Of a stretch of DNA of 64,000 nt, positions 1-64,000 are shown piece by piece. The number at the start of each line of letters is the position of its first letter. Within the stretch, counting starts at the first letter, position 1. Origin of the DNA: Sapria himalayana (Eukaryota > Streptophyta > Magnoliopsida > Malpighiales > Rafflesiaceae). Position numbers and translations under genes: made by a program. Location: positions 1-64,000 of the forward strand of contig JAREIK010017065.1 of assembly GCA_029783825.1 (NCBI GenBank). The letters are read 5' to 3'. Below the pieces are notes generated by a model. The model ran no database searches. It saw only the letters and a program-made list of their open reading frames with translations, and was not told the DNA's origin.

Positions 1-1807
1 ATATATATATTAGATCTATGGTCAGCTCAGAAAAACTGAACCTTCTTAACACAAAGCAAAGGGTATCCCATTTCCACTCTATCGAAGGCTTTCGATAGAT
101 CTAATTTGACCACTAAGTTTTTTTCTAGACTTACTTCCTATTTCTTTCATCATTTCTGATGCAAGCTTTATATTTTATATCATTAATCTATTTTTAACAA
201 AGCCCGTTTGTTCCTGAGATATTATTGAAGGTAAAATTAAGCTTAGCCTATTTTGTAATATTTTTGCCAGTATTTTATAAATAGCATTGCATAAACTTAT
301 TGGTCTATAATCCTCACATTTCTGTGGTGATTCTTTTTTGGAATTAATACTATAAAAGATTTTGCCCATGCTTTTGGGATTTTCGCACCTACAAAAAAAC
401 TTGCAATTGCAGGGACTAGCTCAGTTTTAATCGTATTCCAGTTTACCTGAAAAAAATATTGTTCCAACCATCAGGTCCTGCTGCACTATCTTTATCCAGA
501 CTAAAAACAGCCTCTTTAACTTCTGGTTCTTCCGGGATCAATTCCATTAATTGATTTGAGCTTCCGTAATGGTCGCCCTAATCTCTGCATTAGAGAATTA
601 TCTGTCCTACATGACTGACACATAGTTGATTTTCAAAGAAATTTTTAAAGAGAGCTCCTATTTCCTTTTCATTTTCTACCAATTTTCCTTCTTTATTTAT
701 TAGACCTTTAATTTATTTTTTTGAAATTTTATTTTAGACATAACTATAAAAAAATTTGGTATACGATCCCCATCTTTTAACCATTTTATTTTGCTCGTTG
801 TTTCCAGTAACTTTCTTCCATGTGTAGTTTCAATCTCAGTTCTCCTTTAGCCTTACTTAATTCTATCGAGTTTCATTATTATTAGTGGAGTCAAAATCTT
901 GCTCCAGCTTGGCTACTTTTTCTTCTAGTTTTTTTGCTCCTGATTTAATTACCAAAAACCTCTTTATTCCATGTTTTTAAACAAGCTTTTAGCCTCAGAA
1001 GTTTAATTGATAGAAATTGCATCGTTTACCCTCTGCTGGCTCTTTCCAAGACTCTCTAACAAGTCCTGCAAAGCTCGCATGCTTTACCCACATATTTTGA
1101 AATTTAAATTAGATGTATTGCCCTGGTTTTTTTGAATCGTGATAAGCAGGGGGCTATGGTCAGAGCAAGTTCTATTTAGGTGTCTAAGCCCGTAATCCCT
1201 TGTGAGGTGACCCACTTTGTGTTACACATAATCCTATCCAGTCGAGCCCAGATGACTCCTCTTTTTTTCCAATTATTACTCCAGGTATATCTCGAACCAT
1301 TGAAATCTATTTCCATTAGATTGGTAATGACTATTGTGTCATTAAATTGCTTCATGGCTACCTTATTCGGTGGTTTGCCACCCTTCAATTCTTGAGGGCT
1401 TCTAATTATATAAAGTCGCCTCTTATTATCCAAGGTGAATTTCTACTTGCTATATCTTTCATTTCTTCCCATAATGCCAACCTAGATTATTTATTATTTT
1501 TTGCATAAACTGCTGAGATTATTTGATCTGTGCTCTTATCTAATTTGAAATGTACTATTTGTTCAGTATCTTTTATTATTTTAATTTTCAATTTTCTGTG
1601 CCATAAAATCAAAAGTTTACTATTTAGGTTAGCATAAGCCTTATTAAATCCTAAAATTTCTCTATATTTATTTAGTTGATCTTGCAGGACCATTGGTTAT
1701 GCAATAATCATTAATGAGATTTTATGTTCTTTAATTAAAAGTCTTAATCTATTTATCATGGGGCTATTAGCTATTCCCCTAACATTCCAATATAGACATC
1801 TATCCAT
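1..1807 (-). pseudogene. LINE ORF2 (endonuclease + N-terminal RT), copy 1, partial
   Basis: Starts at the ATG at 1,807 (MDRCLYWNVRGIANSP), which overlaps the ORF1 stop by 8 nt. The endonuclease (EEP fold) runs to about 1,110 and shows YTWSNNWKKRG, IWARLDRIM and the SDHSPLL motif with the catalytic His. The residue expected to be the catalytic Glu before PMV is a stop codon (TAA) near 1,697. More frame changes lie between 1,433 and 1,487. A linker (about 1,100-560) leads into the RT, with DSAAGPDGWN near 490-460, then EDYRPISLCNAIYKILAKIL and TGFVKNRLM (about 310-190). The RT catalytic aspartates would lie at or beyond the window start. Same family as copies 2-8. Confidence 0.9.
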
Positions 1808-3216
1808 TAAAAACTAATTTAGCTTGGGCTCGAGTTGTACACTTAGATTCATAAGACATGTTAGCATATTTTTTCGTATTTCTTGCTGTTTTAGGAGTGT
1901 GAGGGATTTCATACCTAATCTCCTTATATTTTACCTGTTTTCCGAGCACCATGGCCATTTGCTTTAGGGCCTCCATGGTTTGGGTTCTTGAAAGATTCCC
2001 CTAGTCTTCATTATAAATATGTATATCATCCTTTGCTTTCACCTCAGGCTCATCTTGAGATACATCACCCTTGTGGCTTGAAGGGCAACTAAAAATTACC
2101 GATTCTTCTTCAGGAAAATCCAGAAGATCCTCATCTATCCACGTATAATCATCAAGTTTTTCTTTCAATACAATTCTTGTTTTAGATGTTTTTTTATATT
2201 TTCTCTTGTGTTTTACCTCCTCCCATCCTTTTATTAAACTAATATCATTTTCTATCCCCAAGTTAGTCTTTCTCAGGGGTCCTTCTTCTTGGGTAATATT
2301 TGGATAATCTGGTGGGATGCTTGAGTCCAGATCTCCCTTCGGCTGGTTTTGTTTTAGAAGTGAAGCCTCCTCTTTCCTTACCCAATGCATCACCTTCTTA
2401 CATCCTCCTTCGTGCTGCTGCCCGTTGTTATGCTCTTCTTTCCCCACCTTGCACGAGAAATTTTCATGCCCGAGCCTCTTACATTTTGAACAGTAGGGAG
2501 GAAGGCTTTCGAGAATGACAGTTTGCCAAAACCCCTCGGCCTGTTCCCCTTCACCACTACCTATCCATATTTTGTCAGACGATTTAGTTAAGAGGTTTAG
2601 CTCTACACATACACGTGCTTTGTTCGGCCTTGACATGGTTCTTGTGGCTTCATCTCGTAACATGGGCTTACCCAAACACGATGAAATTGCATAAAGAGAT
2701 GTTTCAGAGAAAAGATGGAGTGGCAGAAAAGGCAATGTAAACCATACAGGAGCTATAGGCGCCTCTTCAAGAGGAGTAAAATCCTTTGTCCACTTCAGTA
2801 TACGCATGGGGAAGCCGTCAACTTGCCATAATCCACGCTGCTGGGCGATATTGATCTTCCAGTAGAGAGCATTGCAGCACGACATATTTGGCATCGAAAT
2901 CAGCAAATTTCACCTTCCCCTTGAGCTTTAAATTGTCGATGAATTTCTGAACTCCAATCGCACGAGGCCTACCGTGAGAGAACTTACCAACGAGCGTATA
3001 TTCGAAAGGTTCTAAGAGCCTTTGAGATTCTTCGGTAGAGAAGATGATAGCCGGGAGCCCATTTTTGTTACCTTGAATTCGTAAAATCGGCGCGGTTCCC
3101 TTCACCATCGAGGCAAAAGACTTATTATTTAATAATAAGTCAGATTTTTCAATTCTCACCTTGAGTTGGGCTTGGTTTGAGCAGCAATGGAGTTTTCTTC
3201 TTTCTTTGTTGCACAA
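1800..3216 (-). pseudogene. LINE ORF1 (DUF4283-like domain + CCHC knuckle), copy 1
   Basis: Nucleic-acid-binding ORF1 protein of a plant LINE, expected to coat its RNA. The N-terminal part (3,216 to about 2,840) has the DUF4283-like stretch with LVGKFSHGRPRA and LKLKGKVKFADFDAKYV. An extra C in a CGCCCAGCAGCG context near 2,845 shifts the frame, and the protein continues with FPMRILKWTKDF, APVWFTLPFLPLHLF and RPNKARVCVELNLL. An intact CCHC knuckle (YCSKCKRLGHENFSC) lies near 2,485-2,440. Further on is an acidic motif, WIDEDLLDFPEEES, near 2,140-2,095. A TAG at 2,001-2,003 interrupts the frame, but the same frame runs on to a conserved basic end (SKCTTRAQAK) and stops at 1,800-1,802. The stop overlaps the ORF2 start. 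Apart from one indel and one stop this is the best-preserved ORF1 here; about 470 residues. Confidence 0.88.
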
Positions 3217-3229
3217 TCTAGCAGTTACA

Positions 3230-3900
3230 CAACACTATACACCTATTGTATCAAACAGCAATTCACGAAGCAATTTGCACACTAAATCCCTCAACCATTC
3301 GCATAACAGTTTATTCCAGGTAATCGCTAGAGAGAAAAAAAAAAGCGAGAGGATTTTCGCGAATATAACAGTTTATTCCAGGTAATCGCATAACAGTTTA
3401 TTCATACAATTGTTATTGTTCTTGTTCCCATAATAGTTTTCCCATAACAGTTGCACATAGTAACACTTTGCAAATATAACAAGATAGTTCTCCCAACTGT
3501 ATCAAAAAAGCATTCGACAAATAGTTTATTCAAGATATTCGTTACAGTTTTCCAGGCAATTCACCAATTTACGTGATAGTTCTCCCAACTAACAGTTTAT
3601 TCAAGTTATTCGCAAGATAATCGCGAGAGAACCTATAACGATAGCAATTCACTAAGCAATTTGCACAATAATCATTCGACAAATTCACATACCCGTTTTT
3701 TATTCAAGATATTCGCAAGATAATACGATAGAGAGAAAATCGCGAGAGAATCTGTATCGAAAGCAATTCACGAAGCAATTTGCACAATAATTCATTCAAC
3801 AAATTCTCATAATAGTTTGTTTAAGATAAATCGCGAGAGAGAAAATCTAGAGAAAACCGCAGGAGAGTTTTCGCGAGAGCGTTTTCACGAGAGCTAGGTT
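3230..3900 (-). repeat. LINE copy 1 5' UTR with diverged tandem monomers
   Basis: Noncoding leader between ORF1 and the array. A motif close to GCAATTCACGAAGCAATTTG starts at 3,258, 3,644 and 3,763, each followed by CATTCRACAAATTC-like text. A second recurrent motif, AACAGTTTATTC followed by an AATCGC-type segment, occurs near 3,306, 3,368, 3,392 and 3,593. The last two GCAATTCAC units are 119 bp apart. The other copies have much shorter 5' leaders (about 80-150 bp). Repeated promoter monomers are known in mouse L1; a promoter role here is inference. Confidence 0.6.
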
Positions 3901-3904
3901 TTCG

Positions 3905-4890
3905 CTTCTTCTTATTCTTCTTATTCTTATTATTCTTCTTATTCTTCTTATCATTTTTTTTCTTCTTTTTTTTCTTCTTTTTTTTCTTCTTTTTTTTCTT
4001 TATCTTCTTATTCTTCTTATTCTTTTTAATCTTCTTATTCTTCTTATTCTTTTTAATCTTCTTATTCTTCTTATTCTTCTTAATCTTCTTATTCTTCTTA
4101 TTCTTCTTATTCTTCTTATTTATTATTCTTCTTATTCTTCTTATTATTCTTTTCTTTGTATTCTTTTTATTCTTCTTATTCTTCTTATTCTATTTATTCT
4201 TCTTATTCTTCTTATTCTTCTTATTCTTTTTATTCTTCTAAATCTTCTTATTCTTCTTATTCTTCTTATTCTTTTTATTCTTCTAAATCTTCTTATTCTA
4301 CTTATTATTATTATTATTATTATTTTCTTCTTATTCTTCTTAATCTTCTTATTCTTCTTATTCTTTTTAATTTTATTTTTCTTCTAATTCGTCTTTTTTT
4401 TATTCTTCTAATTTTGTTATGTGTTGTAATTCTTCTAATTTTTCCTATTCTTCTTATTTTTTTTTCTTATTTCTGTTTCTTGATATTCTATTTATTATTA
4501 TTCTTCTTATTCTTATTATTCTTATTATTTTTATTTTTCTTATTCTTCGTATTATTCTTATTTTTCTTATTTCTAATACTTGATATATTTCTAATTATTT
4601 TTATTCTTCTTATTCTTATTCTATTCTTATTCTTCTAATTCTTTTAATTCTTCTTATTCTTAACTTTTTCTTATTTTTTTTATTATACTTATTCTTTTTA
4701 TTCTATTTTTTCTTCTTATTCTTCGTATTCTTTTTATTATTTTTATTCTTCTTATTCTTCTTGTTTTCTTTATTCTTTATATTGTTTATATTCTTCTTAT
4801 TCATATTATTCTTTTTTATTCTTTATATTCTTATTATTATTCTTATTTTTCTTTTTCGTATTATTCTGCTCATTCTTTTTTTTATTTTTT
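3905..4890 (-). repeat. Array A1: degenerate AAGAAGAAT (9-bp) repeats
   Basis: Almost pure TTCTTCTTA/TTCTTATTC text on the plus strand (purine-rich on the minus strand), with frequent single-base variants and short stretches of TTT or ATT. It joins the 3' end of LINE copy 2 (right side) to the 5' end of LINE copy 1 (left side). Open reading frames inside it encode only Leu/Ile/Phe/Ser/Tyr or Lys/Asn/Arg repeats and are not genes. Confidence 0.95.
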
Positions 4891-4892
4891 TT

Positions 4893-6146
4893 AGAAAGTT
4901 TTTTTATTATTATAATAACCCTCTCTTTTGGCAGCAGAATACCATTTTTACAAACTATATTCTTCCCTTTACCCTGTTACACCCCTTACTAAAAAATAAA
5001 AACAAAATTAAATAGAAAAGCAATTCTAGGGATTCTTTTTTTCTCCAGTTCTCTATGAGGGCCCAACGAGCCTCTTATTGTTCTAGAATCTGAATTATCT
5101 TATGAGCCTTAACTAGTTCTGTAGTCATGCCATTGGTCATCATAAGTTTCAGTTATTGCTTTCCCCTCAAATTGTCTGTTTTTTGTTGTCCACCTAGTTC
5201 CTTGTAAATCATCTTCTTGATTTTCAATCTCTATTCATGTGCTGAGATGCTTTCTTCAAGGGCACCTTCTGCCCATCCTCGGATAATTTCTCTTCCTGAC
5301 CCAAAAGAAACCCCATTACAGACCCTATATCTACAAAACTTACAAAAATTATTGACACCTTAACAGACCCTGAGCTGCTGATAATAAAATAGACCCTTAA
5401 TCATTACAGACTCAAGCATTCGCACACTATACTCTGTGCCTAACCATTTAGACCACAAAAAAACACAAGCAAAAAAGACGTCCTCCATTTTTGATCTATC
5501 ATCTTTCTTCTCTTCCCTCCTTGGTTCTAGATAGCCTGTGAACTGCATTTGTAATTCTATTCCCTGTAAAACAGTAAACCGACCATGCTACACAGATATA
5601 AATTTTATAATTATGCTTTGTGTTTTCCGTCCATTGCATTTTGCTGATTTGCCATGAGCCTTTGTGATTTATCCTTGTAATGTTACTACCCATAAAAGGA
5701 AGGTTGGCCCTCCCTAAGTTTCTGTTTCTGCTTGTTGTTCTTCTCCTTCTCTGAACATCCTGCAAAAAAACTAGGCCAAATCATTTCCCACCCTTTTCTT
5801 CTTTATCATTTTAAAACCCTTACCAACATGGAACTTCTGCCCTGTTAAGTTCCTCTCCTAGATTTGATGACTTATCTAACTTTTGCCCTGTAATACAGAT
5901 AATTAACCCTATAGTTTGGCAGGGTGATTCAAATAAGTCACCCCTCAGGACCAGGTAACTCTTGAATCACCAAAACCTTTATCTGACTTTTCCATAGTAC
6001 CCAATGCTCTAGATTTTTCCTATGAGTAAACTCTGCTTCTTGGTTCACCTTGTAATCTGGTAGCTTATATATGAACTTATACCTGTAAGAAGCATTTAGA
6101 ATGCTTCTAAACTTATCGTACTGCTTTACTATAGATTACCTTATTT
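4893..6146 (-). other. 3' UTR of LINE copy 2
   Basis: About 1.25 kb after the RNase H stop with no coding signal on either strand. It ends with a GGGTGTAACAGGG-like segment and the conserved terminal box next to the array. The small reading frames at 5,360-5,765 are fortuitous and have no family resemblance. Confidence 0.7.
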
Positions 6147-7760
6147 CTATAATTTTATTTTTCTAATATAAGGATACTTTTTCCTATCCGTTTTTAGAAT
6201 ACCTGTATATTTATCCGAAAGGTTCTCTTTCTTATATTCTTGTTCTCCTCTTATTCTTCCTTCTTTGGCTACCTTATCCGCAAGGGAATTACCCTTTCTG
6301 AATATGTGTTTAATAGAGAAATCTAATGTTTTCATTACTTGTAGAATTTTTTCAATTTCTTCCTTGTATTTCCATCTCACTATATTTTTGTTAATTAGGT
6401 TTACCACTATGTTCGGGTCTATTTGAATGTCTATGTGGTTGATTTCTAATTTTTTTGCAAAGTCTCACTCCTTCTCTTATAGCTAAAATGTCTGCATGTA
6501 TAGCTGATGATGCTTTAAAATTCCTTGTGAAAGCTAATATTAGCTTTCCTTTAGAATTCCTTATAGCACCACCACGTCCTACTGCTCCGATATCTCTATC
6601 AAAAACTACCGTTTGTGTTCAATACAAACCTATCTTTCTTGGGGTTTTCTTATTTTATACCAATCAACTTAAACTATTTATCTGATTTACTTTTAATTTC
6701 CAAAAATTCAATGTATCTTTTTCTAAGTCTGTTCTGTAAATTTTTAAGGGGTATGGTTCAGATATTTTCCTGGTTTCATCTTTTATGTCCCTCCAGATAT
6801 GTTCGATTGCCATTCTCTGACCCTTGAACCTACTCTTATTTCTAGCCTTCCATATACACCAGATGTCTATGAGGGGGACATTTTTTTAAATCCATTTCTA
6901 AGTGCTAGAGGTGTGAGCTTTGTTCCATTTTTGAAGCGACATTTTTAAGCGTAGATGTGTATGTTTTAAGTGCAGTTCTGAATCTAATTTATTCCATATT
7001 TCTACTGCCACCCTACCTAAAGATAGAATATGATCTAGGGACTCCGTTTCACTTAAACAAAAATCAAATATGGAGGCCATTTGTATACCATTTTTTAATG
7101 TTATATTCTATGGGTAAAATGTTTGAAAGCACTTTTCACATAAATACTTTTATTTTTTGAGGGTTATCATTATTCAATATCCAGGTAAATAAGGATTGTT
7201 CTTCTTTCTTTTTTCTTGTTATAATTTTCACTTATTAGAGAGAGAATTTTCCATCCAGATCTAGCATCCATACACAGCCGTGCCTGGTAAATTTAGAATG
7301 TAGTTCCACTAAATCTCTTTGTTTGAGCATTTGCGCCCAACCTTGGGATTTCTTGCTTCTGTTATTTTCTATACAATGATTATCATTTAGGTAGTATTTA
7401 GCTCTCATAAATTCAGCCCATACGCTGACATTTTTTCTTAGCATCTACCACCTTTTACAATCACATGCCTTGGCTAATTCACTAATCTTAGTGAATCCCA
7501 GTCTAGTCTCATGTATAGGAAAACATAGATCATTCTATTTTTTCTAGTACAACTTATATTTTCCCTCTTTTTTTCCCCATAAAAAGTTAGCAAGTTCATT
7601 TTCTATGTTCTTAGTGAATTTGCTTGGGGGTAGAGTTATCATTATATTATGCATTAGTGAGCTTTGCAACACATGAGCAATCAATGAAATTCTTCCTCCC
7701 ATGTTTAGGGAAGCCTCCTTCCATCCTAATATTTTCTTTTTTAGTTTTGCCATTAAAAAT
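6147..7760 (-). pseudogene. LINE ORF2 C-terminal part: connection, zf-RVT remnant and RNase H, copy 2
   Basis: After the RT thumb (WKEASLNMGGRISLIAHVLQ near 7,720) come VWAEFMRAKYYLND (about 7,410) and the zf-RVT region (about 7,080-6,950). There the Cys/His cluster is degraded: only one Cys of SRCECC remains, while LDHILSLG preserves the His. The RNase H region (about 6,640-6,147) is frame-shifted at its start; its end shows QIDPNIVVNLI (third catalytic Asp) and GNSLADKVAKEG (fourth). The C-terminal YPYIRK tail is shared with the other copies. Nonfunctional. Confidence 0.82.
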
Positions 7761-7804
7761 CTAAATATTCTCTCTTTAATCTACATTCGTAAACTGGGCA
7801 ACCT

Positions 7805-8760
7805 GAGTAAATTATTTCTTATTTTTTATGGGAGAAATCTGTTATATTCTTTATTATGTGAATTAGTGTAGGAGGGGCTTTTGATGCAACCATATATTTA
7901 TTTAGTTGTTGACCAGTTTCCTTTTCCATACACCTTAATAACTGCATCAGATTATGCAAAGATTTGCTGTCTCCATTCGTGAAGATAATTATATCATATG
8001 CATATGCTAAGCAGCCTACCATTGGTGTGTTTTTAGGTTGCTTGAACATACCTATCTTCTCTTTTCTCATGTTATATTTAAGGTTCACTATCAACAATTC
8101 TATATAAATGTTAAATAGAAGAAAAGATAATGGATCTCCTTGCCTTAGACCTCTAACTGGAACAAATTTTCATCCTAAGATTCCATTTATAAGGATTCTC
8201 ACCCATGTGTTTAAGATACATCTGTATATTAGGTCTATCCAGGTTTCCAAAACCCCCATTTTTCTCATGGTGAAACACATGGTGTCCCATTCCACTCTAT
8301 CAAAATCTTTCGATAGATCTAAAATTAACATTATATTATGATCTCTTGTCTTTGTTTCTATTTCTTTCATCATTTCTTTATCTAGACATATATTCTCCAT
8401 GATTAATCTATTTTTCATGAATCTCGTTTGCTCTTTTAAGATAATTTTTGGGAGGATGTGTGATAATATATTTTGTAGTGTTTTGGCTAGGATTTTATAA
8501 ATGGCATTACAAAGGCTGATTGGCCTATAATCTTCTCCTTTTTTGGGGTTCATCACTTTTGGAATCAAGACTATATGGAAGCTTCCCCATTTCTTACCTA
8601 TGTCCATTCCACTAAATATGCAAAGCATAGCTTTCAGTAGGTCTTCTTTTATTATGGGCCAACATTCTTGGAAAAATTTGATGTTCCATCTATCTGGACC
8701 TGCTGCACTTTCCTTATTCATGCTAAAAATAGCCATTTTATATCATCTTCTTTAGGTAGT
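7805..8760 (-). pseudogene. LINE ORF2 reverse transcriptase domain, copy 2
   Basis: The longest RT reading frame in the window: 8,736 to 7,819 stays in one frame with one in-frame stop at about 8,170-8,172. Motifs in order: NKESAAGPDRWNIKFF, IVLIPKVMNPKKGEDYRPIS, LCNAIYKILAK, LILDLSKDFDRVEWDT (motif A Asp), YRCILNTWVRILING, GLRQGDPLS and LAYAYDIIIFTNG. The last is the catalytic YADD box altered to YAYD, so the first Asp is lost and activity is unlikely. KETGQQLNK follows. Typical of the plant L1 clade. Confidence 0.92.
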
Positions 8761-9289
8761 TTGCAGAGAATAATGTTATCTTCAGGAGTAACTTTCTTTT
8801 CTATTTCTTGTAAAAGAGTATCTCCTTTGTGATTGTTAAATTCACCCAGCTATTTTTCAAAAGATTTTGAGAAATATCTTTGTATGTCTGTTTCTTGATC
8901 TAGCCATTCTCCTTTATCATTTTTAATGCCGTTTATTCTTTGTTTTAGTTCTTTAATCTTTGTTACTTTCTGAAAGATTTTGGTGTTTTTATCACCTTCT
9001 TTTAACTAATTTATTTTGGCTTTTTGTTTCCAAAAAGCTTCTTCCATTGAGAGCTTTAATTTTAATAGAACTTGAGCTTTTGACCGAAAGCATTTTTGGT
9101 ATCACTGTTTTGATCTTTTTCAAATTCTTATTCTCTTTCTTTGTAACTAAATCCTTAGCTTCTCTTATATTTTTATTTATGTCTCCAAATGTCTCTTTGT
9201 TCTATCTTTTTAACTCAATTTTTAATCTATTAAATTTTGAATTTATTCACTGTATGAGATTTCTTGATGTATAGCTATTTCATGATTCA

Positions 9290-10045
9290 CTTACTAATGC
9301 CAATAAGCCGTGGTGTAAACATGATGCATTCTGAAATTTGAAGGCTTTTTAGAAAGTATTGTATTTTTAATCGTGATTAAGAGTGGGGAGTGGTCTGAGC
9401 ATGTTCTATTTAGGTGCTTCACCTCAATTGAACCAAATATTAACCATTTAAAGTTATAAAGAACTCTATCTAATCTAGCCCACATAATTCCCTTTTTATA
9501 ATGGTTATTACACCATGTAAATTGCGAGCCTAAAAAATTACCTCTATCAAGTTTGCTCTATTTATGGTTTCATTAAATTGGGAGGTAGCTATTGGATTAG
9601 GAGGTCTACCTCCTTTCTTTTCTTTAGCAAATCTTACAATATTAAAGTCTCTCCCTATTATCCAAGAGAGGTCTTTAATTGAAATGTTCTACATTTCATC
9701 CCATAATATTTTTCTTTCATTGATTTTATTATTAGCGTATACCACAGTAATTAGCTCTTTTACCTCTTGACTTGGACTGAAGTTTATAAGTTGATTTGTT
9801 TCTTTTACTATGTGAATATCCAAGTTACTTTTCCACAAGATCCATATCTTCCCGTTATCATTAACAAATGCATGTTCAAAACCTAGCAACTTTTTATATG
9901 TTTTTAAATGGTTTTTAACTACCATTGGTTCCGTTAAAATTATTAGTAAAGTGTTATACATATATATCAAATTTTTTAATCTATTCCTCTAGGAAAGATT
10001 TGCAACTCCCCTTATGTTGCAGATAATATAATTATACAATGCTAT
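9290..10045 (-). pseudogene. LINE ORF2 endonuclease domain, copy 2
   Basis: AP-endonuclease-like (EEP) domain that nicks target DNA for target-primed reverse transcription. The expected ATG is TTG here (near 10,043), followed by YIICNIRGVAN. The catalytic Glu is kept in LTEPMVV (about 9,930). Next come WILWKSNLDIHIVKE, WIIGRDFNIVR (about 9,665), KKGGRPPNPIA, IMWARLDRVLYNFKW (about 9,490) and TCSDHSPLLITI (about 9,400) with the catalytic His. An in-frame stop lies near 9,690 and at least one more break near 9,520. The catalytic residues are intact, but the coding frame is broken. Confidence 0.87.
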
Positions 10046-10049
10046 TGGA

Positions 10050-11425
10050 TTTTGACTATGCTCTAGTTGTGCATTTAGAATCATATATTTTGTTCAGGTA
10101 TTTTATTGAATTTCTTGATTTATTTTATGGAGCTTGAGAATACTCCTCTCTAACTTTTCCATTCCTTTCCTAATTGTGATTATTTCTCTTGATTTTTTCT
10201 AATGCCCACTCTCTATTTCCCATACCTTGTCAAAATTTATCTATATTTGTATCATCATTGAAGGACCACTTATTAAGTCCTTTTTCTTCCATGATTCTGT
10301 TAAGGGTTATGGAGTTTCTCACCTCCATTTCCTCTTTCGAAAAGTACTCTATAGCAACTGCCCATCTTTTAAATATTTCTTCCTTGTTTTTCTTTTTTGC
10401 CTTGGTTTTCTTGTTGAGCTCTTCAATTTTCCTAATCATTTGTGTTCTTTTATTTTTCTCTGATTTGTCTACTGCCTTAACTTTCCCTTTACTATTGACA
10501 TTTCCAGTTCTAGTTATCTTATCCCTTATCTCTATATTCTGAGTTACTAATTTATTTCTAGTTATATTTACTCTTATTTCATTGTTCTGAGTTACAAATT
10601 GAGGGGTTAGGGAGGATTTTTTTGATATCTCACAATTTCTTAGCCCATTCTAGCCTCTATTTTGCTCTCCTCCATTTTATGTGCAGTTTCTTCATTTCTT
10701 TTATGCATTATGTAGTTATTCATGCCATGTCCCATTTTTCTGCAAAAATAACAAAAAGAGGGAAGGTTTTCTGGTATTACTTGTTGCCAGAAGCCTCCTC
10801 CTTCCATGTCTCCAATCCATATTCAGTTAGGTAGCTACTTCTGTAGGTAAGTTCCACTACAGACCTTTGACACGCTAGGTCTAGAGAGTGTGGCAGTAGC
10901 TCCATCGAGTAGAAGAGGGGATCCCGGTGTGCTTGTGATGTGATAGAGAGCAAGCTTGTCATAAAAATGAATCGGTAACATAGGAAACAAAAACCATACC
11001 GAGGCTAAAGCCAACTCCTCTCTCATGTTGAAGTTGGGAGTCCATTTAAATATTCTCATGGGATAACCCATGATGTGCCAGACACCCATCAACCATAAGC
11101 GATGGAAGTCTTCATTTGTATGGAGTTGTAACACAATGTGTTTAGCATCAATGACTTTTATTTTTATTAGCACCTTGAGTTTTAGAGAATCGAAAAATGC
11201 TCGAATATCATCAATGCATGGTCGACCATGAGCAAACTTCCCCACCAACGTGTGTTTATGGGACCCCACAAGCTTCCGAATGTTTTTGGAAGAAAAGTGT
11301 ATTGAGGGTTCCTCAAATTTTTCTGCGCGTATCCGAAGAAGAAGAGATAGCGAGTGGAATATTTTTAATGAACAAGGAAAATGATTTCTTATTATCTAAG
11401 AAATCCATTTACTTCAAAATGTGGC
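10050..11425 (-). pseudogene. LINE ORF1 (DUF4283-like + knuckle), copy 2
   Basis: Begins around 11,400 with LDNKKSFSLFIKNIP, the counterpart of NNKSFASMVKG in copy 1. After a frame change near 11,300 comes HTLVGKFAHGRPCIDDIRAF, then YPMRIFKWTPNF, ASVWFLFPMLPIHF and TLSRPSVSKVC (to about 10,850). The knuckle near 10,755-10,715 reads FCYFCRKMGHGMNNY: the last Cys of CX2CX4HX4C is Tyr, so zinc binding is probably weakened. A Lys/Glu-rich stretch follows (about 10,440-10,230). The C-terminal SKCTTRA signature is recognisable near 10,075-10,050 but carries a stop. Several frame breaks. Confidence 0.82.
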
Positions 11426-11482
11426 TCTTTGAAGCTAGGGTTTGATATGCCAAGGCTCTCAAAGGATTCTAAATTACTTTCT

Positions 11483-12528
11483 CTTTATTGTTCTTATTCT
11501 ACTATTTTCTTATTCTTCATATTCTTTTTTTTCTTATTATTCTTCTAATTGTTATTATTCATTCTTATTCTTCTTTATCTTCTTATTCTTTTTATTCTAC
11601 ATTTTTTTTATTCATCTTACACTTCATTTTCTTTTAATTATTATTTTTATTCTTATTATTTTTATTATTCTTATTCTTCTTGAACTTATTATTCTTTTAA
11701 TTCTTCCTATTTTTCTTATTCTTCCAATTGTTCTAATTCTTTTTATTCTTCTTATTCTTTTTATTCTTATTTTCTTCTTTTTTTTTCTTATTATATTTTT
11801 CTTCTTATTTTTCTTATTCTACTTTTCTTCTTATTTTTCTTATTCTTCTTATACTTATTTTTTTTTCTTCTTATTCTTCATTTCTTCTTAGTCTTCTTAT
11901 TTTTCTTATTCTTCTTATTCTTCTTATTCTTCTAATTCTTTTTATTCTTCTTATTCTTATAATCCTACTTATTCTTCTTATTCTTTTTATTATTCTTATT
12001 CTTATTATTCTTCTTATTCTTCGTATTCTTTTTATTATTCTTATTCTTCTTATTCATGTTATTCTCGTTCTTCTTTTTATTCTTATTATTCTTATTATTC
12101 TTATTATTCTTACTATTCTTATTATTCTTCTTATTATTCTATTTCTTCTAATTCTTCTTTTTCTTTTTAATTTTTTTATTCTTCTTATTCTTCTTAATCT
12201 TCTTTTTTTTTCTTTTTCTTTTTATTCTTCTTATTCTTCTCATTTTTTTTATTCTTTTTATTCTTCTTATTCTTCTTATACTTCTTATTCTTATTTTTCT
12301 TATTTTTCTTATTCTACTTATTCTTCTTATTCTTCTTATTCTATGTATTCTTCTTATTCTTCTTAGTATTATCATTCTTCTTATTTTTATTATAATTCTT
12401 ATTCTTATTATTCTACTTATTTTACTAATTCTACTTATTCTTCTTATTCTTCTTATTCTTTTTATTATTCTTCTTTTTATTTTTCTAATTCTTCTAATCC
12501 ATCTTATTCTTCTTATTCTTCTTATTCT
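11483..12528 (-). repeat. Array A2: degenerate AAGAAGAAT repeats
   Basis: About 1.05 kb of TTCTTATTC-type text on the plus strand, joining the 3' end of LINE copy 3 (right) to the 5' leader of copy 2 (left). It contains blocks of ATTCTTATT (6+3 variant) near 12,080-12,130. No genes. Confidence 0.95.
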
Positions 12529-12599
12529 TTTTTTAAGGTTTTTTTAATTATAACCCCCTCTTTTTGCGTAGGAATACCATTGTTTTCAAACTAAATTTT

Positions 12600-13606
12600 A
12601 CCTTTTACCATTTTACATCTTTTTCTTACAAAAAGTAAAAACATAATTAACATTACAATTATCACGAATCCTAATCTATTCATCTCCTTATGTTGGCCTT
12701 CCAAATTTAGGCCACCTTCTATTGTGCATTCCTGGTTTTTAGAGCTGAATATTTTCTCTTTTCATGTCCAGTTTTCCGGCCCTCATCAACTCTTGCCTAT
12801 CTATTCGTAAGCTAGACTTTCATGTTGCCTCAAGATCAAGTATCCACTTGCCAGCCAACTTTATGTATAACAGCTTTTTGCAAGATTATGTCCATTTAGA
12901 CAGCATGTTCCTCCCCTGCATACACCACCTTGACACCAACACTACATCCACAGCATTTACAAACCATACAAAATCAGCCCCCACTTCCACTCAGCCTATA
13001 ATTGCATAGCCCTATCATAATCTCTACAAACACAACACACAGCACTACATACACCAAATGCACAACCAACTACATATACTGCTTTACAAACATTCCAAAA
13101 TCAGCACACTGCATACGCCCTACTGTCCTTGGCTGGCCCTATCTCCATCCCTGCAATCCCAAATTACAATACAAATTAACCCTACAAATCGAAAGAAAAA
13201 TAACTCCACCAACCCTGTCTGAAAACCTATTTTCATTCTTTAGTTCCTGCAAAATCAAAATAAAACAACCAATATATATATATACATTCCACAACACAAA
13301 ATCTCTGTTACATTGCCCAACTTAAAAGCAACAATTATCTGCTTTTTAGCTTTTCGCCTTTAGTCATTACACCTATATAATCAAGACAAACAACAAGCTC
13401 ACATGCTTACTTCTGCCCTAAAGAAATGCTACACATGATTATTCCACAGCCTCTTTTTTTCGTGTGATAGTCTCCCTTCAAGACCATGATGACTCTTGGT
13501 CTGCTCCATAACCTTCACTTGCATTTATTTTAGCAACTACATAACCAATATGTCAATTCATTGAGACTCTGTTAAATCTTTCCACCTCTTTGGCCTCCAA
13601 CCATTT
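12600..13606 (-). other. 3' UTR of LINE copy 3
   Basis: About 1 kb, rich in A and C on the plus strand (G/T-rich in LINE sense), including a short TA run near 13,272-13,284. Reading frames at 12,764-13,325 on the plus strand are antisense to the UTR and look fortuitous (Thr/Ser/His-rich). Confidence 0.65.
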
Positions 13607-14850
13607 CAAATTATATTTTGGGTTCTAATATAAGGATCTCATATTTTATCTAATCTAATTAAACTGTATTTATTTGGAATGTTATTTTCCTCAAAATCCT
13701 GTAAACTTTTCTTCATTCCTTCTTCTGCTAATTTATCTGCCAAGGCATTTGCCCCTCTAAATATATGCATTATATTTTCTTTTACTTCTACTAGTAATTT
13801 TTTTATTTTATTAATATCTTCCTCAGACTTCTATAACTTTATTTTACTAGTCAGTAGATCCATTAGTAAACTTGAATATACATGTACATGAATATTTAAA
13901 CACTTATTTTCCTTGCAGATTTCGTGACCCTTATGCAGTGCAATGACCTCTGCGTGCAAAACTGAGGAGGCTATTCCCCTCATTATGAATGCTCCCACTA
14001 CCCAGCCTTTTTCATTTCTTATGACTCCCCCTCCACCTGTAGCACTCATTTCTCTCTTAAAGCTCCCATCCATGTTTAGAATTAAGGCACCTTGCAGAGG
14101 TTTATTCCAACTAACAATTTTTATTCTAATCTACCAGGATAGCATTTGAGTGAAGTTTCCACATAAAAACATTAATTTTTGATGGTAGGCCCTTTAACCA
14201 TACTTCTTTAAATTTTTCTGGTGTAGGTTTTTAATCTCTCACCAACCATTTTGCACTTTTAACATAGATCCCCCATGTGTATTTAAGGTCAATTTCCACC
14301 AGCTATTTGTTAATATCGAGTGATATTCGATGATTTTTTTTTGTTTAAGCATCATCTTCTAGCTTTTAGATCCCTTTTTAGATTATTAAAGGCCTTGTTT
14401 CCTACCCATATTTTGCTTTTATATATGCAACACAAAGACTTCCATTTTTGCTTTCTTTTAGCTTCCACTAGTTTTTGCACGCCCAGGTTTTGGCTATATT
14501 TTTTAGACTGGTGATTATAGACCAGCTTGCTCCACTGGATAACATACATCACTCCATTTTTTCTAGTGTAACTTATTTTCCCCCTCTTTCTTACCCCATA
14601 AAAAATTAGCTATTTGTCTTTCAATTTTTGTAATCATCTTATTAGGTGGTTGTGCTAACATTCGGATATGCGCCATCGAGCCTTGAAGCACATGCATGAT
14701 TAATGATATACTTCTTTCCATGCTTAGAAGATTTTCTTACCATCGCGTAATCTATTATCTCATTCTTTCCACTAAAAATGTTAAATACTTTTCTTTCAGC
14801 CTCTCGGGCAGTCAAATTACATAAAATCTCCATTTTTATGTGTGAAACCC
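13607..14850 (-). pseudogene. LINE ORF2 C-terminal part (RT thumb, RNase H), copy 3
   Basis: Thumb and connection remnants (MEILCNLTAREAER near 14,833; MVRKSSKHGKK near 14,735) are followed by WVGNKAFNNLKRD (about 14,405-14,365). The sequence then jumps from FYVETSLKCYPG, the start of zf-RVT, straight to IVSWNKPLQGALILNMDGSF, the start of RNase H. RNase H (about 14,110-13,607) keeps the first Asp (NMDGSF) and the Glu (LHAEVIAL). The third acidic residue is Tyr (VHVYSSLL instead of QVDSRLL). The last motif, NALADKLAEEG, is present. Inactive. Confidence 0.86.
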
Positions 14851-14910
14851 ATAAGAATTCTTAGCTTTTGTTCTACATTTTAAGACATCTTCCCAGCTAA
14901 AATAAATTGA

Positions 14911-15230
14911 CATTTATTCTTATTCATCATTCTTATTATTCTTATTATTCTATTGATTATTCTTATTGTTCTTAATCTTAGTGTTCATGTTTTTCTTGTT
15001 ATTCTTCTTATTGTTATTTTTCTTCTTATTTATGTTATTCTTCTTATTTTTATTATTATTCTTATTCTTCTTATTCTCCTTATTCTCATTATTCTCCTTA
15101 TTCTTCTTATTCTTCTTATTCTACTTATTTTTCTTATTTTTCTTAGTATTATTATTCTTCTTAATCTTCTCATTCTTATTATTCTTCTCATTCTTCTTAT
15201 TCTTCTTATACTTCTTATTCTTATTATTCA
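14911..15230 (-). repeat. Array A3: AAGAAGAAT repeats
   Basis: Short (0.32 kb) array between the truncated 5' edge of LINE copy 3 and an isolated LINE 3' end at 15,231-15,360. Because copy 3 lacks its 5' end here, this array cannot be its 5' leader and is best read as the tail of the element to its right. Confidence 0.93.
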
Positions 15231-15360
15231 ATATTTTTTAAAAGTTTGTTTTATTAATAATAAAAAGCCCTCTCTCTTGGCATCAGAATACTATTTTTCT
15301 AATCTATAAAACTACCATTTGCCACTTTTACACCCTTAAAAAAATAAAAAACATTGATCT
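15231..15360 (-). mobile_element. LINE 3'-end fragment (terminal box), first duplicate
   Basis: Only the last ~120 bp of a LINE on the minus strand: GGGTGTAAAAGTGGC, ATAGTATTCTGATGCCAAGA, GAGAGGGC, TTATTAATAAAACAAACTTT, then an A run into array A3. No coding part remains. It is closely similar to 16,161-16,288, with which it forms a tandem duplication. Confidence 0.9.
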
Positions 15361-16160
15361 TATTATTCTACTTATTATACTTTATCTACTTATTCTACTT
15401 ATTCTTTGTATTCTTCTTATTCTCTTATTCTTTTTATTCTTTTTATTTTTATTTTTTTTTCTTCTAATTATTCTAATTAATCTTATTCTTCTTTCTCTAT
15501 TTATTTTGTTAATTATTTTTATCCATCTTATTCTTTTTATTATTCTTATTCTTATTATTCTTATTATACATATTATTCATCTTATTCATCTTATTTTTCT
15601 TATTTTTCATTTTCTACTTATTCTTCTTATTCTTCATATTCTTCTTATTTTTTGTATTCTTCATATTGTTCTTATTCTTCTTATTTATGCTATTCTTGTT
15701 ATTCTTTTTATTCTTGTTACTCTTTTTATTCTTTTTATTCTTCTTATTATTCTATTTCTTCTAATTCGTCTAATTCTTCTTTTTCTTCTTAATTTTTTAT
15801 TCTCCTTATTCTTCTTATTCATCTCATTCTTTTAATTCTTCTTATTCTTATTATTCTTATTTTATTCTTATTATTTTTATTCTTCTTACTCTTCTTATTC
15901 TTCTTATTATTTTATTCTTCTTAGTATTATTATTCATCTTATTCTTCTTATTCTTCTTATTCTTCTTATTCTTCTTATAGTTCTTATTCTTATTATTCTT
16001 CTTTTCTTCTTATTATTTTTATTCTTCTTACCCTTCTTATTCTTCTTATTATTTTATTCTTCTTATTCTTTTTATTCTTCTTATTCTTTTTATTCTTCTT
16101 ATTCTTCTTATTCTTTTTATTCTTCTTATTCTTCATATACTTCTTATTCTTATTATTCTA
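15361..16160 (-). repeat. Array A4: AAGAAGAAT repeats
   Basis: 0.8 kb of TTCTTATTC-type text between two copies of the same LINE 3'-end fragment. Irregular landmarks such as TTATTTTGTTAATT (15,501) and TTCTTGTTACTCTTTTTATT (15,711) recur about 0.9 kb downstream, showing that array plus fragment were duplicated together. Confidence 0.94.
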
Positions 16161-16288
16161 TATTTTTTAAAAGTTTGTTTTATTAATTATAAAAATCCCT
16201 CCTTCTTGGCATCGGAATACCATTTTTCCAATCTATAAAACTATAATTTGCCACTTTAACACCCTTAACAAAATAAAAGACATTGATC
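16161..16288 (-). mobile_element. LINE 3'-end fragment (terminal box), second duplicate
   Basis: Minus-strand terminal box (ATGGTATTCCGATGCCAAGA, then TTATAATTAATAAAACAAAC) with the GTGTTAAAGTGGC segment. It is 929 bp from its twin at 15,231-15,360, measured at both AAAAGTTTGTTTTATTAA and ACATTGATCTTATTATTC. The shared ACATTGATC junction into the array shows this is a copy of the same insertion, not a second insertion. Confidence 0.9.
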
Positions 16289-17352
16289 TTATTATTCTAC
16301 TTATTATATTTTATCTACTTATTCTACTTATTCTTCGTATTCTTCTTAATCTATTATTCTTTTTATTCTTTTATTTTTATTTTTCTCTTTTTCTTCTAAT
16401 TCTTCTAATTCATCTTATTCTTCTTACTCTATTTATTTTGTTAATTCTTTTTATCCATCTTATTCTTTTTATTATTCTTATTCTTCTTATTCTTATTATA
16501 TATCTTATTCTTCTTATTCTTTTTATTCTTCTTATTTTTCTTATTCTTCTTATTTTTTGTATTCTTCATATTGTTCTTATTCTTCTTATTTATGTTATTC
16601 TTGTTATTCTTTTATTCTTGTTACTCTTTTTATTCTTTTTATTCTTCTTATTATTCTATTTCTTATAATTCGTATAATTCTTCTTTTCCTTCTTAATTTT
16701 TTATTCTTCTTATTCATCTCATTCTTCTTATTCTTATTCTTCTTTTTCTTTTTATTCTTTTTATTCTTTTTATTCTTTTTATTCTTTTTATTCTTTTTAT
16801 TCTTTTTATTCTTCTTATACTTCTTATTCTTATTATTATTCTTTTCTTCTTATTGTTTTTATTCTTCTTATTCTTCTTATTATTTTATTCTTCTTAGTAT
16901 TATTCTTCTTCTTATTCTTCTTATTCTTCTTATTCTTCTTATACTTTTTTTTTATTATTCTACTTATTCTACATATTCTTCTTAATCTTATCATTCTTCT
17001 TATTCTTCTTATTTTTCTTATTTTTTTATTCTTTTTATTCATCTTATTCTTTTTATTCTTCTAATCCTTCTAATTCATCTTATTCTTCTTATTCTTCTTA
17101 TTCTTCTTTTTCTTCTTGTTCTTCTTATTCTTCTTATTCTTCTTATTCTTCTTATTCTTTTTATTATTCTTAATCTTATTATTCATGTTTTTCTTCTTAT
17201 TCTCCTTATTCTTCTAATTATTATTATTATTTTTTTTTCTTTTTCTTCTTATTGTTCTTATTCTTCTTATTCATGTCATTCTTCTTATTATTCTTTTTTT
17301 ATTTTTTTTCATATTCTTCTTATTTTTATTATTGATGCCATTCTTCTTATTA
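16289..17352 (-). repeat. Array A5: AAGAAGAAT repeats
   Basis: About 1.06 kb. It contains a homogenised run of the ATTCTTTTT variant near 16,745-16,815. The left half repeats the layout of A4; the right half (from about 16,830) differs. It abuts the 3' UTR of LINE copy 4. Confidence 0.94.
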
Positions 17353-18529
17353 TTCTCACAATCTAGAACTACCCTTATCCCCTTTTACACCCTTAAAATA
17401 AAATAAATGAAACAATCCACATTATGCTTGGAGTGAATCTTCTTATTCTAACTCTAAATGCACCACTCCTCTTTGATTATATGCTTAAAATGCTTTACTT
17501 GAAGTGTATCTTGCCCTATTTATCTTTTATTTCTCTACCCCTTATGCTTTTTTGCTTCCCTTCTTTCTCATCTCCAGCCACTTATTTGTTGATATCATGT
17601 CTTTAGTTAAAATTTTGGCTGCCTCTTTGGTATTTTATTCATATTCATCTTATCCTCCTCTGCCTTATGTTGTTTATGCCTTTGACCATTGCATTCCATG
17701 CACCTCAAAGCAAACAAAACAAGAAAATTGAACAATAGATATCAATATATATTTCTTCCTGACTAATATCACAGCCTTTATTCACTACCCCTTGTAGGCT
17801 ATTTTAATACAGCAGTCACTGCAACTTTGGCATCCTTTTTTATATTGCCTCTAGAACTACCCTTATCCCTTTTTATACCATTGAAAATAAATAAACATGC
17901 ACATTATGCTTGAAGTGAATCTTCTTGTTTCTAGCTCTAAGTTTATCATGTGTTTAGTAAGGTTTTGGTAGCCTCTTTGTTGTTTTATTCATTTTCTTCC
18001 TATCCTCCTTTGACTTATGTATGCATTTGACCACCGTATCCCCTGCACCTCAAGAATACAAGGCCAAGAACATAGAAACAATAGGTAATATATTGCTTCC
18101 TATCCAATCGCACCTCCTTTCTTCACTTCCCCTTGCAGGTTTTTTGAATACCACAGACTCTACTACTGGATTTTAGCATCCTCGATCTCTACATTGTGTT
18201 GTAATGACCAATGAAGTCCCTGCACTTTAAGCATACCAAAGCAATAGAATCTACATTTCCTCTTGACCAACAGCTCGACCATAAGACCTTACACTTTTTA
18301 ATATAGCAGGCCAACTGTACAATAAGAGGTTCACATAATTTTAATTTATTTAAAACCCGATTTCTACTTAGGCTATTTTAGTTTGTCACTACCCATTTTT
18401 TCTTTCCTTCCATATTCCATTTTCTATATACTTTCACCTTAACCCATACCCGTAATTCTAAAAACCAAAATAGAGCAAGGTATATTTTTATACATTCCCC
18501 ACAGGACCGGAGAAATCAACAATTTCTTT
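17353..18529 (-). other. 3' UTR of LINE copy 4 with internal tandem duplication
   Basis: Noncoding. A block beginning CTAGAACTACCCTTATCC at 17,363 recurs at 17,851 (488-bp step), with matching downstream landmarks (CACATTATGCTTG; CCTGCACCTCAA). A third, weaker partial copy is visible near 18,200-18,290. Confidence 0.65.
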
Positions 18530-19840
18530 ACTAATTTTTAATTCTAATATACGGGTATTCTAATTTTTCTAATGCAATTATGGCATTATATTTTTCTGGC
18601 ATATTATCCCCCTCAAACTCTTGTTACCCCTTTTTCATGCCTTCCTTTGCTAAGTTGTCTGCTAAAGCATTCACTTCCCTATATATATGCATAACTTCCC
18701 CATATAGGTCGGTTAAACAACTTTTGATTTCCTCTATTTGTTTATCATACTGCCACATTTCTATCTTATTTGTGGCCAGATTTATCACTAGACTAGAGTC
18801 CACCTGTGCTCGTATATTTATATAAGAGTTTGCTTTGCATATTTAAGACCCTTATGTAAGGCTAAAATTTCTAATTGCAAGGCTGAAGATGTTTTTTCTT
18901 TCATTGTAAATGCTTTTAGAACATTACCCTACTCATTTCTTATCACACCTCCTCCCCCTGCCACTCCCATATCCCTGTTAAAGCAACCATCTGTGTTTAG
19001 GGCAACCCTTACCCTTAGAAGTTTTTTCCAACATACCATTCTTACCTTAGGAATTTTTTCCTTAGTTGCATGTAAGCCCCATATCTTTCTTTTTTCATCT
19101 TCCATTTCAATGTTCTAAGTTTTAAGGGGAACCCTACTGATATCCATGAACATTCTTTTTTAATTTCTTCTATTATATGATTAGCATTCATTTTAATATT
19201 CTCAAACCTACTTCTATTCTTGGCTTTTCATAGGTTCCAGACTATTATATGCGGGATGTAATCACTTAGCCAGTTACATACTTTATTCTTAGTGAGTCTT
19301 ATCCTCCATCTCATTAATATTTCCTTGATGTCTTCTAACTTATTGCTTACTTGTGCATCTCTTCCTAGATAATCCCAGACTTCCACCACTATATTCCCTG
19401 TTGAAAATAAATGATTTGTGCTTTCTATGCTAGTATAACAGCATTTGCACCTAGAAGCTAATTTAACCCCTTTCATTTGAATATCCGAGTCCACCGGAAT
19501 GACATTCGATAAAAGCTTCCACATAAATACATTAATTTTTTTATGGGATCTCTTTCACCCAGGGTCCCTTAATAATTTTTAGATAAATTTTTTTTCTTTT
19601 CTTACTAATAATTTTGCACTTTTAAGCGTAAACCTTCCCTATGGATTTAGAGTTCATCTCCATTCATTGTTAATTAGACGTGCATTACTTTCAACTAAAT
19701 CTTTTTGTTTAAGCATCATATTCCAACTTTTAGACGTTTTTTTAGCATTCTTACATGCTTTATTTCCTAAACCATATCTAGCCTTCATATATCTCAACCA
19801 CATGCTATCTTTCTACTTGAGCCTCCACCAATTCTTACAT
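18530..19840 (-). pseudogene. LINE ORF2 C-terminal part (zf-RVT, RNase H), copy 4
   Basis: Connection segment (MKARYGLGNKACKN near 19,785), then the best-preserved zf-RVT region of the minus-strand copies (19,524-19,228): FMWKLLSNVIPVDSDIQ, KLASRCKCCYTSIESTNHLF and IVVEVWDYLG. The Cys pair and His are present. RNase H (about 19,030-18,540) begins with VALNTDGCFNRDMGVAGGGG. The Glu segment reads LQLEILAL, and later parts are in shifted frames with stops. The function of zf-RVT in LINEs is unsettled; it follows the RT in plant elements. Confidence 0.87.
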
Positions 19841-19862
19841 ATGGAAGAATAAGAATAATATA

Positions 19863-21250
19863 ATGGCTAAAATCAAAATTCAAAAGTTAAAAATAAAAGG
19901 TCTAAAAGACACTAATGGGGTATGGCTAGATAAGGAAGTGGAAATAAAAAAAGAATTAGAAGTATTTTTTAAAAGTCATTTATGTGGGTCAAACACGAGT
20001 AGGAGACACACATTAATAGAAAATATAAAGAGAAGAGTCACGGAAGAAGATATTAAAATATTAGAAGAAGCACCGAGAGAGGAAGAGTTGAAAGAGGTAG
20101 TATTTAGTGCCAACAAAGATAGTGCTTCAGGGCTAGATGGTTGGAACAATGGGTTTTTTTAACGCAGCTGACTCATTATCAAGAGAGAATTAATTGGAGC
20201 TATTACTTGGATTTTTGTGGCCGCAGAAATCAAAAAAGCATGGTTGAATTCTTATATTTTATTAATTCCTATTTAGGCGAATCACAATAGGCAGAGGACT
20301 TCAGGCCAATCAGTTTATGTAATATTATTTATAAGATTTTAGCAAAAATAGTCCAAAATAGGCTAAGCAGGATCCTATCTAATATTGTGTCGACTAAGCA
20401 AGCAGGTTTTGTCAAAAATAGGTTGATGATGGAAAACATCAATCTAAACTCAGAAATGATAAGAGAAATAAGGGCTAAAGTAAGAGAATAAAACATAATT
20501 CTAAAACCCGACCTATCAAAAGCTTTTGATAGGGTGGAGTGGGATACATTATATTATCTAATGAAAAAAAAGGGTTTCTCAGAATACTGTATATATTTAA
20601 TTTATAGATGTGTCTCTAATGCATGAGTAAGAATCCTAATTAATGGGTAGGCAGGTGAAGAATTCAGGCCATCAAGAGGACTTAGGTAGGGAGATCCGCT
20701 CTCGCCATCCTTATTTAATTTATATTTAGAGTTACTTATAGTAAATCTTGAGGAAGTGAGAGTGGGAAATATTCTGCCTTTTAAGCAACCAAGACAAACA
20801 CCACTTGTGAGCTGCTTAGCATATGCTGATGATGTAATAATCTTCACAAATGCTAGTAGCCGATCCTTGATAAACTTGATGAGGCTAATGCAAATATTGG
20901 AAAAAGAAACGGGACAAAAGCTTAATAAGAACAAGTGTCAATTTATCAGAGCAAAGAAAGCTTCAGAAAATACAGCCCATAGGATTAAACGGGTTACGGG
21001 TTTCGCACAAGTAAAAGGAGCATTAATTTACTTAGGTTGCCTGATTTATAAAGGAAGAGTTAAAGATGAATATCTAACCTTCCTGGTGGAAAAAATTAGA
21101 CAAATGATTGCAGTATGGAAAGAAGACATGCTAAGCATGAGGGAAAGAATTACTCTGATTAGACATGTGTTAGAAAAGCTCCCTAGCTCATATTTTAATG
21201 GCAATTAAGCCACCAAAGACTACTATAAGAAAATTAGAAAGAGAGATGTC
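19863..21250 (+). pseudogene. LINE ORF2 reverse transcriptase, copy 5
   Basis: Pre-RT linker (19,863-20,110), then DSASGLDGWNNGFF (about 20,119-20,160), AEDFRPISLCNIIYKILAK (20,293-20,348), QAGFVKNRLMMENIN, KPDLSKAFDRVEWDT (motif A, about 20,505), YRCVSNA, SRGLR, GDPLSPSLFNLYLE and LAYADDVIIFTNASS (about 20,817). Both catalytic Asp of the YADD box are intact, unlike copies 2 and 7. The tail EKETGQKLNKNKCQFI and WKEDMLSMRERITLIRHVL run in one open frame, 20,756-21,208. Frame stops upstream (near 20,161, 20,490, 20,626, 20,650 and 20,688) abolish expression. Confidence 0.92.
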
Positions 21251-22030
21251 TAACTTTTTATGGTGTAAAAAAGAAGAAAAAAATAAGATGCACTGGAAAA
21301 AATGGGAAGATTTATGTTATCCAAAGGAAGAAACAGGATTAGGTTTTCACATGTTTAAATGATACACCTAATGCTTGGGCTTGTAAAAACTGGTGGAGAT
21401 TAAAAGAAAAAGATAGTCTCTGGGAATCATGTATGAAGGCTAGATACGGGTTAAGCAATAAGGTTCTTAAAGACCCAAAAAAGTCATCGAATATTTGGAA
21501 ACTTATGCGTAAGCAACAAAACATTGTTGAAAAACATATAATTTTAATCAATATTGGGTGGAAATGGACCTTGAACCCAAGCAGGAAATTTATATTAAGT
21601 AGTGCGAGGTAGTTGGTTAGAAACAAAAAGCCACCGCTTGTGATATTTGAAAGGGTATGGGAAAAAGAGATTCCACAAAAAATAAATAACTTTATGTGGA
21701 AACTCCTCTCAAATGCCATCCCGGTTGATGTAAATATTCAGAAAAAAGGGATAAGATTAGCTTCGTGATGTGAATGTTTTCAACAAGAGATTGAAACAAC
21801 AGATCACTTGTTCTCAATAGGGAAAATAGCAAAAAAATTATGGAATATTCTAGAAAAAGAGGTGAAAATAGAAAATGCCATATGAAATTTTAAATATAGA
21901 TTAGAAAGCCGGAGAAAAAAGCACACAAAGAATAAAATTCTTAAATGGTTAAGAGAGTATATTCCACACATAACAATCTGGTAGTTTTGGAAAGCTAGGA
22001 ATGCTAGCAGATTTGATGGTATACCAATGA
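21250..22030 (+). pseudogene. LINE ORF2 connection and zf-RVT, copy 5
   Basis: Connection segment AWACKNWWRLKEKDSLWESC (about 21,373-21,430), then INNFMWKLLSNAIPVDVNIQ and KKGIRLAS (to about 21,765). A stop replaces the Arg before CECF, so the Cys cluster is CECF instead of CECC. TTDHLFSIGKIAKKLWN preserves the His. KKHTKNKILKWLREYIPH follows. Pseudogenised by several stops (near 21,361, 21,611, 21,766 and 21,883). Confidence 0.86.
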
Positions 22031-22179
22031 TTGTTAACAACATAATAGTATAGATTAAGAGGGAAATCTCTTTTATCTCAGCTTGTAGTCTGAGTAGAGT
22101 CAGAACATAAGACTAGATGAATATAAGAAAAAGATATGGGGCCTAACAACTAGAGAAAAAAAATTACTAGTGTTAAAAA

Positions 22180-25100
22180 TAACTAGCTGGGAAAAGCTCC
22201 CTCAAGGTAAATTAATGCTTAATACAGATAGGAGTTTTAAAGGAGACATGTGTATGGCATGGGGTGGAGGAGCAATAAAAAATGAGAAATGAAAAATAAT
22301 AAAATCTTTTACAACAAGATGAAGAGCTTCCTCAGCATTACATGCAAAGATAATGGCTTTACATAAGGGTTTACAAATTTGTAAGGTCAACAGATACATA
22401 AATGTTCAGGTACAAGTAGATCCGAGTTTATTGGTGGAACTAGTAACAATTAGAATAGAATTTTGAAGATTTGAGATGGATATTGTTAAAATAAAAAAGT
22501 TGTTAAAAGAATTGAAAGGAGAAATACAACATATATTTAGAGAGTCGAATGCTCTAGCAGATAAATTAGTAGAAGATGATGTTAGAAAGGTTCGCAAGAA
22601 TTTGATGAGAAAAGTATCCCTGATGTAACACCCCAAACATTTTTTTAATGATTTTTTTATTTAATTTATGTTTAAGGTGTTTTAAGGTCCATCATGAATT
22701 TATAATAATTTTTAAGAATTATTTCTCAATTAAAGGGAATTTTAGGAAAAATATACCTGGTAAGGTCAAATATTGAGCAGTTGACCGAAATAAAATTTTT
22801 AAAAATACCCAATTAATGAAATAAATTATAAAAATTTTTATGAAGAAAATTAAGTCCAAATATATGTTATAAAAAAATTAATGAAAATACATAAATAAAA
22901 AAATAATAAAAATATGTGAATAGTGAATCGGGTAAGGAAAAGTCAACAGATTTTGTTGACCAAGGCCCAAAGAGACATTTTTAATAATTCCCACAGCCTT
23001 GGAAAAATTTACAAAAAACCATAAGGACTTAATTGGAATATTAAATTAATTATTAAAAATATCATGTCTCAAAAAATCGAGCAGAAAATGAAAGAAAAAA
23101 ATTGAAGAACCTTAGGTTCTCCATTCGGCACTAAATTGCTAGGTAAGAAAGAAAATTTTGTACCACCCAATTCCCATAAAAAAACTAAGATTTTTCATGG
23201 TGGGAGACTTCCAAAGATATATAAAAGCTCCATGATTTTTAATTTTGGTTTTGCATGGTCTATATTGGAGGAAAGGGGCTGAAATGATGAATTGTTGTTG
23301 TTTGGAAGGTCAATTAAGACTGTTTAGAATTAATTAATTGTTCTAATGTGTATGCTAGGTTGTAATTGTATTTTGAATGTATATAATGTGACCTATGAGA
23401 TATGAATTAGGTCTGGTATGTTTAAAATTTAGAGAAAATGTATTTAGAAAGAAATTGAGGTTGTAATTAGTGGAATTAAGGGTAGAATTGATTAAATGTG
23501 AATTTCTGTTTGAAGGTCGACTTGGACAGAATCATAAAAGGATCTAATAGACGAATATTAGGAAAAATTATATATAATTGGAAAGATATTGATGTTAGTG
23601 AAATTTTGCCACTGGTTTCAAGTATTTTTGATATCTGTAAAGATAGTTATGGGAAATATACTAACTGATGCGCAATAAAAAAATGAGTTTAGTGATTATA
23701 CATTAGACATAAGAAATTAGTAGTGAAATTAAATATTAAAATAATAATTTTGGGTATTTAGATGTTAAAAGGCAGAATGTTAAAGGTAAGGAAAAAAGGA
23801 TTTTTTTTTAAAAAAAATTATTTAAAAAGCTCAGGTTAGGCGATTAAATAGAAACGGGTAAATGGCCTAATTGAGTAGTGAATAACAAGGTATGGCTTGT
23901 TATGATTTTGATGTTATCTTTATATTTATTTTTCTTGCATAAATATTGGTATAGCAAAAAAGTTGGGGAAGGCTCACACATTCATGGTGAATAGCCTAGC
24001 TGAGCTTGGACTAATAAGGAGGTGAGTAAATTTATATCATCATACTTGCACTTTTGAAATGTATAGTAGTGTTTTAATTATTTGACTTGATCATAGTAAT
24101 TGACTATGATTAAGACCCTTATAATTGAGAATTCATTGAATTTAATTTTTCATATGCCACAAATCATGTGTCCCGATGAATATTTATATTGAGCACGGTC
24201 AGCTAACTCTTATTATATTTGGTGTTATATCTTATTGCATGCAGAGTACGGTCAACTATATTCTTTGATATTGCCATTTTTATCTCATGTTGAGTATCAT
24301 CAGCTATAATTTGTAATTGTTAATGTCATTTATTGGTAAGAATCATAGAAAGCCTAACTGATGGGAATGTCATTAGGATATGTGCACATGGTACCCTCTG
24401 GTGTGGGAAAAGCCAGTGCCTTCCTAGAGAGGTGGTAAAACTCTAGGCATAGAACATGGCCCGTTCTATGAATCTTTGGTTGGAATGTACGAATTCTAGT
24501 ATAAAGGAAAAAAGGAATGTACGGACTCCTAAATGATAAACTATATTTCTGTGTTTCAAACCTATAAATCTCATTTGATATTGTTATTCATATTGATGCT
24601 ATTTGTTGCATAACCTATGTATGATGATTGATTGATTAAATATGACCATCCTTGTGAGTTGGCCTTGAGTATCTAGCTTCACAAGTATGGTGATATATTT
24701 TTACTCATGGAGTTATCTCACCCTCGTTGATTTCTTTTTTTTATCAGGGTAGACAAAGAAAAGAGAATCCATGCATTTCTAGACCACTTGGATTTTTTTT
24801 TTGAAAAATGTAATGGATTATTATTTTGTTTATTTGGTGAATAAGAGTCTAGGTTTCTAGAAGGCTCCATGGTGAATTAACTTAATTATTGGGTTAATTA
24901 TTGAGTGAGATAAATTTTGCTTTTGATGAAACCTTATTTGATATTTTTGATGAGACTGTTGATGTCATTTTTGTTAGTGGAGACCATAGAGGTCAATAAG
25001 ATTTATCATTGTTATAGAAATGAATAGATCATGCTGAAATTTTCAATAGAAATTATGGGACTTAGGCTTGCTACGGGTTTTGGTGGCCTTAAGCCTACCC

Positions 25101-25222
25101 ATTCCCTAGCGTCGATCACAGCCTATAAAAGTGGGATTGTGACACCTGATAGGTATAGAGGCCTAATTAATTTAGATAAAATAGGTTGCCCATACATAAG
25201 AATTCAAAAACAAAGATTTTAA
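22180..25222 (+). pseudogene. LINE ORF2 RNase H domain, copy 5, split by solo LTR
   Basis: Domain in two parts: 22,180-22,623 and, after the LTR, 25,145-25,222. It starts with WEKLPQGKLMLNTDRSFKGD (first Asp kept; DGS changed to DRS). The catalytic Glu is Lys (LHAKIMALHKG), VQVDPSLLVEL keeps the third acid and NALADKLVEDD the fourth. The second part restores the C-terminal tail (RYRGLINLDKIGCPYIRI), ending in a TAA at 25,220-25,222. This split proves the LTR inserted into an existing LINE. Several stops, plus the E-to-K change, mean no activity. Confidence 0.9.
22624..25144. mobile_element. Solo LTR (2,521 bp) with 5-bp target duplication CCTGA
   Basis: Begins TGTAACACCCC and ends GGGATTGTGACA, the TG...CA ends of an LTR. 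CCTGA precedes it (22,619-22,623) and follows it (25,145-25,149), giving a perfect 5-bp duplication. The reading frame of the LINE RNase H resumes exactly after it. It contains no gag-pol, so it is a solo LTR or a very reduced element. Inside are three diverged ~54-bp repeats with a GAGYACGGTCARCTA-like core (about 24,190, 24,245 and 24,297) and a GGAGGTGAGTAA splice-donor-like site near 24,019. The ends resemble Ty3/gypsy LTRs, but that lineage call is tentative. Confidence 0.85.
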
Positions 25223-26976
25223 TGAGACTAATTAATTAGATATAAAAGTAGAAGACAAAGCTTGAGCTAGTGTGGTAGTATTAATTTTATTGTGTTTATT
25301 ATTTTCTGTGCAGGTATAATTATATACAGGAGAGGTAAGCACACTTACACTGAGTCACCCCGGTCCTGAGGTGTGACCAATAAGCTTGGGATTTAAGCGG
25401 TTGTTGGTAGGGTTGGTAAAAGTGGTGATAATTGGTGTTAAAATATTAGTCTGTGGGGTTGTGAGGTTGTGTGACAATCAATTTATGAGGTGGTAGGTAG
25501 TCTGTGTGAAAGTAGGTCAGTCAGTCTAAGGGGTTGAAGGTCAGTCATTCTGTGTGGTTGTGGGTCAGCAACCATAGATGATTGTGGGTCAATCAGTCTA
25601 CGTGGTTGGGGGTTAGTCTGTGGGTTGTGTATCAGTCTGTTTATGAGTCAGTCTAAGGGATTGAGGGTCAGTAGGTCTGTGTGGTTGGGTATAATTTGTG
25701 TTATGAGTCAGTTGGTGCGGTTGTTTGTTGAAATCCTATCAGAGGCAGGTTAAATTTGAGTGTTAGTTTGGTCACTAGAAAGTTACTAGGTAGGTGGTGG
25801 AAGAGTATGTGTGCCTGTGTCTTTGCCTATATTAACGCAAGAATGGGAGAGTAGATATCAAACTAGTTTGGCATCATGATATAGGTAAAGGTAGAAGGTG
25901 GAGCGAAGGATTCATGGGTAGATAGCTTAATATTAAATATATAGACTTGTAGTATGGGTTTATTTAATAATGTGCAAGGATAATAAAAGAAGAGATCTTG
26001 CCATAAAAAAAAACTTGGAAGTGGGTCCGTTCTGATGTATAATGGGTGGTTGTGGCAGTGTGATTTGGGTTTGCTGTTTGTGTCTTGTGTATGTGTCTTG
26101 TGTTTTGACATGTAAAGTATTGTGTTAGTTATAAGAGTCTGTAATTCATTGTTGTATTAGGCAGTAAGTTAGTTGAGGATCTGTAAGCCTTGTTTTGAAA
26201 GTGAAATGTTTGTTAAAAGTAAGATTAAAGGAGGCAGAAATGGCAGCATGCTGGCATATGTGTCTGTGTGTGTCTCAAAAGAGTCTACAAGCATCGAGCA
26301 AAGCGTCGAGCAAAGGAGCAGAAAGTATACAGAAAAGACAGGAGGCTGAACAGAGGAATAGAATAACTTAAAGTGTGAAATGAAAGCTGAGAGACTCAAG
26401 AGGACTAGAAGATAGGCAGAATAATGTGGGTAGAAAAGGCATCTAGCAAGGCACATTAATGAGGTTGTAGTGTGCGGTAGTTTTTGTTTTGCTTTTGATT
26501 TCTTCTTTTCGGCCTCACTTATGAACTTGATTGACAATGTGTTAAGGGGGTGGGGGAAAGCGGAAAAAATGGTAGGTATAGGGCAAAATATATATAGTCT
26601 TGGTATGTATTTCTGTTGAACAGGGTGGAAGCTGAAAAGGTGATAAGGAAGTAGAAAAAGAAGCTATGTGAAGGTAGCAAAATAGGCTATGGGAAGGCAA
26701 GGAGGAAAGCAAGAAATATACTTAAAAGGACAAAGATTATGAAACCACTGCATAGCCATAATAGCAAACAGAACACTCGGATAGTTAATCAATATAAAAT
26801 GTATGATTATATGGGTTAAACCTAAATTTAATGATTAATTAGATGGATATCTGATAGGGGTATATAGGATGCTAAGAAAAGGTGTAAGGGGTAACGGGTA
26901 GCAAGGAAGTAAGTTGCAAAAATGGTATTCCTCCGCCAAAAGAGAGGGTTAATATTAATAAAATAAACTTTTACAG
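25223..26976 (+). other. 3' UTR of LINE copy 5
   Basis: About 1.75 kb, G/T-rich, without coding signal. It contains a minisatellite-like stretch at about 25,440-25,730 and ends GGGTAGCAAGGAAGTAAG, then the terminal box. Reading frames on the minus strand (25,863-26,537) are antisense and fortuitous. Confidence 0.7.
25440..25730 (+). repeat. Minisatellite-like GTCAGTC-TGTGGTTG repeats in LINE 3' UTR
   Basis: Variants of GGTCAGTCAGTCTAAGGGGTT and GTCTGTGTGGTTGTGGGTCA recur irregularly every 30-60 bp. Restricted to the 3' UTR of copy 5; function unknown. Confidence 0.6.
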
Positions 26977-26980
26977 AAAA

Positions 26981-29900
26981 AAGAATAAATAGAATAAAAA
27001 GAATAAGTAGAATAAGAAGAAAAAAGAGAACGAGATGAATTAGAAAAATTAGTAGAATACGATGAATAAAAAGAATAAGTATAATAAAAAGATTAAAAAG
27101 AATAAAAACAATAAGAAGAATAAGAAGAATAAGAAATATACCAAGAATAAAAAGATTAAAAAAATTAAAAGAATAAGAAGAATAAGAAGAATAAGATGAA
27201 AAGTAGAATAAGAATAAAACGAAGATTAAGAAGAAAAAGAAGAATAAAAAGAATAAGAAGAATAAGAAGAATAAGAAGAATAAAAAGAATAAAAAGAATA
27301 AAAAAAATAAGAATAATAAGAAGGATTAAAAGAATAAGAAGCATAAGAAGAATAAAAAGAATAAGAAGCATAAGAAGAATAAGAAGAAAGATAAGAATAA
27401 AAATAATAAGATGAATACCATACCAAGAATAAGAAGAATAATAATAAATGAGAATAAATAGAAGAATAAGTAGAATAAGATAAATAAGAAGAAAATAAGT
27501 AAAAGAGAAAAAAGAATTATAAAAAAATAACTAGAATAAGAAGAATAAGAAGAATAAGAAGAAAGAAAAGAATAATAGGAAGAATAAGAAAAATAAGAAG
27601 AATAAGAAGTATAAGAAAAATAAGAAGAATATAAAGAATTAGAAGAATAAGATGAATAAGAATTATAAGAAGAATAAGAAGAAAAGAAGATAAAGAAGAA
27701 TAAGAAGAATAAGAAGAATAAGAAGATAAAGAAGAATAAGAAGAATAAGAAGATAAAGAAGAATAAGAAGAATAAGAAGAATAAGAAGATAAAGAAGAAT
27801 AAGAATAATAAGAAGAATAAGAAGAATAAGAAGAAATGAGAAGAATAAGAAGAATAAGAAGAATAAGAAGGATAAGAATAATAATAATAATAATAATAAG
27901 AATAAGAAGAATAAGAAGTAGAAGAATAATAAGAAGAATAAAAAAAATAAGAATAATAAGAAGTGTAAGAAGAATAATAAGAATAAGAATAATAAGAAGA
28001 AAAAGAATAATAAGAAGAATAAGATGAATATGATGAATAAGAAGAATAAAAAGAATAAGAGGCATAGGAAGAATGAGAAGCATAAGAAGAATAAGAAGAA
28101 TAAGAAGAATAAGAAGAGGAAAAAGAATAATAAGTTGAATTAGATAAATAAGTAGAATAAGATGAATAAGAATAATAAGAAGAATAATAAAATTAATAAG
28201 AATGTGAATAATAAGAAGAATTAGAAGAATAAAAGGATAATAAGAATGAGAAGAATAAAAAGATTAAGAATAATAAAAAGAATTAGCAGAATAAGAAGAA
28301 TAAAATGAATAATAAGAAAAGAAGAATAAAAAGAAAAGGAAGAATAAGAAGTATAAGGAGAATAAAAATTATAAAAAGAATAAGAACAATAAGTTGAATA
28401 ATAAGAATAAGATGAATACCAGGAATACCCTGAATAAAAAGAATAAGAAGAATAAGAAGGAAAAGAAGTATAAGAAGTAAAAGAAAATAAGAAGAATATA
28501 AATATTAAAAAGAATAAGTAGAAAAAGAAGAATAAAAATAATAAGAAGAATAAGATGAATAAAAAAAATGAAAAAATTTTGATTAATTAGAAGAATAAAA
28601 AGAATAATAAGAATAGAATGAATAAGAAGTATAATAATAATAAGAAAAATAAGAAAAATAAGAAGAATAAGTAGAGGAAATATAATAAGAAGAATAAAAA
28701 GAATAAGAAGAATAAGAATAATAGGAAAAATAACAATAATAAGAAGAATAAGAAAAAAACAATAAAAAAATTAAGAAGAATAAGAATAAAAAGAAGAATA
28801 AGAATAATTAGAATAATAAGAAAAAAAATAAGAATAAGAAGAATTAGAAGAAAAAGAAGAAAACAAAGTTTATAAAGAAAAGAAGAATAAGAAGCATAAG
28901 AAGAATAAAAAGAATAAATTGAAGAAGAAGAAAAAGTAGAGTAAGAAGAATAAGAAGAATAAAACGAACAAGATGAATTAGAAAAATTAGAAGAATAAGA
29001 TGAATAAGAAGAATTAGTAGAATAATAAAATTAATAAGAATAAGAATAATAAAAAGAATGAGAAGAATAAGAAGAAAACCAAGAATAAAAAGATTAAGAA
29101 AAATTAAAATAATTAGAAGAATAAGAAGAATAATAAGAATAAGAAGAATAAGAAGAAAAGTATAATAAGAAAAAAAAGAAGATTAAGAAGAAAAAGAAAC
29201 ATAAAAAGAATATAAAGAATAAAAAGAATAAGATGAATAGTAAAAATAAATATAATAAGAGACATAAGAAGAATAATAAGAATAATAAAAATAAAAATAA
29301 TAAGAAGCATAAGAAGAATAAGAAGAATAAGAAGAATAATAAGAATAATAAGAATAATAAAAATAAGAAGAATAAGAAGAATAAGATCAATATCAAGAAT
29401 ATTATGAATAAGAAGAATAAGAATAAACGTGAATAATTAGAAGAATACGTAGAATAAATAGAATAAAAAGAAAAAAGAATAAGAGAAAAAAGAAGAATAA
29501 AGGAATAAAAAGAATAAGAAAAATAATCAGAATAAGAAGAATAAGAAAAATAAGACGAATAAGAAAAATAAGAAGAATAAGAATATTAAGAAGAATAAGA
29601 AAAATAAGAAGAATAAGAAGAATTAGAAAAATAAGAAGAATAAGAAGAATAATAAGATTAATAAGAATAATAAGATTAATAAGAATAAGAAGAATGAGAA
29701 GAATAAGAAGAATAAGAAGAATAACAAGGATAAAAAAATTTTAAAATATATAGTTTAAGAAGAATAAAAAGAATAAGAAGAATAAGAAGCAGAAGAAGAA
29801 TATGAATAATAAAAAGAATAAGAAAATAGATGAATATCATGAATAGAATGAATAAGCAGAATAAGAATATTAAGAATAATTAAAAAAATATAAAGAATAG

Positions 29901-32900
29901 GAAGAATATGAAAAAAAGAAAAATAAGATGAATAAAATAATAAAAGAATATAGAAGAATAAGAAGAATAATAACAATAAGAAGAATAAAAATCATAAGAA
30001 GATAAAAATAATATGAATAAGAAGAATAACAAGAATACCAGGAAAAAGAAGAAAAAGAAAAATAAGAATAAAAAAATGAATAAGAAGAATAGGATGAATA
30101 AGACATATAATAAGATTATGAAAAAAAGAACAATAAGAAGAATAAGAAGAATAAAAAGAAAAGTATAATAATAATAAAAATAAGATTAAGAAGAAAAAGA
30201 AGAATAAAAAGAATATTAAGAATAAATAAGATAAAAATAAAAAGAAGCATAAGAATAATAAGAATAATAAGAATAATAAGAAAAATAAGAAGCATAAGAA
30301 GAATAAGAAGAATAAGTAGAATAATAACAATAAGAAGAATAATAAGAATAAGAAGAATAAGAAAAAAAATAAGAAACAAAGTATATAAAGAATAAGAACA
30401 ATAAGAAGCATACAAATAATAAAAAGAATAAATTGAAGAAGCAGGAAAAGTAAAGTAAGAAGAATAAAATGAACAAGATGAATTAGAAAAATTAGAAGAA
30501 TAAGATGAATAAGAAGAATTAGTAGAATAATAAAATTAATAAAAATAAGAATAATAAGAAGAATGAGAAAAATAAGAAGAATACCAAGAATAAAAAGGTT
30601 AAGAAAACTTAAAAGAATAAGAAGAATAAGAAGAATAAAAAGAATAATAAGAATAAGAAGAATACGAAAAAAAGTATAATAAGAAAAAAAAAGAATATTA
30701 AGAAGAAAAAAAAGAATAAAAAAGAATATAAAGAATAAAAAGAATAAGAAGAATAGTAAGTATAAATATAATAATAAGCATAAAAAGAATATGAAGAATA
30801 AAAATAATAAAAATAATAAGAAACATAAGATGAATAAGAAGAATAATAAGAATAAGAAGAATAAGAATAATAAAAAGAATAAGATGACTAAGATGAATAC
30901 CAAGAATACCATGAATAAGAAGAATAAGAATAAACCTAAATAATTAGAAGAATAACTAGAATAAGTAGAATAAGAAGAAAAAAGAATAGCAGAAAAAAGA
31001 AGATTAAAAGAATAAGAAGAATAAGAAAAATAAGAAGATAAAAAAAATAAGATGAATAAGAAAAATAAGAAGAATAAGAAAAACAAGAAGAATAAGGAAA
31101 ATAAGAATAATAAGAAAAATAAGAAGAATAAGAAGAATAAGAAGAATAAGATGAATAATAAGAATAAGAAGAATAATAAGATTAAAATAATAAGAACAAT
31201 AAGAAGAATGAGAAGAATAAGAAAAATAATAAGGAAAAAAAGATTTAAAAATATATAGTTTAAGAAGAATAAGAAGAATAAGAAAAAAAGAAGAATAAGA
31301 AGCAAAAAAAGAATAAGAAGAATAAAAAGAATAAGAAAATAGTTGAATATCAAGAATAACATGAATAAGCAGAATAAGAATAAAAAAATAATAAGAATAA
31401 TTAGAAAAATATTTAGAATAGGAAGAATAAGAAAAAAATAAGAATAAGAGGAATAAAATAATAAAAGAATATAGAAGAATAAGAAGAATAATAACAATAA
31501 GAAGAATAAAAATCAGAAGAAGATAAGAATAATATAAATAAGAAGAATAACAAGAATACTACCAAAAAGAAGAATAAGAAGAATAATAAAAAAAAGAAAT
31601 AAAAAAGAATAAGAAGAATAGGATGAATAAGATGTATAATAAGATTCTGAAGAAAAGAATAATAAGAAGAATAAGAAGAATAAGAAGAAAAATATAATAA
31701 GAAAAAAATGAAGATTAAGAAGAAAAAGAAGAATAAAAAGACTATTAACAATAAAAAGAATAAGAAGAATAGGAAGAATAAAAATAATATGAAGCATAAG
31801 AAGAATAAGAAGAATGAAAATAATACGAACCATGAGAAGAATAAGAAGAATAAGTAGGATAATAAGAATAAGAAGAATAAGATGAATAAGAAGAATAAGA
31901 CGAAAAAGAAGAATAAGAAGAATACCAAGAATACCATGAATAAGAATATTAAGATTAAACGAGAATAATTAGAAGAAAAAGTAGAAAAAGTAGAATAAGA
32001 AGAATAGACAATAAGAGAAAAGAAAAATAAAAGAATAAGAAGAATAAGAAAAATAAGAAGAATAATAAAAATTAGAAGAATAAGCAAAATAAGAAGAATA
32101 AAAAAAATAAGAAGAGAATAAGAAGAATTATAAAAATAAGAAGAATAAGATGAATAATAAGAATAAGAAGAAAAATAAGATTAATAAGAATAAGAACAAA
32201 AAGAAGAATGAGATGAATAAGAAGAATAATAAAGAAAAAAAGATTTAAAAAATATAGTTTAAGAAGAAGAATAAGAAGCAAAAGAAGAATAAGAAGAATA
32301 AAAAGAATAAGAAAATAGATGAATATCAAGAATAACATGAATAAGTAGAATAAGAATAATTAGAAAAATATATAGAATAGGAAGAATAAGAAAAATAGAA
32401 GAATAAGAGGAATAAAATTATAAAAGAATTAAGAAGACAAAGAAGAATAATAATAATGAGAAGAATAAAAATTATAAGAAGATAAGAATAATATGAATTA
32501 GAAGAATAACAAGAATACCATGAAAAAGAAGAATAAAAAGAATAAGAAGAATAATAAAAATAAGATGAAAAAGAAGAATAGGATGAATAAGACGCATAAT
32601 AAGATTATGAAGAAAAGAAGAATAAGAACAATAAGATGAATAAGAAGTTTAAAAATAATAAAAATAAAAAGAAAAGTAAGAAAAGTAAGAAAAATAAGAA
32701 GCATAAGAAGAATAAGAAGAATAAGAAGAATAAAGTGAATAAGAATAAAAAGTAGAGTAGGAAAAATAAGAAGAATAAAAAGAACAAGATTAATTATAAA
32801 AATTAGATGAATAAGATGAATTAGTAGAATAATAAAATTTAAAATAATTAGAATAATAAGAATAAAGAGAAGAATAAGAAGAATACCAAGAACGAAAAGT

Positions 32901-33275
32901 TTAAGAAAAATTAAAAGAATAAGAAGAATAAGAAGAATAAGATGTATAAGAAGTATAAGAAGTATAAGAAGAATATGAAGAATAACAAGAAGAATAAGAA
33001 TAAGAATAAAAGAAGAGTAAAAAAAAGAAGTATAGAAGAATAAGAAGAATAAAAAAAATAAGAAGAATAAGAAGTGTAAAAAGAATTAGATGAATAATAT
33101 GAATAAGAATAATAAGAAGGATAATAAGAATAAGAATAATAAGCATAAAAATAAGATTAAGAAAAATAAGAAGAATAAGACGACTAAGAAGAATAAGAAG
33201 AAAAATAAAAAAATAGAAGAATAAAAATAATAAGAAGCATAGGAAGAATTAGAAGAATAAAAAGAAGAAGAAGAA

Positions 33276-33316
<41 letters not shown>

Positions 33317-36300
33317 GAAATAATAAGAATAATATGAATTATTAATATAAGTAGAATAAGATGAATAAGATGTATAATAAGAATAAGAAAAAAAGAAAAA
33401 TTAGAAGAGTAAGAAGAATTATAAAAATAAGAAGAATAATAAGAATTATAAGAATAAGAAGAATAGGAATAATAAGAAGAATAAGAAGAATAAGAAACAT
33501 AAGAAGAATAATAAAAAAATAAAAATAAGAAGAATTAGTAGAGTAAGAATAATAAGAAAAATAAAAAGGATAAGAAAAATAAGAAGAATAAGATTAATAA
33601 GAAGAATAAGAAGAATAAGAAGAATAAGAAGAATAAGAAGAATAAACATAATAAAAAGAATAAGAAGAATAAAAATATTAAGAATAAGAATAATAAGAAT
33701 AATAAAAAGAATACTAAGAATAAAAAGAAAACAAAGTATTAAAAGAATAAGAAGAATAAGAAGCATAAGAAGAATAAAAAGAATAAAGAGAATGATAATA
33801 AAAAGTAGAGTAGGGAGAATAAGAAGATTAAAAATAACAAGATTAATTATAAAAATTAAATGAATGAGATGAATAAAATGAATAATAAGAATTAGTAGAA
33901 TAATAAAATTCAAAATAATAAGAATAAAGAGAAGAATAAGAAGAATACCAAGAATGAAAAGTTTAAAAAAAATTAAAAGAATAAGTAGAATAAGAAGAAT
34001 AAGTAGAATAAGAAGAATAAGAATAATAAGATGAATAAGAAGAATAAGAAGAATAAGAATAAGAATAAAAAGAAGAATAAAAAAAATAAGAAGCATAAGA
34101 AGAATAAGAAGAATACTAAAAATAAGAAGAATATGATTTTTCGAATAATAAAAAGAATATTAAGAATAAGAATAATAAGAAGAATTAGAAGATTAAGAAT
34201 AATAAGAAGAATAAGAATAATAACAATAATAAGAAGTATAAGACGACTAAGAAGAATAAAAAAAATATGAAGAAACATAAGAATAAAAATAATATGATGC
34301 ATAGGAAGAATTAGAAGAATAAAAAGAAGAAGAATAGGAAGAAGAAGATGATGATGATGATGAATAAGAAGAATAAAATTAATTATAAAAATAAGTATAA
34401 TAAGATTAATGAGAATAATAAGAAGAATATTAAGATTAATAAGAATAAGAACATTAAGTAGAATTAGAAGAATAAGAAGAATAAGAAGAATAGTACGAAT
34501 AAATGAATAACAAGAATAAAAAGATTAAAAAGAATAAAAAGAATTAGTAGAATACGAAGAATAAAAAGAATAAAAAGAAAATAATTAAAGGAGAATAAGA
34601 AGAATAAGAAAAATAAGATGAATAATAATAATAATAAGTTGAATAGCAAGAAAACTAGGAATAAGAAGCATATGAATAATAAGAAGGATAAGAAGTATAA
34701 GAAGTATAAGAATAATAAGAAGAATATAAAGAATAAAAAGAATAAGTAGAAAAAAAAGAAAACTAAGAATAAGAAGAATAAGATGAATATGAATAATATG
34801 AAAATTTTGAAGAATTAGAATAATAAAAAGAATAACAAGTATAGGACAAATAATAAATATAAGAAGAATAAAAAGAAAAGAAAAATAAGAAGAATAAGAA
34901 TAATTATATGAATAAGAAGAATAAGAAGAATAAGAAGAATAAAAAGAATAAGAAGAATAAGAAGCATAAGAAGAATAAGAAAAATAAAAAAAATAAGAAG
35001 AATAAGAAGAGTAAGAAGAATAAGAATAATAAGAATAATAAGAATAATAAGAATAATAATAAGAATAAGAAGAATAAAAAGAATAAGAAGAATAAGAAAA
35101 ATAAGAAAAATAAGAAAAATAAGAAAAATAAGAAAAATAAGATAAATAAGAAGAATAAGAAGAAGAAGAAGCATAAAAAAAATAAAAATAATAAGAAGCA
35201 TAAAAAGAATAAGAAGAATAAATATAATAAAAAGAATAAGTAGAATGAGAAGAATAATAAAAATAAGAATAATAAAAAGAATAAGATGAATTTTAAAAAT
35301 TAGTAGAATAAGATGAATAAGATGAATAAGAAGAATAAGAAGAACAAGTAGAATAATTATATTAATGAGAATAAGAACAATAAGAAGTATGAGAAGAATA
35401 AGAATTATACCAAGAATAAAAATATTAAAAATAATAAAAAGAATAAGATGAATAAGAAGAATAAGAAGAATAAAAAAGAGTAAGAAGCATAAGCACAATA
35501 AGAAGAAAAATAAGAATAATAAGAACATGATGAATACCAAGAATACCATGAAAAAGAAGAATAAGAATAAAGGAGAATAATTAGAAGAATAAGTAGAATA
35601 AAAAGAATATGAAGAAAAAAAGAATAAGAGAAAAATGAAGTATACAAAAAAGAATAAGAAGAATAAAAAAATAAGAAGAATAATAAAAATAAGAAGAATA
35701 AGAAGAATTAGAAAAATAAGATGTATAAGATGAATAAGATGAATAATAAGATTAATAAGAATAAGAAGAATTAGAAGAATGAGAAGAATAAGAAGAATAC
35801 CATGTATAAAAAGATTAAAAAGAAAATAAATAGAATAAGAAGAATAATAAGAAACGAAGAATAAGAAGAATAAAAATAATATTAAGAATAAAAAGAATAA
35901 GTAGAAAAAAAAGAATAAGAAGCAAAAGAAGAATAAGAAGAATAAAAAGAATTAGAAAATAGATGAATATCAAGAATACCATGAATAAGTAGATTAAGAA
36001 TAATGATAATAATTAGAAGAATAAATAGAATAAGATGAATAAGAAGAAAAGAAGCATAAGAGGAATAAAAGAATAAAAGAATTAAGAAGAATAAAAAGAA
36101 TATTAAGAATAATAAGAATAAGAAAATTAGAAGAATTAGAAGAATAATAAGAATAAATAGAATTAGAAAGTAGATGAATATCAAGAATACCATGAATAAG
36201 TAGATTAAGAATAATGAGAATAATTAGAAGAATAAATAGAATAAGAAGAATAAGAAGAAAAGAAGAATAAGAGGAATAAAAGAATAAAAGAATTAAGAAG

Positions 36301-36642
36301 AATAAAAAGAATAATAAGAATAAGAAAATTACAAGAATTAGAAGAATAAGAAAAATAAGAAAATAAGAAGAATAAATAGAATTAGAAGAATAATAAGAAT
36401 AGGAATAATAATTTGAATAAAAAGAATAAGAAAAATTAGAAGAATTAGAAGAATAAGAAGAATAACAATAATAGGATGAATAAAAGTATAAGAATAAAAA
36501 GAAGAATATGAAGAATAAGTACAATAAGAAGAATAAAAAGAATTTTTAGAAAAAGAAGAATATGCAAAATAAGAAGAATAAAAAGTATACGAAGAATAAG
36601 AATAATTACAAGAATTATAAAAATAAGAAGAATAAGAAGAAG
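26981..36642 (+). repeat. Array A6: 9.7-kb AAGAAGAAT array with higher-order repeats
   Basis: Purine-rich on the plus strand (GAAGAATAAG text) throughout. It follows the terminal box and A run of LINE copy 5 and ends at the 5' leader of LINE copy 6. Beyond the 9-bp unit it has kilobase landmarks. AAAATATATAGTTTAAG-like text is at 29,743, 31,247 and about 32,249. ATACCAAGAATACCATGAAT-like text is at about 29,391, 30,897, 31,922 and 35,534. Pure AAT runs occur at about 27,877-27,900 and 33,278-33,315, and a GAT run at about 34,347-34,363. Five of six reading frames lack stops in a perfect unit, so the long frames here (up to 501 codons) are artefacts. Confidence 0.95.
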
Positions 36643-36739
36643 TTTACATGAGAGAGAGAAAGTGGGGTATTCTAGAGAGAAAAAACTCCTAATCATGCCA
36701 GAAAGGGGTGGAAATCTTGCTGGAAATGAAGAAAAATGA

Positions 36740-37992
36740 TTATTTTGATCATAAGAAATCATTTTTTAACATTCATTATCCAACAGCATCCCCTAATAAT
36801 CATCCATTGATAAAAAATGAGGATCCTACGATTTATTTTTTCCCCTGAAGACATCAATACTCTCAGAAGCTCACAAGTTTTCTCTCATCGATAAATTTTC
36901 TCATGCTCGGCCATGCATTGATGAAATAAGAAATTTATTCTCCTCGCTCAAGCTTAAAGGATTGATTAAGCTGGCATTGATAGACAGTAAGCATGTCCTG
37001 GTGCATCTCTTCGTAGAAGAAGATTTTCTTCATCTGTGACTAAAGATTAATTATAATGTAAAGGGCTACCTTATGAGGACATTCAAATGGACAGCAAGCT
37101 TTAACACGAAGTAAGAACCCCCACTTACTTAGGTATGGTTTCTTCTGCCCTTATTGCCTATACATTTCTTCTACAAAACATCTTTCTACTTCATCTCTAA
37201 TCTCATTGGGAAACCCTTATTGATGGATGGCTCCGCTACTAACCTCCCTCGACCAAGTGTTGCACAAGTATGCATAGAGGTTAATATCCATCTCCCTTTC
37301 TCTCAATGGATATGGATTGGTCAGAATAAAAATCAAGGTTTCTAGCAACCTTTTACTCCCAAGGCCTTCCCTAGTTATTGTAATCAATGCAAAAAGAGAG
37401 GAAATAACTCAGAAAAATACATTGTAAATATAAAGAGGGTAGAACATAAGATTTGGGTTAGAAAAGAGGAGGCTAGATAGGAGGAAACTAACGCAGAGGA
37501 TGAATAGAACACTATACAAACAACATATTCTCCAAAAAAATGCTTCCCAAAACAAAAATATAACAGAATAGGAAAGAATTAGACTTATGATCAATAGAAT
37601 ATAGGAACTAGTTATTAGAACTAGGAATGTTAAAATAAACATAAGAAGAAAGAAAACTCAGAGAGTTGGTTCACTGGATCAAATTTTGGTTCAGACTCTA
37701 AATCAATAAAAAGATGTAATAATATAATAACTAAAACAGAAACCCTTAGGGAAAATCATTCCATAGATGATTAGAAATTGAAAAAAAAAATGGAGATAGG
37801 AAATAGAGATAAGGCACTAGAAGATTTAAAAATTATAAGCTTACAAATGGATAAATTATTTAAAGTAGGGAATCTTGTTAAAACCCAACCTAATCACATA
37901 AAAAAACAAGAAACATACAAAAACACTTTATTAAAACTAATGAATTACAAAATAAATCAAGGGCTCAATCAAAACTAGTTAATAATGCATAA
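36740..37992 (+). pseudogene. LINE ORF1, copy 6
   Basis: DUF4283-like segment at about 36,880-37,360 (FSLIDKFSHARPCIDEIRNL, KLKGLIKLALIDSKHVLVHL, KGYLMRTFKWTASF, VWFLLPLLPIHFFYK and LPRPSVAQVCIEVNI). The knuckle region reads SYCNQCKKRGNNSEKY (about 37,374-37,421): the two first Cys remain, but the His is Asn and the last Cys is Tyr. Lys-rich segments follow. The C-terminal SRAQSKLVNNA ends with TAA at 37,990-37,992, overlapping the ORF2 ATG at 37,985. In-frame stops and indels are frequent. Confidence 0.82.
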
Positions 37993-40900
37993 ATACTTAT
38001 CTGGATTATTCGGGGTATAACTAACTCCCCCTCACTAAATAGATTAATTTAAATGATAAAAATTCATAAAATCTTCCTATTAATGATTCTTGAACCTATG
38101 GTGGGTATAGATCAATTATAAAGCTTCAAAGAAAAGTTAGGATATAAAAATGCTATATCTAAAAAAATTAGTAAAATCTGGCTATGTGGAATAACTTGGA
38201 TATAAATAATAGAAGAAAAAGATAAAATTATTAACCTTAGTTTAGGTAAAAACATAGACAGAATTATATCAATCGTATATGCTAGTAACTTGAGAAATAA
38301 AAGAAAAGAGATATGGAAAAAATGGAAGAAATATCAAATAAGAATTTACCATGGATAATAGGAAGAAGCTTCAACACTGTAAAGAATTCATTAGAGTAAA
38401 AAAGGAGGTAGACCAATAAATACACAAGCTAGTGATCAATTCAATAAGATGATATCTAAGACCAAATTATTAGAAATAGACTTCTTGGGCTCAAAATATA
38501 CATGGACAAATAACCACAAAAAGAAAGGAATTATCTGGTCAAGACTAGACATGAGTCTCCTCAACTCTAAGTGGATGGACACTTTTGGTAATATAGGCAT
38601 TAAACACTTGAACAGTACTTGATCAGATCATAATCCTTTACTTATCACCCCTCAAAAAAAGAAATGAATAGATTATCATTTAATTTTCAAAATATGTGGT
38701 GCTTACACGAAGAATTTTTGGACACGATCAAAGAGTCATGGAAGTCCCACTTAAAGGTAATCCAGCAAAGATTTTCTCAGGTAAATTATATAGACTATGA
38801 TCATGTTTATCGGATTGGAACACAAAAAAATATTGAAACATTAATAAAATCATTCAAGATATGGAACAAAAAATAGATGAACTAGAAAATGAACATGACA
38901 AAAATCATAACGCGAACAATCTCAAGTCTCTTCACAAAGCCCAAGGTGAATTCAAATTAAAATTACACATGGAGGTCTTCTGAAACAAAGATCGAAAACA
39001 AAATGGTTAAAAGAGGGGGGGTCTAGATACTAAGTTTTTTCAGCAAATCACTAGAATAAAAAAAATCAAAAACACAAGATAAAAGGAATTAGAAATAAGG
39101 AAGCTCATGGGTAGAAAATAAAAAAGACATAAAGGAAACATTAAAAAAATTTACAATTACTATTATGCAAAAACAATGAACAAACAAGTCATAACCTTTT
39201 ACAAAACATAAATAAAATTATTAATGAAGAAAATAATAAAATTGTAATGGAATTTCTGGATGAAATAGAAATTAAAAATATAATATTTAGTTTAATATAA
39301 ACAGTGTTGCAGGACTAGATGGATGGAACAATGTGTTTTTTCAAGTATGCTGGGGCATAATTAAAATAGACCTTCCTCAGGCCATACACTGGTTCTTTTG
39401 TGGGGCTGAATTAAATAAAAATGGTCACTTACACACATAATTTTAAAAATGAAAAAAGAAAATCCTCAAAAGGGAGAAGACTATCATCTAATTAACCTAT
39501 GCAACTCTACATATAAAATCCTAGCCAAATTAATGCAAAGCAGATTAAGTCTTTTCCTCCCAAAAATCATCTCTAAGGAACAAACATGCTTCATGAAAGA
39601 TAGATTAATCATGAAAATATATTCTTAGCTAAATAATTAATGAAAGACATCTCTAATAAAGTAAGGCGCCACAATGTAGTCTTTAAATTAGACCTTTCTA
39701 AATCATTCGATAGAATAGACTGGAAAATGCTATGCTATATCATGAGAAAAATGATTTATGTAGAAAGCTAGATCGATTTAATTTTTAGATGCGTCTCAAG
39801 TACTTGGTTCAAATTATTATTAATGGGGAAAGGGGATGAATTTAAACCCACTCAGGGACTAAGATAAGGTGATCCTTTGTCTCCTGCCCTTTTTAACATT
39901 TATCCTGAATTGTTCTGGTCAATTTAATATATAAAACTAGAAAAGGAGATATCATTTAAGCACTTTAAAGATTCACCTCAGGTGGATTTCCTAGCATATC
40001 TAGATGATATAATTATTTTTACAAATGGTAATAAAAAATCTATAACTAACCTAATGAAACTATTCTAAAATCTGGAAGAAGCAACATGTTTAACATTAAA
40101 TAGAAATAAAAGCCAATTCATAAAATCTAGCCTAGCACCTCTTAGAATAATCCATAGACTAAATGATATTACAGGTTTTTCCCAAGCAAAAGGAGCAATC
40201 ACTTATCTTGGATGCCCTTTATTTGAAGGAAAAATAGAAATAGAATACATAGATTTATTATTAGATAAAATTAGTCAGAAAATTGCAGAATGAAAAATAG
40301 AAATGCTTAATATGAGTGGAAAAATTATACTTATCAATCACGTCCTACAAAGCATATGCATACTTTTATAATTATGCTGCCCCCCAAAAAATTAATCAAA
40401 AAAATAGAAAATGAATTTGCAAATTTTCTTTGGGGGAAAAAGATGTAAAACATAAAATGAACTGGATCAAATGAAGGACTGTTGCTATCCAAAAGAAAAA
40501 AACTAGTTTAGGCATCTTTAATTTAAAAGAAATATCACAAGCATGGGCATGTAAGAGGTGGTGGGGAGTTAAAGATAATAATAGTTTATGGGCTAAATAT
40601 ATGAGAGCTAAATACCTAGTCAATAACAGCACTACTAAGGATAAAAAGCTTTATAATAGTTCTTAGATATGGAAGCAAACACTAAAACAAAGAGAAATAG
40701 TGGATAGAAATTCAGTCCTTACAAAATACGAATGGAATGGAAATTAAATGAAGAAGGACTATATTCTTTAAAATCTATCAAAATTTTAATTAGAAAGAAA
40801 AAAACACAGCAAGAGCTATTTAAATGGTGCTAGAACAATAATAACTCACCAAAAATATGTTTATTTCTTTGGAAAACTGTGTCTAATATATTCCCACTAG

Positions 40901-41043
40901 ACACCCTTATTCAAAAGAAAGGCATAAACCTAGCTTTTTTAGATGCAATTGCTGCAAAGAAAATATAGAAACCCTAGAACATCTATTCTCTCAAGGTAAC
41001 ATAGCAGCAAAGATCTGGGAGACACTACAAAATAATGTTCATT
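37985..41043 (+). pseudogene. LINE ORF2 (endonuclease, RT, zf-RVT), copy 6, truncated
   Basis: Endonuclease 37,985-38,660: WIIRGITNSPSLNRLI, LEPMVGI with catalytic Glu, ISIVYASN, WSRLDMSLLNSKW and SDHNPLLI (His kept, S-to-N next to it). Linker with a coiled-coil-like Lys/Glu stretch (38,850-39,230). RT 39,230-40,400: VAGLDGWNNVFF-like text near 39,308, EDYHLINLCNSTYKILAKL, CFMKDRLIM, KLDLSKSFDRIDWK-like motif A (about 39,690) and FLAYLDDIIIFTNG (about 39,991). The YADD box is YLDD, keeping both Asp. zf-RVT 40,850-41,040: FLWKTVSNIFPLDTLIQKKG, RCNCCKENIETLEHLFSQGN. Many stops. Confidence 0.87.
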
Positions 41044-41260
41044 TAGCTAGGGATCAATCCCTAGCTAAATTGTAGGGGATCAATCCCTAGCTAAAATTAA
41101 GGGATTAGCTAGGAAATAGAAAGGGATTTCTGATTTTCATTGGAATAAAAATTTGTAAGAGATTAGCAATGGATTAGTGATGGAATAGCCACGTAAATTC
41201 TGCACAAAGAAAAGTGGGGAATTTAATGACGGATTTAGCAACGGAATTTCCCTTGCCAGT
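41044..41260. mobile_element. Possible DNA-transposon end with perfect palindrome
   Basis: Starts exactly where LINE copy 6 stops. TAGCTAGGGAT (41,044-41,054) pairs perfectly with ATCCCTAGCTA (41,057-41,067), and a GGGATCAATCCCTAGCTA segment is repeated 31 bp on. Downstream are GACGGATTTAGC and GCAACGGAATTTCCC, motifs of a kind often seen in plant DNA-element remnants. I could not find the opposite end or a target duplication, so the class is unassigned. Confidence 0.4.
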
Positions 41261-42539
41261 CTTTAATTATTTAATTTTTTTTAATTTATTATTTGTTTTA
41301 ATATTTTATTTAATTTTGTTTATTAAATACATATTATAGTCTATATATGAGTGATCCTTGAAAGGCAAATCTCCTAGTAAAATTAGAAAAATGATATTAT
41401 AAATAAATAATTAAAAAAATATAAAAATAAAAAAAATTATATTAATAAGGACTAAATAACTATTTTTATGATTATAAATTTTAAAAAAAATTATACAAAA
41501 AGTTTTCAAAAATTTTTAAATAAGAAACTTAAAAAATTGTATTAAAGTAACATTAAATAAATAATTCTATAATTATAATAATTTTTTAAGATATTTTAAA
41601 AATTAAATGAACATTCATTAAAATTTCTATTAATATAAAGGTAAAATAATTCATTGTATGATTAAATAGAAAATATTTCAAAAATATTTGAATTGAAAAA
41701 TAAACTAGTAAATATTAATATTATTATAAGTATAAAAAATTTTATCATTATATGAAACTTTTAAAAAAATAATTAATACAAAATTTGAAAATCTTGAATT
41801 ATAATAATAAGTTAATTTTTTTATTAAATTTAAAAGAAAATAAATTAATTTTTAAAATAAATATATAGTTGTTTTCCCCCTACTAAAATTTATAAGAATT
41901 AAATAATTGAGTAATATTTTTACTATTAGCTTTTAATATTCATTCTATATTAAAATAAAAAATATAACTTTTTTAATTATCTTCTCACTTTAAGTAATTT
42001 TTAGAATTTTAAAAATTATAAATGATATCAAATAATATGAAATTTTATGTTTTTAAAATTATTTCATATTATCTTTATAAAATTAATATGAATTCTCAAA
42101 ATTTTATAACCATGAAATATATATATTTATATATTTTTTAACATATAGAGTATTTATAACACTTAGGAGTGTGGCTAGAAGACCAATCATCTTATCATGT
42201 GTGTCTTGCTATATGAAGTTGTAATTTTATAGCCATTTGATTTTTTTTCTAGTTATAAAGCTAAACATCTATTTTTTGAAGTTGTTTATATATTTATTGT
42301 TTAATTAAATTTTATAATAAAAAATTGCAAGATGTTTGTTTTTCATGTGTACGTTGCTACACACACATGAACTTTGTTGAAAATATTTTGATAATAAATA
42401 AAAAAATTAGTCTTTATGTATTTTAATTATTTATTGTTTATTTAGTGTTTTGATAATTAAAAATTAAAATATCTTGGTAATTTATGGTCTGCCTTCACTT
42501 GTTGTATGTCGATACTCAAGATACAACTTTAACATGCAC
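41261..42539. other. AT-rich spacer, no gene seen
   Basis: Very A/T-rich sequence (mostly short runs of AAATTT, TAAT) without a reading frame of note or recognisable element. Confidence 0.6.
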
Positions 42540-44141
42540 CTAAGAGCATCTCTAAGAGTCTCAGTGTCAGCTTTCGTTTAGTTATTTTAAAAAATTTAAA
42601 CTTTAAAATCAACTCCCTTTGCATCAAGCTATATATTTCCCATATCTATAATTTCTCTCACCTGATCTATAAGCCCTCGCCAGACTCCAACTCCAGAGGC
42701 TTCGATTCTTGAGGCGGCTCTTTGGAAGAGAAAACTTCTTTCTCCGAACGTGGATGGTAGTGATGCTGATCAGGAAGAGATTTATCAAAATGCAGGCACC
42801 TTTTACCAGTAAGTCATTCCATTAATATGATTCTGATCATGTAATGCAATTCAAATAGAACTCATGTGATTGCTCAGTAATAATCATACATGACACAAAA
42901 CTATGTGCTTCTGTGATTCCATATCCATCTCTCTCATCAGTTTGAAGAACTCTAGTCGGGTATCAAACAAAAAGTATGCCCTATTGCTTTGTTTCATGAT
43001 GGTTTTTATTTTTGATATGAAAGATAAGTTTGGGTGTAGGGAGTTATGAAAGTAATTATGCACCAATGTGATATACTAATGGCGTCATGCTTGTGGCTGA
43101 TGGTTTATCCATTATTTCTTGAGTATGTTAGATTCAACATGTTCATCTTCACCCTAGTTCATTTCCATTGTTTTTGCTCTAATGTCGAAGCCATTTCACG
43201 AATCATGACATATGTTTTTGAGATCATTATTATGCAACAATCAATTTTTTTTTCCATGTTATGATCCTGGTGATGATAATATACCGCACACTTTTTTATT
43301 TTGGACTGTTAGGTCATGGCTTCTCCAGATGAGCAGAAGGTGTGTTTCATGGAAGGATTTCATCCATGATATTGAGAAAAAATTAAAGAGATAGTTGGGT
43401 TTGGAAAGCCAATAGTGGATGTTGCTGCTAATTCATCTTCCTTTCATTAATCTCGAGAAAGTAGATATCATTTGCTAATGTTCTCATCGAAAACTCTAAA
43501 CCTTATTCCCATTCATTTAGTGGACATCAACCTATCTAATTGATAGCAAATTGAAGGGAAACTTGTTTTTTGGGTTGATCCCTGATGCTGAAACAATCTC
43601 TACTCCTGGTGAAGAAACTATAAAAATTCTTCTCACTTTAATTTATGCTGATATCAAAAGCACATATAACGGCATAAATCACAAGACTATCATTCATTAT
43701 CATGTTAAGGTGGATCTAATTGTAGATGTTCCTATTTTGGAAGGCTTACTCTCCCACTCGAAAAAAATAGGAGAGATACCCATTCCTTATAAACCAGACA
43801 TTGAAGTTGAGAAAATAAACTTATGGAACCTATCTCCTTTGACAAAATTGTTGATGTTCTTCACTGAAAATGGAAAACAAAGAATGATTTTGCATTTCAT
43901 TAATATGGTGATAATATGACATTCATATGTATTTTAGATGTTATTTTTGAGAGTTAGTTAAAATTAGTTGAATTGATAGCTAAAATAGATAGCATTGTTG
44001 TGAATTACCATAAAAAAGTAGTTTGTTAAAATAGATAGCAATGTTGGAGTTACCATAAAAAATAGTTAGTTAAAATAGATAACACAATATTTTATTATTT
44101 TGAGTAGTTATTTTAAGGTAGATCATTGGAGATGCTCTTAG
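42540..44141. mobile_element. Putative TIR element carrying a host gene fragment (Pack-type)
   Basis: CTAAGAGCATCTC at 42,540-42,552 is the exact inverted match of GAGATGCTCTTAG at 44,129-44,141. The GAGCATCTC core is typical of many plant PIF/Harbinger and hAT-type MITE ends. Flanks give no clear target duplication: TAA on the left and TTA on the right differ by one base if the ends are taken one base further in. It is 1.6 kb long, encodes no transposase, and contains a LEA_2 gene fragment with an intron. Confidence 0.6.
42640..43925 (+). pseudogene. LEA_2 (LEA14-like, water-stress/hypersensitive domain) gene fragment
   Basis: Pieces of a group-2 late-embryogenesis-abundant protein in shifted frames. 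They start at ATG 43,316 (MASPDEQK), then WKDFIHDIEKKLKR, IVGFGKPIVDVA and LVDINL. A 122-codon frame at 43,551-43,919 holds GLIPDAETISTPGEETIKI, LTLIYADIKSTYN, VKVDLIVDVPILE and GEIPIPYKPDIEVEKI. Early frame changes near 43,345 and 43,395 and later drift make it a pseudogene; the normal C-terminus is scrambled. A donor GTAAGT at 42,809 and an acceptor ...GTTAG ending at 43,312 bracket a likely 504-bp intron after a 5' exon (about 42,650-42,808). This implies a DNA-level copy, not an mRNA copy. LEA_2 proteins are stress-linked, but no function is expected here. Confidence 0.75.
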
Positions 44142-44780
44142 TCCTCTACAAGTCCTGCCCTCTTCCCTCGACATGAATACATCAAAACCAAATAGAAGAG
44201 TAAGCGAGAAGTTTCTTCAAGCCCTGAGTTTATTTTTCATTTGAGGTATGCTTTCATCACTACTCTTCATCTATTATCTTATGCAAGAGTGTGGTTGTGA
44301 TTCTGATGGTTTGTTATTTCAAAATTCTTCTTCTACCCTAATTGTTACAGTACTATTTTATTGTTCCTAGAAATTAAATAATATATTTTGTGTATGTATG
44401 ATATCATGTATAGTGAAGTTATTACCACAATTAGATAAATTTTCATAGATCCTCCTTATGCATGCAATATTAATCTAGATGTTCATGGTAAATCATTAAA
44501 AATACCAATTCATATATCACCATGGTATCTTGGATTGCTTATATACAATGATGTGTATACATACTTCATGCATGTGTGTTTATATTGCATTCTCATTATA
44601 TGGATATTGATGTTGCACAGTAGGTAGTAGGCTTGATATCCATGTTTTATTGACACTCAGACAATCTTGTTGTCTTGGATGTTAATCACAAAATGGGTGT
44701 TGGTGTTTGTGGTGAGCAGTGTGTATATAACAACTTATTTAATATTTACATAATAATTTATGTAAATATGATGAACCCAA
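44142..44780. other. Intergenic DNA, no feature recognised
   Basis: Slightly less A/T-rich than its surroundings at first (44,142-44,300), then A/T-rich. No convincing reading frame or repeat. Confidence 0.5.
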
Positions 44781-45716
44781 GATTATTAACACATAAATAT
44801 ACATAAGTATTTTACTATATGTATAACTTTAAAAAATAGTATTCATAACGATATATTATAATACATTATTTAATAGATACATACATACATACTATATACA
44901 TACATACCTACATATATACATACATATAGATTATATATTATATATATATATATAACAATATATAAATGTATTTGACAATATGTAGTATCACATATAACGA
45001 TATATAAATGTATTTATCTACATCTTTGCCTATACATAACTATATGTCAAATTTATATAATTACAATGAAAATCTATATATAACTACATCTACAATATGC
45101 ATAACTACATTTATAACTATATGTATAACTATGTTGTGCAATCACACATGTAACTATAATTATAATTAAAACTATAACAACATATATATAACTATATGTT
45201 TAACTATAATATGTATACCTATTATAAATATATCTACAACTTATAAAACACTTTATAACTATATTTAACTATATTTGTAACTATGTAAACTATTTTTATA
45301 CCTATATTTATTACTATATATACCTATTTTTTAACTATATAATAATTTAATACTATATGTATAATTCTATATAACTATATTTCTAACAAAATATACTATA
45401 TGTATAATAATATATAACTATATAAAATTAAATTTTACTATATGTATAACTATAAAAATGTAATTATAACTATAATTAAACTACATACATATTTATAACT
45501 ATATGTATAATTAAATATAATTATATATAACTTTATTTATTACTAACTATACTATAGGTATAAGAACATGTAACTATAAATAATTGTCTTTTACTATATG
45601 TATAACAATAAAAACATTATACATAACTATATTTAAATATATAATCAACAACATATATTTAATATACAGATTATATATAATTCTATATACAATTATATAT
45701 AACTCTATTTAATATA
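44781..45716. repeat. A/T minisatellite of TATAACTATATG-type units
   Basis: Variants of AACTATATGTATAACTATA recur irregularly across about 0.9 kb, with pure TA stretches near 44,935-44,955. Borders are soft. Confidence 0.65.
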
Positions 45717-45915
45717 TGTCGTGCCTTGGTGTGATGATAAATATGTTCATCCAAGGGTGTAAAGGTCTCGGGTTGGAGATTTTTAATATAACTTTTCTGA
45801 TTCTTGGGGATAAGATTGTTAATATATTGAATTCTCTCCACTCCATACTAAGCTAGAGCCTTGTGCAGTGCGTATGACCTTTATTTAGTTTTGTTTGTAA
45901 GTTTTTTACTTTTTT
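45717..45915 (+). mobile_element. tRNA-derived SINE (Au-SINE-like)
   Basis: About 0.2 kb. The 5' part looks like a tRNA-derived pol III promoter: an A-box-like TGGTGTGATGATAA near 45,728 and a B-box-like GGTCTCGGGTTGGAGAT near 45,764 (degenerate). The 3' part has AAGCTAGAGCCTTGTGCAGT and CGTATGACCTTTATTT followed by a T-rich end. This layout (GGAGC-TTGTGCA-TGRG-CCTTT, T tail) is that of plant Au SINEs. Flanking duplication not clear. Confidence 0.7.
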
Positions 45916-48900
45916 TTAGAACAAAACTATGACCAGAAAAAATTAATTTCTTTTGGTGCGTGGAAGCTCTTCACCATGCCCAATTGGATGCCATCCCAGT
46001 AATCACATCTTTCGTCACAAAAAGAAAATTGAGAAGTATTGCTCTATGTCCAGCAAAAAGAAAATTGAGAAGTATTGCTCTATGTCCAGCAAATGATCAG
46101 ATCTTTGTCACCAGGTTATCGACTTATTTCCACCATTAGAGTACATGTTAGTTCTATGCTATTGCAACATAATTATGTGCATTTGTAATCTTGCTTTTGT
46201 TATCATCAAAAAACTACTAGTTGGTTAAGAAGGAAATTATTTGAATAATCTTCCTCATTTGGAAGAAAGAAATATTCTTTGAACAATCCTCAAAAAATGT
46301 TATTTTATTTTCTATGTAAAAAAAATATCTTTAAGTTTGATAATTGCATGGGTCTAAGTATTACTTTTTATGAAGCCATAATGCACACAGCCTTATGGTT
46401 AGTTGAACTAAAAAATTTATGGACATGTTTGACTCCCTCTATCAATGCCTATTCCTCTCTTTTGGTTATTGGGGCTTGCATCTACCAATGCTTAGGGATC
46501 ATAAGATTAGTTGAGGTGTTAATCTAGCTTGAGAAACCCATGGCTTAAACTAGGTAATATTTTTTATGATTTAAATGTCTGATTGAATTATGTTTTATGT
46601 GTGAAAAACATCTTTTTATTATTATTTGAAATGTCAAGTTTGTAAAAATAAACTATACAACATAAAAAATGGGGAGAAAAGAAATAAAATATATATGTGA
46701 AAATATTGGTTAAGAGAGAATAAAATTGAATTCATGAGAAGTGTCTTATATATCTTTAATAATCATGAAAATAGTTCAGAATGATTTATTCATAGCTACA
46801 TGCTAATTTATTATTATATACAAAATATTAAATTAAAGCAGTTATCAATCTTTAAGTTTGTTATTAATAAAATTATGAGCTCTCATCATAATTTTTATTT
46901 GATGGTTTTTAATCACTCATCACAAATGGGTAAATATGAAAATCTCATGTTTATTAGATGTGTGTTTATGCAAACAAAATAATTTATATTATGGTCTATT
47001 ATTATAGAGACCCAAAAATAATAATAATATTCAAATAATCAAAAATATCTTGAATCACTCAAAAGAATAAAAGCAATTCCATACATATTTTCATATATTT
47101 GTGAATATAAATAAGACCACATCATATATCTTCTTTAGAGAACCTAATAAAAGATTTACAATATTTAAGAATAAAAGAAAATATATTCTCATATTTTTTT
47201 CAATATCTAGTAGAGTTAAAAATGGAAAACTCAGAGAAATAATCACATAAACATAAGCTAGAATAAATAATTTTTTCATTTAAAAATATTTCTTAAAAAC
47301 TAAAAAAAATATTTAAATCATTGAGCTATTCGAAACTTTTATAAAAAAATATTTGAATATAAAAATATTCATTTCCTTAATATATATAATAATAGTATCA
47401 ACTACAGTAATATAACACAACTTTTCTCCGAGTCATATTTATAGAAATAATATATGTAACTCAAAAAAAATCATAAAAATGTTAATCTTAAAGACTTTTC
47501 CAAATACATTTCATCATTTAAATCATTATGATTAAATTTATTATTAAAAATTGATTATTAATTAAATAAAACAAAAGTGAGATATAATCTATACTATAAG
47601 TATAAATACTTGTAGAGGCAAAAGCATAAAATAACACGTTGAATAATTAGTAAGTCAAGACATAATTCTAGAGACATTGAGGTATAAAAGCTGTTAATTC
47701 AAATAATAATCATAAATAATTAATTATATATAATATATATTAATATATAGATATATATAGATATATATATATATATATATTATATATAATAATATAAATA
47801 TAAAATTAATTCATTAGAAAAAAAATATTATTAGTTTTTACTTATTAAAAAATCATAACTAAGTAACAAAATAAAAAATAAAATTATAATAATATTTCTT
47901 TTTAAAAAAAACACAATCATTACATAATATAATAGTAGATTTAAATATATATGATTAAAATATTTTAACAAAAATTCTTTTCTCTAATATTATCATTATT
48001 TTTATCTAGTATCTTAGTAGTTAGAAAGTTTTTACTATCAAATGATTGATTTCTTATCAAATAAATATGAAATCATCACAATTTATATGAATTTTCATCT
48101 ATAATAATTAGTGTCAAACTCAACTTACTAACATTATTATAAGTTCTAGCTAAATAACATTTAAGATTAAGAAAATCATTAAAAAAATTGGATACAAAAT
48201 TCCTAAGAAAACCCAAATGTGAGTTAACTTTAAAACAATCTCTTTAGCCCACATAAATTGCCACACAGAAAAGAATTTAAAAGAAATTATATCACATAAT
48301 TACTAATTTGTTGTAATGATGAATTGTAGGTATATTATTTTTAATACTATAATGGCCTAGAAAGACACGAGATGACACAATTTATTTTCTTACTTTTAAA
48401 AAAAACTTTTGAACAAAAATCATGCCCCCTACAACACAAATGATAAATATTGTAATTAAATAATTGATAAGAAATACAATTTGACAAAAATAAAAGAAGA
48501 TATCAATGTGATTAAGTAATTTGTAATCATAATTGATTCATCCTAAACTATCTTATAAAAAAAGTTTTCAAGTTGTCTTAATTGAATATTTTCATAATCT
48601 CTTAATTTTGAATATGAAAATAATATGGCTAGATAAAACACAAGATAAATCACTTTGTGTTTTTTCAAGAAAAATACAAATTCTCACAATGTATATTATA
48701 TAATATTATAATTTTAAAAATTTTATTTCATATTCTTAGTGAATATCAATCATTTTTTTAAAAATGAAGAATAAATATATATAAATTATTTTTTTCTTTA
48801 TGAGATATGAATTATGTAATACGATAATACTTATTTATAAAAATAACAAAATAATAAAAGTCATTTTACATAATAATATTATATAATATTCTAGGTAATC

Positions 48901-49304
48901 TAGATAAAATATATTTCTATTATTATTCTCTTGACATACTATAAAATGCTAGCATACTTTCTTAAGTGTACCTCATTATTAAAAAAAATAATCTATTTTT
49001 ATGCTTGATTTCATAAGTTTTAAATTTATCAAAACAAACAAATTAAACTAATAGTGAATAAAAAAAGATTAATTAAAACCAAGCATCTAAGTTATCCTCT
49101 GATATGACAAAAATAGGGATAGACAACATGATCAATTCTTAGAAAAGTCATCCACAAATTTATATAAATCCTACAAAAATATCTAAAAAAACATGGTTAA
49201 CTCTGAAATTAAAATTTAGTTATTTAGCAGGATAACTCAAAATAATAAGATTAATTATAACGATATGGGGTGAAAGATCTCTGATATGAGGGGATATTCA
49301 TATA
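45916..49304. other. AT-rich intergenic DNA, no gene seen
   Basis: 3.4 kb of A/T-rich sequence. Landmarks are a 36-bp tandem duplication at 46,019-46,090 and a TA-rich microsatellite at about 47,722-47,792. Short reading frames (46,279-46,527; 46,800-46,982; 47,091-47,279) have low complexity and no recognised domain. Confidence 0.6.
46019..46090 (+). repeat. 36-bp perfect tandem duplication
   Basis: Unit AAAAAGAAAATTGAGAAG continuing to GTCCAGC occurs twice back to back (46,019-46,054 and 46,055-46,090) without a mismatch, indicating a recent local duplication. Confidence 0.85.
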
Positions 49305-51288
49305 CATCTTATTCTTCATTTTCTTCATATTATTATTTTTTTCATATTTTTATTATTTTTCTTAATATTAATATTATTCTTATTCTTCTTATACTTCTTA
49401 TTCTTCTTATTAGTCATATTCTTATTAATCTTGTTATTCTTCTTATTATTTTTATTCTTCTTATTTTTCTTATTCTTCTTATTATACCTATTCTTCTTTT
49501 TATTCTTATTCTTCTTCTTCTTTTTAATCTTCTTATTCTTTTTATTTTTCTCAATCTTCTTATTCTTTTTATTTTTCTCAAACTTCTTATTCATATTATT
49601 CTTCATAATAATCTTATTCTTCTTATTTTTCTAATTTTTCTTTTTCTTCTTATTCTTTTTTTATTTTTTTTTTCTTCTTATTCTTCTTATTCTTCTAATT
49701 ATTCTTATACTTCTTATTCTTCTTATTCTTCATATTCTTCATATTCTTCATATTCTTCATATTCTTCTTATTCTTTTTATTCTTCATATTCGTTTTATTC
49801 TTTTTATTCTTCTTATTCTTCATATTCTTTTTAATTTCTTCTTATTCTTCATATTCTTATATTCAATTTCTACTTATTCTTCTTTTCTTTCTTATTCTTA
49901 TTTTTTTTATTATTCTTCTAATTCTTCTAATCTTCAAAATTATTTTTATTATTCTATTTTACTTATTCTTCTTATTCTACTTATCTCTTATTCTTCTTAA
50001 TCTTTTTATTCGTTTATTCTTCTTTTTCAGTTATTATTTATTTTCTTCTTATTTTCTTACATACTTATTTGGTATTATTCTTCTTATTATTATTCTTCTT
50101 CTTATTCTTATATTATTTTTATTCTTCTTATTTTTCTTACTCTTCTTAATCTTCTTATTCTTCTTATTCTAATGATTCTTCTTATTCTTCTTATTCTTGT
50201 TATTTTACGTTATTCTTCTAATTAACCAAATACTTCTTTTTCATCTTATTCTTCGTATTCGTTTTATTCTTCTTTATTCTTCTTATCTTCTATTCTTCTC
50301 ATTCTCTTATTCTCCTAATTCATTATTATTCTTATAATTTTACTTATTATTATTATTATTTTCTTATTCTTCTTACTTCTTAATCTTTTAATCTTCTTAT
50401 TCTTTTTATACTTCTTATTCTTCTTATTGTTTTTTTATTCTTCAATTCTTTATATTCTTCTAATTCTTTGAATTCTTGCAATACTTATAATTCTTCTTAT
50501 TCTTCTTATCCTTCTTATATTCTTATTTTACTTTTCTTCTAATTTTTTTATATTATTCTTATTCTTCTTATTCTTAGACTTTTTATTGTTCATATAATAT
50601 TTTTGTGTCCTTATTCTTTTTATTTTTCATAATTCTTCTTATTCTTCTGAATTTTTTTATTTTTCTTATTATTCAACTTCTTCTTATTCTTCTTATTCTT
50701 CTTATTCTTCCTATTCTTCTTATTCTTCCTATTCTTCTTATTCTTCTTATTCTTCTAATTCCTTTTATTCTTCTCATTCTTCTTATTCTTTTTATTCTTT
50801 TTATTCTTTTTATTCTTTTTATTCTTTTTATTCTTTTTATTCTTTTTATTCTTTTTATTCTTTTTATTCTTTTTATTCTTTTTTTTTCTTCTCATTCTTT
50901 TTTTTTCTTCTTATTCTTATTATTCTTCTTATTCTTCTTGTTTTTCTATTTTCTTCTTATTCTTATTATTCTTCCTATTCTTATTATTCTTCCTATTCTT
51001 CTTATTCTTCCTTATTCTTTTTATTTTTATTATTTTTTTTATTCTTCTTGTTTTTCCTTTTTCTTCTAATTCTTCTAATTTTTCTTATTATTCTTATTCT
51101 TTTTATTTTTTTATTCTTATTATTCTTTATTTATTATTATTCTAATTATTCTTTTTATTCATATTATTCATCTTATTATTTTTATTCATCTTATTCTTCT
51201 AATTTTTCTGATTCTGCTTATACATCTCATCCTTCTTATTTTTTTATTCTTCTTATTCTTCTTATTCTTCTTATTCTTCTTATCCTTA

Positions 51289-51327
<39 letters not shown>

Positions 51328-54078
51328 CTTTTTATAATCTTATTCTACTTATTCTTATTAGTCTTCATATTCTTCTTAAATTACCTATTCTTCTTATTAA
51401 TCTTATTATTCTTATCTTCTTATTCTCTAATTCTTATTATTCTTCTAATTATATTTATTCTTCTTGTTCTTCTATTTCTTCTTATTTCTGATAATTGTTC
51501 TTATTCTTCTTATTGTTCTTATTCTTCTTATTCTTCTTATTATTCATATTGTTCTTATTCTTCATATCCTTCTTAATCTTCTTATTCTTCCTATTCTTCA
51601 TAATTTTCTTCTATTCTTTTTAATCTTCTTATTCTACTTATTCTTCTTATTTCTTTTAATCTTATATACTTCTTATTTTTTCTTATTCTTTTTATTATTA
51701 TTATTTTACTATTATTCCAATTCTTCTAATTCATTTTTGTTCTCTTATTCTTCTTATTCTTCTTATTCTTCTTATTCTTCTTATTCTTCTTATTCTTCTT
51801 ATTCTTCTTGAATCTACTTATTCTTCTTATTCTTCTTATTCTGTTTTGAATTATTCTTATTCTTCTTATCTCTTATTCATATTATACATATCATTCTTCT
51901 TATTCTTCGTTTTCCTTTTTATTTTATTACTCTACCTTATTTTTTTAATTCTTCACATTCGTCTTATTCTTTTATTCTCCCTACTCTTCTAATTCTTTTA
52001 TTCTTCTAATTCTTCTTATCTTCTTATTTTACTTATTTTTATTATTCTTCTTATTCTTCTTTTTCTTATTTTTTTTTCTTTTCTTCTTATTTTTCTGTAT
52101 TTTTCTTATTAGTTCTTATTCTTCTTATTCTTCTTTTCTTCAATTTGTATTATTCTTCTTATTCTTATTATTATTCTTTTTATTCTTCTTATTCTTATTT
52201 TTTTAAATCGTTTTCTTTTTATTCTTTTAATACATATTATTCTTCATATTCTTTTTATTCTTCGTAATCTTCTTATTCTTCTTAATTTTTTATTCTTCTT
52301 ATTCTTCTTATTCTTCTTATTGTTCTTATTCTTCTTATTCTTCTTATTCTTCTTATTCTTCTTATTATTCATATTGTTCTTATTCTTCATATCCTTCTTA
52401 ATCTTCTTATTCTTCCTATTCTTCATTTTCTTCTTATTCTTTTTAATCTTCTTATTCTACTTATTCTTCTTATTCTTTTTAATCTTATTATACTTCTTAT
52501 TTTTCTTATTCTTTTTATTATTATTATTTTACTTATTATTCCAATTCTTCTAATTCATTTTGTTCTTCTTATTCTTCTTATTCTTCTTATTCTTCTTATT
52601 CTTCTTATTCTTCTTAATCTACTTATTCTTCTTATTCTTCTTATTCTTTTAATTCTTCTTATTCTTCTTAATCTTCTTATTCATATTATACATATCATTC
52701 TTCTTATTCTTCGTTTTCTTTTTATTTTTATTACTCTACTTATTTTTTTAATTCTTCATATTCTTCTTATTCTCCCTACTCTTCTAATTCTTTTAATTCT
52801 TCTAATTCTTCTAATCTTCTTATTTTACTTATTTTTATTATTCTTCTTATTCTTCTTTTTCTTATTTTTTTTCTTTTTCTTCTTATTTTTCTTATTTTTC
52901 TTATTATTCTTATTATTCTTATTCTTCTTATTCTTCTTTTTCTTCAATTTGTATTATTCTTCTTATTCTTATTATTATTCTTTTTATTCTTCTTATTCTT
53001 ATTTTTTTTAATCGTTTTCTTTTTATTCTTTTTATACATATTATTCTTCATATTCTTTTTATTCTTCGTAATCTTCTTATTCTTCTTATTCTTCTTAATT
53101 TTCTTATTCTTCTTATTCTTCTTATTCTTCTTATTGTTCTTATTCTTCTTATTCTTCTTATTCTTCTTATTCTTCTTATTATTCATATTGTTCTTATTCT
53201 TCATATCCTTCTTAATCTTCTTATTCTTCCTATTCTTCATTTTCTTCTTTTCTTTTTAATCTTCTTATTCTACTTATTCTTCTTATTCTTTTTAATCTTA
53301 TTATGCTTCTTATTTTTCTTATTCTTCTTATTCTTCTTAATCTACTTATTCTTCTTATTCTTCTTATTCTTTTAATTCTTCTTATTCTTCTTATTCTTCT
53401 TATTCTTCTTAATCTACTTATTCTTCTTATTCTTCTTATTCTTTTAATTCTTCTTAATCTTCTTATTCATATTATACATATCATTCTTCTTATTCTTCAT
53501 TTTCTTTTTATTCTTATTACTCTACTTATTTTTTTAATTCTTCCTATTCTTCTTATTCTTTTTATTCTCACTACTCTTCTAATTCTTCTAATTCTTCTTA
53601 ATCTTCTTATTTTACTTATTTTTATTATTCTTCTTATTCTTCTTTTTCTTATTTTTTTTCTTTTTCTTCTTATTTTTCTTATTATTCTTATTATTCTTAT
53701 TATTCTTATTCTTCTTTTTCTTCAATTTGTATTATTCTTCTTATTCTTATTCTTATTCTTTCTATTCTTATTATTCTTATTTTTTAATCGTTTTCTTTTT
53801 ATTCTTTTTATCCATATTATTCTTCATATTCTTTTTATTCTTCGTAATCTTCTTATTCTTTTTATTCTTGTTATTATTCTTATCCCTCTTATCCTTCTTA
53901 TTCTTCTTATTCTTCTTATTGTTCTTATTCTTCATATTTTTTTATTATTCTTATTCTTCTTAATATTTTTATTCTTCTTATTTTTATTATTCTTCCTATT
54001 TTTATTATTCTTCTTATTGAACTTATTATTCATTTTAATCTCATTCTTCTAATTTTTGTTCTTCTTCTTCTTCTTCTT
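49305..54078 (-). repeat. Array A7: 4.8-kb AAGAAGAAT array, inverted polarity, with 0.8-kb higher-order repeats
   Basis: Pyrimidine-rich on the plus strand (TTCTTATTC text), opposite to arrays A6, A8 and A9. The second half has higher-order copies: ATTATTCATATTGTTCT starts at 51,539, 52,364 and 53,178; CAATTTGTATTATTCTTC starts at 52,141, 52,945 and 53,723. A homogenised ATTCTTTTT run lies at about 50,783-50,882 and a pure ATT run at about 51,293-51,325. No LINE 3' end is found at its right border, where it meets array A8 in an inverted junction. Confidence 0.95.
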
Positions 54079-54434
54079 AGAAGAAGAAGAATAATAATAA
54101 TAATAATAAGCATAAGAAGAAGAAGTAGTAGAAGAAGAAGAAAAAGAAAAAGTAGAAGAATCAGAAGAAGAAGTAGAAGATGAAGTAAAAGAAGAATAAG
54201 TAGAAGAAGCAAAAGAAGCTAAAGAATAACAAGAATTAGAAGAAGCAGAAGAAGCAAAAAAAGAAGAAGAAGACGTAGAAGAAAAATAAGAAGTAGAAGA
54301 AGAAGAAGAAGAAGAAGAAGTTGTAGTAGTAGTAGAAGGAGCAGTAGAAGAAAAAGTAGAATAAGAAGCAAAAGAAGAATCGGAAGAAGAGGTAGAAGAA
54401 GAAGCAGAAGAAGAAGTGGAAGAAGAAGCATAAA

Positions 54435-54466
<32 letters not shown>

Positions 54467-54910
54467 GTAGTAGTAGAATAAGCAGCAGAAGAAGCAGAAG
54501 AAGCAAATTAAGATGTAGAAGAAGAATCAGAATAAGAATCAAAAGAAGAAGTAGAAGAAGATGCAGAAGAAGAAGATGAAGAAGTAGAAGAAGAAGATGA
54601 TGATGATGATGAAGCAAATGAAAAAGAAGAAGAAGCAGAAGAATAGAAGAAGTTGTAGTAGTAGAAGAAGAAGATGTAGAAGCAGAAGAATAATAAGAAG
54701 AAGTAGAATAATAATAAAAAGAATAAAAAAAGAAGATGTAGAAAAAGAAGAAGAAGAAGAAAATGTATTAGTAAAATAAGAAGGAGAAGTAGTAGTTGTA
54801 GAAGAAGAAGAAGTAGTAGTAGTAGTAGTAGTAAGAAGCAGAAGAAGAAGAAGAAGTAGTAGTAGTAATAGTAGTAGAAGAAGCATAAGAAGTAGAAGAA
54901 GCATAAGAAG
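54079..54910 (+). repeat. Array A8: GAA/GTA/GCA trinucleotide-type array
   Basis: Purine-rich on the plus strand, built of GAAGAAGTAGAAGCAGAAG-like text in 3-bp register, clearly different from the 9-bp AAGAAGAAT text of A7. It leads into the 5' end of LINE copy 7. The same variant follows that LINE at 62,392-62,748. Confidence 0.94.
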
Positions 54911-55033
54911 CTAGAAGAAATTTTTCATTATCTATTTTTTTTAAAATTCGCTCACTTTTCTAGACAGACAAAGCTCAACCCTAGGGAAAGAAATCTCCAT
55001 TTTCGACCAAAAATCCATCTTCAAGCTCTAAAA

Positions 55034-56573
55034 ATGGGCCAAAATGACTTCTTTTTAAATCAGAAGTCATTTGCATCTATAATTCAAGAGCCCGCACCAA
55101 CTATTCCCGCTTATGGAAACAAAAATAAATTTTCATCGGTTATCTTCTATTCAGTTGAACTCGATAAAATGGTAGTCCCATTTAACCGCACACTTTTAGC
55201 TAAATTCTCTCATGGCAGGCTACGCGTAATCTACATCCAAGAGTTCCTTACCTCATTGAAGCTTAAAGGAATTACGAAGATTGAAGTTTTTGACTCCAAG
55301 CATGTGTTTCTGCAACACATGGTGGAGTCTGATTTTAACAAATTATGGATGCGTGGTCAGTGGCATGTTAAAGGCTTCTCAATTAGGGTGTTCACGTGGA
55401 TGATGGACTTCAATCTACTAGAGAAGCCACCTATTGCACCGGTATGGTTTTATTGCCTAATTTACCCCTCACCTTCTTCTCTAAATATGCTATTCATTTG
55501 ATAGCTTAGTGCATTGGAACGCCAATAATGATAGATGAGGCTACTACCTCTATGACAAGGCCGAATGGTGCTCGTGTATGCATCGAGACCAATCTACCCT
55601 CACAGCCTCCATAGAAACTATGGATAGGCAGTGAGGATGGGCATGGCATATCGCAGGCCATGATCCTCGAGCTACTTCCTAGTTACTATAAGAGGTGTAG
55701 AAGATTGGAGCATGAGAGAGAGGAATGTTTGATGGGAAAGTGTAAGGGAGAGGAGTACACAGGAGTCGGGATGGAAGAAAGGTAAGCTGAAGTGGGTTAA
55801 GAAAACAATAGAAGGAGAATAGCCTCAAGGGGAGGCTATTAGAAAAGAAGGCAGAGAGGTGCTCTCACTCACAAGAGAAATAGGGCGAGGAACTGGAAGG
55901 GGCAGTGAGGGAGTTATAGGTGAGAAGGAGAGAGAAGAGTTGAGTGAGGTCACTAAGCACCTAGAGAAGGGCCCAAATGGGGGGCCTCCTCTAGAAAGGG
56001 AGTGGAGCAGGGGCAAGAGGGAGAAGAAAGGATAAGGGGAAGGTCATATAGTGCAGATAATGGGAGGGCATGAAAGGAGAAGGGGGTAAGAGCTAGAAGG
56101 GGGCTCCATAATGGGGATTTGTTCACAGCAGAAGAAGAGGCTGCACTATCCTCATTAGTTAACTTAGAACATAGGAGGAAAGCTAGAATGACTAGACAGA
56201 AGAAGAATAAAAAGGTTAGAGAGGTTGATTTAGGCTGGATAGAAGAGGATGTACTAGAATTCTTGGATTCAGAGTCATAAGTGAAAAGCTACAGTTACCT
56301 AATTCAAAGTAGGGTTACAAACAGGATAGAAATATACATACCCCAAAAGATGATCTGGAAATAGCTATAACAAAGTGGGATGCTTATACGAGAGAAGAAG
56401 CCATAGAAGAATTAAAAATAATTGCACTCAAATTGGGGGAAGCCCTTAGTTATATAGGAAAGGAGCTTTCTAGCTCCGCAAAACAGCCTAGAAATATGAA
56501 GAAATATAAATCCAAGAAATATGACTCAAAATGCATGACAAGAGCTCAAGCAAAATCATCATTTAATGGATAG
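55034..56573 (+). pseudogene. LINE ORF1, copy 7
   Basis: Starts at ATG 55,034 (MGQNDFFLNQKSFASIIQEP). DUF4283-like region: PFNRTLLAKFSHGRLRVIYI, LKLKGITKIEVFDSKHVFLQ, KGFSIRVFTWMMDF and APVWF. A frame change near 55,450 is followed by LPNLPLTFFSKYAIHLIA, a stop, then CIGTPIMIDEATTSMTRPNG and CIETNL, another stop near 55,612, and KLWIGSEDG. The knuckle (YYKRCRRLEHEREEC, about 55,686-55,730) lacks its first Cys. After a Gly/Glu-rich linker, LGWIEEDVLEFLDSES (about 56,229-56,276) matches the acidic motif of copies 1 and 8. The end SKCMTRAQAKSSFNG stops at 56,571-56,573, overlapping ORF2 by 8 nt. Confidence 0.88.
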
Positions 56574-57340
56574 AATCATATATTGGAATATAAGAGGGGT
56601 AGCGAATACACCCTCTCTAAAAAGATTGAAAAAACTAATAAAAGTACATAAGCCAATAGTAGCTGTAGTAGTTGAACCAATGGTAGACAGAGGTCAAATA
56701 GACAAATATAAAAAGTCCTTGGGGTTTGATAAGGTTATAGTAAATCTTAACGGAGAAATCTGAGTTATGTGGGACAATAAGCTAGAAGTTATAGTACTAA
56801 AAAACATGGAACAAATGATACATTTAAAAATCAGATATTACACAGATTTTCTCCTGTCTATAGTATATACTAAAAACTCTAAAGAGGAAAGGAAAATTTT
56901 ATGGAGTGATATGACGAAGGTTGCATCCAAAGATACCCCATGGATAATAGGGGAAAACTTTAACGTGATCAGGAATAATAATGAAAAGAAGGGAGGGAGA
57001 CATCCCTATGTTGAGCTTATTACTCATTTTTAAGAGATGATCGCAAATGTTAATCTCATGGAAATAGAATATCTTGGAGCAAAATATACATGGTATAAAA
57101 ACTGGAAGAAGAGAGGAATAATATGGGCAAGACTGGACAGATTCATGTATAATGTCAAATGGGTGGAATCGTTAGGCAATACAAATATTAGACATCTAAA
57201 TAGAACATGTTATGACCATAGCCTGATGCTCCTAACTTGTAAGGTGATAAATAAACTAGCATCCTCTTTTAAATTCCAAAATATACATGGGGTTTGCATA
57301 GACATTTTGAGTCGATAGTAAGCAGCTCGTGGAAAGAGCA
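56566..57340 (+). pseudogene. LINE ORF2 endonuclease domain, copy 7
   Basis: ATG at 56,566 (MDRIIYWNIRGVANTPSL). Catalytic Glu in VEPMVDRGQ (about 56,677), WDNKLEVIVLKNMEQ, LLSIVYTKN, WIIGENFNVIRN (about 56,941), KKGGRHPYVEL, YTWYKNWKKRGIIWARLDR (about 57,088) and LNRTCYDHSLMLLT (catalytic His; SDHSP reads YDHSL). Two single stops (TGA 56,761-56,763 in place of a Trp codon; TAA 57,031-57,033) interrupt one continuous frame to about 57,290, where a frame change occurs. The least damaged endonuclease in the window. Confidence 0.9.
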
Positions 57341-58990
57341 CGTATCTGGTAACCAATTACAGATCTTAGCAGTTAAGATGCGTAAGCTAAAAATTAGTTT
57401 AAATAAATGGAACAAAGTGTGTTTTGGAAACATAAATGCCAATATTAAATAGGTGGAAGAGAAAGTAGAAAGATGTGAAATAGATTACGAGAGAGACCAA
57501 AAGGAGGAGACTATGTAGGAATTAAGTAAAGCAGAGGCAAAATTAACACTGAAACTAAAAAGAAAGAAATCTTCTGGAAGCAAAAAGAAAAAATAAAATG
57601 GCTAAAGGAAGGAGATAACAATACTAAATTATTTCACATGATGGCAAAAATCAGGTCTAAAAACACATAATTAAAGGCATCAAAAGTGCAGAGGGTGAAT
57701 GGGTAGAAAAAGAGGAGGAGATTAAAGCACAACTAGAACAATTTTTGAAAAAGCATCTATGTGAAAAGAGCACTCATATAGAAGATAGCCTAATGCATGC
57801 AATTAAGATCAAGGTCACTAAGGAGGAGAATAACAAACTAGACGTAATCCCAGAAGAGGAGGAGGTAAGGTCAGTAGTTTTTAGTATGAATAAAGAGAGT
57901 GCAGTAGGACCAGATGATTGGAACAATGCTTTCTTTTCAAATATGCTGGCACATAATCAAAAAAGAACTAACTCAAGCAATCAAATGGATTTTTGTGATA
58001 GTAGAAATCACAAAAGCTTGGGCGAGCTTTTTCATTGTACTTATTCCGAAGGTTGAAAACCCACAGAAATGTGAAGACTATCGTCCGAATAGTCTATGCA
58101 ACTCTATTTATAAAAGTTTAGCTAAACTACTGCAAAATAGACTGAGAGATATTCTTCCAAATATAATCTCACAGGAGTAGTCAGGCTTTGTTAAAAATAG
58201 ATTAATGATGGAAAATATAAGCCTTGCATCTAAATTAATGAGACATATTGGAAAAAAAGAATAGGGGTCATAATGTGGTGCTAAAACTAGACCTATCAAA
58301 GGTATTTGATAGGGTGGAATGGCCTATCCTATGCTACTCGATGCGAAAAATAGGTTTTTCTGAATTCTGGATCGATTTAATATATAGATGTATATCAAGT
58401 GTTTGGGTTAGAATAATAATAAATGGGAAAAAGTGAAGAATTTAAGCCGGGCAGAGGTTTGAGGCAAGGAGACTCACACTCTCCGTATCTCTTTAATATC
58501 TATCTAGAGATATTGCTTTTGAATTTAAAGTAAAGAATGTTGGATGGAAAAATCTTAGCATTTAGGCAACACAAGAACACCCCTCACATCGGTTGCCTAG
58601 CATATGGTGTTGATCAGATCATCTTCACAAATGCTAGCTCGAAGTCCCTCACTAATCTTATGGAGCTCTTGCATACTGTAGAAGTAGAGACATGTCAAAT
58701 TTTGAATAAACAAAAATGTTAGTTAATGTTAGCAGCAAAAGCCCCGAGTGGGGTAGTACAAAGGGTTAAAAAAGTAATAAGTTTTACACAAAAGAGAGGG
58801 GCATTAATGTACTTAGGCTACCCGATATTTGAGGGTAGGTTAAGAGAGGACTATTTAAGTTTTTAGGTAGATAAGATGAGAAAGAAAATAGCAAGATGGA
58901 AAGAACATTTTCTTAGCATGGGGGGAGAATTATGTTAATTAAGCATGTGTTGCACGGTTCAGTTGTGCATATATTATCAGTCATGCATCC
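57341..58990 (+). pseudogene. LINE ORF2 linker and reverse transcriptase, copy 7
   Basis: Linker with KMRKLKISLNKWNKVCFGNI (57,380 on) and Lys/Glu-rich text. RT from about 57,745: VVFSMNKESAVGPDDWNNAFF (57,876 on), a frame change, AWASFFIVLIPKVENPQKCE, DYRPNSLCNSIYKSLAKLLQ, SGFVKNRLMMENIS, LKLDLSKVFDRVEW (motif A, about 58,281), IYRCISSVWVRIIING, GLRQGD and FRQHKNTPHIGCLAYGVDQI (58,561-58,620). The catalytic box is YGVD in place of YADD, losing one Asp. VETCQILNKQKC closes the palm. At least three frame changes. Confidence 0.9.
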
Positions 58991-59660
58991 TCCAAAGAAG
59001 TTATAATGAAGCTAGAAAAAGAAATGAAATATTTCTTGTGGGACAAGAATGAAGGAAAATCAAAGTTACACTGGAGGAAATGAGAGGCATTATGTTACCC
59101 AAAAGAGGAGGGAGGGCTGGGCTTTACAAGCCTCATGGAGATAGCTAGTTCATGGGCATGGAAAAGCTGTTAGCAATTGAAAGAAAATGACAGCCTTTGG
59201 GCAAGGTTCATGCATGGCAAGTATGGAGAAAATAACTAAACACTTAAGAATGCTCGGAAAGCATCTATAGCCTGGAAGGCCATACACAAACAAAAAGAGC
59301 TAATGGAAGCTCACTCAAGGCTAAATAGAAGCAGCTAGAAATTGACCTTAAATTCCCAAAGAAATTTCACTCTCAAATCAGCAAAAGAATTGATACGGAA
59401 GAAGAAGAATCCACCGCAGATATTTAAAAGAATATGGAAAGGGGATGGGCCACAGAAGATGAAAACATTCTTGTGGAGTACTTCGATAGAAGCCACCCCA
59501 GTAGATGTAAATATACAGAAAAAAGGAATAAAGTTAGCATCTAGATGTGAATGCTGTCACTTAGCGGTAGAAAGCATGGACCACTTATTTTCACAAGGTG
59601 AAATAGCAAAGGAAGTGTAGAGCTGGCTCGAGACCTCAAGGCATAAGGAAGAAGAGCTGA
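58991..59660 (+). pseudogene. LINE ORF2 connection and zf-RVT region, copy 7
   Basis: Connection (YFLWDKNEGKSKLHWRK, GLGFTSLMEIASSWAW, LWARFMHGKYGENN) then an open frame 59,342-59,620: TLKSAKELIRKKKN, PQIFKRIWKGDGPQKMKTFL, PVDVNIQKKGIKLASRCECC and HLAVESMDHLFSQGEIAKEV. The Cys cluster RCECC and the His of DHLF are intact, making this the reference zf-RVT of the family here. It ends with a TAG at 59,618-59,620. Confidence 0.88.
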
Positions 59661-59824
59661 AAACTAGAATAGCGGGTTAGTTTCGGTGTAAACCCAAGAA
59701 TACAGTACATAGTTGGTTGAAAGAGACTCTCCCACTTGTAACAGTATGGTGCATATGGAAAGCCAGAAATAAGAGCAAATTTGAAGGCATCAAAATGAAC
59801 TCAGAGGAGATCCTGAAAGGTATT

Positions 59825-60375
59825 TGTTGGGCAATCGCGCTTCCACGGGTAGTAAGATTAAGAAACATAAAACAAAGAAAACATAGAAACAAGCAATATA
59901 TATTCCCAATCCACAAGCATCCACGGCAGAATCAAAACGAGAAATCAACACAACAAATAACGTGGTTCACTAGTCACTCAGTACGACTAGCTACCTCCAC
60001 CAGAAAATGCTTATGCATTACAGATTAAAACCAAGAAATAACGTCTTATAGTATGCAACACGGAACAGTCGCGAAATCGCACAGAGAGAGAGGAGAGCGA
60101 AGTTGAACAGTTCAACCGGGTCAAAAAATAGCTGCTCGAAAAAAAATACAAATCATTTTATACAAAAAATAAACAGCCGGTTCATTTAACCGAAGCGGGT
60201 TGGATCATGGACCGGGCCAGGCTCTGCTCCAAAATTTTCGGCCCGCTGACCAGTCTGCGGAACCTCCGTTATTGTGCTACTGCTACATCCCCGGGCTTTT
60301 AATATTTCCTTTCCTGCACTTACATGAAAATATTAAAACGGATTATTAAGTAAAAAACAAATTACATATACAACA
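59825..60375. mobile_element. Solo LTR (551 bp) with 5-bp target duplication GTATT
   Basis: Begins TGTTGGGCAATCG and ends ATATACAACA, an LTR-like TGTTG...CAACA pair. GTATT occurs immediately before (59,820-59,824) and after (60,376-60,380). It is notably richer in G+C than its host (CCGGGCCAGG, CGGCCCGCTGACC). It contains AACAAATAACGTGGTTCACT followed by CTACCTCCACC, wording common in LTRs of plant Ty1/copia elements; the orientation and lineage call is tentative. No coding domains. It separates the zf-RVT tether from RNase H of LINE copy 7. Confidence 0.88.
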
Positions 60376-60380
60376 GTATT

Positions 60381-61063
60381 AAAAAGGAAACCTCAATCAT
60401 ATCTGCTATTAACCCTATTAATGTAGAAAATATAGGAGTTTTTAAGGAGCTGATAGACAAATGGGGCTTAACAATAAGAAAGGAGAGAAAGATGGAGCTA
60501 AAAAGGTTGTCAGGGGAAAACCACTTTCTGAATGGGTGGCTCTTAATACTGACGGAAGTTATATTAGGAACAAGGGAATGGCAGGAGGAGGGGGAGTGAT
60601 CAGGGATTCACATGGGAAAATAATTAGAGCTTCTATAATGAATATAAGGTCTAGCTCTGCATTGCATGCAGAGGTAGAGGCCTTACTAAGAGGAATGCAA
60701 ATTTGTAAAAGACAACAATTAAAGAATATTAATATTCAAGTAGACTCACGCCTTTTGGTCGGACTGACCTCGGGAAGCTTGGTACTATGGAAGTACGAAA
60801 AGGATATAAAAAATATAAAAGACTTGATGAAACAATAGAATGCGACAATTATGTATACGTATAGGGAGTCAAATGCTTTAGCAGATAAGCTAGGGAAAGA
60901 AGGAGCAAGCAAGGGTTTACAAGAATTAGATGAGAATTCCATCCCCGATAGATTCAAAGGTTTGACACGATTAGATAAACTAGGATATCCTTACATAAGT
61001 GTGTGTAGGAAAAAGAACACAGAGATGGGTCACAGGGTTAATGAGAGGAAAGGGGAGGGTTAA
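60381..61063 (+). pseudogene. LINE ORF2 RNase H domain, copy 7
   Basis: Ribonuclease H of the RNase H-like fold, thought to degrade template RNA. An open frame from 60,461 to 60,838 carries PLSEWVALNTDGSYIRNKG (first Asp), MAGGGGVIRDSHGKII, ALHAEVEALLRGMQ (Glu), INIQVDSRLLVGL (third Asp) and WKYEKDIKNIKDLM. A single TAG at 60,836-60,838 separates it from YTYRESNALADKLGKEGASK (fourth Asp) and LTRLDKLGYPYISVCRKKN (to 61,063). All four acidic residues are intact, the only complete set in the window. Confidence 0.92.
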
Positions 61064-62383
61064 AATAACGTATATGGAAAAGGGTGGGCAAGTGGGAGTG
61101 TGATCATGGGTGTAGGTGAGTGAGATGTGAGATCGGTAGGAGAATATGGGCGAGAGGGGATTGGGTTAGAAAAGGATGGGTGGGAGTGGAAGAGAGGGGT
61201 AGGTGGGTTGGGTGAGAGGGGTGTGCAGAGAATAAATGTGTGGGTGTGAAGATGGGTGGGTGTGGGAGAGTATGCATGGGGGGTGTGTGTGTGTGTGTAT
61301 ATGTATGTATAAGTGTCTGCAGGTTAGGAATTGCCATAAAAGAGGCTGCAGAAGTCATGGCAAGAGCTAATCGTGTTGTGGAAAGAAGAGGTGGGAGAGC
61401 ATATAATATAACTGCAGCAGGATGATTACTATAGAAGGAGGAAGAAACGGAAGTAGCAGGGGGAGTGGTTTCAAGAAGCTTGGAAAAGAGATAGCATGTA
61501 GAGAAGATGAGACAAAGAGTAGCTGCAAAAGATGACTAAAGTTGTCAAATTCTAAATGATTATTAAATAGGTGTGGGTGAAATAAATTTGTAAGGGTAAG
61601 GGACACAAGGGCTAATGGTAGGCTAGGTGGTTATGTATGTGGGTGTGTGGGGATGGGGGGCTGGAAGGAATTATTACTTCGCTGGTTGTGAAATGCTGTG
61701 CTTATAGAGGAGGAGTGAAGTTAGTCTGTGCAAGGATAGGGGGAGCAGAAGACAAGTGCAGTGGATGTAGGATTGGAATAACCCGATAGCTACAAAAGGA
61801 TAAAAAACAAGAGGTAGAAGGGGACTAAAAGATATTAAAAGACCCAGATGGTGAGGTGAGCCTAACCGGACAAAAAAAATAGAAAGAAGTATGTAGAAGA
61901 GAAACTAGGCTTGTGGAGAAGTTATTTATGTTGTGTATTAGTTAAGTGTGGGATGGTGTTTGTAATTGATTGTACGGGAATGGGACAAATTGGCAAAGGG
62001 TAGGAAATAGGTTATACTTGCTTTGGTTTTTTGTTGTATTAGTAGGATACAAAGAGGCGAAATGATCTCAGACAAAGGCACGAGAGAAGGAGCACATGGT
62101 ATGGGGGCAGCAACTCCCGAGGTAGAAGAACTATGTGGGTTGGAGCTAAAGTTTGGAGGCCAGGAAAGTAGCTAGGACATGCAACCAAAGGGGGAGGAAA
62201 GTAGCTAATAGAGTTAATTGAATTAGATGTTAATTGTCACGAAATGTTGTTTAAATAGGATTAGGGGCAATGCTTTGAAATAGAGGATGGAAAAGGGTGT
62301 AAAAGGGTAAATTGTAGTATTAGCTTGTAAAAATGGTATACCTCCGCCAAAAGAGATGGATATAATTAATAAACAAACTTTTC
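61064..62383 (+). other. G-rich 3' UTR of LINE copy 7
   Basis: 1.3 kb without coding signal. The first 650 bp are strongly G-rich on the sense strand with many GGG runs (for example GGGTGGGTGTGGGAG near 61,254) and a GT run at 61,282-61,299. It ends AAAAGGGTGTAAAAGGG, then the terminal box. Minus-strand reading frames at 61,104-61,606 are His/Pro/Thr or Leu/Pro low-complexity shadows. Confidence 0.75.
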
Positions 62384-62391
62384 AAAAAAAA

Positions 62392-62417
62392 GTAGAAGAA
62401 GAAGAAAAAAGAAGAAG

Positions 62418-62449
<32 letters not shown>

Positions 62450-62748
62450 GTAGTAGTAGTAGTAGAAGCAGAAGAAGTAGTTGAACCAAAAGAACCATAG
62501 AAGTAGAATAAGAAGCAGAAGAACCAGAAGAAGAAAAATAAGAAGCAGAAGAAGAAACAGGAGAAGAAGTAGAAGAAGAAGCAGATGAAGAAGAAGAAGC
62601 AGAAGAAGCAAAAAAAGCAGAAGAAGTAGAAGAAGCAGAAGAAGAAGCAGAAGAAGAAGCAGAAGAATGAGAAGAAGAAGAAGAAGAAGTAGTAGTAGTA
62701 GAATAAGCAGAAGAAGAAGTAGAAGAAGTAGTCGTAGAAGAAGAAAAA
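62392..62748 (+). repeat. Array A9: GAA/GTA/GCA trinucleotide-type array
   Basis: 0.36 kb following the terminal box and A run of LINE copy 7 and ending at the 5' leader of LINE copy 8. Same GAAGAAGTAGAAGCAGAAG composition as array A8 on the other side of copy 7. Frames encode poly-Leu or poly-Ser and are not genes. Confidence 0.94.
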
Positions 62749-64000
62749 AAATGCTCACAACTTCTATAGACAGAAATTACCATTTTTAGAGAGAAATCTC
62801 TATTCCTACTCAATTCAAGCTGTCATCATGCTCAAAATGGAACAAAGAGACTTCTTATCAAATAATAAGTCCTTTTTTCAATTTTTACTAAACGCACGCC
62901 ACCTTCTCCATTGTTCGGAAACAAAGAAGGGAGTTCCACGATTCACTTCTCTTCGGAAGAGTTACACAGGCTTAGAGAGCCCTTCAAGCTCATGTTAATA
63001 GAAAAGTTTTCCTATGGCAGACCTCGCACGAACAATATACAGTCATTTATCACTTCATTAAAGCTTAAGGAAAGGGTGAAATTTGCCGACTACGATGCTA
63101 AACACCTCTTCCTAAAGTGCTGTATAAAAGAAGATTTCCACCGTAAATGACCAAGGGGGTTATGGCAAGTCATTGGATATTCTATGCGAATTATAAAGTG
63201 GACAAAAAACTTCAGCCCACACAAAAAGGTGCCTCTAGCTCCGGTATGGTTCTCACTCCTAAACCTCCCTGTGTATCTCTATAATATCCACTCCTTATAT
63301 GCTATTTCTTCATGCTTGGGTAAGCCAATTCTACGGAATGAGGCGACACTTTTACTGACTAGGCCGAATAATGCTCGGGTATGTGTTGAATGCAATTTAC
63401 TTACACAGCCACCTACTATGATTTGGATAGATAGTGGAAAGGGAGAGCAGAGTGAGAGGTTTTGGCAACCTGTCACTCCAGAAAACCTACCTCCTTACTG
63501 TCAAGGCTGCAAGAGGTTAGGGCATGCTTTGGGGGAGTGTAGGTTGGGGTTAGAGAAGAAGGGCATAGGGAAGGGGCAAGGGGGTAGAGGAAGGATGGAA
63601 TGGATTAGAAGGGAAGAAGGGGCCTAAAAACACATTCTAGATGAGGGTGAGCCATTAGAAACATAATTAGGGAAAGAAATGGAGGGTAGGGAGGAATAGG
63701 TGGGGACTCAAACCAAAGAGGAGGTTGGCAGTAATAAGGAAATAGAGGCAGTGGTAAGGGCAGAAGAATGGGTAGAGGGTGGGGAAGATGAATGTTGGGA
63801 GGTGGTGAAAGTAAAAGGAAGAGGAGTAAGAGGTCTAAACCTAGGAGGGTCTTAATGGAGAAGGAGTAGGACTATAGCTAGATGGATGAGGACCTTCTGG
63901 ATTTTCTAGAAGAAGAATCAGAAATTTATAGCTATCCATCAATAGGTAATGGGTAATAAAATGAGGAGAGTAAGCTAGAAAATGATAAGGATGATTTAGA
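62749..64000 (+). mobile_element. L1-type LINE, copy 8 (3' part beyond window edge)
   Basis: 5' leader (GCTCACAACTTCTATAGACA) directly after array A9, then ORF1 to the window end. Its leader and ORF1 are those of the same family as copies 1 and 7. It lies head to tail with copy 7. Confidence 0.93.
62828..64000 (+). pseudogene. LINE ORF1, copy 8, partial at window end
   Basis: Start at ATG 62,828 or 62,837 (MEQRDFLSNNKSFF). A frame change near 62,880-62,910 leads to a frame with one stop (TGA 63,148-63,150): LIEKFSYGRPRTNNIQSF, LKLKERVKFADYDAKHLFLK, WQVIGYSMRIIKWTKNF, APVWFSLLNLPVYLYN and CLGKPILRNEATLLLTRPNN. The CCHC knuckle YCQGCKRLGHALGEC (63,499-63,543) is intact. A Gly/Glu-rich segment with stops (63,625, 63,655) follows, and the acidic motif MDEDLLDFLEEES lies at about 63,882-63,921. 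The closest relative here is ORF1 of copy 1. Confidence 0.88.

Follow-up and report, generated by a model that had tools for sequence, protein, structure and literature searches.

LINE copies alternating with microsatellite arrays at a locus of Sapria himalayana

Organization of the locus and identity of the LINE copies

The window analyzed here is a stretch of 64,000 nt of Sapria himalayana contig JAREIK010017065.1, the one locus from which all counts are taken, and in it eight diverged LINE copies (c1 to c8) alternate with arrays totalling 20.1 kb. The first block lies on the minus strand. It begins with c1 (1..3905), which extends from ORF1 (with DUF4283) to RT and continues beyond the window edge; array A1 (3906..4886), which in LINE sense reads (AAGAAGAAT)n, runs from the 3' end of c2 to the 5' end of c1; c2 (4887..11484) has both its 5' and 3' ends; A2 (11485..12529), also (AAGAAGAAT)n, runs from the 3' end of c3 to the 5' end of c2; c3 (12530..14913) is 5'-truncated in the RT region; A3 (14914..17356), of the same (AAGAAGAAT)n type, runs from the 3' end of c4 to the truncated 5' edge of c3; and c4 (17357..19842) is 5'-truncated before zf-RVT.

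A 17-bp array-like remnant (GGAAGAATAAGAATAAT; 19843..19859, plus strand), sense relative to c5, occupies the head-to-head junction of c4 and c5, and a second block follows on the plus strand. Copy c5 (19860..26980) is 5'-truncated at the start of RT and is split by a 2,521-bp insert (22624..25144) with TG...CA ends and a 5-bp target site duplication (TSD), CCTGA, which is solo-LTR-like by its ends. Array A6 (26981..36641), 9.7 kb of (AAGAAGAAT)n, leads from the 3' end of c5 to the 5' end of c6 (36642..41045), whose 5' end is present and whose 3' part is missing, with the break falling between 41023 (CACTACAA) and 41045, the last tblastn match. The insert in c5 and the break in c6, the two other insertion-like events noticed, are both inside LINEs.

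Array A7 (49307..54078, minus strand) carries (AAGAAGAAT)n in the opposite orientation; its downstream end meets DNA without a LINE match by tblastn, and its upstream end is head-to-head with A8 (54079..54919, plus strand), an (AAG)n-type array with GTA/GCA variants upstream of c7. The window closes on the plus strand with c7 (54920..62389), containing ORF1, ORF2 and a G-rich 3' UTR, then A9 (62390..62745), of (AAG)n type like A8 and running from the 3' end of c7 to the 5' end of c8, and finally the 5' part of c8 (62746..64000), with ORF1, which continues beyond the window edge. There are two head-to-head junctions, at ~19843 (c4|c5) and ~54079 (A7|A8), and five head-to-tail chains: the four listed in the initial annotation (c2-A1-c1, c3-A2-c2, c5-A6-c6 and c7-A9-c8), all of which are present, and c4-A3-c3, which it had not listed.

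To judge from their sequences, the copies are a plant L1-type LINE group, old and decayed. Among solved structures the c2 RT segment matches 8c8j best (named RNA-directed DNA polymerase; 4.6e-14), followed by LINE-1 ORF2 protein chains (9.6e-14 to 3.9e-13) and then R2 (2.5e-5). Pfam matches include RVT_1 in c2 and c5, RVT_3 (RNase H) in c2 and c3, and zf-RVT together with RVT_3 in c7, where RT was found by tblastn. ORF1 contains DUF4283 (PF14111) in c1 (7.3e-17) and c8 (6.2e-14), with a weak match in c7 (6.6e-5, under Pfam's cut-off); another segment of c8 had no family match. None of six short segments from the EN region matched any Pfam family, and by its position and motifs this region of the copies is a putative APE-type EN. 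The 5' region of c1 is unusual, with ~0.7 kb containing a 119-bp tandem repeat. The 3' UTRs are strand-biased in five of five copies, with a G skew of 0.31-0.61. Nucleotide identity among the copies is low, at 48.5-67.0%, and their truncation points differ; the copies are therefore independent products of repeated insertion rather than units duplicated as a block.

Array types and LINE ends

The arrays range from 0.36 to 9.7 kb and are of two types, with the 9-bp unit AAGAAGAAT common to five of them and A8 and A9 forming the AAG type; the 5-mer JS between A8 and A9 is 0.173, and between either and the other five arrays 0.307-0.500. Three copies (c2, c3 and c7) have a long array on both sides, as array targeting would have it, and in all three the flanking pair is of matching type. 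The JS of A1 to A2 is 0.081, compared with 0.097-0.109 to A6 and A7 and 0.091 within A6; the margin over pairs from separate blocks is thus small and does not demonstrate that A1 and A2 were once continuous. Unit purity is greater beside the 3' end of the upstream LINE in A2, A3 and, mildly, A6, with the reverse in A1. There is no clear tie between array type and the relatedness of the elements as their sequences group, c8 joining c1 in 303 of 500 bootstraps and c7 in 58 of 500, a single contrast with moderate support. A crude scan of C content found no long foreign stretch in the arrays, flagging one window in A6 and four in A9.

All five visible 3' ends (c2, c3, c4, c5 and c7) continue into an array; the count leaves out c6, whose 3' part is gone, as well as c1 and c8, which leave the window. 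In four of the five, AATAAA or ATTAAA lies in a conserved terminus, which 6-8 A's separate from the array: AATAAA, 8 A's, T and 8 A's in c2, ATTAAA and 7 A's in c3, AATAAA and 6 A's in c5, and AATAAA and 8 A's in c7. These termini are 73.5-81.4% identical over 83-88 columns, and A-runs of six or more account for only 1.7-7.8% of array bases. Copy c4 ends some 50-60 bp before the conserved terminus and joins its array without an A-run. Repeat units directly after the terminus, as in I-element or UnaL2-style tails, are not seen in c2, c3, c5 or c7, where the A's intervene; at the three AAGAAGAAT-type junctions with a terminus (c2, c3 and c5), the first G past the A-run is followed by AAT. In stringent-type L1s (ME1 of Ohshima) the conserved 3' end forms a hairpin (PMC3747384); none of the four termini here folds notably better than shuffled sequences (z -1.14 to 1.05). 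Because of the terminus and A-run at four of the five visible 3' ends, the tail belonging to the element itself resembles ordinary poly(A), and the proposal of the initial annotation that the tail is the microsatellite itself was not confirmed.

At the other end, six of the eight 5' edges (c1, c2, c3, c6, c7 and c8) come after a long sense-oriented array, c5 has only an array-like stretch of ~17 bp ahead of it, and c4, without a sense array, adjoins that 17-bp remnant in the opposite orientation. Each of the five copies that keep their 5' end (c1, c2, c6, c7 and c8) starts beside an array, and ORF1 begins about 75-115 nt from the array end in c2, c6, c7 and c8, as counted by eye. The sense strand of the LINE is the purine strand of the array in all eight copies, a common orientation expected by chance once in 256 (one-sided).

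The in-window evidence for targeting is weak. Array flanks are to be expected because the surroundings are array-rich: of the window's DNA outside the LINEs, 65% is array, and eight random insertions would all fall in array with P ~0.03, counting c4 though its 5' edge is without a sense array. The earlier argument that random insertion would not repeat such an order is not confirmed by these figures, and the common orientation is a stronger sign of a rule than the array flanks are. TSDs are not recognisable in the flanks of c2, c3 and c7, whose matches do not exceed those of random array positions (P 0.93, 0.41 and 0.72) in a test that has little power inside decayed array; c5 was compared without a null.

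Proposed insertion into arrays and its alternatives

We lean towards a model in which target-primed reverse transcription copied polyadenylated LINE RNAs into pre-existing arrays, with nicking of the T-rich strand setting the direction. The arrays would exist first, and a polyadenylated LINE RNA would arrive as the insertion substrate; the element's endonuclease would nick the T-rich (ATTCTTCTT)n strand, whose 3'-OH would pair with the poly(A) tail and prime reverse transcription, and LINE orientation would be fixed because it is this strand that is nicked and paired. Repeated insertion would split a block into array-LINE-array-LINE chains of head-to-tail appearance, and later rearrangement may have added the inversions at the A7|A8 and c4|c5 junctions, the solo-LTR-like insertion and the c6 break. 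Counting for insertion into arrays are the array at five of five visible 3' and six of eight 5' edges, with a remnant at a seventh, and the truncated 5' edges of c3 and, by its remnant, c5, where element-encoded 5' sequence cannot supply the array; the conserved terminus with its A's, the matching array types on the two sides of c2, c3 and c7, the low identity of the copies and the Cuscuta precedent discussed below point the same way. Counting against it are the 3' end of c4, without terminus and A-run, its 5' edge, without sense array, the lack of a recognisable TSD, and the purity gradients of A2, A3 and, mildly, A6, which a tail model could predict. Of the route first proposed, the part that places LINEs inside AAGAAGAAT-type arrays in an orientation that fits T-rich-strand priming is supported; the part in which the target is the family's own expanded tail is less supported.

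The lineage may be dedicated to these arrays, or it may simply share the general liking of L1s for T-rich nick sites. It is possible, if doubtful, that a deeply diverged plant L1 group is dedicated to AAG-rich arrays across sublineages 48-67% identical, always on the purine strand, forming chains in which an array and the upstream G-rich 3' UTR lie ahead of the next copy, with its ~100-nt leader, and might drive it.

The idea that the element's own 3' tail is the AAGAAGAAT microsatellite, templated or slipped, which expands and receives later copies of the family so that the target is self-built, we consider rather unlikely. The five of five visible 3' edges running into array would agree with it, as would the 9-bp unit common to five arrays, which a templated tail would yield, the AAT at three of three AAGAAGAAT-type junctions, and the purity of A2, A3 and, mildly, A6, which is greater on the side of the LINE 3' end. 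However, a signal-bearing terminus and 6-8 A's stand ahead of the array in c2, c3, c5 and c7, the purity gradient is reversed in A1, and A7 and A8 have no upstream LINE 3' end, each meeting the other; moreover, the array after c7 is of AAG type and not AAGAAGAAT, and type shows no clear tie to relatedness (c7 with c8 in 58/500, c1 with c8 in 303/500).

Absence of any targeting, with an array-rich block gathering ordinary L1 insertions whose orientation reflects chance or a general T-rich nick preference, is unlikely. Arrays as 65% of non-LINE DNA and a P of ~0.03 make it conceivable, and in Cuscuta europaea the preferred insertion motifs TTCTA and TTTCAA are likened to the mammalian TTTTAA site (PMC8091179); against it are the orientation of eight in eight (1/256 by chance) and the placement of the c5 insert and c6 break in LINEs, with no long foreign stretch in the arrays by the crude C-content scan (five windows flagged, one in A6 and four in A9).

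That the array is a 5' UTR or promoter travelling with each copy is very improbable, and the initial annotation had rightly argued against it: all five copies with an intact 5' end do start beside an array, with ORF1 about 75-115 nt on in c2, c6, c7 and c8 (by eye), but the truncated c3, and c5 by its remnant, also have an upstream array, arrays adjoin 3' ends as closely as 5' ends, and no LINE match occurs between 41045 and 54944 (open segments of c1, c2, c7 and c8 as tblastn queries, E 1e-3), so that A7 has none at its downstream end. An origin by misassembly or by segmental duplication of a LINE-and-array unit is very unlikely. Long simple arrays are difficult to assemble and two head-to-head junctions are present (~19843 and ~54079), which leaves some room for misassembly; duplication of a single unit is contradicted by the different ends of the LINE copies and their identity of 48.5-67.0%.

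Comparison with known systems

The HeT-A and TART elements form poly(A)-joined head-to-tail LINE chains at chromosome ends and have long strand-biased 3' UTRs. The window shares with them both the chains and such 3' UTRs, but long arrays lie between its copies and nothing places it at a telomere. Microsatellite-specific LINEs of animals include Dong, Kibi and Koshi, which, like the window copies, are non-LTR elements in simple repeats, although the clades differ; the same comparison applies to the Togen and HERO families, which a further report mentions (PMC4640811).

Among plant elements, Celine, a centromeric LINE of poplar, is described in the accessible part of its report as having a DUF4283 ORF1, a poly(A) tail, clustered copies and regional targeting, all of which recall the copies here; unlike them, it resides mostly inside other TEs (52 of 58 full-length elements), each with a unique TSD, and the word 'microsatellite' is absent from that part of the text (PMC11288735).

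The closest precedent adds to the statement of the initial annotation that no plant L1-clade case with kilobase tails was known to it: the L1-CS LINEs of Cuscuta europaea target CUS-TR24 satellite arrays, and of 97,860 elements scored, 91% were array-associated (PMC8091179). As described there, L1-CS elements are likewise L1 LINEs of a plant that encode RT, RNase H and EN (the last only putative in the window), present as heterogeneous copies from several source elements inside tandem arrays, with simple repeats and inversions at the same loci and T-rich insertion motifs (PMC8091179). Their target, in contrast, is a 389-bp satellite, and their SSRs are mostly (TAA)n and mostly <400 bp (PMC8091179), whereas the arrays of the window are of 9-bp (AAGAAGAAT) or AAG microsatellite, 0.36-9.7 kb long. 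The sample here is eight copies in one window against 97,860, and the comparison does not imply kinship to the L1-CS lineage. The window departs from the Cuscuta precedent in its target, arrays of kilobase length built from a 9-bp microsatellite.

Were the association to hold throughout the genome, it would widen the range of targets of such plant L1s from a 389-bp satellite to microsatellite blocks of kilobase size and provide a simple rule of orientation, T-rich strand nicking with poly(A) priming, bearing on how repeat-rich plant heterochromatin is constructed and why LINE clusters arise there. Should the group prove to be dedicated to such arrays, plants would have their own counterpart of the telomere-chain or microsatellite-specific LINEs.

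LINE copies and simple-repeat arrays

Seven A/G-rich simple-repeat arrays (A1, A2, A3 and A6 to A9) sum to 20.1 kb, or 31% of the window, and lie between and around eight L1-type LINE copies (c1 to c8) totalling 33.1 kb, with 10.8 kb of DNA that is neither array nor LINE. Five arrays (A1, A2, A3, A6 and A7) have the 9-bp unit AAGAAGAAT in common, with 21–30% perfect 9-mers, and the other two, A8 and A9, are of AAG type with GTA and GCA variants. One non-LINE stretch (44851–45714) consists of TATAACTA-type tandem repeats with periods of 4, 12, 22 and 156 bp.

The coding regions of the LINE copies have decayed into short open segments, and the order of the copies was derived from these segments, self-comparison and tblastn. 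A DUF4283 domain is present in ORF1 of c1 and c8 and weakly in c7; the ORF2 domains recovered are RVT_1 in c2 and c5, zf-RVT in c7, and the RNase H-like RVT_3 in c2, c3 and c7. Among solved structures the reverse transcriptase (RT) segment of c2 is closest to 8c8j (4.6e-14) and matches LINE-1 ORF2 protein chains at 9.6e-14 to 3.9e-13, with R2 far more distant (2.5e-5). None of the six short segments from the endonuclease (EN) region has a Pfam match, and position and motifs point to a putative APE-type endonuclease. The RT segment of c5 matches three proteins in the protein database, the best from Nicotiana attenuata (42% identity, E 7.5e-25), the others from Sesamum indicum (41%) and an unnamed protein (34%); it is because of these matches and the domain layout that we refer to the elements as plant LINEs. 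ORF1 of c1 has no database protein match, and DNA pattern scans across viral and prokaryote contigs gave none either. Pairwise nucleotide identity among the copies is 48.5–60.6% in ORF1, 59.6–62.4% in EN-RT and 53.9–67.0% in the C-terminal part, and the copies are old, independent insertions of several source elements.

We note that c1 alone has a 5' region of ~0.7 kb between its array and ORF1 (3238–3905), in which CTCTCGCGA-type motifs occur together with a tandem repeat of 119 bp. Five 3' UTRs of 1.1–1.8 kb (4887–6164, 12530–13626, 17357–18539, 25217–26980 and 61017–62389) all have more G than C when read in sense (G skew 0.31–0.61); a simple G-quadruplex pattern matches twice in them, both times in c7.

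Junctions, orientation and rearrangements

The initial annotation described LINEs following one another head to tail with arrays between them, and this layout is borne out in most respects. An array lies directly 3' of the LINE at all five visible 3' edges (c2, c3, c4, c5 and c7). Four of these (c2, c3, c5 and c7) have a conserved terminus, 73.5–81.4% identical over the terminal 83–88 aligned columns, with the signal AATAAA (ATTAAA in c3) and a run of six to eight A between terminus and first array unit, which in c2 takes the form of eight A's, a T and eight more A's. The 3' end of c4 falls ~50–60 bp short of this terminus and is without an A-run. At the 5' side a long sense array precedes six of the eight copies (c1, c2, c3, c6, c7 and c8), and the distance from array to ORF1 start, counted by eye, is ~75–115 nt in c2, c6, c7 and c8. 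Copy c5 is truncated at the RT start and preceded by ~17 bp of array-like sequence, which the truncated c4 adjoins head to head; twin-priming inversion is rejected for this pair, as the two pieces cover the same C-terminal region and continue to separate 3' ends. No target-site duplications are recognisable for c2, c3 or c7. At the three AAGAAGAAT junctions (c2, c3 and c5) the array starts in one and the same phase behind the A-run, an agreement that chance can produce.

The purine strand of the arrays is the LINE sense strand in every one of the eight copies (P = 1/256, one-sided), a rule that would be expected of any L1 with a T-rich nick preference and poly(A) priming there. Since arrays constitute 65% of the non-LINE DNA in the window, random landing in such DNA would place all eight copies in arrays with P ~0.03, and the evidence for array targeting inside the window is weak.

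The head-to-head junctions at ~19843 and ~54079 suggest inversions; at 54079 the pyrimidine strand of A7 joins the AAG-type A8 in a near-palindromic arrangement, a possible inversion breakpoint. Within c5 lies a 2,521-bp TG...CA insert (22624–25144) flanked by a 5-bp target-site duplication, CCTGA; it begins with TGTAACACCCC, ends with TTGTGACA, is solo-LTR-like by these ends and has no second copy in the array-masked window. We take c5 to be a single element because its flanks, joined across the insert, resemble by eye the corresponding place in c7, and because matches to the RNase H tail and 3' end are found past the insert. Copy c6 is broken between 41023 and 41045, the last LINE match reaching 41045, and the region 41023–49306 opens with CACTACAA at 41023 followed by 26-bp repeats (GGGATCAATCCCTAGCTAAAATGAAG), reminiscent of one end of a CACTA-type transposon; the partner end TTGTAGTG does not occur within 36–55 kb.

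Origin of the arrays beside the LINEs

The likeliest cause of the layout, which we favor with some reservation, is nested insertion into pre-existing arrays with orientation set by priming. LINEs would have inserted one after another into arrays already present, generating nested array-LINE chains; an endonuclease nick on the T-rich strand of (ATTCTTCTT)n array DNA would fix the direction of insertion, and the LINE poly(A) tail would prime at the T-rich nick site to give a common orientation. Comparison of A1 and A2 leans only slightly towards their having once been continuous.

The initial annotation instead proposed that the array is the LINE's own self-made 3' tail, which expands and receives further copies of the same family. 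This is possible but rather unlikely, and less supported than nested insertion. An element-templated tail would also yield the 9-bp unit common to five arrays, a sharing that argues against separate poly(A)-tail expansions, and in A2 and A3, and to a mild degree in A6, unit purity drops with distance from the LINE 3' end. As a sign of tail birth, however, the gradient is inconsistent: it is reversed in A1, where purity increases with that distance, and no LINE 3' end adjoins A7. Also against a self-made tail, the A-run stands between conserved terminus and array, though runs of at least six A make up only 1.7–7.8% of array bases, and array type seems tied to place and not to the relatedness of the elements: both c7 and c8 lie beside AAG-type arrays, and 500 ORF1 bootstraps group c1 with c8 in 303, c1 with c7 in 139 and c7 with c8 in only 58, the DNA tree giving the c1, c8 split at 65%. 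This is a single contrast, and its support is moderate.

That the array might be the 5' UTR of each LINE was already doubted in the initial annotation and is ruled out by the array upstream of the truncated c3 (and, as a remnant, of c5) and by the downstream end of A7, which lies in DNA without a LINE match. Segmental duplication of a LINE-plus-array unit is rejected in view of the 48.5–67.0% identity and the unlike ends.

Relation to other plant LINEs

Among the papers found on plant LINEs in arrays or microsatellites, the closest are those on Cuscuta L1-CS and on Celine, and L1-CS of Cuscuta europaea is the nearest published case found (PMC8091179). There, 91% of 97,860 scored L1-CS LINEs are associated with the 389-bp satellite CUS-TR24, insertion favors the motifs TTCTA and TTTCAA, and the copies are heterogeneous, with SSRs and inversions at the loci; the target there is a 389-bp satellite, whereas here it is a microsatellite in kilobase arrays. 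The initial annotation was aware of no plant L1-clade case with kilobase tails, a remark to be set against this array-targeting precedent. Ohshima (PMC3747384) reports that nearly all flowering-plant L1s terminate in poly(A) and that in one lineage the 3' end is conserved and forms a hairpin. In the LINEs described here the terminus is conserved, but folding gives no support for a 3' hairpin in it. No report of a plant LINE in AAG-type arrays was found in a search of open-licence papers, a set outside which most subscription journals fall. The Sapria elements may add a new variant to the array-targeting L1s of plants.
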